Source: Bacteroidales bacterium
GTDB taxonomy: Bacteria; Bacteroidota; Bacteroidia; Bacteroidales; UBA932
Length of the DNA stretch: 64,000 nucleotides
Assembly (NCBI GenBank): GCA_017631435.1
Contig: JAGBTG010000058.1
Location: forward strand, 1-64,000
Direction: 5' to 3'
Shown here: piece after piece, positions 1 through 64,000 of the stretch
Layout of the letters: every line of letters starts with the position of its first letter
Position numbering within the stretch: the stretch's first letter is position 1
Position numbers and translations under genes: made by a program
Notes under the pieces: model-generated
Database searches by the model: none
What the model saw: only the letters and a program-made list of their open reading frames with translations
What the model was told of the DNA's origin: nothing

Positions 1-1572
1 AACGCCCTCGTCAGCTGGTCCAATCTCAACAATGATATCAGCGAATTTACCTTTACCACCAGACTGTTTCTTGAATACCTCTCTGTGCTGAACTGTAGAG
101 CGGATAGCCTCTTTGTAGTTAACCTGAGGTGCACCCTGGTTGATCTCTACGCCGAACTCTCTTCTTAGACGGTCAACAATGATATCCAAGTGAAGCTCAC
201 CCATACCGCTGATAACGGTCTGGCCGGTCTCATGGTCTGATTTAACTGTAAATGTAGGGTCCTCCTCAGCAAGCTTACCAAGTGCAATACCCAATTTGTC
301 AAGGTCTTTCTGAGTTTTAGGCTCTACTGCCAATCCGATAACCGGATCAGGGAAAGTCATCTGCTCAAGAACGATTGGGTTAGACTCGATACAAACTGTA
401 TCACCAGTTCTAAGCTCTTTGAAACCTACTGCTGCACAGATGTCACCAGCCTCAACGAACTCAATAGGGTTCTGTTTGTTTGAGTGCATCTGGAACAGAC
501 GAGAGATACGCTCTTTCTTGCCTGAACGTGTGTTCAATACATATGAACCAGCGTCAAGTTTTCCAGAGTAAGCTCTCAAGAATGCCAAACGACCTACGAA
601 TGGATCGGTAGCAATTTTAAATACCAACGCGCAGAATGGCTCCTTAACGTTGAATTTTCTCACCTCTGCATCGCCGGTGTTAGGGTTTGTACCCTCAACC
701 TGGCCTTTGTCAAGTGGTGATGGAAGGTATCTCATTACAGCATCCAAAAGGAACTGTACACCTTTATTCTTGAATGAAGAACCACAAGTGATAGGAACGA
801 TAGCCATATCGATTGTAGCTTTTCTGATGGCAGCAATGATCTCCTCAGCGGTAATTGAATCTGGATCCTCAAAGAATTTCTCCATTAGAGCCTCGTCGTA
901 CTCAGCGGCAGCCTCAATAAGTTTGCCTCTCCACTCCTCGCACTCTGCAACCATATTCTCTGGAATATCCCTTACCTCATAGTTAACAAGCTCTTTGCTC
1001 TCCTGATCGTAGAAGTAACCTTTCATAGCGATAAGGTCTACGATACCCTGGAACTTGTCCTCAGCACCGATTGGAAGAGCGATTGGAACTGCGTTAGCAC
1101 CCAATTTCTCTTTCATCTCAGATACTACAGCAAGGAAGTCCGCACCTACGCGGTCCATCTTGTTAACGTATGCAATCTTTGGAACTCTGTGTTTGTCTGC
1201 CTGTCTCCATACTGTCTCAGACTGTGGTTGAACACGTCCTACAGCACAGAAAGTAGCAACTGTACCGTCAAGAACACGCAATGATCTCTCTACCTCAACA
1301 GTAAAGTCCACGTGGCCTGGGGTATCGATCAAGTTGATCTGGTACTGCTCACCATTGTATTTCCAGAAAGCTGTAGTAGCAGCAGAAGTAATTGTAATAC
1401 CTCTCTCCTGCTCCTGAACCATCCAGTCCATGGTAGCACCACCCTCGTGTACCTCACCAATTTTGTGGGTTTTACCTGTGTAGAACAAAATCCTCTCGGA
1501 AGTTGTTGTTTTACCGGCATCAATATGTGCCATGATACCGATATTTCTGGTAAGTCTTAAATCTCTTGCCAT
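1..1572 (-). CDS. fusA: Elongation factor G, 5' part (first 524 codons; C-terminus outside window)
   Basis: EF-G is the translational GTPase that moves tRNAs and mRNA through the ribosome after peptide transfer. Reading the minus strand from the ATG at 1572 gives an open frame to base 1. It starts [20 protein letters not shown] with the P-loop [10 protein letters not shown] at about residue 16, and at the window edge reads [12 protein letters not shown], which matches the start of EF-G domain IV. The missing part is the rest of domain IV and domain V (the family is about 700 residues). It lies 18 bp downstream of rpsG in a standard rpsL-rpsG-fusA str operon, so it is probably co-transcribed from the promoter before rpsL. 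No frame break seen. Confidence 0.97.
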
Positions 1573-1590
1573 TTTTGTTCTATCTAGACA

Positions 1591-2067
1591 TTAAAAACGG
1601 AAGTGAGCAAATGCTTTGTTGGCCTCAGCCATCTTATGCATATCCTCTTTTCTTTTGAAGGCAGCACCCTCATTATTGTATGCAGCTAGTATCTCTGCAG
1701 CTAATTTTTCAGCCATTGAACGACCAGATCTCTTGCGAGCGTAAAGAATCATGTTCTTCATAGAAAGTGAAATCTTTCTCTCTGGGCGTACCTCAGTAGG
1801 AACCTGGAAGTTTGCACCACCCACTCTACGGCTTTTAACCTCTACCTGTGGGGTTACATTCTCTAGAGCTTTCTTCCAAATTTCTAGTGGAGCCTTGTCA
1901 GAATCTTTCATCTTCTCGCCAATCATGTCGATTGCGTCATAAAAAATAGCGTAAGCGATACTCTTCTTCCCCTGCAACATCAAGTTATTCACGAAACGTG
2001 TTACCAACACATCGTGGAATTTTGGATCAGGAAGTAGAATCCTCTTTTTAGGCTTTGCTTTTCTCAT
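1591..2067 (-). CDS. rpsG: 30S ribosomal protein S7
   Basis: S7 nucleates folding of the 3' domain of 16S rRNA and contacts tRNA in the E site. The 158-residue product has the normal length and the conserved S7 core: LPDPKFHD near residue 12, [14 protein letters not shown] near 22, then [16 protein letters not shown] near 82 and the C-terminal [14 protein letters not shown]. It sits between rpsL (29 bp upstream) and fusA (18 bp downstream) and is the second gene of the str operon. Nothing unusual. Confidence 0.98.
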
Positions 2068-2096
2068 TTCTGTAGAAATTTTAAAAAATTAATGAC

Positions 2097-2480
2097 TTAC
2101 TTCTTAGCTGCTTTTGGTCTCTTGGTGCCGTATAGTGAACGTGATTTCTTACGTCCGTCAACACCTGCTGTATCCAAAGCTCCTCTAAGAATGTGATAAC
2201 GTACTCCAGGAAGGTCTTTTACCCTGCCACCTCTAACAAGAACGATTGAGTGCTCCTGCAAGTTGTGTCCTTCTCCTGGGATGTAGGCATTCACCTCTTT
2301 CTGATTTGTCAATCTAACACGAGCTACTTTACGCATAGCTGAGTTAGGTTTCTTAGGAGTTGTAGTGTAAACACGTACACAAACTCCACGTCTTTGAGGA
2401 CAAGCATCCAGTGCGCGTGATTTAGATTTCTCTACAATCACCTCGCGACCGTTGCGTACTAACTGTTGAATTGTTGGCAT
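2097..2480 (-). CDS. rpsL: 30S ribosomal protein S12
   Basis: S12 lies at the decoding centre of the 30S subunit and influences accuracy and streptomycin sensitivity. The 127-residue product begins [12 protein letters not shown] and has the hallmark [20 protein letters not shown] (about residues 39-58). PKKPNS keeps the lysine of streptomycin-sensitive forms. [13 protein letters not shown] near residue 85 carries the aspartate that is methylthiolated in many bacteria. First gene of the str operon, with its own recognisable promoter upstream. Confidence 0.98.
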
Positions 2481-2532
2481 AATTTGTTGTTAATCTTAAC
2501 TTTATACAAATACCCGATATTAAATCGGCTCG

Positions 2533-2562
2533 CAAAGGTACAAATAATTTCTTAAACTACAA
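2533..2562 (-). promoter_or_regulatory. Promoter of the str operon (rpsL-rpsG-fusA)
   Basis: On the minus strand TACCTTTG (2540-2533) fits the Bacteroidota -7 consensus TAnnTTTG. A TTG (2562-2560) lies 19 bp upstream of it, the normal -33 position. Transcription would start near 2526, leaving a leader of about 45 nt before rpsL. Confidence 0.7.
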
Positions 2563-2580
2563 GTATTTATGGATTTTTTC

Positions 2581-4182
2581 TTAAAAACCATTGAGTTGCA
2601 TGTAAATTGTCGGGAGTAAAAGGAGGAATCCCACCACAATCAGCAGCAGAATAAAAGGTAAGATCCACTTCACCCATTTCCCATAAGGAATCTTTGCCAT
2701 TCCAAGTACTGCTATCAGTACTCCCGACGTAGGGGTAATCATGTTGGTGAATCCGTCACCGAACTGGAAAGCCATCACTGTAGCCTGCCTGCTCACACCA
2801 ATGATATCCGAGAATGGAGCCATGATAGGCATTGTTATGGCCGCCTTGGCGCTGGCCGAAGGGATCACAAGGTTGATTACCGTCTGGATCATGTACATCA
2901 GGCCAAGGGCCCCTGCCTCGCCAGATCCGTCCAATGTGCCGGCAAGGGAGTGGAGAATGGTATCAATGATGCGGCCCTCCTGCAATATATATATGATACC
3001 TGCTGCCAGACCAACTATGAGTGCCGCACTGAGGATATCCTTGGCACCGTCCATCATCTCCTTTACAATGGAGTTTGCACTCAAGCCCATTGCAATTCCG
3101 CTGAGCAGGCCAAGCGAGAGGAACAGTGCGGAAATCTCACCTATATACCATCCGAAACCGAGTACACCCACCACAAGATAAAGGATAGTGAAGCCCAGCA
3201 GCGAAAGGACATAGAAGTGCACCGATTTCCTCAAGGAAACAATTGAAGAGACCACAAAAGCCACTGCAAGAACAGGCAGCAGCCATGCGGTATGATATTT
3301 CTGCGCACCAATAGAAAGCCATGTATCTCCGCTGTAAGAGACGGTAAACATCAGCACAACAGCAGCAGCAATGGCAAAAGAAATCCAGGAAGCCCTGTTG
3401 GTATAATACTCCACACCCCCCTGCTGTGCACCTATATGCTCTCTCCAGTGGGCGTCAGTTTCATACATCATCGACCTTTGGGGATTTCTCTTCACCCTTA
3501 CTGCATAGAACAGTACAAAGGCTATTGTAATGACATTCAGCACCACCCAACAGAAGAACCTGTATTCTATTCCCGAGAACATTGGAATTCCGGCCAGATC
3601 CTGGGCAATGCCTATGGTAAACGGATTGAGTATGGCACCGGCAAAGCCAACGTGGGCCGCAACATACACCATGCACACACCTACAATTGAGTCATATCCC
3701 ATGGAGATTGCCAGCGGCACAAGAATCACTACAAAGGCAATCGTCTCCTCACTCATTCCGAATATGGCGCCAAAAAGGCTGAACATAAGCATAATGAGCA
3801 CAATGACAATATTGCTCACACCTATCCTGGCCAGAGCCCTGTTCTTCTCAAGTCTGGTAACAACGCCAAGGAATGAAAAGATACCGGCATCAATTGCCCT
3901 GCTCCTGTTCACAACCCAGAAAGATGCTCCAATAACAAGAATGAAACAGATGATCCCGGCCTGTTTTGTAAAGCCGCTGTAAAATGACTGCATCACAGTC
4001 CACCACTGCCCCACTGCCGAAACCTCCTTAAAGTCCACGCTCTGCTCCATCTTGCCGGCAACCTCAACACTCTCCTTCACATACTCGCCACCCGGCACCA
4101 TCCAGGTTGCAAGGGCACAAACCAGAATGATCCAGAATATTATAACATACGTATTGGGAAACTCCCTTTTCTTTTTACCCAT
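2581..4182 (-). CDS. YfcC-family membrane transporter (C4-dicarboxylate carrier-like)
   Basis: The 533-residue product is almost entirely hydrophobic with a dozen or so membrane segments. It begins as YfcC/DcuC-like (ArsB/NhaD superfamily) proteins do: short charged N-terminus, a helix, then WMVPGGEY near residue 28. Other family traits are the FGMSEETIAF stretch near 143, AAHVGFAGAILNPFT near 173, and the late ITPTSGVLIAVLGMAKIPYGKW segment near 485. Members are predicted anion or amino-acid-derived substrate carriers; the substrate cannot be read from the sequence. It is separated from the upstream transporter gene (stop at 4257) by a hairpin at 4208-4233. Last gene of the minus block before the str operon. 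Confidence 0.85.
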   Translation of the reverse strand: MGKKKREFPNTYVIIFWIILVCALATWMVPGGEYVKESVEVAGKMEQSVDFKEVSAVGQWWTVMQSFYSGFTKQAGIICFILVIGASFWVVNRSRAIDAGIFSFLGVVTRLEKNRALARIGVSNIVIVLIMLMFSLFGAIFGMSEETIAFVVILVPLAISMGYDSIVGVCMVYVAAHVGFAGAILNPFTIGIAQDLAGIPMFSGIEYRFFCWVVLNVITIAFVLFYAVRVKRNPQRSMMYETDAHWREHIGAQQGGVEYYTNRASWISFAIAAAVVLMFTVSYSGDTWLSIGAQKYHTAWLLPVLAVAFVVSSIVSLRKSVHFYVLSLLGFTILYLVVGVLGFGWYIGEISALFLSLGLLSGIAMGLSANSIVKEMMDGAKDILSAALIVGLAAGIIYILQEGRIIDTILHSLAGTLDGSGEAGALGLMYMIQTVINLVIPSASAKAAITMPIMAPFSDIIGVSRQATVMAFQFGDGFTNMITPTSGVLIAVLGMAKIPYGKWVKWILPFILLLIVVGFLLLLPTIYMQLNGF

Positions 4183-4207
4183 AAAACTAGTATTTGATTA
4201 TATAAAT

Positions 4208-4233
4208 GAGGTTGGTCCACCCGGGCCAACCTC
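4208..4233 (-). terminator. Intergenic hairpin between the AspT-like and YfcC-like genes
   Basis: An 11-bp stem (GAGGTTGGTCC / GGGCCAACCTC, one wobble) closes a 4-nt ACCC loop. On the minus strand it is followed by ATTTATATAATC, a weak U tract, so it may terminate or attenuate transcription coming from the AspT-like gene. Confidence 0.45.
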
Positions 4234-4256
4234 AATCTGAATTCCAAAAAAGCCGG

Positions 4257-5927
4257 CTACAGAGCCATCAGTATAAGGATCTGAGGAGTAAGCACCCTCA
4301 AAAACATAACCAACGGATAAACTGTAGCATACGACACTGCCTGCTGGTTGATAGGTGACACCGAGTTTGAGTAAGCAAGACCAGAAGGGTTTGTACCGCT
4401 ACCCGAGATAAGTCCCATCAGCTGGAAATAGTTGAACTTGAACACAAACCTTCCAATTGCAGCACCTGCAAGCATTGGCACCAAGGTAATGATAACACCA
4501 TAACCTATCCATGCAAATCCACCTTTATTTACAACTGTATCTATAAATCCTTCTCCCGACGAGATACCCACAGCTGCAAGGAACAGTGAAATACCCACCT
4601 CCCTGAGCATCATATTTGCACTTAGAGTAGTATAAGTTACAATATTGAACTTGTATCCGAAACGGCTTATAAGGATTGCAATGATAAGCGGACCACCTGC
4701 AAGACCCATCTTCACAGGCTGAGGCATACCAGGCAACATGAACGGTATTGAGCCAAAGATCACACCCACTGCAATACCAAGGAAGATTGCAAGAAGGTTT
4801 GGCTCCCTAAGCTGTTTGGCAGAGTTGCCCACCATGTTTGCAAAACTCTCAAGTTTATTCTCGTCACCCACAGCAAGCACGCGGTCACCAATCTGCAGCT
4901 CAAGATCCGGAGCCGCAACCAAATCCACACCTGCACGGGTAACCCTGGTAACGTTCACACCAAATACAGACCTCACCTTAAGCTCGCCAAGTGTCTTTCC
5001 GTTAACCTTATGTTTTGTTACCACAACCTTTCTGGTAGCCATCTGGCCGTCCATCTCATGCCACTCGTCTGAACTCATATCCAACAGCTCTCCAAAGAAA
5101 GCAACAATGGAATCTTTGCTGGCATCAACAGAGATTACCCTAAGTTTATCACCCTCAAACAATTTGGTCTGTGAAGTAGGAATCTCCACCTTACCGTTCT
5201 CCCTGCAAAGTCTTGAAACCACAAAATCCTTGTCAATAAAGCTGTGAAGCTCCGCAATGGTCTTTCCAAAGATTGCAGCATTCTTGATTCCTACAGAATA
5301 TTTGGTAGCCATCTTTGTAGTATCCTCGCTGGCACCGGTAGCCTTCTCAAGCTCCTTGTCCATATTCATGCGGAACAGGCCTTTAATTACAACAATGGAC
5401 ATTACGATTCCAACTACACCAAGAGGATAGGCAACCGCATAACCCATTGCAATTGAAGGATCTGAAGCACCTGTAGCCTCAAGATATGTCTGCTGTGCAG
5501 CACCAAGGCCCGGAGTATTTGTAACCGCACCGCAAAGTACACCTACCATAGTCACCAGGCTTGTACCTGTAACCAGATGTATGATATATGCTATAATCAC
5601 ACCCATCAGTACAATCATCACTGCAACTGCATTCAGGGTAAGTCCACCTTTCTTGAACGATGAGAAAAATCCGGGACCAACCTGCAGACCAACAGAGTAC
5701 ACAAACAGGATAAGTCCGAACTCCTTGATGAAATGGAGGATATTATGCTCAACGGTAAGTCCGAAATGTCCTGCAACAATACCCACAAACAAAATCCATG
5801 TAACACCAAGTGAAACACCGCAGATTTTAATTCTGCTAAGCAATACTCCAAGTGCCGTTACTCCCGACAGTACAAGAACTGAATGGGCAATGGAGGTGCC
5901 TGTAATCAAGTCATTAAACCAGTTCAT
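4257..5927 (-). CDS. AspT/YidE/YbjL-family putative transporter with two TrkA-C domains
   Basis: Aspartate:alanine-antiporter-type membrane protein. From the preferred start (MNWFNDLITG, 5927) it has 556 residues. An earlier in-frame start at 5954 lies inside the terminator/promoter element and gives an unlikely N-terminus. The family's two hydrophobic halves (about residues 10-180 and 370-556) flank a soluble region carrying two TrkA-C (RCK-C) domains, visible as FEGDKLRVIS near 255 and LQIGDRVLAVGDENKL near 345. Both halves contain glycine-rich segments of the antiporter family (GAVTNTPGLGAAQ near 130, GSGTNPSGLAYSN near 512). The substrate is unknown; family members include aspartate/alanine exchangers and uncharacterised YidE. 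Confidence 0.87.
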   Translation of the reverse strand: MNWFNDLITGTSIAHSVLVLSGVTALGVLLSRIKICGVSLGVTWILFVGIVAGHFGLTVEHNILHFIKEFGLILFVYSVGLQVGPGFFSSFKKGGLTLNAVAVMIVLMGVIIAYIIHLVTGTSLVTMVGVLCGAVTNTPGLGAAQQTYLEATGASDPSIAMGYAVAYPLGVVGIVMSIVVIKGLFRMNMDKELEKATGASEDTTKMATKYSVGIKNAAIFGKTIAELHSFIDKDFVVSRLCRENGKVEIPTSQTKLFEGDKLRVISVDASKDSIVAFFGELLDMSSDEWHEMDGQMATRKVVVTKHKVNGKTLGELKVRSVFGVNVTRVTRAGVDLVAAPDLELQIGDRVLAVGDENKLESFANMVGNSAKQLREPNLLAIFLGIAVGVIFGSIPFMLPGMPQPVKMGLAGGPLIIAILISRFGYKFNIVTYTTLSANMMLREVGISLFLAAVGISSGEGFIDTVVNKGGFAWIGYGVIITLVPMLAGAAIGRFVFKFNYFQLMGLISGSGTNPSGLAYSNSVSPINQQAVSYATVYPLVMFLRVLTPQILILMAL

Positions 5928-5939
5928 AATATATGCATT

Positions 5940-5977
5940 AAAAAACGGGGGCAAAGGTAACTATATTTTTTGCCCCC
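5940..5977 (-). terminator. fbp terminator with an embedded promoter for the AspT-like gene
   Basis: On the minus strand GGGGGCAAA (5977-5969) and TTTGCCCCC (5955-5947) form a perfect 9-bp stem followed by G and a run of T (5945-5940): a rho-independent terminator just after the fbp stop codon (5991). The right arm also contains TACCTTTG (5959-5952), a perfect -7 promoter hexamer for the next gene, with a leader of only about 15-20 nt to the start at 5927. Confidence 0.75.
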
Positions 5978-5990
5978 ACAATAACAATCA

Positions 5991-7949
5991 CTACCTAATC
6001 TGACCCCTCCTGAATGCAACCAGCAACTGCTTGAGGTCGTCAATCTGCTCCATCATCCTCTTTCCGTTGTCTGTATCCCTCACCAGTTTCCTCTTCTCCA
6101 TAAACTCCACAACCTTGGTTTCGGAGATGATATCGAGGCCCTGCTCAATAGCCTTCTGGGTAGACTCAAACGACTCATGCTGAACCAGTCTCAACCCGTA
6201 TGAGTTGTAAATGAGGGTATAACCTGCAATTCCTGTCTCCTGCTGGTAAGCCTTTGAATAGCCGCCGTCAATCATAAGCAGTTTTCCGCCCGCCTTAATA
6301 GGGCTCTCACCTTTGGAGGTCTTTACAGGAATATGTCCGTTGATGATATGTGAAGGCTCCCCTTCAACACCAAACTCCTTCAGGATCTTTTCACAAATCT
6401 CCTTGTTGTTCTTGAGCACATTGTACCATCCCTTGTGCTCCTTCTGAGCCTCCTTGTCTGAAAGGAGATAACGTTCAAAGGTTGCCATCCTGTTCTTGTC
6501 GAACGGAGGTGATACCGGACCGCACCACAGATACCAGATGAAATCCTGACCGAACTCCCTGGCAGCAGATTTCTCAGGCTCAAAATAGCCCTGGCGGACA
6601 ATCTGGTCCATCTTGTCAAACAGCGCCTTGCCGGCATAATCCTTGCCCTGGATATTCAGCGACTTGAACGAACCGTCCTCGTTCAATGGAACTGAACCGT
6701 GGTAAAGCAGATTTGAGTTCCTTACCAGATACAATGCTCCATGAGAATAGAGCAACTGCATATGTTTGGCCATATGTGCACTGTGCACAAAGTTGTGGGT
6801 AAGCTTGTCAACCACCACTTTCTCCTCAGGTGTAAGTGCATACGGGTTCTCCGGATCAATTGTAGGGAAATGCTTGTCCCTCAAAGGATACTCCTTGCCA
6901 TCAATTACAACTGTGCCTTTCTCATGGTCTATCATATGGAGCAGGTTCCTGTCATCCATACCGTACTCCGGTCTCCTCTTTATAATCTCGTACTCCAGCT
7001 TGAACTGGATAATGGTAATTGCCTTGTGCATCTGGGCCACCAGTCTGGCCTGTTTTGGATTGAGCCCCTCGGCATCAGAACCTTTTGGCCTGAAGATGGT
7101 ACAAGGATCATCTCCATAAACATCCATGGCAAAAGTTACCAGAGGAAGCAGGTTTATACCGTATCCCTCCTCCAGAATCTTGAAGTTGGCATATCTCGAG
7201 CACATTCTCACAACATTGGCAACACATGCGCGGTTTCCTGCAGCAGCACCCATCCATACAAGATCATGGTTACCCCACTGGATATCCCAGTCGTGGTAAT
7301 TCTCCAGGATATCAAGGATGATGTGCGCACCCGGTCCCCTGTCATAAATATCGCCGATGATATGCAGCGAATCTATGGTAAGACGCTGTATAAGCTTGCA
7401 TATGGCTATAATGAAGTGGTCTGCCCTCCCTGTGGAGATGATTGTCTCCACAATGGCAGTTATATAATCATGCTTGTTGGCCTCGCCGCTCTTTGACTCA
7501 TGCAACAGCTCCTGTATGATATACTCATACTCGGCAGGCATAGCCCTGCGTACCTTTGATCTTGTATACTTGGTAGAAACATTCGAACACACCCTTACCA
7601 GCCTCATGAGTATAACCTTATACCACTCATGCAGCGCCTTCTCCTTCTCACGCCCCTTGATTATCTTCAGTTTCTCCTCGGGATAATAGATAAGGGTACA
7701 CAGTTCGCTCTTTTCCGCCTCCCTGAGGGAATGGCCAAAAATATCCTCCACTTTTCTCTTTATTACTCCCGACGCATTCTTGAGCACATGCTGGAAAGCC
7801 TCATGCTCTCCATGCAGGTCTGTAACAAAATGCTCGGTACCTTTAGGCAGGTTAAGGATAGCTTCCAGGTTTATTATTTCCGTACTGGCAGCCTGAATTG
7901 TCGGGAAACTCTTTGCCAACAATTGCAAATATTTCAAATCCCTCTTCAT
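5991..7949 (-). CDS. fbp: Fructose-1,6-bisphosphatase class III
   Basis: Hydrolyses fructose-1,6-bisphosphate to fructose-6-phosphate, the gluconeogenic step. The 652-residue length fits class III (Firmicutes/Bacteroidota) enzymes, which are metallophosphatases of the calcineurin fold. The metal-binding motifs are in order: FVTDLHGEHEAF near residue 41, GDIYDRGPGAH near 199 and WGNHDLVWMG near 225. A C-terminal INGHIPVKTSKGESPIKAGG near 540 supplies further ligands. Stop at 5991 is followed at once by a terminator. The start lies 13 bp after the stop of the upstream protease gene, suggesting co-transcription. Confidence 0.96.
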   Translation of the reverse strand: MKRDLKYLQLLAKSFPTIQAASTEIINLEAILNLPKGTEHFVTDLHGEHEAFQHVLKNASGVIKRKVEDIFGHSLREAEKSELCTLIYYPEEKLKIIKGREKEKALHEWYKVILMRLVRVCSNVSTKYTRSKVRRAMPAEYEYIIQELLHESKSGEANKHDYITAIVETIISTGRADHFIIAICKLIQRLTIDSLHIIGDIYDRGPGAHIILDILENYHDWDIQWGNHDLVWMGAAAGNRACVANVVRMCSRYANFKILEEGYGINLLPLVTFAMDVYGDDPCTIFRPKGSDAEGLNPKQARLVAQMHKAITIIQFKLEYEIIKRRPEYGMDDRNLLHMIDHEKGTVVIDGKEYPLRDKHFPTIDPENPYALTPEEKVVVDKLTHNFVHSAHMAKHMQLLYSHGALYLVRNSNLLYHGSVPLNEDGSFKSLNIQGKDYAGKALFDKMDQIVRQGYFEPEKSAAREFGQDFIWYLWCGPVSPPFDKNRMATFERYLLSDKEAQKEHKGWYNVLKNNKEICEKILKEFGVEGEPSHIINGHIPVKTSKGESPIKAGGKLLMIDGGYSKAYQQETGIAGYTLIYNSYGLRLVQHESFESTQKAIEQGLDIISETKVVEFMEKRKLVRDTDNGKRMMEQIDDLKQLLVAFRRGQIR

Positions 7950-7962
7950 TGTGTACTATGTA

Positions 7963-10900
7963 TTAATTCTTTTTCTCCAATTGCTTCATTATAACCTCAA
8001 CGCCCTTCTCAAGCTGAGGGTCCTTGCCGTCGAGCCTGTCCTTGAAGGTGTTCTTCACGTAGATATCGGGAGCAACACCTGTATTCTCAAGATCCTTGCC
8101 GTCCAATGAGTAGCATCCCCATGCAGGAAGGCGCAACGAAGAACCGTCGAGCATGGTTGCACTGGTGGTGAAGATGATCCAGCGGTAGGTTTCAGTTCCC
8201 ACTATTGTTGCAAGTCCAAGGCTCTTTATTCCGTTTGATGTAACCTCCGCATCACTGAGGCTCCTCTCGTTCACCAATGCCACTATTGGCATATCGCCAG
8301 GTGTTACGTTAGGATGGGAATTCCCCTTGTTGTCTCTGTAAGCCCAATTGTAGTGTGCTTTCTGAGCCAGGAAGTCAAGCACCTCCTTATGTACGTTTCC
8401 TCCGTTGTTGAAACGCAAATCAAGGATGATTCCCTCCTTGCCTACTGTTCTGGTGTGCATATCCTTAAGGAAATTGCTCAACTCCCCAACACCCATGTCC
8501 CTCATGTGGATGTAGGCAATCTTCCCGTTTCCAAGCTGGTCTACCTTAGCCCTGTTGTCCATCTCCCACTCCTCGTAAAGGAGATTTTTCACAGCACCTG
8601 ATGACATTGTATGGAGTTTTACATCGTGCTCCCTCCCTTTTCTTCTGAAAGTGAACCTCACCTCAGGATCCTTGGCTGGAACGGCAAGATAGCTCTCCCT
8701 GTTGAGATTGTGGTCAACCCTCTGGCCGTTTACCGCTACCAGGATATCACCTTTCTTGACGTCTGTATCAATATTGTCTGCAGGTGATCCTTTCACAATC
8801 CTCTCCACCATATATGGGTTTTCATTGTTCCATATGATACCGGTCTCCATAGACTGCAATCTTGTCTGAGGGCCCGGCACCTCGCCGCCATGCGAGCTGA
8901 AGCCCAGATGCGATGAGTTGAGCTCACCCAACATGTCATTGAAAAGGGTAACAAGATTCGCCCTGCTCCTCACCTTAGGGAGGAATGAAGCATAATAGTC
9001 TCTCTTGGCAGCCCAGTCGGTACCATGGAAGTTCACGTCATAGAAGTTCTGGTCTATCAGGCCCCAAGCCTCGTAGAACATCTGCTCAAACTCATCTTTA
9101 AGATTCTTGACAACGGTCTTCTTGAAGGCAATCTTTGTAGCCCTGCCACCTGCAGGATCCACTTTATACAATGTTCCCCTCTGGAAAGCGTAAAGTTCCG
9201 TATCAGAGTTGAAGAATGTACCGTAGCTGAGTTCCTTGATTGGTTTGGCCTTTGCATAAGGGTCTGTTATCTCCAACGACTGTACCCCATCCCTTCCTGT
9301 AATAAGGAGCCATGCCTTGTTCTTGTTCTTGAACACATATGTGCTGCGGCCGTTATAGAAACCGGTCATCTGCAAGCGGCTGTAGATATCATTGAAATCA
9401 ATCTTTGTCTCTACTTTCTTCTCTTTTTTAGCCTCTTTCTTCTCCTTGGCCTTCTCATCCGCTGCCTCTTCTTTTACAGCTTTCTTGTCAAACAGTTCAT
9501 CATAAGCATCGCTCTGGAAAGGCTGTGTCTTGTAGTTCAACAGAGGGAGCTTGTAGATATAGCTCGATCCGCTGCCGCCCCTTGGGAAGGTTCCGCCGTG
9601 GAAATCTGCCGCAAAGTAGAGATACTTTCCGCAAGAAGAAAAGCTTGGGCTTCCCTCTGTGCTTGCAGAGTTGGTAAGGTTGTACAGCTGCTTCTCCTTG
9701 AACGAGTAAATGTAGATATCCCTCTCAAAGAGGTTCATAGCCTCAAAAGCAAGGTAGGCATCGTCGGGAGAAAAAGTGATGGTGTATTTTGTATATGACC
9801 AGAACTCTGCCTGGGCAAGCCTGTCTACCTTGTCATTTGAAAGGTTGAGGGCCATTACCCACTTGTTGCCGCACATGAAGGCTATCTTGTCTTTCTTGTT
9901 TGACATTTTCAGATTCCTGATATTGCATGCAGCCCTAAATACAAGTTTCTCAGGCTGCGAACCGTCTGCCTTTATCTTGTAGATTGCTGTATATCCCTTG
10001 TCTGTTCTGGTGTAGTAGATTGTGTTGTTGTCTTTTGCCCATACCATCTCATCAACCCTCTCGTTCTCGGGGGTATCAAGTTTCTGGATGAATTTTCCTT
10101 TTGCGTCGCTCACATGAAGGAGTCCGCGGATAGACATTGAGAACTTCTTGCTGTCGGGAGAAATGGCCATGCTCTGCGGTGAAACATTCATGAAACTGCG
10201 CTCCACATCAACATTGTTGTCGGCAATGGAAATCTTTGGCACCGAAACCTCTCCGGTTGCCAGGTTGAGGCAATGGATCTTGTAGTCCAACAGGAACACC
10301 ATTGCGTTTCCGTTGAAGCTTACAGATGGGTACTGTACAGACTGAGCAAATTTTGTAAGCTGCTCAGGCTCCCCTGCAGGGTTGTATTTTACAATGTTGG
10401 ACTCCTTGTTGAACTGGTCTGTAACATAGTAAAGGTTACCTTTCCTGTCTGCCATTGGCCAGGTATCCTTGCCGTTGTATGAGGTAAGCTCCCTGTACTC
10501 CCCAGTTGCGGGATTCCAGCTCTTGATGTTTGGATTGTGGTCTCCAACATATCTCTTTCTGGTTGGGAAGCTGATGCTCTCGGTAGACTCGTTGAAGTAA
10601 AGTTCACCTGTTACAGGATTCTCTGCAACATTCACAATTGTATTGAAATAGTGCTGGAACAGCCTTATTGGGGTACCGCCGTCAACCGCCACCTTGTAGG
10701 TTGATCTGGAGTTTGCCCTGCCGCTCTCAAAATAGATGTATTTTGAGTCTGCACTCCACCCGCTTGGGGTATCATTTGCCTCGTGCCAGGTAAGGCGCAC
10801 AACCTCACCACCCGCAACAGGGACAATGTACACATCCTTGTTTCCCTGCATATCCGATGAGAAAGCCAGATACTTTCCGCAAGGTGATACCATAGGGTCA

Positions 10901-11094
10901 TTTTCATTTCCTCCAAGGGATACCACCCTCATTGCAAGGCCACCTTTGGCTGGAACTGTAAAGATATCCCCGTCATATGAAAAATAGATATTCTCTCCAT
11001 TTGGAGACAACGAAGGGTTATAGGGGAAATACAAAGTTTCTGCCATCGCACATAGCGGCAGAAGGCAGAACAGAAACAAAAGCACTCTTTTCAT
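7963..11094 (-). CDS. Secreted tricorn-like S41 peptidase with beta-propeller and PDZ domains
   Basis: A 1043-residue exported protease. Residues 1-18 are a signal peptide ending CAMA. Residues about 30-520 hold WD40/TolB-type blades (repeated SPDSKKF, SPCGKYLAFSSD and similar) arranged like the two tricorn propellers. A lysine/glutamate-rich linker (KEEAADEKAKEKKEAKKEKK) lies near 545-565. The S41 core follows from about 680: SSHLGF supplies the likely catalytic histidine, a PDZ domain spans about 755-840 (KKGDILVAVNGQ), DLRFNNGG is near 895, and the serine is in NERSLSDAEVTS near 950. Tricorn degrades peptides released by other proteases; here the signal peptide places it in the periplasm or on the envelope. 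Confidence 0.9.
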   Translation of the reverse strand: MKRVLLFLFCLLPLCAMAETLYFPYNPSLSPNGENIYFSYDGDIFTVPAKGGLAMRVVSLGGNENDPMVSPCGKYLAFSSDMQGNKDVYIVPVAGGEVVRLTWHEANDTPSGWSADSKYIYFESGRANSRSTYKVAVDGGTPIRLFQHYFNTIVNVAENPVTGELYFNESTESISFPTRKRYVGDHNPNIKSWNPATGEYRELTSYNGKDTWPMADRKGNLYYVTDQFNKESNIVKYNPAGEPEQLTKFAQSVQYPSVSFNGNAMVFLLDYKIHCLNLATGEVSVPKISIADNNVDVERSFMNVSPQSMAISPDSKKFSMSIRGLLHVSDAKGKFIQKLDTPENERVDEMVWAKDNNTIYYTRTDKGYTAIYKIKADGSQPEKLVFRAACNIRNLKMSNKKDKIAFMCGNKWVMALNLSNDKVDRLAQAEFWSYTKYTITFSPDDAYLAFEAMNLFERDIYIYSFKEKQLYNLTNSASTEGSPSFSSCGKYLYFAADFHGGTFPRGGSGSSYIYKLPLLNYKTQPFQSDAYDELFDKKAVKEEAADEKAKEKKEAKKEKKVETKIDFNDIYSRLQMTGFYNGRSTYVFKNKNKAWLLITGRDGVQSLEITDPYAKAKPIKELSYGTFFNSDTELYAFQRGTLYKVDPAGGRATKIAFKKTVVKNLKDEFEQMFYEAWGLIDQNFYDVNFHGTDWAAKRDYYASFLPKVRSRANLVTLFNDMLGELNSSHLGFSSHGGEVPGPQTRLQSMETGIIWNNENPYMVERIVKGSPADNIDTDVKKGDILVAVNGQRVDHNLNRESYLAVPAKDPEVRFTFRRKGREHDVKLHTMSSGAVKNLLYEEWEMDNRAKVDQLGNGKIAYIHMRDMGVGELSNFLKDMHTRTVGKEGIILDLRFNNGGNVHKEVLDFLAQKAHYNWAYRDNKGNSHPNVTPGDMPIVALVNERSLSDAEVTSNGIKSLGLATIVGTETYRWIIFTTSATMLDGSSLRLPAWGCYSLDGKDLENTGVAPDIYVKNTFKDRLDGKDPQLEKGVEVIMKQLEKKN

Positions 11095-11125
11095 ATATAT
11101 TTTTTACGTTTTTCGGATTAGAGTA

Positions 11126-11133
11126 TAAAGTTA
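11126..11133 (-). promoter_or_regulatory. Candidate -7 element for the tricorn-like gene
   Basis: TAACTTTA on the minus strand (11133-11126) is one base off TAnnTTTG and overlaps the stop codon of the MATE gene. It suggests that the protease-fbp pair can be transcribed separately from rsgA-MATE. Confidence 0.4.
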
Positions 11134-12435
11134 CGAAAAATTTCCGTGGTTCAAAACTTCCCTCCTGGCCACTACACTCAAGTACACAGTCCTTGCCACC
11201 AGATGAACCATATAGCCCACCCACAACGACTGCACTCCTATCCCGCCCCTAAGGAGGTAATAGCTTGCAAAGAACCCCACAACGGCCCACAACATGGAGT
11301 TTCTTATGGCCTTTGTGGCAGTTGCTCCAATGAAGATGCCGTCCCATGTGAATGCCACGGAACTCACCAAAGGCATTATGAGGAGCCATGGGAGAAACCT
11401 TGCAGACTCCGCCAGCACCAGCGGGTCTGTGGCCATCAGCCCAAACAGCCACTCTCCACCTGCCCAATACCCTATGGTTGAGACAATTCCAATACCCATA
11501 CACCACACAAAAATCACCTTTATTGACCTCACCAGAGAGGTACGGTCCCCTGCTCCAATGTATCTTCCCGACAGCGCCTCGCCGGCATACGCAAACCCGT
11601 CTATGAAATAAGAATAGAGAAGCATAAGCTTCATCATGATTGAACTCACAGCCAGATCCACATCACCGTACCTGGCTGCAATTGAGGTAAGTCCCGCATA
11701 GATGAAAAGGAAGCACAGGGACCTTACAAAAAGGTCTGCATTGAGCATGAAGAATCGCTTGATATTCCCGGGGCTCACACTCTGTTTCAAATCTATAAGA
11801 TGGAAATATTTCCTGTACTGCGCCACCATAAGCACTATAGCCAATGCCAGTCCCGTATACTGGGCCACAAGGGTTCCCCACGCAATGCCGCTGAATCCCA
11901 AACCGGCATAAAATGCAAAGAAAATGCTTGCTGCGATATTGGCAAGATTTACCGTAACATCCACTGCCATAGGACTTACAGCATTCTGCATACCAATAAA
12001 GAACCCTTTGAAGACATTCAGCGAAAGGGTGGCCGGAGCGGCCCATATCCTTATGTAGAAATAACTGCGGGCAAGTTCCTCCACCTGCGGCGAACACTCT
12101 ATGAAGCGGAAAGCGACACCAACATAGGCCCACTGGAGGGCTATGAAAAGGAGCGCAAACCCCAGAGCCGTTGCCATACCCAGGGCATATGTATTTATGG
12201 CATCCTTAAAATCCCCCCTTCCATAAGCCTGTGCCACCATACCACCGGTTCCCATCCTCAAGAAACCCATATTCCAGTAAAGGAGATCAAACAGCATGGA
12301 GGCAATGGCTATACCCCCCAGAACAGCAGCATCTCCCAATCTTCCGGCTATGGCTGTATCTGCCATACCCACAAGGGGGACGGTAATGTTGGCAAAAATG
12401 CTTGGAACGGCAAGTTTGAGAACTGTCCTGTTCAT
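11131..12435 (-). CDS. MATE-family efflux transporter
   Basis: A 434-residue integral membrane protein of the multidrug and toxin extrusion (NorM/DinF) type, which exports cationic or other small molecules by Na+ or H+ antiport. The typical twelve-helix pattern is visible. The N-terminal motif reads LAVPSIFANITVPLVGMADTAIAGRLGD (given here in two parts: residues 8-27 and 28-36), followed by GGMVAQAYGRGDF near 63. The second half repeats the fold, with GEALSGRYIGAGDR near 283. The gene starts 3 bp after the rsgA stop, so the two share an operon. Substrate unknown. Confidence 0.92.
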   Translation of the reverse strand: MNRTVLKLAVPSIFANITVPLVGMADTAIAGRLGDAAVLGGIAIASMLFDLLYWNMGFLRMGTGGMVAQAYGRGDFKDAINTYALGMATALGFALLFIALQWAYVGVAFRFIECSPQVEELARSYFYIRIWAAPATLSLNVFKGFFIGMQNAVSPMAVDVTVNLANIAASIFFAFYAGLGFSGIAWGTLVAQYTGLALAIVLMVAQYRKYFHLIDLKQSVSPGNIKRFFMLNADLFVRSLCFLFIYAGLTSIAARYGDVDLAVSSIMMKLMLLYSYFIDGFAYAGEALSGRYIGAGDRTSLVRSIKVIFVWCMGIGIVSTIGYWAGGEWLFGLMATDPLVLAESARFLPWLLIMPLVSSVAFTWDGIFIGATATKAIRNSMLWAVVGFFASYYLLRGGIGVQSLWVGYMVHLVARTVYLSVVARREVLNHGNFS

Positions 12436-12438
12436 CCC

Positions 12439-13371
12439 TTACCTGTATTTGGTCTGCTCATCCAGCATACCCAGATAAGATTCATAACGCTCTACAGAGA
12501 TCTCCCCGTTCTCAACAGCCTCCTTAACGGCACACCCCGGCTCGTGGGTGTGTGTACAAGGGGCAAAACGGCAATTGTCCTCCACACGGAGCATCTCCGG
12601 AAAATATCCGCTCAACTCCAGCTGGGAAACATCCACCAGTCCAAAGCCTCTGATTCCCGGGGTATCAATCACAAATCCACCGGTAGAAATGGGATGCATC
12701 TCATAAAATGTAGTGGTATGCTTGCCCTGCTGGTGATATGCCGAAATCTCCCCCACCCTCAAGTTGAGATCAGGATCCAAGGCACTTATGAGAGAAGATT
12801 TTCCTACTCCCGACTGTCCGGAGAAAAGCACCACCTTATCCTTGCAGCATTCCCTTATCTCCTCTATTCCCAATCCGGTAGCGGCAGAACTCTCTATCAC
12901 CCTGTATCCGGCATGCCCGTAAATCTCCTTGAAAGCCTCCACCATCTGCAGTCCCTGCTCCGAATAGAGGTCCATCTTGTTGAGAATGATTGTAGCCGGA
13001 ACATTGTATGCCTCGCAGGTTACAAGGAAGCGGTCTACAAACGGCAGTTTCACCTCCGGCTGCTCCACCGTTACAATAAGGAAAACCATATCCAGATTGC
13101 TGGCTATGACATGTGACTGTCGGGATAAATTTGTTGATTTCCTAATTATGTGGTTTTTCCTTGGAAGGATGTTCCTGATGGTGGCAAGTTCCCCCTCATT
13201 GCGGTCATATTCAACCACATCGCCAACTGCTATGGGGTTGGTTGAGTTGAACCCCTTCAACCTGAGTTTACCCTTGATTACAGCGGGGAAAAGTTCCCAC
13301 TGGGGCAATTTTGAAAGCATGTAATGGCTTCCAGTATGTTTTACTACCGTTGCAGTATTTGTATTCTCCAT
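12439..13371 (-). CDS. rsgA: Ribosome small subunit biogenesis GTPase RsgA
   Basis: RsgA checks and matures the 30S subunit and is a circularly permuted GTPase. From MENTNTATV (13371) it has 310 residues. An in-frame start at 13422 lies upstream of the promoter and is rejected. The order is an N-terminal OB fold (to about 75), G4 ILNKMDLYS near 125, G1 FSGQSGVGKSSL near 180, G3 DTPGIRGFG near 235 (G4-G1-G3 shows the permutation), then the C-terminal zinc site with CRFAPCTHTHEPGC near 265. It leads the rsgA-MATE pair and is divergent from the prenyl synthase. Confidence 0.97.
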   Translation of the reverse strand: MENTNTATVVKHTGSHYMLSKLPQWELFPAVIKGKLRLKGFNSTNPIAVGDVVEYDRNEGELATIRNILPRKNHIIRKSTNLSRQSHVIASNLDMVFLIVTVEQPEVKLPFVDRFLVTCEAYNVPATIILNKMDLYSEQGLQMVEAFKEIYGHAGYRVIESSAATGLGIEEIRECCKDKVVLFSGQSGVGKSSLISALDPDLNLRVGEISAYHQQGKHTTTFYEMHPISTGGFVIDTPGIRGFGLVDVSQLELSGYFPEMLRVEDNCRFAPCTHTHEPGCAVKEAVENGEISVERYESYLGMLDEQTKYR

Positions 13372-13394
13372 AATTATTCTCAAATGCGGATGCT

Positions 13395-13430
13395 CAAAGA
13401 TAGCAAATTGTACAAAAACCATTAACTTTG
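13395..13430. promoter_or_regulatory. Divergent promoter pair between rsgA and the prenyl synthase
   Basis: Minus strand: TATCTTTG (13402-13395) fits the -7 consensus and lies 24 bp before the rsgA ATG. Plus strand: TAACTTTG (13423-13430) lies 27 bp before the ATG of the polyprenyl synthase. The -33 elements are not clear, since the two units are nearly back to back. Confidence 0.55.
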
Positions 13431-13456
13431 CGTGATAAAAAAGTTAAAACGAGTAT

Positions 13457-14434
13457 ATGTTTGCAATAGAAGAACTGGACAGATTTGTAGAGAATGGCCT
13501 TGCTGCACTTAACCTCAGACAAGAGCCTGAAGAATTGTATGAACCTATAGAGTACATGGTCTCAATTGGAGGAAAGAGATTGCGCCCCGAGCTTTGTCTG
13601 CTCACCTACAACCTCTTCTCGGACAAAATTGAGAAACATATCCTCTACCCTGCCCTGGCACTTGAGATTTTCCACGGATTCACCCTTATCCATGACGACA
13701 TTATGGACAAGGCGGAGTTGCGCCGCGGCCAGCAGACCGTACACAGGAAATGGAACGACAATATTGCCATCCTCAGCGGTGACGTAATGAGCATCAAGGC
13801 TTACCAGCTCATTGCCAACTGTCCTCAGGAGGTTCTTCCACAGGTGCTTGCACTATTCTCAAAAACAGCGGCCCAGGTATGTGAAGGCCAGCAGTACGAC
13901 ATGAACTTTGAGAATATCCCGTACATTACAATGAACGACTATATCTCAATGATCAGCCTCAAGACAGCCGTGCTCATTGCTTGCTCTGCAAAAATGGGAG
14001 CCCTGATTGCCGGTGCGGAGGAGAAAGTTGCCCAGGCACTGTACGACTTTGCATTCTCCCTTGGAATTGCGTTCCAGATTCAGGATGACCTGTTCGACAC
14101 CTTTGGACAGGGAACCGTGTTTGGAAAGAAGATTGGCGGAGATATCCTCAACAACAAGAAGACATGGCTGCTTGTAGAGTCTTTCAAGGTTGCAGACAAT
14201 GCCCAGAAAGACGAGCTTACAAAAATTATGGCCATGACTCAGGAGCAGGGAGAAGAGAAGATTGCAAAGATGCAGCAGATGTACATCTCGCTTGGGATAA
14301 AAGAGGCTGCAACTGAGGCAATTATGGGATATTATAACAGAGCTCTTGAAATTATCGGGAAAATGAATTTCACCCCAGCCCAGATGGAGCAGTTGCAGAA
14401 ATTTGCCGACAAACTGGTTAAAAGGATAAAATAA
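13457..14434 (+). CDS. Trans-polyprenyl diphosphate synthase
   Basis: A 325-residue isoprenoid chain-elongating synthase that condenses isopentenyl diphosphate with allylic diphosphates. It has the substrate-binding GGKRLRPELCLLTY near residue 38. The first aspartate-rich motif is HDDIMDKAELRRG near 79 (DDxxD), and the second is FQIQDDLFDTFG near 213. The chain length (geranylgeranyl, octaprenyl or other) cannot be judged safely. In Bacteroidota such enzymes feed menaquinone side chains and lipid carriers. The stop overlaps the ATG of the next gene by one base (TAATG), so translation is coupled. Confidence 0.92.
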   Translation: MFAIEELDRFVENGLAALNLRQEPEELYEPIEYMVSIGGKRLRPELCLLTYNLFSDKIEKHILYPALALEIFHGFTLIHDDIMDKAELRRGQQTVHRKWNDNIAILSGDVMSIKAYQLIANCPQEVLPQVLALFSKTAAQVCEGQQYDMNFENIPYITMNDYISMISLKTAVLIACSAKMGALIAGAEEKVAQALYDFAFSLGIAFQIQDDLFDTFGQGTVFGKKIGGDILNNKKTWLLVESFKVADNAQKDELTKIMAMTQEQGEEKIAKMQQMYISLGIKEAATEAIMGYYNRALEIIGKMNFTPAQMEQLQKFADKLVKRIK

Positions 14435-15150
14435 TGGAAGGATTGAACATCATAACTCCGGTAAAGGACTCCATTGAGCTTACACTGGAGACAATCAAGG
14501 CAACACTGGCATCTGAGATTGCCGTTCCGTATACTTACACCATATACAACGATTTCAGTACACCTGAGAATACCGCAATTCTTGAGAAAGCCTCAAAGGA
14601 ACTTGGATTCAGGCTTGTGAATATCAGCGACCTTACAGACCACCCTTCTCCAAACTACCTTATGGTATTGAGGATGACCCAGAAGGAATCAATTGAAAAG
14701 AACTGGGGACTTGCAATTGTGGAGTCTGACGTGATTGTAAAGAAAGACACCTTCCAGAAACTCTATAAGGGGGCTGTGGCAGACGAAAAATGTGCAATTG
14801 CAGCATCCGTTACCGTAGACGAGAAAGGGGAGATCAACTACCCGTACCTTCCTGCCAAGGGTAAGGAGAACATGGCATTCAAATACGAGAAGCACTGCAG
14901 TTTCTGCTGCTCTCTCCTCACTCCAACTTTCCTCAAGGCCTTCAGTTTTGAGGAGCTTGACGCAACCAAGAACTGGTTTGACGTAACCATTTCGCACAAG
15001 GCCCTTGAACTTGGCTTCAACAACTGGCTGTATACCAACCTCCCTGTATGGCACCGCCCACACGGAAGCCGCCCATGGAAACAGCTCAAATACACCAACC
15101 CTTTGAAATACTACTGGTTGAAGTTTACCAAAGGACTGGATAAAATATAA
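14434..15150 (+). CDS. Family 2-like glycosyltransferase (GT-A fold)
   Basis: A 238-residue cytoplasmic protein with the GT-A architecture. The N-terminal strand LNIITPVKDS is followed by a helix and TIYNDFSTPENT near 38, as in nucleotide-sugar-binding GT2 enzymes. AIVESDVIVKKDTF near 88 contains the metal-binding acidic motif (ESDV in place of DxD). WFDVTISHKALELGF near 180 and VWHRPHGSRPWK near 203 fit the acceptor half. No membrane segment. It is translationally coupled to the prenyl synthase, which may hint at a lipid-linked sugar, but donor and acceptor are unknown. Confidence 0.75.
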   Translation: MEGLNIITPVKDSIELTLETIKATLASEIAVPYTYTIYNDFSTPENTAILEKASKELGFRLVNISDLTDHPSPNYLMVLRMTQKESIEKNWGLAIVESDVIVKKDTFQKLYKGAVADEKCAIAASVTVDEKGEINYPYLPAKGKENMAFKYEKHCSFCCSLLTPTFLKAFSFEELDATKNWFDVTISHKALELGFNNWLYTNLPVWHRPHGSRPWKQLKYTNPLKYYWLKFTKGLDKI

Positions 15151-15160
15151 CGTAAAACCC

Positions 15161-15175
15161 GGCGGCCCGGCCGCC
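15161..15175 (+). other. Small GC-only hairpin in the spacer before the U32 gene
   Basis: GGCGGC-CCG-GCCGCC forms a 6-bp stem with a 3-nt loop, 15 bp before the next ATG. It has no T tract, so it is more likely to shape the mRNA (stability or translation of the U32 gene) than to terminate. Confidence 0.35.
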
Positions 15176-15189
15176 CATACTATAACAGG

Positions 15190-16413
15190 ATGGAACTTGA
15201 AATAATGGCCCCTGCGGGGAACTTTGAGTGCCTGATGGCAGCTATCCAGGGTGGAGCAAACTCCATCTACTTTGGAGTAGGCAACCTCAACATGCGCTCA
15301 CACTCGGCAAACAACTTTAATCCCGACGATATCTACCGTATAGTGGAGATCTGCAAGGAGAACAATGTAAGGTCGTACCTTACCCTCAATATCATCATCT
15401 ACAACGACGACCTTGAACCTATGCGCCACGCATTGGACGAGGCAAAAAGAGCCGGCGTAACTGCCGTAATCGCCTCTGATATGGCTGTAATCTCATACGC
15501 CCGCCAGATTGGAGTGGAGGTACATATCTCCACACAGCTGAACGTATCAAACTTTGAGGCTGTAAAATTCTATGCCCAGTTTGCAGATGTGGTTGTTCTT
15601 GCCCGCGAGCTTACCCTACCGCAGGTTAAGGAGATAAAGAGAAGAATTGTAGAGGAGGGAATCAAAGGCCCAAGCGGCAAGGAGGTGCAGCTTGAGATGT
15701 TCTGCCACGGAGCACTATGCATGGCCGTTTCCGGCAAATGTTACCTCAGCCTGCAGCACTACGGCGCATCAGCCAACAGAGGTGCATGCTACCAGCTTTG
15801 CCGCAGAGGATACAAGGTTACAGACCTTGAAACCGGAATTGAGCTTGAGGTTGACAACAAATACATCATGTCTCCAAAGGACTTGTGTACCATTGAGTTC
15901 ATGGACAAGATCATTGACGCAGGTGTATCTGTATTCAAGATTGAGGGACGTGCCCGCAGCGCCGAGTACGTAAAGAAAGTTACCGCAGCCTACCGTGCCG
16001 CTGCAGATGCAGTAATAGCCGGCACATACACCCCTGAATATGCTGCCCAGCTGAAGGAAGGTGTTTCTGAAGTGTTCAACCGCGGTTTCTGGGACGGATA
16101 CTACCAGGGTGCCCGTCTTGGCGAGTGGAGCGACGTATACGGCAGCAAGGCCACCAAAAAGAAAACCTACGTGGGCAAGGTAACCAACTACTTTGCAAAC
16201 ATAGGCGTTGCCGAAATCCTTGTGGAGACCGGCGAGATAAACATTGGCCAGAACCTCCTTATCATAGGCCCTTCAACCGGCGTAATTGAGATGCAGCCTG
16301 AGGAGATCCGTGTAGACCTCCAGCCAACCGAAAAGGCCGTAAAAGGTGAAAAATGCTCAATTGCCGTGCCGGAAAGGCTCCGCCGCTCAGACAAGGTTTA
16401 TATTTTTGAGTAG
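15190..16413 (+). CDS. Peptidase U32 family protein (TrhP/YegQ-like)
   Basis: U32 proteins of this short type are radical- or prephenate-linked tRNA and rRNA hydroxylation factors (TrhP/YegQ, RlhA) rather than true peptidases. The 407-residue product starts LEIMAPAGNFECLMAAIQGG and carries the family core with clustered cysteines: LEMFCHGALCMAVSGKCYLS near 175 and NRGACYQLCRRGY near 197. Cysteine spacing suits an iron-sulfur site. KIEGRARSAEYVKKV follows near 250. The C-terminal beta domain (about 330-407) is as in YegQ. tRNA ho5U synthesis is the most likely role by family; the exact substrate is inferred. Confidence 0.85.
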   Translation: MELEIMAPAGNFECLMAAIQGGANSIYFGVGNLNMRSHSANNFNPDDIYRIVEICKENNVRSYLTLNIIIYNDDLEPMRHALDEAKRAGVTAVIASDMAVISYARQIGVEVHISTQLNVSNFEAVKFYAQFADVVVLARELTLPQVKEIKRRIVEEGIKGPSGKEVQLEMFCHGALCMAVSGKCYLSLQHYGASANRGACYQLCRRGYKVTDLETGIELEVDNKYIMSPKDLCTIEFMDKIIDAGVSVFKIEGRARSAEYVKKVTAAYRAAADAVIAGTYTPEYAAQLKEGVSEVFNRGFWDGYYQGARLGEWSDVYGSKATKKKTYVGKVTNYFANIGVAEILVETGEINIGQNLLIIGPSTGVIEMQPEEIRVDLQPTEKAVKGEKCSIAVPERLRRSDKVYIFE

Positions 16414-16458
16414 ATCAGAAAATTTCATATAAGCCGAAGCACTCTGGCAATTCGGAAT

Positions 16459-16512
16459 CCCCGCTATCCCCTGCTCAGCGTACCTTAAACGTAGCCACTG
16501 GGGATACCGGGG
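16459..16512. repeat. Long-loop inverted repeat, arms CCCCGCTATCCCC / GGGGATACCGGGG
   Basis: The left arm (16459-16471) and right arm (16500-16512) are complementary at 12 of 13 positions. No T run follows either side, so it does not look like a simple terminator. It lies 45 bp after the U32 stop codon. Confidence 0.55.
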
Positions 16513-16679
16513 CAAATTCTACCTATGAATCCCCCACCCCCCTTTCTACAGAGCTCCAGAAACAATATTGTGGGGATATCGATTTACTGGAACCCTATTT
16601 TCTTTTAAGGTCAAAAGGCCCCGGGAAGAGCTATGCGCAATAAAAAGCTTATTTCTGCACATCCCCCCGGTATACAAAA

Positions 16680-16784
16680 GAGGGTGACTCAAAAGCGTCT
16701 CATCTAAAGCAAACACCCCCGCCAGAAAGCACTCTAGCGGGGGAGGGGGTAACCGTTCATAAAGGCTACTTTTGAGTCAGCCTC
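16680..16784. repeat. 105-bp palindromic element with 16-bp terminal inverted repeats
   Basis: Ends GAGGGTGACTCAAAAG (16680-16695) and CTTTTGAGTCAGCCTC (16769-16784) are inverted repeats, 15 of 16 matching. Inside, CCCCCGCCAGA (16716-16726) and TCTAGCGGGGG (16733-16743) form an 11-bp stem with one mismatch. The right end abuts the stop codon of the minus-strand gene at 16786. It could act as a bidirectional terminator or be a tiny non-autonomous repeat. A shorter relative lies at 20741-20764. Confidence 0.6.
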
Positions 16785-16785
16785 T

Positions 16786-17859
16786 TTAATTCAACACAAC
16801 ATTCTTTATTGCCTGCTTAATTTTTGCCGGTTTATTTTTCCTGTAGAAGACTATATCAAATTCCTCAAAATCTTCTCCTCCAGTAGGGAATACCAATGTG
16901 AGGAATCTTGAATATTGTACAGGTCGCATATCATAGTACATCTTTGAGCACTCTATTGTCCTGTTTCCCACTTTCATGGATGCCATATAATTAGGATGCT
17001 TCTCGTCTGTTGACAACAGATGATTGTCCTCTATCAGACAAATTGTCCCTTCCTCTGACTTCTTTACAAGGAACAGACTCATGTCCTTGTCTGAAGATTC
17101 ACTGCAGGGAAGAAAAACAATATCCTTTGGAGTGGTTGATTGTTCAAATGCAGCAAAGTAAGGATCCTCTTTTGAGATACCGCATTTCCTCTCTTCCATC
17201 TCCTTGCCATACCCTCTCATCATAAGGTAAACCATGGCGCAATCTGATGGCAGGCGTTCAATTTCAGTATGGCTGTCCAAAGCCCTGGTTTTCCAGATAC
17301 TGCTAATTGTTCCATTTACAGGTTCAAAAGCCTCAACTGTTACAGTTTTAACTATATAGTCTTCTTCTCTGTAAACCATATCATGCATTTTAGATACAGG
17401 ACGGGAAGTCAACTTATCCCTTGTAATTTTCGCATTAGGGTTAGAACTCTCTTTTCTTTTAATTTTAAGTTCTTCATGGTAGTTGACAGGTCTATAACCT
17501 GCAGCCTTACTTGCTTTGGAATAATCTGTAACATCCTCAGTGATACCCGTGTAATGGACAGCTGCAGTAACATAAAAATCTGCGGCCAGACTGTCAGTTA
17601 CCGGCACTGCACCCCTCAACTTCAAAGACTCCACAAGATAACGGACAAAAGCATTCCTCTGGGACATATACTCATCCCGACGAAATATTGTATTGTAGTT
17701 CAGTGTAGAAAAAGAAACAAAAAACTTCTTCCCGGTCAAATTGTAATTTCCAATGGAACTGATGTCTGAATACAAATATGGAGGCTGCGAATATGGCTGC
17801 GCCATCAGGCTTCCACATAGGAACAGCAATGCTGATAAAAGAATTGATCTGGCTTTCAT
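16786..17859 (-). CDS. Secreted protein of unknown function
   Basis: A 357-residue exported protein whose family is not recognised. The start is taken at MKARSILLSALL (17859); an in-frame TTG at 17865 is the alternative. The signal peptide ends at LMAQ near residue 20. The mature part is polar, with NLTGKKFFVSFSTLNYNTIF near 40, a LAADFYVTAAVHYTG segment near 92 that resembles the DUF4136-like lipoprotein fold (weak), and a basic C-terminus. No catalytic motif seen. It follows the large MG2/plug gene on the same strand, 79 bp away, but has its own copy of the CATGTAAA promoter, so it belongs to the same putative regulon. Confidence 0.7.
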   Translation of the reverse strand: MKARSILLSALLFLCGSLMAQPYSQPPYLYSDISSIGNYNLTGKKFFVSFSTLNYNTIFRRDEYMSQRNAFVRYLVESLKLRGAVPVTDSLAADFYVTAAVHYTGITEDVTDYSKASKAAGYRPVNYHEELKIKRKESSNPNAKITRDKLTSRPVSKMHDMVYREEDYIVKTVTVEAFEPVNGTISSIWKTRALDSHTEIERLPSDCAMVYLMMRGYGKEMEERKCGISKEDPYFAAFEQSTTPKDIVFLPCSESSDKDMSLFLVKKSEEGTICLIEDNHLLSTDEKHPNYMASMKVGNRTIECSKMYYDMRPVQYSRFLTLVFPTGGEDFEEFDIVFYRKNKPAKIKQAIKNVVLN

Positions 17860-17881
17860 AATCAATAATATTGTGTTTTAA

Positions 17882-17910
17882 CAAAAATAATTCATAAAAG
17901 ATTTACATGG
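17882..17910 (-). promoter_or_regulatory. CATGTAAA-type promoter of the 16.8-17.9 kb secreted protein
   Basis: On the minus strand CCATGTAAATCTTTT (17910-17896) is followed, at the same spacing as in the two related loci, by TATTTTTG (17889-17882), a -7 element. The -7 lies about 22 bp before the start codon. The shared upstream box replaces the usual TTTG at -33. Confidence 0.6.
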
Positions 17911-17938
17911 ACATTTTATGCAAATTTAACGGGATGGG

Positions 17939-20563
17939 CTACTTCTTTTTTCCATTTGTCTGTTCCACCCTGCGTTCAATCACCTTCTCCGCATAATGGT
18001 ACTGTCGGGAAGCAGATCTTCCTTCCACCTCAATGCGATAGTTGGCATCTGAATCGGAGGTATAGAAACTTATTGTAGCCTCACCATTCTCGTCAAGCTT
18101 CACCGCAGGGTTCCAGTAAAGGGTGATGCGATTGTCATCCACTTTTGATTTCTTGCTCTCCGGAGTGTCATATTTGGGAGAGTAGAACTTGGCCGGTTTC
18201 TGCCAGCCCAGAGGATTGGCACTGGTAACGTTGTATGGGACATCCTTTTCCCTATATGGTTTTGTACGGATCATCAGAACCGGTGAAGGGAACAAGCCTC
18301 CTACATATTGTTGGAATGGTGCAGCTGAAAGACCTTGAACAAAAATCAGTGATTCAATATCAGACAATTTCAAATTATACAGGTAAAAATCTGAAAATTC
18401 CGCAGGGTCCATAGACATTCCATTCACATATATTTGAACCAGTGCAGTTGGTGGTCCCGCTGCGCGTTTTACAGTATGGGTTGTTATGGCTCTTGCCACT
18501 AATAAAGGTCTGACACCACCCATTTGAACTCTCAAACCATAAAAATTATCTCTCAAAAAAGTCTCAAGATCATAATGCTTGACATATGGTTTCATGTCAG
18601 ACGTATCTCTATACCATGACTTATTTATAGGGTAATTGGGAATAGGACTTGGTGAGTTTTTTGGAGTAATAAGCTGCGATGTCACTACTACGGGGTTCAA
18701 CTCAAATGCCATTGCATGATCACCGTCTTCACCGTTATAGTATATAGACTCTACTACCTTGCTGTATATTGGAGAATATTTTACTTTTTCAGGTTTTATA
18801 GGGTATATGTAGTCAGGTGCATAGTAATCATCACGCAATACTGGCATATGGCTGGTACTTCTGCCATTTTTACCCACTGCACTCACTATAAATCTTGTAT
18901 TCTCCGGGAAATCAACATCTTTAAGAACAAAATAACCTGAATCTATCTGGCCCATTGCCTTAAAGTTGATTGAAGGAGCCAAAAACGAAACAGTTGCCTT
19001 CTTTGTAAGTCCAACAGGATTTACAACCTTTCCAAATAGGGTTTGTCTGTACTCCCTGCCAAAATTTGGCACTTCGTTCTTGCCTTGAAAAATCTTTTCG
19101 GTATCATAGTATCTCCAACCTTGAGTCTGCATAAGCATATCAGCCTTATGCATTCTTACTGAAAGAGGTATTGAGTCATTAAAATACCAATCTATATTCT
19201 CTATATAGCCTTTTATCTCACTCTTAAGAAGCATATAAGACTGCATAGTGGTTTTCTCACAATTCTCCACTATCCCCATATCGGTTACAGCAACAGAGAA
19301 ATTGGAACCTTCACCTATCATCTCCTTTGGAAGCTTAATTTTGACATCAACCAGTTCCCTTGTACTATACTCCTCCTTTTGAGTTTCCAGTTCAAGGCTC
19401 TCCTTTGTTGCTGGAAGAACAATAAACGGCCTCTCTGCATACACATTGCCATCAGAATCCACTACAGATACAGAATGAATTCCTGATGTAAGCTGCTGCA
19501 ACCCCAATGCTATAGATTCATTTATTCCCTGCAAACGTTTGCTGTAGTAAATTTCCGAACCATTGTGTATATATACATTCAACCCTGTATACTGGAGATT
19601 ACCAGACACACTTACGGTGAAAATAATCTTATCACCTTCGCCATAAGTATTCTTGGCTCTTATATCAAAACTCCCATTGACAGTAACGCCTTTATCCATT
19701 ACTTTTGGCAATTTCACCTTCTTCCATTCGTAGCCAAGTGAATCTTTAACAGTAGCTGTAAGCTTGCCTTCAGGAATTGTCGCCAGCTTTACTTTTCCAA
19801 ATCCTAAAGAATCTGTTGAATAATGGCCTACTATATTGTCATTTTCATCCTTAATATCACCAAACACCTGCACTCCTGCTCCTTTCTTGCCTACAGCCTT
19901 CACATACACTACAGAGTGCTCTCCTTGCACATAATTACCGCTCTCCGGCAAAAACTGCACATCATACCTTATATCTTCATTCTCCTTATCTTTAATAAAC
20001 GGAGATTGTACACCAACTCGTGCATACTCCCTCCTATTCTTCACTTTTTTCTTCTCCATAGCTGTCACCAGCTTGTCCTTCATAGGATTGGTAAGTTCCA
20101 GCTCCTTATAGAACATATACTCTGCAGGTCTGTTAAGCATCCAGTATGTGTATGCCCTCAAAACAGCTCTGCCTGTAGAACTCATTTCCGGTACAGCAAT
20201 ATGCCCTTGAAAACAGTTATTCACAATTTTCAACTTTTTCCTGCTCACAACAGTCTTTTCCAATACTGAATGGTTAGTCCAACTGGTAAAATCCCTATTA
20301 AGCTCATCACTGATAAGCTCCACATAAATATAATTGGACTCATCAAACTCACTCGCATATGAAGCATTCTCCACATAGCCGCTGAACCAGATAGTATCTG
20401 TGGCAAAGTAGACGTCCTTATCTGTGTGAAGGTATACCTTTTCCGGAGAAAGGAGTTTTGAGTAATTATGGAAAAGTTCCTTCTGTTTGTTTGATTCTGC
20501 CTGGGCGCTTGCATTTGTAATTGAAAATACAGCGCATATAATCAGGGCCAGTCTTTTATACAT
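17939..20563 (-). CDS. Large exported MG2-like / TonB-plug-like protein (paralog 1)
   Basis: An 874-residue protein with a signal peptide (to ASAQ, residue 21). Residues about 38-140 look like a macroglobulin MG2 domain: SPEKVYLHTDKDVYFATDTI. Several beta-sandwich segments follow. Around 690-790 a stretch resembles a TonB-receptor plug (GLRVQMGGVRPLLVARA, YVNGMSMDPAEF, LKLSDIESLIFVQGLSAAPF). The C-terminus is another beta domain (RITLYWNPAVKLDENGEATI, then ASRQYHYAEKVIE). No outer-membrane barrel follows the plug-like part, so it is not a TonB receptor. Many Bacteroidota carry such proteins, and their function is not established. A close paralog lies at 47.8-50.4 kb. Confidence 0.8.
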   Translation of the reverse strand: MYKRLALIICAVFSITNASAQAESNKQKELFHNYSKLLSPEKVYLHTDKDVYFATDTIWFSGYVENASYASEFDESNYIYVELISDELNRDFTSWTNHSVLEKTVVSRKKLKIVNNCFQGHIAVPEMSSTGRAVLRAYTYWMLNRPAEYMFYKELELTNPMKDKLVTAMEKKKVKNRREYARVGVQSPFIKDKENEDIRYDVQFLPESGNYVQGEHSVVYVKAVGKKGAGVQVFGDIKDENDNIVGHYSTDSLGFGKVKLATIPEGKLTATVKDSLGYEWKKVKLPKVMDKGVTVNGSFDIRAKNTYGEGDKIIFTVSVSGNLQYTGLNVYIHNGSEIYYSKRLQGINESIALGLQQLTSGIHSVSVVDSDGNVYAERPFIVLPATKESLELETQKEEYSTRELVDVKIKLPKEMIGEGSNFSVAVTDMGIVENCEKTTMQSYMLLKSEIKGYIENIDWYFNDSIPLSVRMHKADMLMQTQGWRYYDTEKIFQGKNEVPNFGREYRQTLFGKVVNPVGLTKKATVSFLAPSINFKAMGQIDSGYFVLKDVDFPENTRFIVSAVGKNGRSTSHMPVLRDDYYAPDYIYPIKPEKVKYSPIYSKVVESIYYNGEDGDHAMAFELNPVVVTSQLITPKNSPSPIPNYPINKSWYRDTSDMKPYVKHYDLETFLRDNFYGLRVQMGGVRPLLVARAITTHTVKRAAGPPTALVQIYVNGMSMDPAEFSDFYLYNLKLSDIESLIFVQGLSAAPFQQYVGGLFPSPVLMIRTKPYREKDVPYNVTSANPLGWQKPAKFYSPKYDTPESKKSKVDDNRITLYWNPAVKLDENGEATISFYTSDSDANYRIEVEGRSASRQYHYAEKVIERRVEQTNGKKK

Positions 20564-20592
20564 ATCCAGTGCCTTTAAGTTATTCTCTTAAG

Positions 20593-20621
20593 CAAAGTTA
20601 TTTTATAAAAGTTTTACATGC
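20593..20621 (-). promoter_or_regulatory. CATGTAAA-type promoter of MG2/plug paralog 1
   Basis: Minus strand: GCATGTAAAACTTTT (20621-20607), then TAACTTTG (20600-20593) as -7, 30 bp before the ATG. The box and spacing match those at 17882-17910 and 50416-50445. Confidence 0.65.
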
Positions 20622-20740
20622 ACAGTTTTTTGCAAAATATAAAAAACTGATATTGTGGCAGTTGAAAACATTTTTATTAACTAACAGGGGTAGAGTTTAA
20701 CATCACCTCAACTTGTGCAGATAATGACAGTCAAAAGAAA

Positions 20741-20764
20741 GAGGATGACTCAAAGGTCATCCTC
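20741..20764 (-). terminator. Terminator after the HigA-like gene
   Basis: A perfect 9-bp stem GAGGATGAC / GTCATCCTC with a 6-nt loop. On the minus strand it is followed by TTTCTTTTG. The word GAGGATGACTCAAA repeats the end of the 105-bp element at 16680. Stops transcription of the CTP protease/HigA-like unit. Confidence 0.7.
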
Positions 20765-20782
20765 CTTCTAAAATTATAATCA

Positions 20783-21046
20783 TTACAGCATCGCCGCATA
20801 CTTTCTTATTTCTGAAAGTTTCTCCATAAAACTCTTGTCGTGCTGCGCCTGGTACATGTTGTACTTCAACTGCAGATTCATCAACGAGTCTGCCGGCACA
20901 TCCAATGCTGCTTCAAACATCATTGCTGTTGTAAGGGTAAAAGTTCTACGTCCATTCAACAGGTCGTTTAACACTTTATATGAAATGCCCATCCCCTCTG
21001 CCAACTTGCGCTGTGAAATTTTTCTGTATTCTATCTCGTCTTTCAA
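20783..21046 (-). CDS. HigA-like XRE-family DNA-binding protein, orphan, possibly N-terminally short
   Basis: An 87-residue protein with a helix-turn-helix of the HigA antitoxin family: ISQRKLAEGMGISYKVLNDL (about residues 9-28), then NGRRTFTLTTAMMFEAAL and ADSLMNLQLKYNMYQAQHDK. The only usable start is TTG at 21046. The frame is open further upstream into the protease gene and reads VEFWKEVLKDEIEYRKIS, which aligns with the family's HPGEVLKDEIEYR, so the usual first 10-15 residues are missing or altered. The TTG lies 17 bp after the protease stop. No HigB toxin gene is adjacent. It may be a domesticated regulator or a remnant. Confidence 0.65.
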   Translation of the reverse strand: MKDEIEYRKISQRKLAEGMGISYKVLNDLLNGRRTFTLTTAMMFEAALDVPADSLMNLQLKYNMYQAQHDKSFMEKLSEIRKYAAML

Positions 21047-21063
21047 GACCTCTTTCCAAAATT

Positions 21064-22677
21064 CTACTTTATCAAATCCAGAACCTTGTGCAACTGCCCG
21101 TCGTTGCGGACAATTGACTCAATTCTGCCAGGAGTGAAGTAATATTTGTACACAATCTCCTCCTCAAGGAGCGGTTTGAATTCGGCTTTCTTTACTCTTA
21201 GCATCTCTTCTTTTGAGATTGTGAGTTTCTTCTCAAGGGCATCAAATTCAGCCTTGTAAAGCTCATACAGATCCTCTGCTTTTGCGGCCTTAAGCATCTG
21301 GTCCAACTGGGCCAGGGCACCACTGCGGCTGTCAAAGTCTTTTGCTGCAGCAAATTTCACAAACTCCTCATATTCTGCATCTGTAAGGGTAAACTCCGCA
21401 GGTGATGCTATGGTTTTGTGTTTCTTGTAATATTCAATTGCATACTCTCCAAAGATGTCGTTTGCAACCAATGAGTAAGCCGGACGGCTGTAGCTCTGGG
21501 CTTTTACAACTGTATCAGGAGTAATTCCGCCGCCATCGTACACTGTTCTTCCCTTAAGGGTTTTGAAAGCCTTTTTAAGGGAATCCGGAACGAATCCTAC
21601 GCTACCGTCCTCATTTCTGTGGGAGTAGTCTATTGCCTGTACGCATCTGCCGCTTGGGGTGTAGTATTTGGCAGTGGTGAATTTCAGACTGCCGTTGTAC
21701 CCTACTGATCTGAATCCCTGCACAAGACCTTTTCCGTATGTCCTTGTTCCGGCAATCATGCCCCTGTCCAAATCCTGGATTGCTCCAGCAACAATCTCAG
21801 ATGCCGATGCAGATGAGGAATTTACAAGTACAGTTATCGGGATTAAAGTATCCAACGGCTCTGTCTGTGTCTTCATTTCAAATGCAGACTCCGGTGTGCG
21901 GCCTTTTGCTGTAACTACGGTGGTCCCTTTTGGGAGGAAGAATGAAAGTATCTTTACCGCCTCATCAACTATTCCTCCTCCGTTGCCTCTCAAATCAATC
22001 ACCAGCTGCTTTGCCCCTTTCTCCTTAAGGTCTGTGAAGGCTTTCCTGAAATCGTTGCTGCCGCCGCTGGTAAAGGCCTCATATCTGATGTAGCCTATTG
22101 AATCGCGGAGGATACCGCTGAAGGATACGTCGGGAATATGGATCCTTTCCCTGGTTACTGTTATCTCCTTAACCTCACCGGTGCGTCCTTTCTTTACAAG
22201 GAATTTCACCTGGGTGCCTGGCTGCCCTTTCATTCTGCGGCTGCACTCGTCTGCAGTGAGGGGCTTTACATCCACATCATCTATCTTAAGGATAAAGTCG
22301 CCTGGCTCAAGTCCGTATTTTACGGCAGGAGAACCAAGGTACGGCTGGGAAATGAGCACCCCAAGGGAATCTATCTTTCTGATCACTGAACCTATGCCGC
22401 CGTATGACGCAGAGCGGAGCATCTCAAGGTCTTCCTCGTTTTCTTCGGGAATATATACTGTATATGGATCGAGGGAGTTGAGCATTGCCTCAATCCCTGT
22501 ATTGGTCAGTTTTTCTATATCAACTGTATCTACAAAGCCTGTGCTCAGTTCCCTGAGTATGTTGTACTGCACCTCAAGTGCCTTTCCTGCCTTAAAGTGG
22601 GACGATTGGGCCATAAGGGAGGTTTGCGATACCAGCGCAACCACCGCCAGGATTACAAAATTTCTAAAAATCTTCAT
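21064..22677 (-). CDS. C-terminal processing peptidase (S41A), exported
   Basis: A 537-residue serine protease of the CTP/Prc type that trims or degrades envelope proteins. The start is MKIFRNFVILAVVAL (22677), with a signal peptide ending at LMAQ; in-frame starts further up to 22746 would run through the promoter and are rejected. A PDZ domain (about 85-170; GSPAVKYGLEPGDFILKIDD) precedes the S41 core: DLRGNGGGIVDEA near 230, the catalytic serine in VNSSSASASEIVAG near 290, and the lysine in GTRTYGKGLVQGF near 315. The C-terminal 150 residues are helical. It is divergent from rdgB. Confidence 0.94.
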   Translation of the reverse strand: MKIFRNFVILAVVALVSQTSLMAQSSHFKAGKALEVQYNILRELSTGFVDTVDIEKLTNTGIEAMLNSLDPYTVYIPEENEEDLEMLRSASYGGIGSVIRKIDSLGVLISQPYLGSPAVKYGLEPGDFILKIDDVDVKPLTADECSRRMKGQPGTQVKFLVKKGRTGEVKEITVTRERIHIPDVSFSGILRDSIGYIRYEAFTSGGSNDFRKAFTDLKEKGAKQLVIDLRGNGGGIVDEAVKILSFFLPKGTTVVTAKGRTPESAFEMKTQTEPLDTLIPITVLVNSSSASASEIVAGAIQDLDRGMIAGTRTYGKGLVQGFRSVGYNGSLKFTTAKYYTPSGRCVQAIDYSHRNEDGSVGFVPDSLKKAFKTLKGRTVYDGGGITPDTVVKAQSYSRPAYSLVANDIFGEYAIEYYKKHKTIASPAEFTLTDAEYEEFVKFAAAKDFDSRSGALAQLDQMLKAAKAEDLYELYKAEFDALEKKLTISKEEMLRVKKAEFKPLLEEEIVYKYYFTPGRIESIVRNDGQLHKVLDLIK

Positions 22678-22718
22678 ATTATTTTCTCCTTTTGCAAAAA
22701 CAAAAATATACATTTTAG

Positions 22719-22726
22719 TACCTTTG
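22719..22726 (+). promoter_or_regulatory. -7 element of the rdgB-recO-GH3 operon
   Basis: TACCTTTG fits TAnnTTTG exactly and lies 22 bp before the rdgB ATG. A TTTG at 22691-22694 could be the -33 element, though its spacing is slightly long. Confidence 0.55.
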
Positions 22727-22748
22727 GCAAAAAAACAGCATACCAATT

Positions 22749-23342
22749 ATGGAGATTATTTTTGCTACCGGCAACCAGCACAAAATGGTTGAGGCCCAAA
22801 AGGCACTAGGAGATTCTTTTACACTAATTATGCCAAAAGAGCTTGGCCTTACAGAAGATATTCCGGAAGATGGTGACACTCTTGTGGCTAACGCCATACA
22901 AAAAGCTGAGTATCTGTGGAATAAGTTTGGAAAGAACTGCTTTGCAGATGATACAGGACTTGAGGTGGATGCACTTGGTGGAGAGCCGGGAGTACGCACT
23001 GCCAGATATGCCGGTGAGGACAAGGGAACTGAAGCGAATATGACCAAACTGCTTGCAGAACTTGAGAAGGTTGAGCAGGCGCAGGGTGCAGCGGTTCCAC
23101 GCACTGCAAGGTTCAAGACTGTGGTAGCCCTTATCATAGACGGCCATGTGAAGACATTTGAGGGGGTTCTTGAGGGAGAGATTGCCCGTTCACGCAGCGG
23201 CAACGAGGGGTTCGGTTACGATCCTGTATTCATCCCACAGGGATACAACTGCACTTTGGCAGAGATTTCATTGGACCAGAAGAACGCAATTTCACACAGA
23301 GGCAAGGCCATGAGGGCCTTGGCAGAGTATCTGAATGATTGA
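22749..23342 (+). CDS. rdgB: XTP/dITP pyrophosphatase (RdgB/HAM1)
   Basis: Hydrolyses non-canonical purine nucleoside triphosphates (XTP, dITP) to monophosphates, keeping them out of DNA and RNA. The 197-residue length is normal. Motifs: FATGNQHKMVEAQ near residue 5, FADDTGLEVDALGGEPGVRTARYAG near 66 (in two parts: FADDTGLEVDALGG and EPGVRTARYAG), GFGYDPVFIPQG near 156 and ISHRGKAMRAL near 179. The recO start codon lies inside the last codons (8-bp overlap), so the two are coupled. Confidence 0.96.
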   Translation: MEIIFATGNQHKMVEAQKALGDSFTLIMPKELGLTEDIPEDGDTLVANAIQKAEYLWNKFGKNCFADDTGLEVDALGGEPGVRTARYAGEDKGTEANMTKLLAELEKVEQAQGAAVPRTARFKTVVALIIDGHVKTFEGVLEGEIARSRSGNEGFGYDPVFIPQGYNCTLAEISLDQKNAISHRGKAMRALAEYLND

Positions 23343-24087
23343 GAAGAGCCAGATAATTGTCCTGCATACCATAAAACATGGTGACACCGGAATTGTAGTG
23401 CAGTGTTATTCCAACACGGCCGGGAGGTGTGCACTCTATTTCAGAGCGTCATCAAAGGGAAAGAACAACGCATCTTTATTACACAAACTCAACATATTGG
23501 ATGTAGTTACCTATAGGAACACTTCACAGAGTATGCCCACCATACGGGAGATATCTGCCCCCTACAGGCTCACATCAATACGGGGAGACATATACAAGAG
23601 CACCATTGCCATCTTCATAAGCGAACTGCTGGGCAAGACAATAAGGGAGGAGGAGGCCAATCCGATCCTTTACAGCTTCCTGAGTTCATCCATACAGATT
23701 ATGGAACACACACAGGAGGGGGTTGCAAACTTCCATATACATTTCATAACCCACCTGTGCAAGATGTTGGGATTCATGCCCACAAACAACTACAGCACCT
23801 CTACCCCCATATTTGATATGGCAACTGCCAAATTCACCGTTACCCCATACTCCAATCCGGTTTACGGCACACAGCTCATGGGAGAACACGAGTCCAAGCT
23901 GCTGCACACACTTATGGTAACCCCTTCAACCAATCTTGAGAGGCTGCACTGCGGCGGAGAGGAGTTGAAACTGAACGGAGAGATGAGGCTGGCATACACA
24001 AAAAGGATGATTGAGTACATTTCCCACCACATTGGGAACAATATTGAGATAAAATCGTTGGATATATTGCACCAGATTTTCTCATAA
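23335..24087 (+). CDS. recO: DNA repair protein RecO
   Basis: RecO loads RecA on SSB-coated single-stranded DNA together with RecR. The 250-residue product has the N-terminal OB fold (IIVLHTIKHGDTGIVVQCYS, then GRCALYFRASSKGK near 30) and the helical middle (LLGKTIREEEANPILYSFLS near 93). The C-terminal part matches the Bacteroidota RecO pattern, in which the zinc cysteines of other phyla are absent. Overlaps rdgB by 8 bp; a GH3 gene follows after 12 bp. Confidence 0.9.
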   Translation: MIEKSQIIVLHTIKHGDTGIVVQCYSNTAGRCALYFRASSKGKNNASLLHKLNILDVVTYRNTSQSMPTIREISAPYRLTSIRGDIYKSTIAIFISELLGKTIREEEANPILYSFLSSSIQIMEHTQEGVANFHIHFITHLCKMLGFMPTNNYSTSTPIFDMATAKFTVTPYSNPVYGTQLMGEHESKLLHTLMVTPSTNLERLHCGGEELKLNGEMRLAYTKRMIEYISHHIGNNIEIKSLDILHQIFS

Positions 24088-24099
24088 CCTGAAACTAGA

Positions 24100-25629
24100 A
24101 TGAAACTTTTGAATTCCATATTCCTCAAGTATTCACATAACCTGCTCAAAGAGATTGACCACAGCAGGCTCAACCCTATGCTCTACCAGCACCAGTGGTT
24201 CAACCATCTGATTTCCAACGGAGCAGACAGCCTGTTTGGCCACGAGCACAACTTTGACAGGATTAAGACCATAAAGGAGTACCAGAAAAGGGTACCGGTA
24301 AGGGACTACAACGCCATGGCGCCCTACATCAACCGCCTTCTGCAAGGAGAAGACTATATTCTCTGGAACGGAAAAGTGAAAACTTTTGCCAAATCCAGCG
24401 GCACCAGTTCAGACAAAAGCAAATTTATACCGGTATCGCCACAATCTCTCCAGATTACCCATTACGGAGGATTCAAGAGAATGCTGGCCACATACATACA
24501 CAATAACCCGGGAAGCAATATCTTCTACGGCAAGGCCCTTACTCTAGGAGGAAGCGTTACTCCCGACAGAACCGGAAAAATCTATACCGGAGACCTCTCC
24601 GCCCTGCTGCTGAAGAACTCACCGGGAATTATAGAACTGATACGCACCCCCAGCCGCAAGACAGCCCTCATAGGGAACTTTGAGGAGAAACTTGAGGCCA
24701 TCTGCAGGGAAAGTACAGCCAAGAATGTAACCAACTTCTCCGGCGTACCAAGCTGGAACCTCATGCTGCTGAACAAGATACTTGAATACACAGGAAAGAG
24801 CGACATCCTGCAGATCTGGCCGCATATGGAACTGTTCATGCACGGAGGCACCGGGTTTGAGCCGTACAGGCCGCTGTTCAACAAGCTCATCCCTTCAGAT
24901 TCAATGCACTACCTTGAGAACTACAACGCATCCGAGGGGTACTTTGCATTCCAGGATTGCGAGGGGGACAACGGCATGCTGCTCACCGTAAACAACGGCA
25001 TATTCTATGAATTTATTCCAATGGATATGCTTGACGACGTGCTGCAAGGCAAAGTCTGGGAACTCCCTACCCTTGCAGAGGTACAGCCAGGCATAAACTA
25101 CGCCATTGTAATCTCCACCATTGGAGGGTTGTGGAGATATCTCATAGGGGACTGCGTGCAGTTCACATCAGTTTTTCCGCACAAGATTACAATATCGGGG
25201 AGGACACAGCTGTGCATAAACGCCTTTGGAGAGGAACTTATGATTTCAAATGCAGAACAGGCGCTTGCCATGGCCTGCGCCGAGTGCAACTGCACCGTAG
25301 CTGAGTTTACCGTAGCCCCCGTGTTCATGGAACTTGACAACAACGCACAGACATCCAAGGGGTTCCACCGTTGGGCCGTAGAGTTTGACACCCCTCCGGC
25401 AGATACAGCCGCTTTTGCAGCCATACTGGACAGGTGCCTTACTGAGGCTAACTCCGATTATGAAGCCAAAAGGGCCGGCAATGCCACAATGAAGCAACTG
25501 GAACTCATAACACTGGAAAAAGGGACATTCCTCAAGTGGATGCGGCTGAAAGGAAAAGTAGGCGGACAGAACAAAGTTCCCCGCCTACATAAAGATTGTG
25601 AGTTCATCAACTCTTTACTGCAGATATGA
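24100..25629 (+). CDS. GH3-family acyl-adenylating protein
   Basis: A 509-residue member of the GH3 (auxin-responsive promoter) family, ATP-dependent acyl-acid amido synthetases of the ANL fold. Plant members join amino acids to auxin or jasmonate; the bacterial substrate is unknown. The adenylate-forming core is visible: FAKSSGTSSDKSKFIPVS near 103 (ATP-binding loop) and YNASEGYFAFQD near 277. RYLIGDCVQFTSVFPHKITI near 347 is the hinge region, and FLKWMRLKGKVGGQNKVPRL at the end carries the C-terminal basic motif. Third gene of the rdgB operon. Its end overlaps the convergent DUF2723 gene by 15 bp. Confidence 0.88.
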   Translation: MKLLNSIFLKYSHNLLKEIDHSRLNPMLYQHQWFNHLISNGADSLFGHEHNFDRIKTIKEYQKRVPVRDYNAMAPYINRLLQGEDYILWNGKVKTFAKSSGTSSDKSKFIPVSPQSLQITHYGGFKRMLATYIHNNPGSNIFYGKALTLGGSVTPDRTGKIYTGDLSALLLKNSPGIIELIRTPSRKTALIGNFEEKLEAICRESTAKNVTNFSGVPSWNLMLLNKILEYTGKSDILQIWPHMELFMHGGTGFEPYRPLFNKLIPSDSMHYLENYNASEGYFAFQDCEGDNGMLLTVNNGIFYEFIPMDMLDDVLQGKVWELPTLAEVQPGINYAIVISTIGGLWRYLIGDCVQFTSVFPHKITISGRTQLCINAFGEELMISNAEQALAMACAECNCTVAEFTVAPVFMELDNNAQTSKGFHRWAVEFDTPPADTAAFAAILDRCLTEANSDYEAKRAGNATMKQLELITLEKGTFLKWMRLKGKVGGQNKVPRLHKDCEFINSLLQI

Positions 25630-28600
25630 GTTTACCATATCTGCATATTTTTTTGAAAGTTCGCTCTGATTGTTCTTCTCAAATATATCCGCCACCATAT
25701 ATATATAGTAAAGGTTGCGCTGCAGATCATCTGAAGAGAGATATCCGCCCATGTACTCTGTACCGAACAGGGCAATGGCCTCCTCACACTCAAGGACAAA
25801 CTCGTCAGCCAGTTTCTCCGCCTTGCCAATCTCACCCACAGCCACATATATGCTTATTGCATCCATAACTGTGCGCTCTGTAAGTGACGATATTACAGAT
25901 GTATTGAGCGGGAATGCAGATACCGGCATCACACTCTGCATCTTGTCAAGAACCTCAACGGCCTTCTGAGTCTCACCTTTTGAAACCAGCCATTTTGCAC
26001 AATTTGTCATAATCTCCCTTGGAGAGCACAGATTGTTGAATGTAAGAAGGTTCTGATAATCAACATGCATTGTTGTATCGGCAAAGCTCTCCCATTTGTA
26101 GGTATTCATAATCCTGTCATACAGCCTTGGATCAACCTGGGAAGTGATGTCACCAGCTGACACTTTGGTTGCAAACGGCACAAACTTGTACGCATATCCG
26201 TCATACTGGAGATACTCCTTTATTCCGATGTTCACTTCTCCACCCTGCTGAAGGAAGTAGATTGGTCTCTCCCACTCGTAGTTGCAAATCATATCAAGAA
26301 TAAGGAGATCTGTCTTGCTCAAATATCCATGGTCCTCAAGTTTAAGTACAATGGTGTCCTGAACCTTATCCATATCCTCAGGTGCCACAATACCGTATTT
26401 TACAACATTCTCCCTGTTTACAGGAATCGCTATCTTTGATGCCGCCACATAATCATGGCTCTTGCCGTCACTCATCGGGAGGACAATCTTTGGATTCCTG
26501 AAGATCTCCATCACCTGTTTGCCCAATACCGGCTCCCCGTTGAACCTGTCGTAAATCTGCACAAAGTCATTTGTTCCGTACAGATACTGATGGCGCGGGA
26601 TGGTGAACTTCACAGGATCAGACTCATAGGTCCTCTTCTGCATCTGGTCTATATACCAGTCTGTTCCCATCAGCGAGGTGTTCATTATCCTTACGTCTGT
26701 ACGTACACCTTCAACCTCCTGTATGTACCACAACGGGAATGTATCGTTGTCTCCGTGGGTTACAATTATTGCATTAGGGTCCAATGTATTAAGGTAGTTG
26801 GTAGAGAGATCCCTTACGGTATACCTGCCGCTGCGGTCGTGGTCATCCCAGTTCTCGCACGCCATCTGTACAGGTACAAGGACACATGCCACAGCAGCCA
26901 CCGCTCCTGCCACCTGCCTGTTCTTGAGGGTCTTCTCCAACAGTTCCGCCATCCACATCACTGCCAGGCCTATCCATATTGTAAACACATAGAACGAACC
27001 GGCGTATGCATAGTCACGCTCGCGCGGCTGCATAGGAGGCTGGTTGAGGTAAACCACAATTGCAATACCTGTAAGGATGAACAGCAACATTGTAACCACC
27101 CAGTTCTGCTTGTCCTTCTTTAGCTGATAGAACAGGCCAAGAAGGCCAAGGATAAGAGGCAAGAAATAATAGTGGTTCTTTGATCTGCTGTTCACTATAT
27201 AATCCGGGCCAACACTCTGGTCTCCAAGCCTCATCTTGTCCAAGAAACCAATACCGCTCTCCCAGTTGCCCTTTATCTTATCTCCCGGAACGGTAGCGTG
27301 AAGGTCATTCTGCCTTCCCACAAAGTTCCACATAAAGTATCGCAGATACATGAAATCAACCTGGTAATCAAAGAAATACTCCAAGTTGTCCTTCATATAA
27401 GGGAACTTGTATTTTGCACCAGGAACATTCTTTCCCTTGCCATCGGTATACATCTGGTAGAAAGGAACATAATTGTCACCTGCACCAGACTGCCACATTC
27501 TTGTAAAGACCATCTTCTGGTTTGAAGGATACACCGGCGTTGCAGGTGAATCCACCTTAACATATTTGCCGTCGAGAATATTATAGTATTTGTCTGTCTT
27601 CACATCATCATACTGGGAAGCAAATGTCTCCCCATATAGAAGAGGGTTGCTTCCATACTGCTCACGGCCTATATATCTTACAAGGGTAAACATGTTGTCT
27701 GGCTGGTACTCGTTGGTTGGGGTATTTGCACATGAGCGGATAACCACCACTGCAAAAGTTGAATAACCCACCACAATCAGGGTTGCACAAAGGATAATGG
27801 TATTGAGCAGCACCTTCTTGTGCCTGTAGGTATAATAGATTCCCCAGAAGCCTGCAGCAATCACACCCAGCACAAACACCACTGCACCCACATTCATAGG
27901 AAGCCCCATACCGTTCACAAACATAAGGTCTACATAAGCGGCAGCCTTAGGAAGATAAGGGATTATTCCATAAAGGATTGATGCAAGTATTACTCCCGAC
28001 AGCAACAGAACCTTCACCACCCCTTTTCCTGTAACCTCATATTTCTTGTAATAATAGATGAATACAAGGGCTGGAATTGTTAGAAGGTTAAGCAGATGCA
28101 CTCCAATTGAGATACCCATAAGGAATGCTATGAGGGCAATCCACCTGTTGGCATACGGCATATCGCTCTCCTCTTCCCATTTGAGCATAGCCCAGAATAC
28201 CACGGCGGTAAAGAGCGATGACATTGCATAAACCTCAGCCTCTACAGCCGAGAACCAGAAAGTATCGGAGAATGTATATGCCAAAGCACCCACAACACCG
28301 GCTCCAAACACTGCAATTGCAGAAGATTTGTCAAGCGCTCCCCTGTTCTTCTCCACAATCCTCCTTCCAAGATGCACAATGGTAAGATACAGGAAGTAGA
28401 TTGTAAACGCTGAGCACATGGCACTCATAACGTTAACCCACATTGCAGCATCCTCCGGACCTCCAAACAGGGTAAAGAATCTGGCAATCAGCTGGAAAAC
28501 CGGGTTTCCAGGAGGGTGTCCCACCTCAAGTTTATATGATGATGCAATGAACTCTCCGCAATCCCAAAAGCTTACTGTAGGCTCAATGGTAGAGAGATAG

Positions 28601-28671
28601 GTAAAAGATGCAATGAACAATACCACTATTGAAATGATGTTGTTCATCCTGGTGAATTTCCTTAACTCCAT
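25615..28671 (-). CDS. DUF2723 membrane protein (TMEM260/O-mannosyltransferase-like)
   Basis: A 1018-residue protein of the DUF2723 family, whose vertebrate homolog TMEM260 is a protein O-mannosyltransferase. In Bacteroidota a role in O-glycosylation of exported proteins is an attractive inference. About a dozen membrane helices fill residues 15-590. The first loop has FWDCGEFIASSYKLEVGHPP near 35, with the acidic DCGE typical of GT-C enzymes and the GHPPG motif. MQPRERDYAYAGSFYVF near 527 is a second conserved stretch. Residues 590-1018 are soluble and probably periplasmic, with ITHGDNDTFPLWY near 650. Divergent from the SUI1 operon. Confidence 0.88.
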   Translation of the reverse strand: MELRKFTRMNNIISIVVLFIASFTYLSTIEPTVSFWDCGEFIASSYKLEVGHPPGNPVFQLIARFFTLFGGPEDAAMWVNVMSAMCSAFTIYFLYLTIVHLGRRIVEKNRGALDKSSAIAVFGAGVVGALAYTFSDTFWFSAVEAEVYAMSSLFTAVVFWAMLKWEEESDMPYANRWIALIAFLMGISIGVHLLNLLTIPALVFIYYYKKYEVTGKGVVKVLLLSGVILASILYGIIPYLPKAAAYVDLMFVNGMGLPMNVGAVVFVLGVIAAGFWGIYYTYRHKKVLLNTIILCATLIVVGYSTFAVVVIRSCANTPTNEYQPDNMFTLVRYIGREQYGSNPLLYGETFASQYDDVKTDKYYNILDGKYVKVDSPATPVYPSNQKMVFTRMWQSGAGDNYVPFYQMYTDGKGKNVPGAKYKFPYMKDNLEYFFDYQVDFMYLRYFMWNFVGRQNDLHATVPGDKIKGNWESGIGFLDKMRLGDQSVGPDYIVNSRSKNHYYFLPLILGLLGLFYQLKKDKQNWVVTMLLFILTGIAIVVYLNQPPMQPRERDYAYAGSFYVFTIWIGLAVMWMAELLEKTLKNRQVAGAVAAVACVLVPVQMACENWDDHDRSGRYTVRDLSTNYLNTLDPNAIIVTHGDNDTFPLWYIQEVEGVRTDVRIMNTSLMGTDWYIDQMQKRTYESDPVKFTIPRHQYLYGTNDFVQIYDRFNGEPVLGKQVMEIFRNPKIVLPMSDGKSHDYVAASKIAIPVNRENVVKYGIVAPEDMDKVQDTIVLKLEDHGYLSKTDLLILDMICNYEWERPIYFLQQGGEVNIGIKEYLQYDGYAYKFVPFATKVSAGDITSQVDPRLYDRIMNTYKWESFADTTMHVDYQNLLTFNNLCSPREIMTNCAKWLVSKGETQKAVEVLDKMQSVMPVSAFPLNTSVISSLTERTVMDAISIYVAVGEIGKAEKLADEFVLECEEAIALFGTEYMGGYLSSDDLQRNLYYIYMVADIFEKNNQSELSKKYADMVNSYLQ

Positions 28672-28701
28672 ATATAATTCAAAAATTTCCTGTTAAAACT
28701 A

Positions 28702-28718
28702 CAAATGTACTAACTTTG
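28702..28718. promoter_or_regulatory. Back-to-back -7 elements for the DUF2723 gene and the SUI1 operon
   Basis: Minus strand TACATTTG (28709-28702), 31 bp before the DUF2723 ATG; plus strand TAACTTTG (28711-28718), 30 bp before the SUI1 ATG. They are one base apart, so the two polymerases would probably exclude each other. Confidence 0.55.
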
Positions 28719-28747
28719 CAGCAAAATCCGTGCAACTATTATTCAAT

Positions 28748-29092
28748 ATGGCAAACAACGATTGGAAAAGCAGACTTGGAATGGTCTATTCTACAAATCC
28801 GGACTTTCAATTTGAGGAAGAGGAGGTTATTGAGCAGGAGACTCTTGCCCCTAAAGACCAGAAACTTATAGTAGCTATAGACAGGAAAGGGAGAGGCGGC
28901 AAACAGGTAACCGTTGTAACGGGCTTTGTGGGCAAGAGCGATGATCTGGAGGCGCTTGGCAAAACCCTCAAGACCAAATGCGGAGTAGGCGGTTCCGTAA
29001 AGGATGGGGAGATTCTCATCCAGGGAGACCAGCGCGACAAAATTACAACAATCCTTACCGGCTTGGGATATAAAGCCAAAAGGGGCAACTAG
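28748..29092 (+). CDS. Translation initiation factor SUI1/YciH-like
   Basis: A 114-residue protein starting at MANNDWKSRLGM (28748); the earlier in-frame ATG at 28730 adds only MQLLFN and lies close to the promoter. The C-terminal half is the SUI1/eIF1 domain: VTVVTGFVGKSDDLEALGK, KCGVGGSVKDGEILIQGDQ and a final KITTILTGLGYKAKRG. Bacterial YciH homologs affect start-site fidelity under stress; the exact role here is inferred. First gene of a five-gene operon. Confidence 0.9.
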   Translation: MANNDWKSRLGMVYSTNPDFQFEEEEVIEQETLAPKDQKLIVAIDRKGRGGKQVTVVTGFVGKSDDLEALGKTLKTKCGVGGSVKDGEILIQGDQRDKITTILTGLGYKAKRGN

Positions 29093-29097
29093 CAACA

Positions 29098-29835
29098 ATG
29101 CATATACTGCAGTCCTTCACACATCCCATACAGGAGTTATGGAGAGAGAGCTACATTGCACTTGGTGAGGTAGAGATACCTGCGGCAGCAACCGCAGGCG
29201 ACCCTTTTCGCGACATTACCAACCTCCTGGTAATTGCCATACTCGTAGCTCTCCTTATGGCAGGATACAGACGTATCCTGGAGGGTTTTACCCTTGTCGT
29301 AAGGGCAATGACCGGCAACAAAAAGCTGATGGAAATTGAGAACCAGTCAAACCTTCAGGTGTGCCGCAATACACTGTTCCATTTCCTCACCATTTTCAGT
29401 TCGTTCATTTTTGCCAACATAGCCTACGCAACCAAAATCATCGGGAGCAACTACAGCCTGCCTGTAAGATTCCTGGGAATATTGGGTTTCATCACCCTGT
29501 TTTTTCTGTTCAGGAGAGTGGCATTGCAGTTCCTGTGCTGGGTAAACGCCACATCCGTTTTCAAACTTGTACGAAAAATCAGCCTTACTTACGCCTGTGC
29601 GTGGTACATAATTGTACTTTTTTGCTTTTTTGTAATAAAATCCATCCATTCAATACCAATGGAGCATATGCGTTACTGTATCATTTTCAGCCTGTTACTA
29701 GTAATGGCATTATACTTTTTTTCAATTTTTCGCATTTTTATACAAAAAGGATTTTCTCCTTTTTTCTATATTTTGTACCTTTGCACCCTTGAAATTTTAC
29801 CCATATTGGTGCTAATGTACCTCAATTTCAATTAG
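29098..29835 (+). CDS. DUF4271 membrane protein
   Basis: A 245-residue protein with about seven membrane helices after a short periplasmic-looking N-terminus; the first helix is near residues 45-62. DUF4271 proteins are restricted to Bacteroidota and usually sit immediately upstream of hemD, as here (6 bp). No function is known. The 3' end (29690-29830) is noticeably T-rich, matching the hydrophobic C-terminal helices. Confidence 0.8.
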   Translation: MHILQSFTHPIQELWRESYIALGEVEIPAAATAGDPFRDITNLLVIAILVALLMAGYRRILEGFTLVVRAMTGNKKLMEIENQSNLQVCRNTLFHFLTIFSSFIFANIAYATKIIGSNYSLPVRFLGILGFITLFFLFRRVALQFLCWVNATSVFKLVRKISLTYACAWYIIVLFCFFVIKSIHSIPMEHMRYCIIFSLLLVMALYFFSIFRIFIQKGFSPFFYILYLCTLEILPILVLMYLNFN

Positions 29836-29841
29836 TTAGAT

Positions 29842-30588
29842 ATGAAAATCTCAAATATATTAATTTCACAGCCGGCACCTCAGACCAGCAACCCGTACAC
29901 TGATCTGATTACAAAACACAAGGTAAATATTGATTTTCTTCCATTTTTTAAGGTGGAGCCTCTTAACGCAAAAGAGTTCAGGGCTCAAAAAATCAACATC
30001 CTTGACTTTACTGCCATCGTATTTACAGCAAAGACAACAATTGATGCCTTCTTCAAGCTATGTGAGGAATTGAGGATTACCGTTCCTGAAACAATGAAAT
30101 ATTTCTGCAACTCTGAAGCAACTGCTGTATACCTGCAGAAACACATTGTATTCCGCAAAAGGAAAATCTTCTACGGAAACGGCACCACCGCATCAATCAT
30201 TGACACAATAGGAAGCAAGCACAAAGATGAGAAATTCCTTATTGCTGCAACTGCCGACAACCTTAAGGGAGATTTGCACAAGCTGTTCTCAAAAACCAAA
30301 TTCAAATTTGAGAGTGCTGCATTTGTAAAAACCATCTACTCAGACCTTAAGGAGATTGACCTTTCAAAATACCAGATTGCGGTATTCTACAGTCCTTCTG
30401 ATGTAAAGTCTCTGCTTGAGAACTTCCCTGAGTTCCAGCAGAACGGACTGCAGATTGCAACATTCGGACCTGCAGCAGCAAAAGCTGTAACAGCAGCCGG
30501 TCTTAACGCAGACATCACTGCCCCTACACCGGAAGCTCCGTCAATTGCAAAAGCTCTTATGCTGCATTTGCAGAAAGAGAACAAATAA
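29842..30588 (+). CDS. hemD: Uroporphyrinogen-III synthase
   Basis: Cyclises hydroxymethylbilane to uroporphyrinogen III, the branch point to haem and corrinoids. The 248-residue product has the two-lobed HemD pattern: an N-terminal LISQPAPQTSNPYTDLI, a hinge near VFTAKTTIDAFFKLCEEL (residue 61), then FYSPSDVKSLLENFPEFQ near 183 and ATFGPAAAKAVTAAGLNADI near 208. HemD is poorly conserved, but the DUF4271 neighbour supports the call. It is followed at 8 bp by rnpA. Confidence 0.88.
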   Translation: MKISNILISQPAPQTSNPYTDLITKHKVNIDFLPFFKVEPLNAKEFRAQKINILDFTAIVFTAKTTIDAFFKLCEELRITVPETMKYFCNSEATAVYLQKHIVFRKRKIFYGNGTTASIIDTIGSKHKDEKFLIAATADNLKGDLHKLFSKTKFKFESAAFVKTIYSDLKEIDLSKYQIAVFYSPSDVKSLLENFPEFQQNGLQIATFGPAAAKAVTAAGLNADITAPTPEAPSIAKALMLHLQKENK

Positions 30589-30595
30589 GACTGCC

Positions 30596-31015
30596 ATGCC
30601 TGCCTCATTCACAAAAGATGAGCGTCTATGCTCATTCAGCGAAATACAGTCACTCATGAAAAAAGGGGAGACATTTTTCCACTACCCCTTTAAAGTAGTG
30701 TACCAGAACATTGCAAATGAGGATGGCATCCTGCAGCCCAACGCTGTAATGGTTTCAGTTCCAAAAAGGAACTTCAAGAGAGCTGTAAAAAGGAACCTTC
30801 TTAAAAGAAGAATACGCGAAAGCTACAGATTGAACAAAGAGATATTGGCCGCTCCTCAAGGATGCAGGACCAATATCCTTTTTGTTTATGTATCCAAGGA
30901 TATAAAGGAGTACAGCTACATTGAACACAAAATAAAGGAGGTACTGGCCATGGTATCACAAGGGAAGACAAAAGGGGACAAGAAAGATGGAGCAAAAGAA
31001 GAAGCCAATTCTTAA
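30596..31015 (+). CDS. rnpA: Ribonuclease P protein component
   Basis: The protein cofactor of RNase P, which matures the 5' ends of tRNAs. The start is taken at [11 protein letters not shown] (30596), giving 139 residues; the longer frame from 30545 would overlap hemD. The RNR signature is [20 protein letters not shown] near residue 60, then [11 protein letters not shown]. The lysine-rich tail beyond 115 is not conserved. yidD overlaps the end by 29 bp, the usual rnpA-yidD order. Confidence 0.95.
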
Positions 31016-31232
31016 GGAGATACTCTCTTTCCCTTTCATTCTGCTGGTAAGGTTTTACCAGACATGCATCTCCCCCCTCAAACCTGCATGCTGCCGTTTT
31101 ACCCCCACATGTTCTGCATACGCAATTGAGGCACTGCGCAAGCACGGCCCCATCAAAGGACTTTACCTTACCATAAAAAGAATACTCCGCTGCCACCCAT
31201 GGGGCGGAAGCGGATATGATCCTGTACCATAA
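30987..31232 (+). CDS. yidD: Membrane protein insertion efficiency factor YidD
   Basis: An 81-residue membrane-associated protein that helps the YidC insertase. The family core is complete: an amphipathic helix [17 protein letters not shown], then [20 protein letters not shown] near 36 and the C-terminal [17 protein letters not shown]. Last gene of the operon; it faces the acyltransferase gene at 31244 with a spacer of 11 bp. Confidence 0.95.
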
Positions 31233-31243
31233 AATTTCCGGAA

Positions 31244-33034
31244 TTATTCTATACCGAATCTCCTGTAAAGCTCCTCCTTATTGTCAAACTCCTTTGACAA
31301 GGCATCTATCTCACCCTTAGGGATCTCAAGCACATCAACCATAATGAGGCCATCTACACAGTAGTTGAAATCAGGGTCTACATTAAACGCCAATATTCTG
31401 GCATTCAGCTTTATATACTTTTTTAGAAGTGGTGGCAACCTGTAGCTTCCGTTGCTGAGCTTGAACATGAAGCGGTCGAATCTCTCCAGCGAGTCCATCC
31501 TTCCCTCCATCAGCTCATCAACATTTACCCTATGGTAATCAGGCTCAAACGGCATCTTTGGAGCAACAAACTTCCTCAAATGCGGCAAAGACTGCTTGCA
31601 CTCAAGATAATGCACCATCAGACTCCTGTAGAAATATGGATACCAGGCACTTATACTTACCGGACCTATCAGGTAGCGCACCTGTGGATTCTTAATGAGG
31701 GTATACATGATTCCCTTGATCAGAAGCATCAGTGCCAACGGATCCTTCTGGCAGGCAGGTACAACAAATGAGCGTCCAAGCTCCATAGCCTGCGAAAGAT
31801 GCCCAGCAAAGCCTTTCTTATATCTGAACAAAGTGTTTGAATAGAAGCCGTCAATACCGTACTTCTCCATTATCTGTGCACCCATTCCAAACCTGTATGC
31901 ACCCACAAGCATCTTCTTCTCCTTGTCCCACAATACAAGATGTCTGTAATATGAATCGTACTTGTCTGTATCAATGCTGCTGTTGGTACCCTCTCCAACT
32001 GCCCGGAATGTCTCCTCCCTGCATACACCTATCTCATGCATCAACTCAGGAATATTCTCCGCCTCAGAAAGATAGCACTCGTAATTGCCAACCTCAAACA
32101 ACTTGTCGGGAGCAATGGATGCAATCTCCTTCTCCAGTTTCTCCACCTCAACATGAGGGGCTACCGGCTCCTGAACAATCTGTTTGCCAGTGGCAGTATT
32201 ATCACTCTTATGGGCAAAGCCAGCCTCAAGGGCATAAGTCCTGTTCCACAGATGCTTGCCCATCTTGGTCATATCAATGAACTCCTCAAACTCTGCAGGC
32301 ATAATGGGCTTGCCTATCCTGAACGAGATGGTCTTACCCTCCTTGTTGAACAGTTCATAAGGCAACCTTGCAGTTCTAAGGTAAGGGTTTACCCTTCCCA
32401 TAAAATGGAACAGCCTTGAATTGCCTCCGTTAAAATACAACGGCACAACCGGCACCTTGGCACCCTTTATGAGCTTAATGATTGAATTTTGCCAGTCAAT
32501 ATCCTTAACCACCCTCTCCTTGTTTGCATTTGATGACACTTCTCCCGACGGGAACAACCCCAATGCACCTCCGGCAGCCAGATGCTCCTTGGCCATCTTC
32601 AACCCTCCGAGGGAACTTCTCATGCCAGGACGGTCTGTAAACGGATTCACAGGAAAAAAGTGGTCTTTCAGATTAGGTATATATGAAAGGATGAAATTTG
32701 TAAGAATCTTGAGATCAGGCCTTTTCTTTCCTAAGACACTCAACATTATAATGCCGTCAATTGCACCGAACGGGTGGTTTGAGACAATGATGAACGGCTG
32801 GTCTTTGGGAAGATACTCCAATTCGTCGGGAATAAAATCTACCGTTACATTCATATGCTCAATGAGCTTGTCGGCAAACTCTATTCCCCAATAAGGCTCT
32901 ATGTGGCTATAGATCTCATTTACCTTCTCCAGCCCCAATATGCGCATAAGGGCAGATGCAAGGAGATTTCCTGCAAACCCTTTTACCTTAATTGCGTTCT
33001 TAACTTCAGATTTATTGATTAATTTTGTACCCAT
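31244..33034 (-). CDS. Fused PlsC-type and OlsB/GlsB-type acyltransferase (aminolipid synthesis)
   Basis: A 596-residue bifunctional protein. The N-terminal part (to about 270) is a PlsC/LPLAT acyltransferase: VSNHPFGAIDG near 86 is the HX4D-like motif, LFPSGEVSSN near 158 the substrate motif. The C-terminal part (about 305-560) is an OlsB/GlsB-like GNAT (hemolysin-like) N-acyltransferase with YDSYYRHLVLWDKEKKMLVG near 360 and GRSFVVPACQKDP near 422. OlsF of Serratia and Flavobacterium has the same fusion and makes ornithine lipid, whereas Bacteroides uses separate genes for glycine lipid. Product here is therefore an N-acyl/O-acyl amino-acid lipid of undetermined head group. Confidence 0.85.
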   Translation of the reverse strand: MGTKLINKSEVKNAIKVKGFAGNLLASALMRILGLEKVNEIYSHIEPYWGIEFADKLIEHMNVTVDFIPDELEYLPKDQPFIIVSNHPFGAIDGIIMLSVLGKKRPDLKILTNFILSYIPNLKDHFFPVNPFTDRPGMRSSLGGLKMAKEHLAAGGALGLFPSGEVSSNANKERVVKDIDWQNSIIKLIKGAKVPVVPLYFNGGNSRLFHFMGRVNPYLRTARLPYELFNKEGKTISFRIGKPIMPAEFEEFIDMTKMGKHLWNRTYALEAGFAHKSDNTATGKQIVQEPVAPHVEVEKLEKEIASIAPDKLFEVGNYECYLSEAENIPELMHEIGVCREETFRAVGEGTNSSIDTDKYDSYYRHLVLWDKEKKMLVGAYRFGMGAQIMEKYGIDGFYSNTLFRYKKGFAGHLSQAMELGRSFVVPACQKDPLALMLLIKGIMYTLIKNPQVRYLIGPVSISAWYPYFYRSLMVHYLECKQSLPHLRKFVAPKMPFEPDYHRVNVDELMEGRMDSLERFDRFMFKLSNGSYRLPPLLKKYIKLNARILAFNVDPDFNYCVDGLIMVDVLEIPKGEIDALSKEFDNKEELYRRFGIE

Positions 33035-33053
33035 CGTATAGTCACATTAAATA

Positions 33054-33061
33054 CAAAGATA
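33054..33061 (-). promoter_or_regulatory. -7 element of the fused acyltransferase gene
   Basis: TATCTTTG on the minus strand (33061-33054), 20 bp before the ATG. No clear -33 box. Confidence 0.45.
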
Positions 33062-33082
33062 GGAAAAAAATCCATAGTGAAG

Positions 33083-34921
33083 ATGACGCTTAAGGAGAAA
33101 ATATCTATTCTGCCGCTGGAGCCAGGGGTATACCGTTTTCTGGATGCTTCAGGGACCGTCATCTACATTGGAAAGGCCAAAAGCCTGCGCAAGAGGGTGC
33201 AGCAATATTTTGTAAAGGAAGAGAATCTTACGGCAAAAACCAGGGTACTGGTTTCAAAAATTGCAGATGTGCAGCACACCGTAGTGGAAAGCGAGCAGGA
33301 TGCACTGCTGCTGGAGAACAACCTCATAAAGCAGTACCAGCCCAAATACAACATTCTCCTCAAGGACGGCAAGAGCTACCCGTGGATATGCATAAAGAAC
33401 GAGCCGTTTCCAAGGGTTTTCCTTACCAGACGCTTTGTTCGTGACGGGTCGCAGTACTTTGGCCCATACAGTTCGGTGCAGCACGCCCACAACCTTATGG
33501 AGCTTATCAACTCCCTTTTCAAGCTCCGCAACTGCAAGCTGGCCCTCAACCCCCAAGCCATAGGGAGCGGCAAGTTCAAGCCATGCCTGAACATTCACAT
33601 AAAGAAATGTTTCGGACCTTGCGTGGGTGAGATTTCTGAGCAGGAATACAATGCCCAGATACAGGGAATAAGGGATATCCTGCGGGGAAACACCGGAGAA
33701 CTCATAAGGGAATACCGCAAGAAGATGCAGGAGATGGCAGCAGCGCTGGAATTTGAGAAGGCACAGGAGTACAAGGAAAAGATAGATCTGCTGCAGAACC
33801 ACTACAGCAAATCGCTCATTGTACACCCGAGCATTACCAACACAGATGTCTTCTCCATTGTATTTGAGAAAGGCAATGCATTCGGCAACTTCTTCAAGCT
33901 CAGCGGAGGATGCATCATCCAGGCCCTCAACCTCCACTTCAAACTCAACATTGAGGAGGAGAAGGAGGCAGTGCTCACCCGCTTTATGCAAGAGATCTAC
34001 AACATCATCCAAAAAGACCGCAATACCCCTGTAGAAGAGATACTTGTACCTTTTCTTCCCGACAACCTCTCATTTGGAAAGTTCATCCACACACCACTTA
34101 AGGGTGACAAGCTGAACCTTCTGGAACTGTGTACCAAAAATGCCAAGGCATTCATGTTCCAGCAAATGAAACAGGAGGAGATAAAGGACCCTGAAGAGGG
34201 AAAGAACCGCGCCCTGCTAGCCTTGAAAGAGGCACTGCAGATGGAGAGGCTACCTATGCACATAGAGTGTTTCGACAACTCCAACACTCAGGGTACCAAC
34301 CCGGTAGCAGCATGCGTAGTTTTCAGGAACGGCAAGCCGAGCAAACGTGACTACCGCCACTTCAACATAAAGACCGTAGTAGGGGCAAATGACTACGCCT
34401 CTATGTACGAAGTTGTACACCGCCGCTACAGCAGAATTATAGAAGAGGGTGGCGAAATGCCTCAGCTTATCCTTATAGACGGAGGCCGCGGACAGCTCCA
34501 CTTTGCCTACGATGCCTTGAGCAACCTGGGGCTCCTGAGCGACCGCCCGGGCAACCCTCCGCATCCCAACTTCCAGAAATACGGACACATAGAGGTAATA
34601 AGCATTGCCGAGAGACTTGAGGAGATAATGATTCCCGACGATCCTACACCTCTTTTTCTCGACAAGAACTCCCCTGCCCTCAAGCTGCTCATGCACCTTA
34701 GGGACGAGGCCCACCGTTTTGGAATAACACATCACAGGGAAAAGCGCACCAAAAACCAGATTACCTCAACCTTGCTCCAGATAAAAGGGGTTGGGGAGGC
34801 TACACAACAGAAACTCCTCCAGCACTTCAAAAGCGTGAAGAGGCTCAGGGCCGCAACTTTGGAAGAAATTGAGGCAGTTGTAGGGAATAGTATGGCCAGA
34901 AAGGTTAAAGAAGGTCTGTAG
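33083..34921 (+). CDS. uvrC: Excinuclease ABC subunit C
   Basis: UvrC makes the two incisions around bulky DNA lesions in nucleotide excision repair. ATG at 33083 gives 612 residues; a GTG two codons upstream (33077) is also in frame. Order: GIY-YIG endonuclease (PLEPGVYRFLDASGTVIYIG near 10), the Cys-rich SCLNIHIKKCFGPCVGE-like segment near 170, UVR/coiled coil (FEKAQEYKEKIDLLQ near 225), the RNase H-like C-nuclease (ECFDNSNTQGTNPV near 395, LILIDGGRGQL near 462), and the helix-hairpin-helix end (IKGVGEATQQKLLQHFKS near 567). The 3' end overlaps the convergent gene at 34905 by 17 bp. Confidence 0.97.
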   Translation: MTLKEKISILPLEPGVYRFLDASGTVIYIGKAKSLRKRVQQYFVKEENLTAKTRVLVSKIADVQHTVVESEQDALLLENNLIKQYQPKYNILLKDGKSYPWICIKNEPFPRVFLTRRFVRDGSQYFGPYSSVQHAHNLMELINSLFKLRNCKLALNPQAIGSGKFKPCLNIHIKKCFGPCVGEISEQEYNAQIQGIRDILRGNTGELIREYRKKMQEMAAALEFEKAQEYKEKIDLLQNHYSKSLIVHPSITNTDVFSIVFEKGNAFGNFFKLSGGCIIQALNLHFKLNIEEEKEAVLTRFMQEIYNIIQKDRNTPVEEILVPFLPDNLSFGKFIHTPLKGDKLNLLELCTKNAKAFMFQQMKQEEIKDPEEGKNRALLALKEALQMERLPMHIECFDNSNTQGTNPVAACVVFRNGKPSKRDYRHFNIKTVVGANDYASMYEVVHRRYSRIIEEGGEMPQLILIDGGRGQLHFAYDALSNLGLLSDRPGNPPHPNFQKYGHIEVISIAERLEEIMIPDDPTPLFLDKNSPALKLLMHLRDEAHRFGITHHREKRTKNQITSTLLQIKGVGEATQQKLLQHFKSVKRLRAATLEEIEAVVGNSMARKVKEGL

Positions 34922-37895
34922 AAACCATCACCTGCACATTGCTTCCCGGCACTTTGAGTCCGCCATTGTTCCCGTTGATTGAATATCTCACACCCACACT
35001 CAACTCTATACCTATTGAGAAAGGGGCCAGATCAACCAGCACGGCCGAACCGTACGAATACATTGAGGTGGTGGCACTCTTTCCACGCGCATCAACCACT
35101 CTGGAATTTGTGGCATAATCCACAAAAGGGATCACCTGAAGCCGCTTAAGATACACAGTCCTGAGCACACTTACATCTCCAAGATATACCGGAAATGCAT
35201 AGTCTGCAGAGAACTTCCGGTACTCCTCGCCGTACACCTCCTCAGTCCACCCTCTTGGCATGGAGGCCAAATTTCCCATATAATACATCTTACCGGCATT
35301 GTTCTGTTTCTGCTGCGCATATGAGAGTTTTATTCCGTGGGTTGAAGCCAATCCGGGGATATATCCGTAAATGCTCAAACAATTCTGGCTGCCCATATTC
35401 TCTCCGGCATCCAAGGCACCCCTCCAAACCGCAGAACCTCCAAAGCCCCATTTTGGATAAATCGCGGAGCGGGCTACGCTTCTCATTTGCGCATACTGTA
35501 CTGCAGCAGTAAGATAATGTGCGTTCTTGAATACTCGGTCCTCATAACTGTAGAAACCGTTATTGCTCATTTCCCACTTTATCTGTGGAATGAACTGCCT
35601 GTTCCATCCCCCCTGTGAAAAGTTCCATGGGATATATGCCATCACACCCGCTTCCACCAACGGGGAACTATCCATGTGTATCACCTGCTTTACCCCCGAA
35701 CTGTCGGATACCAACTTTACATAATAGTGGTCGCCGTCATTCACATCGGCTTCAAGCTGGATTACCGGATACCACCCTTGCCATTTCATCTTAAAGTGTC
35801 CGGCATGATATCCTTTATTGTACGAATAGCCCAACATTGTAACAGCCGTTCCCAAAGTATTCTGCGAATATGCAGTTGCACCTGCAGAGATCACTTCATG
35901 AAGGTTGTCATAGTCGGTCTCCAGAATCCTGTCAACATCATAATAGAAAGGGGCCCACGAATGGAACCTCAACAGGTGGGTTGCCTTGCTGTACCTCTTT
36001 GGCTCAACACTCTGCCTGAACTCCTCAAACGGAACCTCATATTTCACTATACTTGTTCCGTTTTCCCCATTCCTGGCCAACATCCCTTTTGCCGCCAACG
36101 CCTCGGAAGCCTGTCTTGTAAGTTCGTCAGCCACAAAGTACCGGTATTGTCCCACAAGTTCGCCATTCTCTACACGCGGATTGAATTCAGAACCGCAAGC
36201 TGCTGCCAACCTGGCATTTACCTTTACCGGGAACCTGCCTCCCAATTCAAGTGATGAATAGTACAGGTCATCCCCATCCATAAGCGGTGCTGTTGCTCCA
36301 TATCTTGAATTGGTAAGTCTTGTAAGTTCACCTGTCTGAGGCGAATAACCGTAGACATTCCTCACGCCATCCATATCCGAAACAAAATACAGTCCCGTAC
36401 CGTTGCTCCTCAAATCCTCCACAGTTGCCGAATGCTCTCCAATCTCCTCACTCCATTTGCCGTTGTGCAGCCTGAACAGCCCCTGTCCCCCACCGGTAAT
36501 GCATAGGGCATATATATCCTCTCCAAGCCATGCGGCACAAGTCATCTGACCGTTGAGCGGTGCGGGATAAATACCCTTTTCCTCGCCGGTTACAGCATTC
36601 AGAACCTTTATTCTGGAGCCTCCCTGCGGCAAATGCTCAACCACCTGCAGCAGTTCACCGTTGCCGTTTATCTGCACATTGCCATAAAAGTTCTTCTTTC
36701 CGTATTTCTTTGTCTCCCCGGTTTTGAGGTCATACCGGAAAAGTTCCCCGTAAACCAGGTTGCTCCATCTGGCATCGGAAACATTCTCTATATAATATAT
36801 ATGGTTCCCGTATCCGCTCATTGAAACTACAGAAGAAGAGAGTGCCGCCAACACTTTCTCCTTACCGCCATTGACAAGCACCAGCTGCGCATGATGCCTG
36901 AATCCTCGCCTTATGTAAAGCAGACTGTCTTCCCCCACCTTTACTGGAGATAGGTATTCCATATACCCTTTATCCCTTTCAGCCAGAACTTCCTGGGCTG
37001 CATCAAGAGTTCCGCGCTTGAGCATTTCATCTTTCCAATGCCTGGTCATCATCTGCTGCCCCTGGCTGAAATACCATTTGGGGGTACCGTCGGCCACCTT
37101 CCTGTAACTTGCATTCCTCACATTGGGGTTATAGAAATCCTTCACCATGGCAGGGAGGAGTTCCCCGGCATAGTCAAACTTGCCTGTGCGGTACCTCAGT
37201 GTGCTCCCAATGAGGTATCCGAATGCATATCTGTCGGGAGTATAATATTTGTATGAATCCAATTTCCATCTGTACCAGTTCCTCATATCCCCCTCCAGGA
37301 AAGCTGCCCTGTAGTACTCCATGAATTCTGCGCTGCGGCCCCTTCCGGCATTGGAAAGTTCTGTCTCGGCAACTGTTGCATCCCCCTCAAGAAACCATCG
37401 GGAAGGATATATTCCTACACCTATGGCTGGTGCCTGCTCGCCCGCAATTACATATCCCAACCTGAAAATTCCCTTTGTAAAATGGGATATCTGCCCCACA
37501 TGTCTTGACTCATGCACCGCAAGCTGCTCTTCCCAACGTACAGGATAGGTCTGCTGTGGCGAAAGGGTATAAAGCTCCATCCTCTTGGGTGCCCATACCA
37601 CCATTCCGTTGCTGTTTACAGTTCCATTATAGAGCACAGCCGGGATTTTTGCCGGTTTTATCCCTCCCAGGCCAAGCATTACCGCAGGCCTGTTCTGCTC
37701 CAGATGCCACAAGTATCTGGTTGCCAACGAATCCGACCCTTTTGGGTAAATGACTTTATAGGTATCCCCCTGCAGCTGCATCCACCGTGTTTTTGCCGGC
37801 ACACCTCCACTCGTCACAAACTGCCCGTAGGCCAAAGTTGAAAAGAACAGGACTATGATTGCCGGAAGCAGTTTTTTTACACCAAATACCTTCAT
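34905..37895 (-). CDS. Exported gluzincin-like metallopeptidase with beta-propeller domain
   Basis: A 996-residue exported protein of a poorly described type. The start is taken at MKVFGVKKLLPAIIVL (37895), with a signal peptide ending AYGQ; the frame is open to 38039, but that start would overlap the divergent gene. LAVHESRHVGQ at residues 126-135 is an HExxH zinc motif, and WFLEGDATVAE at 167-177 offers the downstream glutamate of gluzincins (family MA, as in M1 or M61). Residues about 290-640 hold beta-propeller blades (GNHIYYIENVSDA, GLYFVSDMDGVRNVYGYSPQ). The C-terminal 350 residues are beta-rich and resemble an outer-membrane barrel, which is uncertain. Substrate unknown. Confidence 0.72.
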   Translation of the reverse strand: MKVFGVKKLLPAIIVLFFSTLAYGQFVTSGGVPAKTRWMQLQGDTYKVIYPKGSDSLATRYLWHLEQNRPAVMLGLGGIKPAKIPAVLYNGTVNSNGMVVWAPKRMELYTLSPQQTYPVRWEEQLAVHESRHVGQISHFTKGIFRLGYVIAGEQAPAIGVGIYPSRWFLEGDATVAETELSNAGRGRSAEFMEYYRAAFLEGDMRNWYRWKLDSYKYYTPDRYAFGYLIGSTLRYRTGKFDYAGELLPAMVKDFYNPNVRNASYRKVADGTPKWYFSQGQQMMTRHWKDEMLKRGTLDAAQEVLAERDKGYMEYLSPVKVGEDSLLYIRRGFRHHAQLVLVNGGKEKVLAALSSSVVSMSGYGNHIYYIENVSDARWSNLVYGELFRYDLKTGETKKYGKKNFYGNVQINGNGELLQVVEHLPQGGSRIKVLNAVTGEEKGIYPAPLNGQMTCAAWLGEDIYALCITGGGQGLFRLHNGKWSEEIGEHSATVEDLRSNGTGLYFVSDMDGVRNVYGYSPQTGELTRLTNSRYGATAPLMDGDDLYYSSLELGGRFPVKVNARLAAACGSEFNPRVENGELVGQYRYFVADELTRQASEALAAKGMLARNGENGTSIVKYEVPFEEFRQSVEPKRYSKATHLLRFHSWAPFYYDVDRILETDYDNLHEVISAGATAYSQNTLGTAVTMLGYSYNKGYHAGHFKMKWQGWYPVIQLEADVNDGDHYYVKLVSDSSGVKQVIHMDSSPLVEAGVMAYIPWNFSQGGWNRQFIPQIKWEMSNNGFYSYEDRVFKNAHYLTAAVQYAQMRSVARSAIYPKWGFGGSAVWRGALDAGENMGSQNCLSIYGYIPGLASTHGIKLSYAQQKQNNAGKMYYMGNLASMPRGWTEEVYGEEYRKFSADYAFPVYLGDVSVLRTVYLKRLQVIPFVDYATNSRVVDARGKSATTSMYSYGSAVLVDLAPFSIGIELSVGVRYSINGNNGGLKVPGSNVQVMVSTDLL

Positions 37896-37982
37896 GGGGA
37901 TAGTTAAGATTGAAATTGTTACAATATTGTTGCGAATATAACAAATATTCACCTCTTTCTTTAACTCCTCAATTTTTAGATT

Positions 37983-37990
37983 TATATTTG
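37983..37990 (+). promoter_or_regulatory. -7 element of the Na/Pi cotransporter gene
   Basis: TATATTTG fits TAnnTTTG and lies 29 bp before the ATG at 38020. The surroundings are AT-rich. The divergent metallopeptidase gene may use elements in the same 124-bp spacer. Confidence 0.5.
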
Positions 37991-38019
37991 TATTCATAAA
38001 ACAAATACTTTTCATTAAA

Positions 38020-39714
38020 ATGGACGCAGTCTTTAACATTCTAACCCTTTTGGGATCTTTGGGTCTGTTCCTTTATGGTATGACCCTCATGAGTGAGGCT
38101 CTTCAGAAGGTTGCCGGAGACAAGTTGAGAAACATCCTTGCAGCCATGACCTCAAATTCTGTATCAAGAATTCTCACAGGACTATTCATTACCGCTGTAA
38201 TCCAGTCTTCAAGTGCCACCACCGTTATGGTTGTGAGCTTTGTAAACGCAGGATTGCTCTCTTTGGTTCAGTCTATTGGTGTAATTATGGGTGCCAACAT
38301 TGGTACAACATTTACAGCATGGCTGATTTCGCTACTTGGTTTTAAAGCAGATATTGCAGTTCTTGCAATTCCACTAATAGCATTCGGATTTGCATTCATG
38401 ATGTGCAAGGCCAAGAAGAAAAAATCTATTGGTGAGCTTATCATCGGCTTCTCATTGCTTTTCTTGGGTTTGAGCTTCCTTAAATCCTCTGTTCCGGACC
38501 TTCAGAACTCACCTGAGGTACTTGCATTCCTTCAGCAGTGGACAAACTACGGTTTCGGTTCTGTAATAATGTTTGTGTTTATAGGCACAATCCTTACCAT
38601 AGTACTTCAGTCTTCAAGTGCAACCATGGCCCTTACCCTTGTAATGTGCAACAACGGCTGGATTCCATTTGAGATGGGTGCTGCAATGGTTCTTGGAGAG
38701 AATATAGGTACAACCATCACTGCAAACATTGCCGCTTCAGTAGCAAACGTTTCTGCAAGAAGAGCTGCGATGGGCCACTCGGTGTTCAACGTATTTGGAG
38801 TTCTATGGTGTCTTATCCTGTTCAATCCGTTCCTTGCACTTGTATCCAAAATTATCATGGCAATGGGCTTGGACAACCCTCTTGTAGCAGGTGCTTCATC
38901 AAACTCGGTGCTATACGCAATTTCAATGGTACATACATTGTTCAATATCTGCAACACCCTTATCCTTGTATGGTTCACCAACCAGATTGCAACTTTGGTT
39001 ACCAAACTTATCAAAGGAAAGAAAGAGGAGGAGGTATTCCGTTTGCAGTACATCCAGGGCGGTATGCTTAGCACTGCAGAGCTTTCACTTAACCAGGCTA
39101 AAGAGGAGATTGTACACTATGCAGACATCTGCCGCAGACAGTATGTATACGCAAAAAATGCAATCAATGAGACTGATCCAGAGAAATTTGATGCTTTGTA
39201 CAAGAAACTTGAGCACTATGAGCAGGTAACAGACCGCATTGAGCTTGAGATTGCAAAATTCCTTGATCAGGTTAAAGACGGCGTAATCAGTGAGGAGTCT
39301 GCACGCAGAATCCAGGCCATGTACAAGATCATCAGCGAGCTTGAGAGCATTGGTGACTCAGGATTCAATGTAGCACGCATACTTCAACGCCGCAATATCC
39401 ACAGCATGAAATTTGATGAGGGTATGGTTAAGAAGCTCAACTACATGATGGACCTTCTTACCCAAGGCTTTGAGGCAATGATCTACAACCTTGAGAAGGG
39501 TTACACCCAGATCAATGACATTGCAAATGCCCAGGATATTGAGCAGGACATCAACGAGTACCGCAACAACCTTAAGGAGGAGCACCTTCTCAACCTTGAG
39601 AACAAGAGCTACAACTACCTTACCGGTGTTTACTACATGGATCTTGTAAATGAGTGCGAGCACGTGGGTGACTTCATGATCAACATCTCAGAGGCAATTA
39701 TGGAGATCAAATAG
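38020..39714 (+). CDS. Na/Pi cotransporter family protein with PhoU-like C-terminus
   Basis: A 564-residue transporter of the NptA/PNaS type that imports phosphate with sodium. The inverted duplication is visible as two QSSSA signatures: IQSSSATTVMVVSFVNAG near residue 61 and LQSSSATMALTLVMCNNG near 197, each followed by a GANIGTT / GENIGTT motif. Roughly eight or nine membrane helices lie in residues 5-330. The last 220 residues form a PhoU-like helical domain (LESIGDSGFNVARILQRR near 447, NECEHVGDFMINISEA at the end) that probably tunes transport. Its stop overlaps the DUF5106 gene end by 8 bp. Confidence 0.93.
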   Translation: MDAVFNILTLLGSLGLFLYGMTLMSEALQKVAGDKLRNILAAMTSNSVSRILTGLFITAVIQSSSATTVMVVSFVNAGLLSLVQSIGVIMGANIGTTFTAWLISLLGFKADIAVLAIPLIAFGFAFMMCKAKKKKSIGELIIGFSLLFLGLSFLKSSVPDLQNSPEVLAFLQQWTNYGFGSVIMFVFIGTILTIVLQSSSATMALTLVMCNNGWIPFEMGAAMVLGENIGTTITANIAASVANVSARRAAMGHSVFNVFGVLWCLILFNPFLALVSKIIMAMGLDNPLVAGASSNSVLYAISMVHTLFNICNTLILVWFTNQIATLVTKLIKGKKEEEVFRLQYIQGGMLSTAELSLNQAKEEIVHYADICRRQYVYAKNAINETDPEKFDALYKKLEHYEQVTDRIELEIAKFLDQVKDGVISEESARRIQAMYKIISELESIGDSGFNVARILQRRNIHSMKFDEGMVKKLNYMMDLLTQGFEAMIYNLEKGYTQINDIANAQDIEQDINEYRNNLKEEHLLNLENKSYNYLTGVYYMDLVNECEHVGDFMINISEAIMEIK

Positions 39715-40675
39715 TCTGCTGCTGCAGATAAGAAATAACCTTACCAACGGGTGCATCCTTCAGGATCACCCGTTTTTCTTTATCCAAAAGATAAAGGCTT
39801 GGGATAGCCCTCAAACCATAGATATTGTTGTCTCTTAGAATCATTTTGTGGTCGTGGGCATAAATCCACTCCTTAGGGAATTTGCCGCGGTTCTCCCTCC
39901 AGGCCTCCATATCCTCATCTATATACATTGCCAGAACCTTTACCTTACCACTGGTAAACTTCTCCGCAACCGGTGAGTTAACAATAGTTTCCAAAATCTC
40001 CCCACATGCATGGCATCCCGGGTTATTGAAAAAAATGAGGGTATAATCCCCTTTAATGCCATAAAGCGACCCCTTGTTCCCTTTCATTTCCTCAAATTTG
40101 AAATCTGCAGCCGGAGTCCCCGCCCTGTTGAGCGAACAAAGCCTGTGCTGGTACTCATACTGCATCTTGTCTACATCCTGCAATGATTTGCACGCCAGGA
40201 TTCCATCCAATGCCCTCAAATACATCTCCTCATCCAGTACCGGCGAATTGGGATCAAAAAAATAATGCTCCATCTGCTCCATAACTTTAAGGAGGGGCTT
40301 ACGTTCTCCGGCCAATGCCAGCGAATCAAGATTGTGGAACAGTTCTGCCATTGGAGACTCCATAGTCTGCGCTCCCACCATTGTTGCCAGCTGGGCATAC
40401 ATTCCAAAAGAATTCAGGAAAGCCAACGAATCAACCCCATGCACAGCACCGGCCTTCTCTTTGCCATCAAGTCCAATCTTAAAGAAATCGTCCCAAAAAT
40501 TCTTTGCAATATATTTTACAGCCTGCTCCTGGTCATTAATATAAGAAGGTGGATTGACCATAGGAAAAGTACCATTATTCACACTTTTCTCTCCACCACC
40601 ATTACTTCCGCCACAAGAAGAGAACACTGCAGCCACCACTGCTGCTGCCAAAATCTGAACCTTCATCTTATTCAT
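39707..40675 (-). CDS. DUF5106 thioredoxin-fold lipoprotein
   Basis: A 322-residue lipoprotein: the signal sequence ends VFSSCGG, with the lipidated cysteine at residue 21. Residues about 50-180 match the helical DUF5106 domain common in Bacteroidota, and 190-322 form a thioredoxin-like domain with the redox motif NPGCHACGEI near 214 (CHAC) and the cis-proline loop AIPSLYLLDKEK near 293. It is probably a periplasm-facing disulfide reductase or oxidase; the partner is unknown. Possible -7 TAACTTAG at about 40708-40701. Convergent with the Na/Pi cotransporter gene, downstream of the groEL terminator. Confidence 0.85.
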   Translation of the reverse strand: MNKMKVQILAAAVVAAVFSSCGGSNGGGEKSVNNGTFPMVNPPSYINDQEQAVKYIAKNFWDDFFKIGLDGKEKAGAVHGVDSLAFLNSFGMYAQLATMVGAQTMESPMAELFHNLDSLALAGERKPLLKVMEQMEHYFFDPNSPVLDEEMYLRALDGILACKSLQDVDKMQYEYQHRLCSLNRAGTPAADFKFEEMKGNKGSLYGIKGDYTLIFFNNPGCHACGEILETIVNSPVAEKFTSGKVKVLAMYIDEDMEAWRENRGKFPKEWIYAHDHKMILRDNNIYGLRAIPSLYLLDKEKRVILKDAPVGKVISYLQQQTI

Positions 40676-40724
40676 ATTCCCGACAATTATTTGTTTACCG
40701 CTAAGTTAGGTATTTTTTGTGTGC

Positions 40725-40752
40725 AAAAAAAAGACCTCCGTTTCCGGAAGCC
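40725..40752 (-). terminator. groEL terminator
   Basis: On the minus strand GGCTTCCG-GAAA-CGGAGGTC is an 8-bp stem (two wobbles) with a GAAA tetraloop followed by eight T. A canonical rho-independent terminator 32 bp after the groEL stop. Confidence 0.88.
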
Positions 40753-40783
40753 TTTTTCTTTTGCTTTATACCGAAGGGGAATA

Positions 40784-42427
<1,644 letters not shown>

Positions 42428-42436
42428 TTAAAATGA

Positions 42437-42706
42437 TTAGATAGTTGCCAAAATATCGCTCTGGCGCATGATAATATAAGACTTGCCATCTGCATGAACC
42501 TCAGTACCTGCATATTTACCATAAAGTACTGTATCGCCAACCTTTACCTCCATAGGCTCGTCCTTTTTACCTGGACCTACTGCCAATACTGTACCCTCCT
42601 GTGGTTTCTCCTTTGCGTTGTCGGGAATAAACAATCCGCTTGCTGTTTTGGTCTCAGCCTCTTTTGGCTCTACCAACACTCTGTCTGCTAATGGTTTAAT
42701 GTTCAT
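42437..42706 (-). CDS. groES: Co-chaperonin GroES
   Basis: The GroEL lid. The true start is [14 protein letters not shown] (42706), giving 89 residues; the frame is open upstream to 42838, but that part would overlap the divergent tadA gene. Conserved: [20 protein letters not shown] (the mobile loop follows), [12 protein letters not shown] near 41, [14 protein letters not shown] near 58 and the C-terminal [11 protein letters not shown]. It heads groES-groEL. Confidence 0.97.
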
Positions 42707-42754
42707 AGTTGTTATGTTTTTCAAATATTTGTCGTGGTTATGCCGTTTATATGG

Positions 42755-42770
42755 GCAAAATGAGTGCCAA
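42755..42770 (-). promoter_or_regulatory. Candidate sigma-54 (-24/-12) promoter of groES-groEL
   Basis: The minus strand reads TTGGCAC-TCATT-TTGC (42770-42755). This keeps the invariant GG-N10-GC spacing and matches the TTGGCAC and TTGC halves of the RpoN consensus at every defined position except the G after TTGGCAC. Transcription would start about 37-40 nt before groES. No enhancer site was identified. No housekeeping TAnnTTTG element is obvious in this spacer for groES. Confidence 0.5.
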
Positions 42771-42805
42771 ATCCCCTTTCTGCCAAATTGACACAAAAAA
42801 ATAAC

Positions 42806-42813
42806 TACATTTG
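42806..42813 (+). promoter_or_regulatory. -7 element of tadA
   Basis: TACATTTG lies 15 bp before the tadA ATG; a TTG at 42788-42790 might be the -33 element, though its spacing is short. Confidence 0.4.
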
Positions 42814-42827
42814 CGCAAAATCTGTTT

Positions 42828-43271
42828 ATGGAAAACAATCATCCCGATATTTTGTTCATGAAGGAGGCCCTTAAAGAGGCCCACAAAGCCCTTGAAAAGG
42901 ACGAAGTGCCAATTGGGGCAGTGGTGGTATGCGCCGGCAAAGTGATTGCCAGAGCCTACAACCTCACCGAAACCCTCAATGATGCAACTGCCCATGCTGA
43001 GATGCAGGCCATCACCATGGCCACCTCAACCATTGGAGGCAAGTATCTTGACAAGTGCACATTATATGTAACCGTAGAGCCATGTCCAATGTGTGCCGCA
43101 GCACTTGCATGGTCACAGGTAAAAAGAGTGGTTTATGGTGCTCCCGACAGCAAACGCGGATACTCCAAGTTCACCCCATCGCTCATGCACCCAAAAACAG
43201 AAGTAGTTGGAGGAATTCTTGCCGATGAATGCGGCAAAATGGTTTCAGATTTCTTTAAAGCAAAAAGGTAA
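42828..43271 (+). CDS. tadA: tRNA adenosine deaminase TadA-like nucleoside deaminase
   Basis: A 147-residue zinc-dependent deaminase that, as TadA, converts adenosine to inosine at the wobble position of tRNA-Arg. Zinc and catalytic residues are HAEMQAI near 55 (HAE) and [15 protein letters not shown] near 83 (PCxxC). EVPIGAVVV near 25 and [12 protein letters not shown] near 103 are typical of the family. The N-terminal [20 protein letters not shown] is as in Bacteroidota TadA. The TAATG stop-start overlap couples it to the DedA-like gene. Confidence 0.9.
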
Positions 43272-43738
43272 TGGAAGGATTGTTGGGTTTGGGCCTCGTG
43301 GGGCTTTTCATTGGGTGCTTTCTGGCAGCAACCGTAATACCGTTCAGCGCAGAGATCCTGCTGGTTGGGGCAATGGTTGCAGGATGTGATCCAATCACAA
43401 CATTCTGCGTTGCCACCCTGGGCAACAGCCTTGGCAGCCTCACCTCCTACGGCATGGGATACCTTGGCAAATGGGAATGGATAGAGAAATACTTCCACGT
43501 ATCCAGAGAAAAACTGGAAAAACAGCGTGGAAAGATAAACAAATACGGCCCATTTATGGCAATGCTCTGCTGGCTTCCGTTCATTGGCGATGTCTTTGCC
43601 ATAGGACTCGGATTCTACAGAATAAATTTCCCCAAGTGCGTAATATTCATCTTCTTGGGCAAAGCCCTCAGATTTGGTGTATGGACCGTTCTGTACATCC
43701 TTTACGGCCAGGCCTTTTTGGATTTTTTTGGGTTATAA
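43271..43738 (+). CDS. DedA/YqaA-family membrane protein
   Basis: A 155-residue inner-membrane protein of the short YqaA-type DedA (VTT) group. Larger DedA members flip lipids such as undecaprenyl phosphate; the short ones are unassigned. Membrane helices near 4-26, 30-60, 100-118 and 125-150. FSAEILLVGAMVAGCDP near 25 has the conserved E, and NSLGSLTSYGMGYLGK near 52 the typical G-rich loop. AMLCWLPFIGDVFAIGLGF near 98 contains the reentrant segment with P and D. It starts inside the tadA stop codon. Confidence 0.85.
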   Translation: MEGLLGLGLVGLFIGCFLAATVIPFSAEILLVGAMVAGCDPITTFCVATLGNSLGSLTSYGMGYLGKWEWIEKYFHVSREKLEKQRGKINKYGPFMAMLCWLPFIGDVFAIGLGFYRINFPKCVIFIFLGKALRFGVWTVLYILYGQAFLDFFGL

Positions 43739-43767
43739 GAAATTTTTACATACCTTTGCACTTCCAC

Positions 43768-43838
43768 TGAGATATGGTGTAATGGTAGCACTACAGATTT
43801 TGGTTCTGTCTGTCAAGGTTCGAATCCTTGTATCTCAA
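43768..43838 (+). tRNA. tRNA-Gln (anticodon UUG)
   Basis: 71 nt. Acceptor stem TGAGATA / TATCTCA (43768-43774 / 43831-43837). Anticodon arm ACAGA-TTTTGGT-TCTGT gives loop position 34-36 = TTG, hence glutamine. The T loop GGTTCGAATCC is canonical. CCA is not encoded. A terminator follows at once. Confidence 0.95.
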
Positions 43839-43844
43839 CATAAA

Positions 43845-43871
43845 GGGCAGCTTTTCCGGCTGCCCTTTTTT
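43845..43871 (+). terminator. tRNA-Gln terminator
   Basis: GGGCAGC (43845-43851) and GCTGCCC (43859-43865) pair in a perfect 7-bp stem, followed by six T. It is 6 bp after the tRNA. Confidence 0.92.
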
Positions 43872-43955
43872 CATCCCGATAATTTTCCGTATCTTCGTAG
43901 CTGTGAGGTTGGATCAAAATTACTTTTGCCCCTGTATCCCCAAAGCAATTTGATG

Positions 43956-43994
43956 TATATTTGTTATATTCATACTGATAAATCGGGATTTATC
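43956..43994 (+). promoter_or_regulatory. Promoter with palindromic operator before the AT-rich ORF
   Basis: TATATTTG (43956-43963) fits the -7 consensus. Just downstream, GATAAATC-GG-GATTTATC (43977-43994) is a perfect 8-bp inverted repeat around the expected transcription start/leader, 16 bp before the ATG at 44011. That position suits a repressor. Confidence 0.55.
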
Positions 43995-44010
43995 GTGAAT
44001 CATTACTTTT

Positions 44011-44484
44011 ATGAAATTAAAACAACCTAAATACCGAACATTTGACAAAGGTGATATTTTAGTCACAGAGCCAGAAACAGGATTCTATGGTATTGCTGTT
44101 GTATTGGATGATGGGTATCGTATAGAATTTAGCGGTAGACTTTCTTATCCGATGTGTCATATTGCAATTACTCCCTTATTATTTGATCATAGACCATCAA
44201 TTGATGAAATAGATATCACATTACTTAAACCATTATCATTTGATAGAATGATTGAACGAGATGGGAAAACATCATTCTTAAGAACAGAACTAATGGTTCA
44301 TATATATACAATCCGTAATATCTTGCCATTAGATGTTATTGGAAAAGTTGATCCTGAACTTGTATATCAAGAGGACCTACCTTGGTATCCAGATAGTCAA
44401 AATCATAAATGTTTTTGGTGCGGAAATGTCGGGTATCTTTTTGGAAGGGAGGCTTACATAAAATGGTTAAGGGATTGCAAATAA
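44011..44484 (+). CDS. AT-rich accessory protein of unknown function
   Basis: A 157-residue soluble protein, not confidently recognised. DKGDILVTEPETGFYGIAVV near residue 12 recalls the start of Imm26-type immunity proteins (a weak resemblance). The C-terminal HKCFWCGNVGYLFGREAY contains a CxxC pair. No membrane segment, no signal peptide. Its composition and codon use are much more AT-rich than all neighbours, it lies next to a tRNA gene, and no partner gene is nearby. It looks like a recently acquired single-gene insert. Confidence 0.6.
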   Translation: MKLKQPKYRTFDKGDILVTEPETGFYGIAVVLDDGYRIEFSGRLSYPMCHIAITPLLFDHRPSIDEIDITLLKPLSFDRMIERDGKTSFLRTELMVHIYTIRNILPLDVIGKVDPELVYQEDLPWYPDSQNHKCFWCGNVGYLFGREAYIKWLRDCK

Positions 44485-44664
44485 ATCGGAATCACTTAAA
44501 TTCGAATTTATCTAACAGCCTTGACACAGTTCAGCTGACACCCCCGAATGATATGACCTCATAAAGTATAGTGTTCTACTTTTATCGCACCTTGGTTAAT
44601 AAATGTATAAGGGCCACCAACGGCAGCCCATACAAAATGTTTCTTCAAAAATCCTAATCATCCA
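44485..44664. other. Spacer after the AT-rich ORF, with palindrome and possible tRNA 3' remnant
   Basis: Contains TAAATTCGAATTTA (44497-44510), a perfect 14-bp palindrome, and just after it TATCTAACA, which together with TTCGAAT resembles the tRNA-Gln 3' end (TTCGAAT...TATCTCAACA) in broken form. ATAAATCGGAAT (44481-44492) repeats ATAAATCGGGAT from the operator at 43978 at 11 of 12 bases. The rest of the spacer shows nothing clear. Confidence 0.35.
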
Positions 44665-46164
44665 TCACTCAACTTTACAAGTGAACTTCTCAACTTTGTT
44701 CTTTGCGTAGTTGTTTGAGATTGAAAGGATTATCTCGCCGTCTTTAAACTCCCAGGTGGTGTATAGTGAAGTTACCCAGTTTACATAGTGAATATTGGCA
44801 TTGAGTACATTTTTCTCCCAGCCGTAGCATGCTGCGCCGTAGAAAGGTCCTTCAAGGCCGCGGTGCCAGTCAATAGGGTTGATTGAGTATGGCGGAAGGC
44901 CAGCTATTGTATCGGTTGCCCATTTCTTGTAGCCCATTGGCTGGGTATAGGTTGTACCGTCAGTTTTTGTAAGGTGCATAAGAAGCTGTTTGTCTGCACC
45001 CTGCTCAAACACCACCTCTTTCCAGCCGTATTTGTTCTTTGGAACCAGGATCTTCTTGCCTGCAAGTTTCTTCATTACAGAAGACTTCTCTTTTCCGGCA
45101 GGAATCTCAAGGGTGTATGCAGCCTGTTTTGCAAGGAGTGTCTGATAGTCTTTGCTTGCAGGAAGTGGCTCATCCACGAGCTGTGGTAGGAAGTTGTCCC
45201 AGATAAGGTTTCTCTGAGGCTTGCCGTTGGTGAATGATGCCTCTGTAAGGACAATTACAACGTCTTTCTCAGGTACTACAATCACATACTGGCCAAGGGC
45301 ACCGTCTGCCCTTACTGCGCTTGGGTATTTGCACATCCAAACCTGGTAACCGTAGCCGTAATCGCCACCATTTGCCTGTTTGGCACTCATCTGCTCAATC
45401 CACTCTTTAGAGACAATCTGCTTGCCGTTCCAAACGCCGCCATCAAGCCACATCTGGCCCACTTTAGCCAATGACTCACTCTGTATGTGAAGGCCCCAGC
45501 CGCCGGTATTGATACCCTCGGGGCTCTCCTCCCAGTTTACAACTGTAATACCCATATGGCTGAACATCTTCTCTTTAAGGTACTCAAGTACAGTCTTGCC
45601 GGTAACTTTCTGCACAATTGCAGAGATCATGTAGGTTACCATTGAATCGTATGCGAATACTTCACCCGGCTTGTTGGGAACCGGTTTGCCAAGGAAGGTC
45701 CTGATCCACTCGGTGGTCTTTGCCCTCATTCCCCAATCCGGTTTGATGCCGCTCTGCATGGTAAGGAGGTCGCGCACGGTCATATCTGCAAGGTTGGTAC
45801 AGATGCTGTCGGGAAGATATTCAGGGAAGAATGTTGCAACCCTGTCTGTAAGGCGGAGCCTGTTCTCATCAATTGCCATTCCTGCTGCAAGGCTCACAAG
45901 GGTCTTGGAGCTGGAGTACTGGGTGTGCTGGTACTGCGGTGCGAACGGTGCAGGGTAGAACTCTCCCACAACCTTGCCGTGACGCATCACTATCATGCTG
46001 TGGATATCTGTCTGCTCCATGTTGTGCATGGCATCAAAAAGCTCTATAAGGGCCTTTGATGGTACGCCCTGCTCCTCTGGGGTAGAACGTGGAATGTCAT
46101 TGATCTGGGCATTTGCCCCAAGTGTAAGGGCCACAAACGCAATGGCCAAAAGGATTCTTTTCAT
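44665..46164 (-). CDS. Exported beta-lactamase-fold serine hydrolase (class C type)
   Basis: A 499-residue exported protein of the serine beta-lactamase/penicillin-binding-like family (S12). The start is MKRILLAIAFVAL (46164) with a signal peptide ending ANAQ. The active site SxxK is SSSKTLVSLAAGMAIDENRL near residue 84 (SKTL), followed by a YDSMVTYM tyrosine motif near 170 (Y-x-S/N) and a later HxG-like element. No lipobox. Members cleave D-amino-acid esters or peptides, or act as esterases. It is the last gene of the operon starting with MG2/plug paralog 2 and is separated by 29 bp from the TPR gene. Confidence 0.85.
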   Translation of the reverse strand: MKRILLAIAFVALTLGANAQINDIPRSTPEEQGVPSKALIELFDAMHNMEQTDIHSMIVMRHGKVVGEFYPAPFAPQYQHTQYSSSKTLVSLAAGMAIDENRLRLTDRVATFFPEYLPDSICTNLADMTVRDLLTMQSGIKPDWGMRAKTTEWIRTFLGKPVPNKPGEVFAYDSMVTYMISAIVQKVTGKTVLEYLKEKMFSHMGITVVNWEESPEGINTGGWGLHIQSESLAKVGQMWLDGGVWNGKQIVSKEWIEQMSAKQANGGDYGYGYQVWMCKYPSAVRADGALGQYVIVVPEKDVVIVLTEASFTNGKPQRNLIWDNFLPQLVDEPLPASKDYQTLLAKQAAYTLEIPAGKEKSSVMKKLAGKKILVPKNKYGWKEVVFEQGADKQLLMHLTKTDGTTYTQPMGYKKWATDTIAGLPPYSINPIDWHRGLEGPFYGAACYGWEKNVLNANIHYVNWVTSLYTTWEFKDGEIILSISNNYAKNKVEKFTCKVE

Positions 46165-46193
46165 ACTTAAATCAGTTTTTGCAACAGGCAAAG

Positions 46194-47816
46194 TTAACCA
46201 GAATATGAGTCAGAATCAAGAAGCTGCTGTATATACTTGTCCAAATTGGTCTTTTGCTCGGTAAGCCCCAGCTTTTTCCTTATCTCGCTGTTCACTATAT
46301 AGTGGCGGCTCATCTTGGTAAAGGCACCCACCTCCTTGCCGTTGAGGCCAATGGCATAGAGGCAGCAATATCCCAATTCCTTCTCATTAAGCCCATGCTC
46401 CTTCAAATATACTATGAACGCAGGGTGACTTGCCTCAAAGGCTGCAATTGTGGATGACATGAACTCTTCCCTGTTTGACAACAGTTCATCCATCTGCTGC
46501 TGGGCACTCTTATCTGCCTTCCAGTTCTCAGTAATGTTGGCAGCCAGGAATTTGTTTAGAAGAGCCAGCCTTTCCCTTACAATTCCTTTCATATCCCCGT
46601 TAAGCACCAGGCTCTCTTCCAGTGTCTGCGCCAGTGTGGATTTCTCCTGCATAAGCATCTGGCACTGCCGCCTGTAACTGTCATTCTCCCTCAACCTTAC
46701 TTTAAGCCTGTATACAATCACCGCAATCACTCCGGCAAGGAGAACTATGAACCCTGCTGCAAGCAGGCTTGTCATCTTCCTCACACGGGCCTCCCTCATG
46801 AGGGCATATCTCTCTTCAATGAATTTGGTATCATTGAGCAACAGTGCCTTCCCGACAGAATCTGAAGCCGACACATACATGCTGTAATGCTCCACTGCAG
46901 CCTCCGCATCCCCATACTCTTCATAGAGCCTTGATGCAATATGATGATACTTCATGCTCCTGTCCATAGAATATAGACAATATGAGTCCAGCGCCTGTCT
47001 GCATCCATGCAAATCTTTCATCTCCAGCCTCTTTTCTGCTACAGTAAGCCACCCTACATAACTGTGGGGTACCACCTCAACATACTCCTGCAGGAGTTCG
47101 GCAAGGGCCTTCTCCCCTACAAACTCACCTGCAAATGCCACTTTACTTTCATACAGCAAAGAGAGTTCATTGGGATTCTCACTGTCTGCCATCGCCTGAA
47201 GGTTTTCCAGCACACGGGCTGCATCATCCCTGCTCTCCATTGCAACATATCCGCTGAATACATTGGCCCAGGAATCAAAACATAGTGTATAATCCCCGCA
47301 CTCTTCAAAAAGTGCTGCCGCCTCTTTCATGTGCAGCACATGCTTGTCCCATTGGCGCAGACTACGGTGCATATTTCCCTTTGCATAATGCATTTTGGCT
47401 GCTGTTGCCGCATCCTTTGTGCCTGTAACCTCTGCCAATCCCTTAACATAGGATTCCATAGCACCCTGGAAATCACCTGTATTCTCACAGATCCTCCCCA
47501 TAAGATAGAAAGTACGGAGCTTTTCATCAGGATTCCCTTTTTTCAGGTAAAAATCCATTGCAGGCTGCAGGTACGAGAAATTGTCGGGATAAAGGGCATT
47601 GCTCTCCATAGCCATTGAGATGAGGAGGGAGTATTTTGCCTGCACCCTCTTCCCCTCCATCATAGAAGGGTTGAGATCCTGCAGCACCATGAGGGCATCA
47701 TAAGGGCGCTCTACAATGTAGGTTTCCACCTCTTCAAGCACCTTTGTGGCAGGATTTTCCGCCACACACCCACACAGAAGTGCTGCAAGTACCGTTAGTT
47801 TAAATACTGTTTTCAT
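46194..47816 (-). CDS. TPR lipoprotein-type membrane sensor with LuxR-like C-terminus
   Basis: A 540-residue putative one-component regulator. The N-terminus has a signal with a possible lipobox (LLCGC; C17). Residues about 30-320 are helical TPR-like repeats (LRTFYLMGRICENTGDFQGA near 100, AAALFEECGDYTLCFDSW near 165). A single membrane helix spans about 345-365 (MTSLLAAGFIVLLAGVIAVI), then a coiled coil. The end (about 470-540) resembles a LuxR/GerE helix-turn-helix: LNEKELGYCCLYAIGLNGKE followed by IRKKLGL. Such periplasmic-TPR, cytoplasmic-HTH proteins occur in Bacteroidota; the signal is unknown. It lies 8 bp after MG2/plug paralog 2. Confidence 0.75.
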   Translation of the reverse strand: MKTVFKLTVLAALLCGCVAENPATKVLEEVETYIVERPYDALMVLQDLNPSMMEGKRVQAKYSLLISMAMESNALYPDNFSYLQPAMDFYLKKGNPDEKLRTFYLMGRICENTGDFQGAMESYVKGLAEVTGTKDAATAAKMHYAKGNMHRSLRQWDKHVLHMKEAAALFEECGDYTLCFDSWANVFSGYVAMESRDDAARVLENLQAMADSENPNELSLLYESKVAFAGEFVGEKALAELLQEYVEVVPHSYVGWLTVAEKRLEMKDLHGCRQALDSYCLYSMDRSMKYHHIASRLYEEYGDAEAAVEHYSMYVSASDSVGKALLLNDTKFIEERYALMREARVRKMTSLLAAGFIVLLAGVIAVIVYRLKVRLRENDSYRRQCQMLMQEKSTLAQTLEESLVLNGDMKGIVRERLALLNKFLAANITENWKADKSAQQQMDELLSNREEFMSSTIAAFEASHPAFIVYLKEHGLNEKELGYCCLYAIGLNGKEVGAFTKMSRHYIVNSEIRKKLGLTEQKTNLDKYIQQLLDSDSYSG

Positions 47817-47824
47817 CCCTGCAG

Positions 47825-50389
47825 CTATTTCTTTGCCTTAATCACCTTTTCTGCATAGTGGTACTGTCTTGCACCTGAACGGCCCTCTACCTCAACCCTC
47901 ATGTCGGCACCTGTATCATTGGTATAGAAACTTACCTGAGCCTTGCCGTCTGCACCAATCTTCAATGCAGGGTTCCAGTAGAGTGTCATCCTCTTGTCTG
48001 CCCTCTTTGATGCTTTCTCCTGCGCCGATTCATATTTTGGAGAGTACATCTTTGCAGGTTTTTGCCATCCAATAGGGTATGAAGATACCACATTGCCGGG
48101 AGCCTTCATGTTTACATTGGGTTTTGTACGGATCATGAGCACTGGTGACGGATATGTAGGCATACGCTCAAAGACGAACGGAGGCTGGAACGGTGATGCC
48201 GCAAGTCCCCATACATATATGATTGACTCAACCTCTGAAAGTGGCATCTGCCACAAATTGGAGTTCAGCACCTCATATCCAGGAATAAACACTCTGTTCA
48301 AATATACATGTACAGGCATCCAGTGATTACCGTGAACCCGTCCCATAAGATTATCTCCTCTAGGGCTTCTACGTACTCCAGGGAAAGCCGCTGCAACATA
48401 TGAGGCTATGTCATATCCTCCTTTTGCATATGGCCTGAGTGCAGTCTCATTCCTGTAGTTTTCCTTTCTTATAGGGATGTTGGGATATGGTGAAGGGGAG
48501 TTCCTTGGAGTGATGAGGGTTGAAGTTACCACTACAGGATCCAGCTGGAATGCCATCTGGTGCGTACCGTCATCATTGCCGTAATAAATGTCCTCCACCA
48601 GACGTCCGTACTCCGGAGAATATACAATCTTCTCTCCTTTCACAGGATACTCATACATTGGGGCAAACCAGTCATCCTGCAGGATAGGCGCATGCATGGT
48701 ACCCTTTCCGTTCCTGTTATTTGCACTTACAATAAAACGGGTGTTTTCAGGGAAATCTACATTCTCCAGTACAAAATGGCCGGTATTTATCTCGCCCATT
48801 GCAGAAAAGTTTATAGTAGGGGCAAGGAATGATACTGTAGACCTCTTTACAGTATTTCCCAACATACCTATAACCTTACCGGCAATTGTCTGTGTGTACT
48901 CCCTTCCAAATGCAGGAGTTTCGTTTCTGTTCTGGAGAATCTTTGACATATCATAATATCTCCATCCCTGTGTCTGCATGAGCATGTCTGCCATAGCCAT
49001 CCTGCGGCTGTAAGGGATCTGCGGGTTAAAGTAGTCCTCAAGATTCTCTATATAACCGTTAAGCTCGCTCTTGAGGAGCATATATGACTTTATGTTTGTC
49101 TTCTCTTCATTATCCACGCTCCCCATATCGGTTACCGCTACAGAGAAACTTCCGTTGCCCTGAAGCATCTCTTTTGGAACAGATACTGTAAGGTTGACCT
49201 TCTCTCTCTTGCCGTATGACTCCTTGCCCAAAGCCACCTGAAGTTTCTCCGCCCCTGCAGGAAGAACTGCAAAAGGTCTCTGCGCATATACGTTGCCTTC
49301 AGCATCCGTAACCGAAATTGTATGGATACCCTCATTCAGCTGTTCCAAAGGCATCACAAGATTCTCCACTTCCCTACTGAGGGATTTAGTATAATATGCC
49401 TCAGAACCGTTTGCAAAGATTACAGAAAGTCCTGCGGCCTGGAGATCAGGTGTAGATTCAACAACAAAACGGATCTTGTCTGCCTCCATAAAGCCATACA
49501 CTACAACGCCACTTGCAACAGGATCCTGAAGCTGCACTTTTGCATGATATCCGCCCTTGTCCTTTACTGTAGCCATAAGTTTCCCTTGTGGAAGTTCAGG
49601 AACAACCACCTTGGCAAAGCCCAGGGAATCTGTGCGGTATGAGGCTATTGATGACCCGTCGGGAGCAAGAATCTCTCCATACACCTCTGCACCTCGTCCT
49701 TCACCATTTATACCTTTCACATAGATATGTGCCTTTTTGCCGGCTATATAGTTGCCGCTCTCAGGAAGGAACTGTACATCATATACAGGGCCATTCCCTT
49801 TGGTTTCTGTTGTAGCGTATGGATATTCAACGCCAATACGTGTATACTCTTCATCCCTTTTTATCCCCTTGTCCTGCATAGCCTTCACATGCTTGTCCTT
49901 CATAGGATTCACAAGCGACAGCTCCTTGTAGAACATATATTCAGCAGGGGAATTGAGCATCCAGTAGGTGTATCCGCGCAGGATACCCTTGCCGGTAGAG
50001 TTCATCTCCGGTACTACAATATGGCCGCTGAATGAGTTGCCGGTGCGACGCAGCTTCTGCCTTACAATAACCTCCGGAGCTGATACAAACGATTTTGTCC
50101 AGCTGGTGAAATCTGTATACAGCTGGTCACTGATGAGTTCCACGTATATATAGTTGGATTCCGGAAACTCGCTGTTGTATGATGCATTCTCCACATAACC
50201 GCTTATCCAGATGGTATCGGTTGCAAAGTATGTATCCTTGTCTGTATGAAGATACACCTTCTCCGGTGAGAGAAGCTTGGTGTAATTGCTGAAGGCTTCA
50301 GCATGTTTCTGCTGTCCGTATGCAGAAACGGCAGATATTATAAGGGCAACTGCAAGTGCTCCTATAAAATCTTGGATTTTCTGATTCAT
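47825..50389 (-). CDS. Large exported MG2-like / TonB-plug-like protein (paralog 2)
   Basis: An 854-residue paralog of the 17.9-20.6 kb protein with the same layout. The start is taken at MNQKIQDFIGALAVA (50389; an ATG 9 bp earlier is also possible), with a signal peptide to AYGQ. MG2 begins SPEKVYLHTDKDTYFATDTI near 40. Beta-sandwich repeats follow. The plug-like part (about 680-780) has GVRRSPRGDNLMGRVHGNH, YLNRVFIPGYEV and LSEVESIIYVWGLAASPF. The end is MTLYWNPALKIGADGKAQVS and SGARQYHYAEKVI. No barrel. It heads the operon MG2/plug, TPR regulator, serine hydrolase (spacings 8 and 29 bp). Confidence 0.8.
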   Translation of the reverse strand: MNQKIQDFIGALAVALIISAVSAYGQQKHAEAFSNYTKLLSPEKVYLHTDKDTYFATDTIWISGYVENASYNSEFPESNYIYVELISDQLYTDFTSWTKSFVSAPEVIVRQKLRRTGNSFSGHIVVPEMNSTGKGILRGYTYWMLNSPAEYMFYKELSLVNPMKDKHVKAMQDKGIKRDEEYTRIGVEYPYATTETKGNGPVYDVQFLPESGNYIAGKKAHIYVKGINGEGRGAEVYGEILAPDGSSIASYRTDSLGFAKVVVPELPQGKLMATVKDKGGYHAKVQLQDPVASGVVVYGFMEADKIRFVVESTPDLQAAGLSVIFANGSEAYYTKSLSREVENLVMPLEQLNEGIHTISVTDAEGNVYAQRPFAVLPAGAEKLQVALGKESYGKREKVNLTVSVPKEMLQGNGSFSVAVTDMGSVDNEEKTNIKSYMLLKSELNGYIENLEDYFNPQIPYSRRMAMADMLMQTQGWRYYDMSKILQNRNETPAFGREYTQTIAGKVIGMLGNTVKRSTVSFLAPTINFSAMGEINTGHFVLENVDFPENTRFIVSANNRNGKGTMHAPILQDDWFAPMYEYPVKGEKIVYSPEYGRLVEDIYYGNDDGTHQMAFQLDPVVVTSTLITPRNSPSPYPNIPIRKENYRNETALRPYAKGGYDIASYVAAAFPGVRRSPRGDNLMGRVHGNHWMPVHVYLNRVFIPGYEVLNSNLWQMPLSEVESIIYVWGLAASPFQPPFVFERMPTYPSPVLMIRTKPNVNMKAPGNVVSSYPIGWQKPAKMYSPKYESAQEKASKRADKRMTLYWNPALKIGADGKAQVSFYTNDTGADMRVEVEGRSGARQYHYAEKVIKAKK

Positions 50390-50415
50390 TGTTCCCATAT
50401 CTTTGGCTTTTTCAC

Positions 50416-50445
50416 AAAGTTAACCCCGGAAAGGTTTTACATGCA
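50416..50445 (-). promoter_or_regulatory. CATGTAAA-type promoter of MG2/plug paralog 2
   Basis: Minus strand: GCATGTAAAACCTTT (50445-50431), then TAACTTTG (50423-50416), 27 bp before the ATG at 50389. Same box and spacing (21-22 bp from the box start to the -7) as at 20593-20621 and 17882-17910. Confidence 0.65.
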
Positions 50446-50482
50446 AATTTTCACACACCGATAACTCGCTGATAATCATAGG

Positions 50483-50527
50483 GTGTTAAACTTTTTTCCT
50501 CATCTGTGGAGAGTGTAGGTTTAACAC
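50483..50527. repeat. 9-bp inverted repeat upstream of MG2/plug paralog 2
   Basis: GTGTTAAAC (50483-50491) and GTTTAACAC (50519-50527) are perfect inverted repeats with a 27-nt loop. A related GTTTAACA word (in GTAGAGTTTAACA) lies upstream of paralog 1 near 20691-20703. Confidence 0.5.
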
Positions 50528-50552
50528 TGCCCAAAATATAGGATAAATATAT

Positions 50553-50585
50553 AAAAAAAGGTGCGGCTAACCTACTAGCCACACC
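50553..50585 (-). terminator. Terminator of the S37-DUF2156-GldE-PPTase operon
   Basis: On the minus strand GGTGTGGCTA-GTAGGT-TAGCCGCACC is a 10-bp stem with one mismatch followed by T7. The hairpin overlaps the last codons and stop of the phosphopantetheinyl transferase gene. Confidence 0.75.
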
Positions 50586-51202
50586 ATTACGTGATTGTCA
50601 AAAACTTCATATTCAAGTTCAAATTCCTCTTCCGTACCGTCCTTGTTTATGAACGTTGCCTCTATGTCTCCCTCCTCCTTGGGATTGAACTTGTCCACCT
50701 CCATCTGTTTGGCAAAGTCCACCCCGTGCTGGCTCATACGTTTGTAGATTGCCTCTTTTGCACACCAGTAGATTGCAAGCTGGAGGTTGCGGTTCTTGTC
50801 CTGCAAATCATCAATCTCATCCTCCGAGAGGGCCTTCTTCTCCACTACGGAGAAATCCCTCTCTATGCTCTCAATGTCAATTCCAACCTCCTCTGTAGGA
50901 TGTGTGATGATGGCAACAAACCTGTTTGTATGGGTAATGCTTATGTGGGTAAAGTCATTCTGGATGAACGGTGCGCCGTTATCGTGATGACCCAGATACA
51001 CCTTATCCTCAAAGATGGTATTGAGCAACGCTCTCACAGCAAGTTTCTCGCGTCTTCTCTGTACGCTTTTGGTGTAATACAGTTCTTCCAGTTCCTCATT
51101 GGGAATAGAAATGATTTTCAGCAGTTCTTCTTCGCTTTCCGTGACTTCCCAAACGGATATCTCTGCTCCGTTCTTAAGTTCTTTTCTTAAATACAGACCC
51201 AT
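50567..51202 (-). CDS. 4'-phosphopantetheinyl transferase (Sfp type)
   Basis: Transfers the phosphopantetheine arm of CoA to carrier proteins. The 211-residue product has the two magnesium-binding motifs of the Sfp group: VGIDIESIERDF near residue 112 and YWCAKEAIYKRM near 143 (W-x-x-KEA-x-K). FTHISITHTNRFVAII near 88 carries the conserved histidine that contacts CoA. Its carrier-protein target is not near here. Last gene of the four-gene minus-strand operon, starting 12 bp after the GldE-like gene. Confidence 0.9.
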   Translation of the reverse strand: MGLYLRKELKNGAEISVWEVTESEEELLKIISIPNEELEELYYTKSVQRRREKLAVRALLNTIFEDKVYLGHHDNGAPFIQNDFTHISITHTNRFVAIITHPTEEVGIDIESIERDFSVVEKKALSEDEIDDLQDKNRNLQLAIYWCAKEAIYKRMSQHGVDFAKQMEVDKFNPKEEGDIEATFINKDGTEEEFELEYEVFDNHVMVWLVG

Positions 51203-51214
51203 ATTATATTTTTC

Positions 51215-52252
51215 TTATTTTCTATTCAGTTCTTCAAGTTCCTCAAAGTCGCTCTCATCCACAATCTCCCCCACAATCTCCTCAAGGATATCCTCAAGCG
51301 TTACAATTCCGTCTGTTCCGCCATATTCATCCACCACCACTGCCAGATGCATCTTCTTGTTGCGGAACTCCTCAAGAAGATCATTTATCTTTTTGCTCTC
51401 GGGAACATAATATGCATCCCTGATATGGTCCTTCCAGTTGAAGTCATCTGCCATTCCGGCTATGTAAGGGAGCATGTCCTTAATGTAAAGGAAACCTTTG
51501 ATATCATCCAGATCTTCCTGGTATACAGGGAGACGGGAAAAACCGCACTCACGGGCAATCTTCACAACCTCCTCATTGGTTGAATCAATGTCTATAGCCA
51601 CAACATCCACGCGCGGCTTCATAATCTTCTCAACACTGATTGTAGGCAACTTAACTATGCTCTTGAGCATCTTCTTCTCCGGACTGGCCGTTTCGGTGGC
51701 AATGTCTACCGCCTCCGAAAGTTCCTCAAGGGTAACATCGCCCTTGCCCCCCATATTCTCCGACAACCTTGATGTGAATTTTGACATCATTTTGTTGAAC
51801 GGCCTTGTTACAGGGTAAAGCGTAGAGAGCGGGAATGCCATAGTCTTGGCAAACTGCACAGGGCAATTGGTTGCAATGATCTTTGGAAGCACCTCTCCAA
51901 AAATAAGGAGGAAGAATGTTACAAGTATTGTATTTACCAGGAACTCCACTACAGGATAGCTTGAAAAATCAAACAGCTTGCCCAGCAACATAGTGGACAG
52001 AAGTACTATGAGGATGTTTACAATATTGTTTGCCTGAAGGATTGTACCCAAAAGATAATCCGGGTTGGAAAGGAGCCACAACACCCTTTCACCCTTGGAA
52101 TCACCCTCCTGTTTAAGCGCATCCCTCTGCCCTGGTGTAAGTGAAAAGAATGCCGCTTCACTTCCAGATATAAGGGCTGAACAGATAATCAGGCCTAGTA
52201 TTGAAAAAGAGAGAACCAGAAGTTCTACTGTAATGCTACTGGGAGGTTCCAA
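51215..52252 (-). CDS. GldE-like CNNM/CBS membrane protein lacking the C-terminal CorC domain
   Basis: A 345-residue protein of the CNNM/CorC (hemolysin-like) family; in Flavobacterium GldE supports gliding and type IX secretion. Membrane region about 15-170 (DUF21: LISGSEAAFFSLTPGQRDAL near 28). A CBS pair follows at about 205-330 (VEKIMKPRVDVVAIDID near 205, MHLAVVVDEYGGTDGIVTLE near 306). The protein stops at EEIVGEIVDESDFEELEEL, where other family members continue with a CorC_HlyC domain of about 80-90 residues. No gliding genes are seen in the window. It lies 35 bp after the DUF2156 gene. Confidence 0.85.
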   Translation of the reverse strand: MEPPSSITVELLVLSFSILGLIICSALISGSEAAFFSLTPGQRDALKQEGDSKGERVLWLLSNPDYLLGTILQANNIVNILIVLLSTMLLGKLFDFSSYPVVEFLVNTILVTFFLLIFGEVLPKIIATNCPVQFAKTMAFPLSTLYPVTRPFNKMMSKFTSRLSENMGGKGDVTLEELSEAVDIATETASPEKKMLKSIVKLPTISVEKIMKPRVDVVAIDIDSTNEEVVKIARECGFSRLPVYQEDLDDIKGFLYIKDMLPYIAGMADDFNWKDHIRDAYYVPESKKINDLLEEFRNKKMHLAVVVDEYGGTDGIVTLEDILEEIVGEIVDESDFEELEELNRK

Positions 52253-52287
52253 ATTTTTAAATGTATTGGTTTCGGGTGCAAAGATAA

Positions 52288-53205
52288 TTATTTTTCTTTA
52301 ACGGAATATTTTTCAAGCAAAAAGAGTGGATGATATTGCATCTTTGCCTCCCGCAATCCCAAATCTCCGGCATCATCTTCCCTGTTTATATATTTTACAG
52401 AAAGCAGCTCCCCCTCCTCTACAATGGAATTACGGAGGAATTCATTGGCAATTGCCGGATAGGCTCCCACAATATCACCGTACGCTTTTTCAATATGCAC
52501 CAGAAGAGTGTCGGAATTTGTCTTTTCGGCAATGGTAAATGCCACAACCTCGCCGTTGAGCCTCAACAGACCGCCCATTAGCCCCAACTGCTCAAAATTA
52601 TGCAGGGCATTCTTTACCGAACACGACTCGCTTGCCATTGAGGGGTCTTTTCCGCACCCGTATTTGGCACACCAGCTTATGCTCATTGCGGCACACTCCT
52701 TAAGGTTGTCCTTTCCAAGAGGTTCATAGCTCCACCCCTCCTGCCTTTTGAAACGTGAAACAAAGTTTCTCTTGCTTTGGAACTTCTTTCCCCTGAGGAA
52801 TGTCAGGTCCTCTGCAGAGTAGATATAATCAAAGTAATCCCTGTTGGGTTCAAAAGTGAACCTGTCGGGAAAAAGATTTTCAAGGATCTCCTTGTGGCCA
52901 TTCTGCACAGATGCCATAAGGAAAGGATGTCCATTCTGGCGGGCATCCTCCATACAGGATTCCAGCACCCCTTTCAGTTCCTCAGCAGTTCCTCTTCCCT
53001 GCGGAAAAAGATACATTGGCGCAGGGGCTCCATTAGGGAAGAACCGCACAACAAGGTAATCTCCCACCCTGCACACCCGTGAGCGCATGATATCACGCCA
53101 GATGTAGAGCACTGTAAAATTGAATTCAGTTGCCCGGTTATCCGAGTAACCGAGCAACTGGCGTATCCACTCCTTATCCTGTAAAGTTATCTCCTTGAAT
53201 TCCAT
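52288..53205 (-). CDS. DUF2156 (phosphatidylglycerol lysyltransferase-like) acyltransferase-fold protein
   Basis: A 305-residue cytosolic protein with the double GNAT fold of the C-terminal catalytic domain of MprF and of DUF2156. It lacks the MprF flippase half, so it may modify another acceptor. Recognisable segments are NRATEFNFTVLYIWRDIMRS near residue 23, the middle KFQSKRNFVSRFKR near 136, GLMGGLLRLNGEVVAFTIAE near 215 and PAIANEFLRNSIVEEGELL near 250. It lies 3 bp after the S37 peptidase stop. Confidence 0.82.
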   Translation of the reverse strand: MEFKEITLQDKEWIRQLLGYSDNRATEFNFTVLYIWRDIMRSRVCRVGDYLVVRFFPNGAPAPMYLFPQGRGTAEELKGVLESCMEDARQNGHPFLMASVQNGHKEILENLFPDRFTFEPNRDYFDYIYSAEDLTFLRGKKFQSKRNFVSRFKRQEGWSYEPLGKDNLKECAAMSISWCAKYGCGKDPSMASESCSVKNALHNFEQLGLMGGLLRLNGEVVAFTIAEKTNSDTLLVHIEKAYGDIVGAYPAIANEFLRNSIVEEGELLSVKYINREDDAGDLGLREAKMQYHPLFLLEKYSVKEK

Positions 53206-53208
53206 AAT

Positions 53209-54573
53209 CTACAGTTCAAGCCACTCTTTCAGTGTTGCAATTGCCTCCTGCTTCATAGGCTCAGGCAAAGTGGAGATTCTTGCTCTGTGGCTGCCATTCG
53301 GCTCAATGTAAAGTTTCATTGTCTGGCGGCCCTTGCCTTTCTTCTTAAGCTCCTCATTCTTCACTGGGGCAACAGGCATAACTGCACTCCAAGGATCAAA
53401 CTGACCATAGATGAACATCATCTTTGAGTCTGTCTTGGCAAGGAACTTCTTTATTTTTTTGTAAAGATACTTGTCAAACTTGAATGTCTGGCTCTGCGGA
53501 ACAAACAACTTGTTCAAGTAGCCCTCCGCATCCTTGATTGTAAGGAGCCCTTTGAAAGGTTTTGTGTCATAGCCGTAATATCCAAGCTCTTTTGCCGCCT
53601 GTACAAAGAACGGTGCCGAGTCTCCACCCTCTGCAAAATAATCCGGGCCGCTGGTACGCACAAGGTAGTTGAACATCTGCTCGTCTGTTGCGGTCTTTGG
53701 ATCAGGTACGGTAGAGGTCTTCATTCCCCACTGCCAGAAAGCAAACGGGAACTCCAGAACACAGTAATCATAAACGGCATCCATGCTTATCTTGTAAGTG
53801 TAGTTCTTTTCTGCAGAGAGTTTCTCAAACATAGGCCTGATTGTCTCCCTTCTCTTGAGGAACTCAACCTGGAAAGCCTTGAGTATCTCCCTGTCCTCCG
53901 GTGTGCCGGCATATTCTGCAAGGAAAGGCTCATGACGTCCGTCCTCAACGCCCTTGCAAAGCGGGCCTACATATGGTACAGATACATCCAAATCCTCGGG
54001 GTAGTATGCAGTATAGAACATTGTAGTCTGGCCGCCCTTGCTTATACCGGTGGCAATCCATTTGCCTGTAAACACCTTTCTGAGGGTTTGGTTCACATTG
54101 TGAAGGTCTGCAGCCTCGTTCTTGGCTGTCATATAATCCCAGTTCAAAGTTTCAGGGGTGATTGTTGTATCATCCTGCATAAAAGGTACAGACTCAAGGA
54201 AATACCTGTGCTCTACAAGAACCATATTGGTATTGAACAGTTTTGAAACCTCCTCCCTGTATCTTGGGTTGAGGCCATATGCTCCACCGTAACCCTCTGT
54301 AATGATTACTGTAGGGGCATTGTAGTCTGCTACCGCAACAACAACACGCTGTTTGAAGGTACCCTTGGCAGGATTGCTGTGGTCTATAGGCTGCTCAAAG
54401 AACATCACATATTTCTCCTTGAAAGGATTCTCCATTCTTTGCGAAACCTCAAGTTTCTTTATTCCACTGATATTGCCGAACTGTGCAAGTTTTTCCGGCA
54501 ACTGTGCAAATGCTGGAATTACGGCAAAAAGCAATACCGCAATTGCCAATGATCTGAAAATTCTGTTTTTCAT
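53209..54573 (-). CDS. Exported S37-family (PS-10 type) prolyl-tripeptidyl peptidase
   Basis: A 454-residue alpha/beta-hydrolase of peptidase family S37. The start is MKNRIFRSLAIAVLL (54573), with a signal peptide ending AFAQ; a start at 54600 is also in frame but less likely. YVMFFEQPIDHSNPAKGTF near 52 and IITEGYGGAYGLNPRY near 85 (oxyanion region) precede the catalytic serine in ATGISKGGQTTMF near 155 (GxSxGG). The likely aspartate is in IYGQFDPWSAV near 390 and the histidine in PNGSHRARI near 425. Streptomyces PS-10 cleaves tripeptides. It heads the operon leading to the PPTase. Confidence 0.85.
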   Translation of the reverse strand: MKNRIFRSLAIAVLLFAVIPAFAQLPEKLAQFGNISGIKKLEVSQRMENPFKEKYVMFFEQPIDHSNPAKGTFKQRVVVAVADYNAPTVIITEGYGGAYGLNPRYREEVSKLFNTNMVLVEHRYFLESVPFMQDDTTITPETLNWDYMTAKNEAADLHNVNQTLRKVFTGKWIATGISKGGQTTMFYTAYYPEDLDVSVPYVGPLCKGVEDGRHEPFLAEYAGTPEDREILKAFQVEFLKRRETIRPMFEKLSAEKNYTYKISMDAVYDYCVLEFPFAFWQWGMKTSTVPDPKTATDEQMFNYLVRTSGPDYFAEGGDSAPFFVQAAKELGYYGYDTKPFKGLLTIKDAEGYLNKLFVPQSQTFKFDKYLYKKIKKFLAKTDSKMMFIYGQFDPWSAVMPVAPVKNEELKKKGKGRQTMKLYIEPNGSHRARISTLPEPMKQEAIATLKEWLEL

Positions 54574-54645
54574 ATTTGTACTGTTTTTTATTTTTCTCAA
54601 ACTTCCCGACAGCAGCCTTTGTGGCTACGACAGGCAGACTGGAAA

Positions 54646-54653
54646 CAAAAATA
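54646..54653 (-). promoter_or_regulatory. Candidate -7 element of the S37 peptidase operon
   Basis: TATTTTTG on the minus strand (54653-54646) fits TAnnTTTG. The leader would be about 65-70 nt and contains a GTCGGGA heptamer at 54608-54602. Confidence 0.4.
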
Positions 54654-54902
54654 CAATTTTCTCCCAAAATTCCCTTTAACTGACAAGAAAATCTCTCCGC
54701 TACCCCAGCTCTGCTGTTGCCAGGTGAGGTTATTTGCAGTATTGGGCATCTGGGAGCGGGGGTACCGTGGACAACGAATTGCAGGAACCCCCTCAGCACC
54801 CGGATACCTACCGAAACATCCCGGACATATCGCAGATATATTCTGGAATCCTCATACATAATGATTCTGCCTCTGCACAAATACACGCAACCACGCATAG
54901 CT

Positions 54903-55006
54903 TGTATATCTGCACTGTACACTTGCACTACACACCTGTACTGTATATTTGCAGTATAGACCTACATTATATATCCCTACTGTATATCTGCATTTTACAC
55001 CACTGT
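54903..55006 (+). repeat. Eight degenerate 13-bp tandem repeats, consensus TGTATATCTGCAC
   Basis: In register every 13 bp: tgtatatctgcac, tgtacacttgcac, tacacacctgtac, tgtatatttgcag, tatagacctacat, tatatatccctac, tgtatatctgcat, tttacaccactgt. The units have TGTA/TACA half-sites and pyrimidine-purine alternation. There are no spacers, so it is not a CRISPR. Confidence 0.75.
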
Positions 55007-55008
55007 TT

Positions 55009-55025
55009 TGTAAATTATATTTACA
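55009..55025. promoter_or_regulatory. Palindrome TGTAAAT-TAT-ATTTACA (operator candidate 1)
   Basis: Perfect 7-bp arms around TAT. It lies 121 bp before the regulator ATG and immediately follows the 13-bp repeats. Centre-to-centre distance to the second palindrome is 30 bp, close to three helical turns. Confidence 0.65.
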
Positions 55026-55037
55026 CATTTTGCAGTT

Positions 55038-55056
55038 ATGTAAAATATTTTTACAT
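55038..55056. promoter_or_regulatory. Palindrome ATGTAAAA-TAT-TTTTACAT (operator candidate 2)
   Basis: Perfect 8-bp arms around TAT, sharing the TGTAAA-N-TAT-N-TTTACA plan with candidate 1. A dimeric regulator bound at both sites would sit on the same face of the DNA. Confidence 0.65.
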
Positions 55057-55145
55057 TTGCAACAATATTAACTCTTTCAGGAAGTTATACAGTTGTTTCA
55101 GATATTTACAAAACCTTTTTCAACCGGCATAAAAACACATATATT

Positions 55146-55766
55146 ATGGATAAAATTGAAGGTACAATACTCATTTCAGATACCAACAAGGGACTCCTGA
55201 CCGCCCTTATCCTGCTTCTACAGAAACATTTCAGCCAGGTAATGACCGAGTCCGGCATTGATAAAGTTATGGAGATTGCCGGGAGCGGCAGCGCTGATGT
55301 GATAATCATTGACGCTGGTGCAAACAGCGGAGCGGAGAGGATGAGATACGTGGAGCTCGTAAAAAGGATTACAGGCAACAGCAGTAATGTGCAGGTGGTA
55401 GCCCTCACAAATTTTGGGCAAAGTCAGTTTGCCCTTGAGCTTGCGGAGGCAGGGGCTTTTGATTTTGTACCCAAACCTTGGAATAACGAGAAGCTGCTTG
55501 TAACATTGAGAAATGCATGCAGGACCAGACAGTTGCTCAATGCCGCTGTAGAGAAGGCGGCACAGGATAACCTGTCGGGAAGAAAAGAGTCTGATTCCTG
55601 CGGAGGCGGCTGTGAAAAACCGGTCACTCTGGAGCAAATGGAGAAAAAAATGATGAAGGGTGCCATAAAGCGCAACAGGGGAAATATCTCCCTGGCAGCC
55701 CAGGAGCTGGGGATTACAAGACAAACTCTCTATAACAAGGGGAAGAAATACAAGCTATTTGAGTAA
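55146..55766 (+). CDS. Response regulator: receiver domain plus Fis-type helix-turn-helix
   Basis: A 206-residue regulator. Residues 5-125 form a receiver domain with acidic D12, phosphoacceptor D56 (DVIIIDAGA), T88 and K110 (FDFVPKPW). A linker with SDSCGGGCEKP near 146 follows, then a Fis-type HTH at 165-206 (NRGNISLAAQELGITRQTLY). NtrC relatives have a sigma-54 AAA+ domain between these parts; it is absent here, so the protein should act by DNA binding alone. No histidine kinase is adjacent. The repeat-rich upstream region may be its own target. Confidence 0.85.
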   Translation: MDKIEGTILISDTNKGLLTALILLLQKHFSQVMTESGIDKVMEIAGSGSADVIIIDAGANSGAERMRYVELVKRITGNSSNVQVVALTNFGQSQFALELAEAGAFDFVPKPWNNEKLLVTLRNACRTRQLLNAAVEKAAQDNLSGRKESDSCGGGCEKPVTLEQMEKKMMKGAIKRNRGNISLAAQELGITRQTLYNKGKKYKLFE

Positions 55767-55772
55767 AAATGT

Positions 55773-55780
55773 TAACTTTG
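55773..55780 (+). promoter_or_regulatory. -7 element of tyrS
   Basis: TAACTTTG just after the regulator stop, 50 bp before the tyrS ATG; suggests tyrS-rbfA-permease is transcribed on its own. Confidence 0.5.
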
Positions 55781-55830
55781 CAAGTTATTATACACCAAAC
55801 GGAAATAGAACGTAAAAATATAAACTGAAA

Positions 55831-57120
55831 ATGAAGAATTTTGTAGAAGAGCTTACCTGGAGGGGAATGATCCACACAATGATGCCAGGTACTGAGGAGC
55901 AGCTTATGAAAGAGTGCACAGCTGCATATGTAGGAATTGACCCTACTGCAGATTCATTGCACATCGGACACCTTGTGAGCATCATGATGCTCAAACATTT
56001 CCAGAATTGCGGACACAAACCATATGCACTGATTGGCGGTGCTACCGGAATGATTGGAGACCCTTCAATGAAGAGCGCAGAGAGAAACCTTTTGGATGAG
56101 GCTACCCTTAACCACAATATTGCAGCAATCAAGAAACAGCTTTCAATTTTCCTTGATTTTGATTCAGACAAGGAGAACGCAGCTGTACTTGTAAACAACT
56201 ACGACTGGATGAAGGACTTCTCGTTCCTTTCATTCATCAGGGACATTGGAAAGCACATCACCGTAAACTACATGATGAGCAAGGATTCTGTAAAGAAACG
56301 TCTTTCAGGCGAGGCCAGAGAGGGTATGTCATTTACCGAGTTCTCTTACCAGCTTGTACAGGGATACGATTTCCTATACCTTAACGAGCATATGAACTGC
56401 AAGCTCCAGATGGGCGGAAGCGACCAGTGGGGAAATATCACCACAGGTACAGAGCTTATCCGCAGAAAGACCGGCAACGAGGCATTTGCCCTTACCTGCC
56501 CTCTTATCACCAAAGCTGATGGCGGAAAGTTTGGAAAAACCGAGAAAGGAAACATCTGGTTGGATCCTAACTACACTTCTCCATATACTTTCTACCAGTT
56601 CTGGATGAACGTTGGAGACGAGGATGCAGAGAAATACATCAAGATCTTTACAATGTTGGACAAGGAGACCATTGAGAAGGCCATTGCAGAGCACAAGGAG
56701 GCACCTCACATGAGAACCCTTCAGAAACTTCTTGCAAAGGAGATTACAATCATGGTGCACGGCGAGGAGGAGTTCAACAAGGCTGTAGAGGCTTCAAACA
56801 TGCTGTTCGGCAACTCTACCCAGGAGGCTTTGAAAAAATTGGACGAGCAGACATTCCTTTCGGTGTTTGACGGTGTTCCACAGTTTGAGGTTTCAAAAGA
56901 GAAGCTTGGCAGCAATATCATTGACATGTTGGCTGTAGAATCAAGCATCTTCCCATCAAAGGGTGAGTGCCGCAAGATGATCCAGGCAAATGGTTTGAGC
57001 ATAAACAAGGAGAAATTTACTGCTGTAGACGGTGCCCTTACAGAGGAGAACCTTATCAACGGCAAATACATCCTTGTACAGAAAGGAAAGAAGAACTATT
57101 TCATTCTAAAATTCAACTGA
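55831..57120 (+). CDS. tyrS: Tyrosyl-tRNA synthetase
   Basis: Charges tRNA-Tyr. The 429-residue class I synthetase has the HIGH-type motif in [14 protein letters not shown] near residue 46 and the KMSKS-like [11 protein letters not shown] near 236. [20 protein letters not shown] near 180 holds tyrosine-binding residues. The C-terminal S4 domain is at about 345-429 ([20 protein letters not shown]). It leads tyrS-rbfA-permease. Confidence 0.97.
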
Positions 57121-57135
57121 TAAAAACTACATACA

Positions 57136-57480
57136 ATGGAAGGAGAGAGCACAAGACAGCAGAAAATAGGAAAACAGCTGCAGAAAGACCTTGCTGAGAT
57201 TATCAGAAGCAAAGGTATGGCTGTTTTTGGAGGAGCAATGGTAACAGTAAGCGAGGTGAGGGTTAGTCCTGATCTTTCCTTTGCCAAGGTGTTTGTAAGC
57301 ATATTCCCGTCTGCAAAAGGAGACCAGGCAATGGAACTTCTGCAGAACTCTGTAAAACAGATAAGGGGAGAGTTGGGCAGACTTGTGGGCAAACAGTTCA
57401 GGATTGTTCCCGAGATTGCCTTCTACCGCGACAACACCCTCGACTATGTAGAGCACATAGATGATCTTCTGAAAAAATAA
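57136..57480 (+). CDS. rbfA: 30S ribosome-binding factor A
   Basis: RbfA binds the 16S rRNA 5' helix and is needed for late 30S maturation and cold growth. The 114-residue KH-like protein has RQQKIGKQLQKDLAEIIRSK at its start, VTVSEVRVSPDLSFAKVFVS near 36 and IVPEIAFYRDNTLDYVEHID at its end. It lies 15 bp after tyrS and 3 bp before the permease. Confidence 0.95.
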   Translation: MEGESTRQQKIGKQLQKDLAEIIRSKGMAVFGGAMVTVSEVRVSPDLSFAKVFVSIFPSAKGDQAMELLQNSVKQIRGELGRLVGKQFRIVPEIAFYRDNTLDYVEHIDDLLKK

Positions 57481-57483
57481 CGG

Positions 57484-58689
57484 ATGAGGACAAGGATCCA
57501 TATAGCCCTCAGATACCTGTTTGCCAAGAAGAAACACAATGTAATAAACATTATTTCCGGTATAAGCGCAGCAGGCATTGCCATAGGAAGTATGGCCCTT
57601 GTCATTATTCTTTCTGTATACAACGGCTTTGATAACTCCATAAGAGAAATCTATGAGAGTTACAAAGCCGATTTTGTTATAACCCCAAAAAGCGGAAAGA
57701 CCCTTATCCTCACACCTGAACAACTCAGCAGGCAGGCATGGCCTACCCAGGTACAGTCTGCTCATCCAGTTATAGAGGAGAACGTATTCATCAAATACGG
57801 TGCAAAGGAGACAATAGCACGCATGAAAGGGGCAGACTCCGCCTACTTTGAGGCCAATCCTTTAGGGAGCAACCTTATAGAAGGCTCTTCCAGACTCCAT
57901 CTGAATGAGATTGGTTTTGCCCTGCTTGGAGAAGTACTGGCATACAACCTTGGGGCCAGAACCAGATTCTCCACCCCAATAGAACTCTATTTCCCAAAAA
58001 CCTCAGGAAACGTCTCAATCACAAACCCGCTGGAATCAGTCAACTACTGCAAAGTATTCCATGGAGGAACCCTGCAAGGCCAGAGTTCAGACGAAAGTTC
58101 TTTAATATATGTTTCCCGACAGATTGCCATGGAACTTACAGGCAAAGCTGATAATGAATGCTCATCGGTAGAGGTATTCCTCAATAAGGGAATTACTGGA
58201 GCCGACGACGTAAAGGGAGAAATTGAATCACTATTTCCTGATTGCACCGTAAAGGACAAACTGGAGCAGAACGCAACGCTTTACAGGATGATGAATGCAG
58301 AGAGGGGGGCAATCTACCTTATTCTCTTCTTCATCACAGCCATAATATCCATAAACATCTTCAGCTGCCTGAGCATGATGATTGCAGAAAAGAGGGAGGA
58401 TATTGAAACATTTCTTGGGTTGGGAGCTACAAAAGAGTTTGTAAAGGAGATTTTTTTACTGCACGGAACACTAATTTCACTTCTTGGATGCATTGCAGGA
58501 ACCGTTATTGGAACTGCACTGGCTCTTACTCAGCAGATATTTGGATTTATCACTATACCAGGTAATTATGTATTATCGGCATTCCCGGTTGAGATCCGCG
58601 CAACAGATATCCTGCTTACATTTGTAGGGGTTAGCCTCATAGGGTTCCTTGTTTCCTGGATACCTTGCAAAAAAATTTTTAAAAATTGA
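57484..58689 (+). CDS. FtsX-like ABC permease (LolC/LolE type)
   Basis: A 401-residue membrane protein of the LolC/E-MacB permease family, which moves lipoproteins or other envelope substrates with a separate ATPase. The N-terminal helix (GISAAGIAIGSMALVIILSV near residue 25) is followed by a large periplasmic domain (about 50-270). Three helices close the protein (ITAIISINIFSCLSMMIAEK near 285, then near 325 and 370). DIETFLGLGATKEFVKEIF near 308 is the coupling segment. No ATPase gene is adjacent. Followed by a strong bidirectional terminator. Confidence 0.88.
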   Translation: MRTRIHIALRYLFAKKKHNVINIISGISAAGIAIGSMALVIILSVYNGFDNSIREIYESYKADFVITPKSGKTLILTPEQLSRQAWPTQVQSAHPVIEENVFIKYGAKETIARMKGADSAYFEANPLGSNLIEGSSRLHLNEIGFALLGEVLAYNLGARTRFSTPIELYFPKTSGNVSITNPLESVNYCKVFHGGTLQGQSSDESSLIYVSRQIAMELTGKADNECSSVEVFLNKGITGADDVKGEIESLFPDCTVKDKLEQNATLYRMMNAERGAIYLILFFITAIISINIFSCLSMMIAEKREDIETFLGLGATKEFVKEIFLLHGTLISLLGCIAGTVIGTALALTQQIFGFITIPGNYVLSAFPVEIRATDILLTFVGVSLIGFLVSWIPCKKIFKN

Positions 58690-58744
58690 TGCAACGTTTT
58701 TTACCCTAAATGCATCTATTAAGTGTAGGTTTAGGTTTTAGTCC

Positions 58745-58783
58745 AAAAAGGGGCTCCCGTAGTAGTAGCGGGGCCCCTTTTTT
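58745..58783. terminator. Bidirectional terminator between the permease gene and ispE
   Basis: AAAAA, then GGGGCTCC (58750-58757) and GGGGCCCC (58770-58777) pairing with one wobble, then six T. A/T runs on both sides let it serve both convergent units. Confidence 0.85.
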
Positions 58784-58805
58784 CATTCCGGCAACCGTTT
58801 GCCTT

Positions 58806-59588
58806 CTATTTCCTGAAAATTCCAAAGAAAGCAGATCCGCTTCCGCTCATTGAAGCATAAACCGCCCCCTGTGCATAAAGCTCATCCTTATAGGCTGCAA
58901 GCTGGGGAATCTTTGCAAATACAGTCCTTTCAAAATCATTTACAAGGGAATCTTTCCAGCACTCCACAGGCTGCGCAAGAATCTCCATAACACTCCTCGG
59001 ATCCACTTCCCAGCCCATTTCTTCCCATCTGCTGCGCGGAACTATTCCGCCATAGGCAGCTGCTGTGGAAACAAAATATGGAGGATACACCAGCCTTATC
59101 TCATACCCTTCCAGAGCCGGAACCTCAACAGGTTCCAACACCTCTCCCCTTCCTGTGCCAAGCATCGGGCGGTTGTATATGAAAAATGCACAGTCACTAC
59201 CAAGGGAGGCTGCATACTCCGCCAATTTGTTATCGGGAAGATTGAGGGAAAACATCTCATTAAGACCACGGAGGGTGAAGGCCGCATCTGCAGATCCTCC
59301 CCCCAAGCCGGCCCCTACAGGGATTTTCTTGAAAAGATGGATATCTACCGGAGGGATGTCAAAATCCTCCTTCAGAGCCTTGTAGGCTTTTACACAAAGG
59401 TTATCCATAGGATCACCGGGATACTCTATACCGTACTGGTGCATTGAGAGGTCACTACTCTCCACAATCTCCAGCACATCCTTGGCGTCTACAGGATAAA
59501 AGAGGGTTTCAAGGTTATGAAACCCATCCTCCCTCTTTGTTAAAACACTTAAACCTAAATTTATTTTTGCATTCGGATATAGAATCAT
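58806..59588 (-). CDS. ispE: 4-diphosphocytidyl-2-C-methyl-D-erythritol kinase
   Basis: Phosphorylates CDP-methylerythritol in the MEP pathway to isopentenyl diphosphate. The 260-residue GHMP kinase has the N-terminal NAKINLGLSVLTKREDGFH, the ATP loop PVGAGLGGGSADAAFTLRGL near residue 90, and the C-terminal SMSGSGSAFFGIF. The presence of the MEP pathway fits the polyprenyl synthase at 13.5 kb. It follows the RNR gene by 1 bp, so the two are coupled in one transcript. Confidence 0.96.
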   Translation of the reverse strand: MILYPNAKINLGLSVLTKREDGFHNLETLFYPVDAKDVLEIVESSDLSMHQYGIEYPGDPMDNLCVKAYKALKEDFDIPPVDIHLFKKIPVGAGLGGGSADAAFTLRGLNEMFSLNLPDNKLAEYAASLGSDCAFFIYNRPMLGTGRGEVLEPVEVPALEGYEIRLVYPPYFVSTAAAYGGIVPRSRWEEMGWEVDPRSVMEILAQPVECWKDSLVNDFERTVFAKIPQLAAYKDELYAQGAVYASMSGSGSAFFGIFRK

Positions 59589-59589
59589 A

Positions 59590-62118
59590 TCAACCGCATT
59601 TTGAATAACCGCAATTCATACAAACAAGGCAACCCTCCTGGTAAACCAGATTGTTTGAATTGCATTTAGAACATTTCTTTCCGGTATCATCCTTTGTACC
59701 ATCCGGGATATAGCGTTTCAAGCTGCGCTCCACGCCGTTCTTCCAGGTATTGATGGCCTCGCTGTCCAATGAAAGGCCATTGATGAGGTTAAGCACATCC
59801 ACAATCTGCATACCGTGGCGCAATACTCCAGAAATAAGTTTTGCGTAGTTCCAGTACTCCTTGTTGAACATGTGCGAGATACCTCCCACAATATTTGTAT
59901 ATCCGTATTTGTCTACAAAATGGAAATCGTAGCGGGTAACACCTGTCTTAACATCCTTCTCCTTAACAATAAAGCCGGTCTCAACAGATTTAGGGATATT
60001 GCGGCTGTCCTCGTCTACAAGACCTGTAAAGATCTCATAAGGTGCACCGTTCAACTTGCCCACAAGTGCAATCCATTTCTCCTTGCCGTTGTTGAAGCGG
60101 ATAACGTCTGCCTCAAGAGATTTTGGTCTCTCCTTAGGCTTGATTGCAACGCTCTCCTTCTTCTCCTCCTTTGCAGAGACAAGCACACCTGCCCTTGAAC
60201 CGTCCCTGTAAACGGTAACGCCTTTACATCCAACCTCCCATGCGGTCTTGTACACATTTGCAACAAGTTCCTCGGTAACAGAATTAGGCAAGTTCACTGT
60301 AACGCTGATAGAGTGGTCAACCCATTTCTGGATGCTACCCTGCATCTTCACTTTGGCAACCCAATCAATATCTGCAGAGGTAGCCCTATGGTATGGAGAT
60401 TTCTCAACCAAAGCCTCAACCTCCTTCACACTCATCTTCTTCACATCCTCAGCAGCAATGCCGTTCACCTCACACCATGTAAGGAATTTGTGGTGGAATA
60501 CATAATACTCCTCCCAGCAGTCTCCCACATCATCCTTGAATGTAATCACAACATTCTTGTCGTTAGGATTCACCTTCCTTCTTCTTATGTAGAATGGAAG
60601 GAATACTGGTTCTATTCCCGACGTGGTCTGGGTCATCAGTGATGTTGTGCCGGTAGGGGCAATTGTAAGGAGAGAGATATTTCTTCTTCCCACTTTCGAC
60701 ATCTGCTCATAAAGGGCAGCATCTGCAGTACGGATTCTGTCAATCATAGGGTTGTTCTCCTCCCTCTTTGTATCATAGATTGGGAAAGCACCCCTCTCTG
60801 AAGCCATGTTTACAGATGACCTGTAAGCCTCCACAGCGAGGGTTTTCTGTACCTCCACAGCAAACTCAATTGCCTTGTCCGAGCCATATCTCATACCAAG
60901 GGCCGCCAACATATCGCCCTCAGCTGTGATACCCAAACCGGTACGCCTTCCACCAAGTGATTTTCTCTTTATCTTCTCCCAAAGCTCACGCTCTGTCCTT
61001 TTTACATCCTCAGTCTCGGGATCTGCATCAATCTTTGCAAGGATTGCCTCAATTTTCTCCATCTCAAGATCAATAAGGTCATCCATAAGCCTCATTGCCT
61101 TGCCGGAGTGCTCCTTAAAGAGTTCTGTATTGAATCTCGCCTCTGGGGTAAACGGATTCTCCACATATGAATAAAGGTTAAGGGCAATCAGACGGCAAGA
61201 ATCGTAAGGACATAGAGGAATCTCACCGCAAGGGTTGGTGCTCACTGTCCTGTATCCGAGGTCTGCATAGCAGTCTGCAACCGACTCCCTCAATACTGTA
61301 TCCCAGAACAGCACTCCAGGCTCTGCAGATTTCCATGCATTGTGTACAATCTTCTTCCAGATATTCTGGGCATTCACCATCTTTGAGACCTTTGGTTCTG
61401 CCGCATCAATTGGGTACTTCTGCTCATACTGCTCACCTGAAAGGGCAGCTTTCATAAAGTCATCATCTATCTTCACAGATACGTTTGCACCTGTAACCTT
61501 ACCCTGCTCCATCTTGGCATCAATGAACTTCTCACTGTCGGGATGCTTGATGGAAATTGAAAGCATAAGGGCTCCTCTGCGGCCGTCCTGCGCCACCTCG
61601 CGGGTAGAGTTTGAGTACCTCTCCATAAACGGCACAACACCTGTTGAGGTAAGGGCGCTGTTGAGTACTGCACTTCCCTGAGGACGGATATGTGAAAGGT
61701 CATGCCCCACTCCACCACGACGTTTCATCAACTGCACCTGCTCCTCATCTATCTTCATGATTCCGCCATATGAATCTGCAGGTTTGTCATGCCCAACTAC
61801 AAAGCAGTTTGACAATGAAGCAATCTGGTATGAGTTACCTATGCCTGTCATAGGACCACCCTGAGGAATGATGTACTTGAAATCTCTCAAAAGCTCATAT
61901 ATCTCATCCTCACTCATAGGATTTGGATATTTGTTCTCAATTCTCGCAAACTCCTTTGCAAGTCTGCGGTGCATGTCTTCCGGTGATTTCTCGTACAAGT
62001 TGCCATAGGAATCCTTCATGGCGTACTTGTTGATCCATACAGAAGCAGCCAGTTCGTCTCCTTTGAAAAACTTTACGCTCTCCTGCAAGGCCTCGTTGTA
62101 GGAATAGGTGGTACTCAT
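59590..62118 (-). CDS. nrdJ: Adenosylcobalamin-dependent (class II) ribonucleotide reductase
   Basis: Reduces ribonucleotides to deoxyribonucleotides with a B12-generated radical and needs no oxygen. The 842-residue length and order fit NrdJ: SLSNCFVVGHDKPADSYGGI near residue 104 (first redox cysteine), NPCGEIPLCPYDSCRLIALN near 292 (radical cysteine site), LTIAPTGTTSLMTQTTSGIE near 477, and a C-terminal zinc-ribbon-like CSKCNSNN...CLVCMNCG with the terminal cysteine pair. No cobalamin riboswitch was recognised upstream. Co-transcribed with ispE; a terminator separates it from sufD. Confidence 0.95.
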   Translation of the reverse strand: MSTTYSYNEALQESVKFFKGDELAASVWINKYAMKDSYGNLYEKSPEDMHRRLAKEFARIENKYPNPMSEDEIYELLRDFKYIIPQGGPMTGIGNSYQIASLSNCFVVGHDKPADSYGGIMKIDEEQVQLMKRRGGVGHDLSHIRPQGSAVLNSALTSTGVVPFMERYSNSTREVAQDGRRGALMLSISIKHPDSEKFIDAKMEQGKVTGANVSVKIDDDFMKAALSGEQYEQKYPIDAAEPKVSKMVNAQNIWKKIVHNAWKSAEPGVLFWDTVLRESVADCYADLGYRTVSTNPCGEIPLCPYDSCRLIALNLYSYVENPFTPEARFNTELFKEHSGKAMRLMDDLIDLEMEKIEAILAKIDADPETEDVKRTERELWEKIKRKSLGGRRTGLGITAEGDMLAALGMRYGSDKAIEFAVEVQKTLAVEAYRSSVNMASERGAFPIYDTKREENNPMIDRIRTADAALYEQMSKVGRRNISLLTIAPTGTTSLMTQTTSGIEPVFLPFYIRRRKVNPNDKNVVITFKDDVGDCWEEYYVFHHKFLTWCEVNGIAAEDVKKMSVKEVEALVEKSPYHRATSADIDWVAKVKMQGSIQKWVDHSISVTVNLPNSVTEELVANVYKTAWEVGCKGVTVYRDGSRAGVLVSAKEEKKESVAIKPKERPKSLEADVIRFNNGKEKWIALVGKLNGAPYEIFTGLVDEDSRNIPKSVETGFIVKEKDVKTGVTRYDFHFVDKYGYTNIVGGISHMFNKEYWNYAKLISGVLRHGMQIVDVLNLINGLSLDSEAINTWKNGVERSLKRYIPDGTKDDTGKKCSKCNSNNLVYQEGCLVCMNCGYSKCG

Positions 62119-62162
62119 TGATTATCTGGTATTTAATATTATTTTATCTTATGATGTGCAAT

Positions 62163-62197
62163 AAAAAAGCAGTCAATTATCCAATGTAATTGACTGC
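62163..62197 (-). terminator. Terminator between sufD and nrdJ
   Basis: On the minus strand GCAGTCAATTA-CATTGGA-TAATTGACTGC is a perfect 11-bp stem followed by TTTTTT. It ends the suf transcript about 80 bp after the sufD stop. Direct repeats TATTATTTTATCT flank it at 62137-62149 and 62204-62216. Confidence 0.85.
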
Positions 62198-62278
62198 AAG
62201 TTATATTATTTTATCTCTACTGAGGGCAGGTGTAGCTATTACTTTTCAACAAAAGAATCAACACCCCCGCTACAGCGC

Positions 62279-63274
62279 TTAGCAACAGTGTTTACTGCAG
62301 TTGGCGCACTCGGAAAATTCTCCTCTAAGACGGCTCTCCAACAAAGAGTGTAATCTCTCCCTCAAGCTCTCATTGGCAACCTTCTCAAGTACCGCATAGG
62401 CAAAAGCCTGCTGCTGCAACAGCTTGGCCTCATCCTTGGCAATACCACGTGAACGCATATAGAAGAGTTCATCCTCATTCAGACTCCCGACAGTTGCTCC
62501 GTGAGAACATTTCACATCATCTGCATAAATCTCAAGATGCGGCTGGGTATAGGCCTTTGCTGTCCTTGATGCAAGAAGATTGTTGTTGGCCTGGTATGCC
62601 TCGGTTTTCTGGGCATCCTTTGCAACATAAATTTTTCCGCTGAATGATGTTCTCGATTCCCCGTCGAGAATACCTTTGAACAGCTGAGAACTGTGACACT
62701 CCGGCACATTGTGGAAGATGTTCACCCTGGTGGAAACCTTCTGCTGTCCGTCTGCAAGGTAAAGGCCGTTCACATTGCACTCGCCCCCCTTGCCGTTGAG
62801 GTTAACCTCAATCTCATTTGAGATCTCGCCACCATGAAGGGTAACCACATTGAGGTTGAACACCGCACCCTCCTCCATCTGCACCTTGAAAGAAGTACTA
62901 TGCTTGGATTTGTTGTGCTCATTCTGCATCACCACCATATCCAGGATTGCCCCTTTTCCAAGCTCCACATTCACACACTCATGGGTTGTAAAATCCTCCA
63001 TTGAAAGGGTATGCGAGCAAAGCAAAACCTTTGCCTGCGCCCTCTCTGCCAATCTGTAATCTGTTGAATATGAAAGATCTTCCTGTGCCTGACGGCTCCT
63101 TACGGCAATCACCTGCAGCATCTGGGGAAGAATCTCCCCCTTGCCAAGGTTCAAGCCCATCTTCTCCCCCTTGCCGTCAACCACAAACACCTGCTCGGTA
63201 TCCTTCAGAGGCACACGGCATCTGAACTCCTCCTGCTGGGGATCGTTGGGAATATAAATGTAATTGTTCTCCAT
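62279..63274 (-). CDS. sufD: SufD, Fe-S cluster assembly scaffold subunit
   Basis: SufD forms the SufBC2D scaffold with SufB and the SufC ATPase. The 331-residue protein is beta-helical in its middle (HECVNVELGKGAILDMVVMQ-like segments near 112, GGECNVNGLYLADGQQKVST near 178), and its C-terminus has HLEIYADDVKCSHGATVGSL near 245, the conserved SufB/D signature, then FYMRSRGIAKDEAKLLQQQA near 268. Length is shorter than E. coli SufD (about 420) and typical of Bacteroidota. sufC lies 18 bp upstream. Confidence 0.93.
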   Translation of the reverse strand: MENNYIYIPNDPQQEEFRCRVPLKDTEQVFVVDGKGEKMGLNLGKGEILPQMLQVIAVRSRQAQEDLSYSTDYRLAERAQAKVLLCSHTLSMEDFTTHECVNVELGKGAILDMVVMQNEHNKSKHSTSFKVQMEEGAVFNLNVVTLHGGEISNEIEVNLNGKGGECNVNGLYLADGQQKVSTRVNIFHNVPECHSSQLFKGILDGESRTSFSGKIYVAKDAQKTEAYQANNNLLASRTAKAYTQPHLEIYADDVKCSHGATVGSLNEDELFYMRSRGIAKDEAKLLQQQAFAYAVLEKVANESLRERLHSLLESRLRGEFSECANCSKHCC

Positions 63275-63292
63275 ATTTCTCTTCCCGATAAA

Positions 63293-64000
63293 TTATTCTC
63301 CCTTAATCAGCCAGTCGTAGCCCCTTGTCTCCACCTCAAGGGCAAGCTCCTTGCCTGAAGTCTTGATAATCTTACCTTTATACAATACGTGTACAATATC
63401 CGGAACGATGTAGTCCAACAGTCTCTGGTAGTGGGTGATTACAATTGTAGCATTATCAGGTCTCTTGAGTTTGTTCACGCCTGTAGCCACAATGCGAAGA
63501 GCATCCACGTCAAGGCCGCTGTCTGTCTCATCAAGGATAGCAAGTTTAGGATCCAGCATAGCCATCTGGAAAATCTCGTTCCTCTTCTTCTCACCACCCG
63601 AGAAACCAACGTTCACACCTCTTGAAGAGAAAGCGGGATCCATCTCTACAATTGCAAGTTTCTCTCTCATAAGCTTAAGGTACTCGGCAGCAGTAAGTGG
63701 TGCAAGCCCTTTCTGTTTGCGGTGCTCGTTAACCGCTGTTTTCATAAAGTTCACATTGGTAACTCCCGGTATCTCAATAGGATACTGAAAACCAAGGAAA
63801 AGACCGGCCCAAGAGCGCTCCTCAGGCGACATTGCCAAAAGGTCATGTCCCATAAACTTTACGGTTCCCTCTGTAACCTCATAATGCTCCTTGCCTGCAA
63901 GAACTGCAGAAAGGGTACTCTTTCCTGAGCCGTTAGGGCCCATAATTGCATGAACTTCACCAGGCTTGACAACAAGGTCTATACCTTTAAGAATCTCCTT
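63293..64000 (-). CDS. sufC: SufC ATPase (start outside window)
   Basis: ABC-type ATPase of the SUF system. The frame is open from base 64000 to the stop at 63293, 235 codons here; only the first few are missing. Walker A is MGPNGSGKST near 63943, the ABC signature VGFSGGEKKRNEI near 63615, and Walker B LAILDETDSGLDVDALRIV near 63540-63485. Upstream reads KEILKGIDLVVKPGEVHAI. The usual partner sufB should lie just beyond the window. Confidence 0.95.
   Translation of the reverse strand, partial: KEILKGIDLVVKPGEVHAIMGPNGSGKSTLSAVLAGKEHYEVTEGTVKFMGHDLLAMSPEERSWAGLFLGFQYPIEIPGVTNVNFMKTAVNEHRKQKGLAPLTAAEYLKLMREKLAIVEMDPAFSSRGVNVGFSGGEKKRNEIFQMAMLDPKLAILDETDSGLDVDALRIVATGVNKLKRPDNATIVITHYQRLLDYIVPDIVHVLYKGKIIKTSGKELALEVETRGYDWLIKGE

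Follow-up and report, generated by a model that had tools for sequence, protein, structure and literature searches.

We found that the heptamer GTCGGGA is strongly over-represented across the genome of this uncultured Bacteroidales bacterium of the gut, and that the constraint on it acts at the level of DNA rather than protein. Overall, the pattern of occurrence suggests, with a probability that we place at about 0.52, that GTCGGGA forms the core of a signal for DNA uptake (self-recognition) that works without type IV pili.

GTCGGGA is over-represented and constrained as DNA

In the window (the whole 64,000-nt stretch of DNA analysed), GTCGGGA occurs exactly 37 times, 17 times on the + strand and 20 times on the - strand. 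A first-pass annotation of the same sequence had counted about 37 copies in roughly equal numbers in both orientations, and the ten coordinates that it quoted are all right to within 5 bases. Numbered in order, copies 1 to 15 lie at 2609..2615 (+), 2722..2728 (-), 4554..4560 (-), 5862..5868 (-), 7767..7773 (-), 7900..7906 (+), 9763..9769 (+), 10153..10159 (+), 11566..11572 (-), 12808..12814 (-), 13119..13125 (+), 15321..15327 (-), 17675..17681 (-), 18004..18010 (+) and 22129..22135 (+). Copies 23 to 37 lie at 37233..37239 (+), 40678..40684 (-, outside genes), 42620..42626 (+), 43142..43148 (-), 45808..45814 (+), 46850..46856 (-), 47583..47589 (+), 49658..49664 (+), 52864..52870 (+), 54604..54610 (-, outside genes), 55574..55580 (+), 58114..58120 (-), 60616..60622 (-), 61537..61543 (+) and 62485..62491 (-). 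As had been claimed, no copy falls in rpsG (1591-2067) or rpsL (2097-2480).

The remaining copies, 16 to 22, could be aligned to relatives. Copy 16 (24561..24567, -) is identical in two of three aligned relatives, copy 17 (27994..28000, -) in four of five, copy 18 (32105..32111, +) in none of six, copy 19 (32543..32549, -) in four of six, and copy 20 (32825..32831, +) in one of six. Two copies lie in uvrC: copy 21 (34057..34063, -) is identical in four of six relatives, and copy 22 (34633..34639, -) in none of five. In relatives, 17 of 51 orthologous GTCGGGA sites are identical, compared to 52 of 412 shifted controls.

Dinucleotide shuffles of the window (n=100) yielded a mean of 3.45 copies and a maximum of 10, and an order-2 Markov model predicted 1.7, against the 37 observed. 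Within the window, 37 of 38 occurrences of GTCGGG run on into A. The 2.17-Mb draft genome contains GTCGGGA 1318 times, equally on both strands (672:646) and at a density of one copy per 1.64 kb, compared to 283 copies of the reversed word used as a control; the genome-wide count greatly exceeds this control and does not refute the over-representation.

We examined coding phase with replacement gene calls on 369 kb of the genome, which place 204 copies in genes. Of these, 173 share one frame, read as xxG-TCG-GGA or xxT-CCC-GAC and encoding Ser-Gly or Pro-Asp. Cruder gene calls on the window place 25 of 33 coding copies in the same frame; these first calls, which also underlie our phase-wise test of the flanks, took in some spurious antisense ORFs. 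The word had been described as occurring in all codon phases, and its flanks do hold in all six, but phase use is uneven. Although the shared frame is what a by-product of codon or dipeptide usage would produce, we put the likelihood of this explanation close to nil: 200 synonymous shuffles of the 369 kb gave a mean of 16.1 copies and a maximum of 29, versus 204 in genes, which rules out a codon or dipeptide cause; the density outside genes is similar to that in genes; and 114 of 294 Pro-Asp pairs are CCC-GAC, although at other positions CCC makes up only 353 of 3660 Pro codons. The excess over synonymous shuffles and the similar density outside genes, along with flanks kept across phases, support the earlier proposal that selection acts on DNA and not on protein.

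An extended motif with dialects in the genus

The extended motif in this genome is YYGTCGGGA-N2-A-W-N-A, in which the YY pair (-2,-1) and the A at +9 are kept in all six coding phases and outside genes. In the window, C or T directly precedes the core in 36 of 37 copies and A stands at +9 in 29 of 37, in agreement with the annotated preference for C or T before the core and A/T-rich sequence after it. Pooled copies from other A-clade samples (n=118) show YY in 93% and A at +9 in 59%, and the pooled samples of 20 other genera (n=89) show these in 52% and 34%. A/T-rich flanks are present in this genome, in its near relatives, in genomes with a second word (B dialect, below), and in a complete genome of the genus, G003, where they extend from -9 to +18. 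In the highest-count genome, G045, the 28 sampled copies show YY and no downstream A preference (A at +9 in 32%), whereas among 22 pooled copies of B-dialect and motif-poor genomes, 50% have A at +9; because of these two values, a downstream A does not cleanly distinguish carriers. We considered a dispersed repeat element and rejected it, as there is little conserved sequence outside the core and its short flanks.

Across 39 genomes of the genus, YTGTCGGGA reaches at least 100 copies in 14 and a second word, ATCGCTGAG, reaches at least 100 copies in 11. The two words are mutually exclusive, with no genome of the 39 containing both at this level, and neither word reaches it in 14 genomes. In a UvrC tree, the 9 second-word (B) genomes included form one clade (support 98/96). 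G003, of which we sampled 500 kb, carries a relaxed form of the word, CTRTCGNGA, flanked by A in 70% at -3 and in 73% at +13, and contains 158 copies of the 9-mer CTGTCGGGA versus 1.0 expected. When the words are aligned on GA, their downstream A positions match and RTCG is displaced by one base. Measured against a composition-only expectation, the 7-mer is 7x in excess in the present genome, and the 9-mers are in excess by 33x (YTGTCGGGA, present genome), 83x (G003) and 40x (second word, G119). In 20 samples (11 to 40 kb) from other genera of the family, no clear word emerged under a synonymous null.

A candidate uptake signal without type IV pili

The first-pass annotation had offered an uptake-like signal, a Chi-like site or a methylation motif as options. 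The uptake-like option fits best, given how large the excess is and given the dialects and A/T flanks, and the earlier interpretation is supported in part. We propose a model in which the natural-transformation machinery includes a receptor, at the cell surface or in the periplasm, that would bind double-stranded DNA at YYGTCGGGA-N2-A-W-N-A, such that DNA from kin would be preferentially taken up and recombined through recognition of the word. In this manner, biased uptake and recombination could make the word accumulate in the genome at all positions where the encoded protein allows it. In the sister clade, the spacing of the receptor may have changed, and the genome would then have acquired the second dialect, ATCGCTGAG. 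We infer that one receptor family recognizes both words, with a role in uptake. More tentatively, and at somewhat less than even odds, Bacteroidales may have independently evolved pilus-free self-DNA recognition by a receptor with two half-contacts (RTCG, and GA plus the A-rich flank), where a one-base change in spacing gives a new dialect and could divide the genus into two exchange groups that are genetically isolated, with G003 as a relaxed intermediate.

ComEC is found in 38 of 39 genomes, and the DprA, NamZ (DUF1343) and HHH_3 families are found in all ten genomes tested. The pilus ATPase PF00437 is over the cut-off in none of the 39 genomes, with weak sub-cut-off matches in 31. The motif-poor genomes G027 and G150 also carry the ComEC, DprA, NamZ and HHH_3 families, so the presence of these genes does not track the word. 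To our knowledge, uptake sequences have been proven in two proteobacterial families only, both with type IV pili, and all proven uptake sequences work with these pili. Judged by title and abstract start, the open-licence literature describes no uptake sequence in Bacteroidales among the matches listed. Within Bacteroidota, Riemerella is described as lacking pilus homologues and as transforming by means of ComEC, DprA, ComF, RecA and new proteins (PMC8459023), and R. columbina is described as favouring its own DNA (PMC7965970).

Several observations run against the uptake reading: the lack of a pilus ATPase over the cut-off, word-poor genomes with the same genes, few inverted pairs, copies that shun gene ends (58 of 204 intragenic copies in the outer two fifths of genes), and G045 with no A flank. 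We found three opposed pairs at most 50 bases apart among 241 sites in this genome, few compared to the frequent inverted pairs at terminators in Neisseria, a feature that is not universal. Given the lack of a downstream A preference in G045, we weighed the uptake reading and the more tentative pilus-free model with two half-contacts slightly lower, and Chi slightly higher.

GTCGGGA resembles the Pasteurellaceae uptake signals (Hin AAGTGCGGT, Apl ACAAGCGGT) in its short non-palindromic core, equal strands and A/T-rich flanks, and in having two subclade words with part of the core in common (PMC1626085). The Pasteurellaceae words, which share a common half, have been shown to direct uptake (PMC1626085), the role that we propose for GTCGGGA. 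It differs from them in its sequence, its Bacteroidota host and the lack of a type IV pilus ATPase over the cut-off, in the opposite trend with respect to gene ends, and in the missing A flank in G045. Similarly, the DNA uptake sequences of Neisseriaceae comprise several dialects that track phylogeny (PMC3630211); CTG is kept in all dialects there, whereas in this genus the left half is displaced by one base, and inverted pairs are numerous there and few here.

If the uptake reading is true, GTCGGGA would be a third, unrelated occurrence of an uptake sequence, without a pilus, and thereby a test of convergent mate recognition in bacteria. Moreover, it would point to a new DNA receptor of Bacteroidota and provide a sequence tag for attempts to transform gut Bacteroidales.

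Alternative roles for the word

The main rival, which we consider unlikely, is a Chi-type site, at which the AddAB helicase-nuclease of the genus would switch to recombination (GTCGGGA, or for the B clade ATCGCTGA). Over-representation, a length of 5-8 bases and differences between lineages are typical of Chi words. PDDEXK domains of AddB/AddA type (PF12705) are over the cut-off in 38 of 39 genomes, including one match in a 958-aa frame in the present genome, and several genomes contain two adjoining ORFs, roughly 950 and 1030 aa long, that are candidates for AddAB, with subunit identity assigned from ORF size and neighbourhood only. The 7x excess of the 7-mer is similar to that of Chi, and the G045 core with no downstream A preference is also consistent with this reading. 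However, if the word were read as a single strand passing through a channel, the flank preferences of the present genome and G003 would have no explanation, the 9-mer excesses of 33x, 83x and 40x are higher than that of E. coli Chi (1008 observed, 151 expected; PMC1939737), and two words in one genus would require two AddAB specificities.

The absence of strand skew had been taken as a weak argument against Chi. Skew is indeed absent: sites split 123:117 in the present genome, 105:88 by GC-skew strand for CTRTCGNGA in G003, and 55:58 in the B clade, with no leading-strand skew of the E. coli Chi type in any of the three. The argument itself is weaker than supposed, since B. subtilis, S. aureus, H. 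influenzae and Pseudomonas are described as having no Chi skew (PMC5959072), and strand symmetry is compatible with Chi. Were GTCGGGA a Chi site instead, we would know of no earlier Chi word for Bacteroidales, and the dialects would show Chi changing within a genus.

It is improbable that a solitary DNA methyltransferase or a repair bias accounts for the word (HIP1-like; very-short-patch repair). HIP1 of cyanobacteria is also a dense, over-represented word, is in much greater excess (5648 observed, 5 expected), and contains a methylase site (PMC1939737). HIP1 is palindromic (PMC1939737), whereas GTCGGGA is not, and A preferences several bases beyond the core would be unexpected for a methylase. 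GTCAGGA, one step from GTCGGGA, is depleted (8 vs 41.7), which suggested a repair-bias path from GTCAGGA to GTCGGGA. This path is not seen at orthologous sites, where three of the 34 changed sites are one base away from GTCGGGA and none is GTCAGGA.

We consider it quite improbable that the word is a site of chromosome architecture, to which a nucleoid or segregation protein would bind inside the cell. The sites are dense and perhaps slightly evenly spaced (about 0.065, suggestive only), and their A/T flanks would suit a bending protein, but the strand splits above show no strong polarity and so are not KOPS-like. We rejected a KOPS/FtsK polarity site specifically, as there is no strong ori/ter skew switch (105:88 in G003). 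Along the G003 chromosome, 25 samples of 20 kb contain 6 to 19 CTRTCGNGA each, with no part standing out. No nucleoid or segregation protein is known to us that combines more than 1000 specific sites with dialects between clades.

Also to be set against the uptake reading, we did not establish a depletion of the word in foreign DNA: the density is 0.54 sites per kb in low-GC tiles (8 in 14.7 kb) and 0.67 per kb elsewhere. The long site-free stretches that we examined comprise ordinary core genes (PFOR, a POTRA protein, undecaprenyl synthase) and also low-GC genes (SecB-like, O-antigen ligase, Schlafen).

GTCGGGA abundance and codon usage

The window contains exactly 37 copies of GTCGGGA, 17 on the forward and 20 on the reverse strand, confirming the first-pass annotation's count of about 37 in roughly equal orientations; the coordinates it gave were correct to within 5 bases. 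GTCGGGA is the most over-represented heptamer of the window (mean 3.45 and maximum 10 copies in 100 dinucleotide shuffles), and A follows GTCGGG in 37 of 38 cases. The draft genome that includes the window (2.17 Mb, 88% complete) carries 672 + 646 copies, compared with 151 + 132 for the word read backwards.

We analyzed coding context in 369 kb of this genome (the window and further samples, one masked stretch excluded), using genes called from codon usage with rough boundaries. GTCGGGA occurs 204 times in genes (0.649 per kb) and 37 times outside them (0.679 per kb). Codon usage, flagged earlier as a possible full explanation, is ruled out as the cause of the excess: shuffling synonymous codons within each gene left a mean of 16.1 and a maximum of 29 coding copies in 200 trials. 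The claim that copies fall in all codon phases is formally true but conceals a strong bias, with one frame holding 173 of the 204. GTCGGGA drives codon choice, since CCC-GAC makes up 114 of 294 Pro-Asp pairs though CCC accounts for 353 of 3660 Pro codons elsewhere, and TCG-GGA is the most frequent Ser-Gly pair though TCG is otherwise the rarest Ser codon.

Extended motif and genomic placement

Alignment of 241 copies gives the motif YY-GTCGGGA-N2-A(79%)-W-N-A(49%). The preferences for YY and for A at +9 relative to the core are visible outside genes and in all six coding phases, as classified from cruder gene calls with n = 5 in each of the two smallest classes. Two one-step variants are enriched as well: ATCGGGA (72 vs 19.5) and GTCGAGA (21 vs 6.0). 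Since the flank is also partly retained in them (A at +9 in 0.64 and 0.62, respectively), both are probably recognized. Near relatives show a like flank (A at +9 in 67% of 52 copies; 62% of 21 copies in genome G086). In G045, which has the most YTGTCGGGA of all, CT precedes the core and 28 copies (samples L144-L146) show no downstream A preference, perhaps marking a flank-free variant. GTCAGGA is depleted (8 vs 41.7), as are TGTCAG (47 vs 167), TGATCA (96 vs 248) and GCATGC (126 vs 278) across the window and samples L001-L019; restriction avoidance is a possible cause of all four depletions.

Copies on the G-rich and C-rich strands number 123:117 here, 105:88 in the congener G003 and 55:58 in the clade with the second word described below. 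Copies are spaced a little more evenly than expected by chance (10-kb dispersion 0.62), unconvincingly so, as 6.5% of simulations were equally low. Among 25 samples from the G003 chromosome, no region is conspicuous. Within genes the reverse word is more frequent (124:80, p 0.0025), a bias shared with most Pasteurellaceae according to passages of PMC2346458. Copies avoid gene ends, with 58 of 204 in the outer two fifths of genes (a raw count, uncontrolled for composition), unlike in Pasteurellaceae as described in the same passages. Directly past a called gene end, at 902-943 of sample L003, lies an inverted pair of the word, CTGTCGGGAACAA...TTGTTCCCGACAG, resembling the terminator pairs formed by uptake sequences in Neisseria.

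Word dialects and site turnover

Samples from 18 further genus members gave the first hint of a second word, ATCGCTGAG. Its excess survives the synonymous null in G158, G108, G190, G119 and sample L028; in the samples of G097 and G074 it is not among the top-ranked words. We then counted both words in all 39 genus genomes. YTGTCGGGA reaches at least 100 copies in 14 (835 in the genome of the window; maximum 922, G045) and ATCGCTGAG in 11 (maximum 625, G119; reversed control 1). No genome of the 39 has at least 100 of both: the first group carries at most 18 copies each of the second word, and the second group 18 to 60 of the first, close to reversed controls. Fourteen genomes reach 100 with neither; some of these have small excesses, for example of the first word in G061 (92, control 40) and G130 (81, control 34), and of the second in G217 (76 copies).

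In a UvrC tree covering 30 of these 39 genomes, all nine included second-word genomes form one clade (support 98/96) with G003 as sister of the clade containing them. First-word genomes do not form one clade, and the starred branches require at least two changes. From 500 kb of the complete G003 chromosome, its motif is CT[GA]TCGNGA with A at -3 (70%) and +13 (73%); the R position is almost never C or T (3 copies vs 344 with R). When GA is used to anchor an alignment of the three motifs, the A positions downstream, +10 and +13 (counted from the T preceding the core in the window's genome), coincide, and RTCG of the second word is shifted one base leftward relative to the others. We read these profiles as pointing to one shared architecture. 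The palindrome ATCGCGAT is over-represented in second-word genomes G097 (L129-L131; 16 vs 2.6 in synonymous shuffles) and G108 (L110-L113; 12 vs 2.4), and may be the second word shortened by one base. TTTGTCGA/TTGTCGG in G140 (L156-L158) and CCTGTCG in G130 (L114-L117) are also over-represented, perhaps as further dialects.

Among 294 other genomes of the order, taken as Bacteroidales and including three of the family and none of the genus, YTGTCGGGA peaks at 201 copies (G483, 3.6 Mb). Thirteen genomes of g19, another genus of the family, hold 532 to 933 GTCGGGA against 109 to 373 for controls, and one 35-kb sample has YY in 15 of 18 copies and A at +9 in half; g19 may carry a weaker form of the word. 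The g19 genome G019 (L191-L193) shows moderate enrichment with the same YY flank. Samples of 11 to 40 kb from each of 19 other genera of the family gave no clear word.

In blastn alignments to six relatives that also carry GTCGGGA, with some window sites counted in several relatives, sites are identical in 17 of 51 comparisons vs 52 of 412 for shifted heptamers; across all aligned heptamers, 11 to 23% are identical. Changed sites mostly differ by several bases (one-base change in 3 of 34; GTCAGGA in 0 of 34), a pattern in keeping with sporadic gain, loss and retention of sites more than with a single mutational route.

Proposed uptake signal, possible Chi site and machinery

By anatomy, GTCGGGA resembles an uptake sequence. 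Density, symmetry, A/T flank and subclade words with part of the core in common together match the uptake sequences of Pasteurellaceae (in parts of PMC1626085), and the dialects match those of Neisseria (in parts of PMC3630211). We put the probability that it is a self-recognition signal for uptake at roughly 0.52, and regard it as a candidate member of the class, as the pilus apparatus typical of such systems did not turn up: the PF00437 pilus/secretion ATPase reaches the cut-off in 0 of 39 genus genomes, and 31 have weak matches that fall short of it. Riemerella, also of the Bacteroidota, transforms without pilus homologues and requires, among others, ComEC, DprA, ComF, RecA, an HHH protein and a DUF1343 protein (as excerpted from PMC8459023); R. 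columbina prefers its own DNA, but a k-mer survey of it found only A/T-rich words (PMC7965970). ComEC is present in 38 of the 39 genomes, and the DprA, NamZ/DUF1343 and HHH_3 families in all 10 tested, including motif-poor G027 and G150; ComEC, DprA and HHH_3 also occur in most control genomes.

A Chi site is the serious rival, of low probability, because AddB/AddA-type nuclease domains occur in 38 of 39 genus genomes and strand skew is not universal among Chi sites (per a section of PMC5959072). Taken alone, the heptamer resembles Chi in its excess of 7 times, and the A flank is missing from G045. Against Chi, the motif is wide in the window's genome and G003, the word changes within one genus, and the 9-mer excess is 33 to 83 times composition, compared with 1008 observed for 151 expected for E. 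coli Chi (as quoted from PMC1939737).

An additional, shorter DprA-family match lies at 1183485-1184018 of the G003 chromosome, besides the usual one. In the window, two long proteins (17939-20563, 874 aa; 47825-50398, 857 aa), about 27 kb apart, seem similar at either end on visual inspection.
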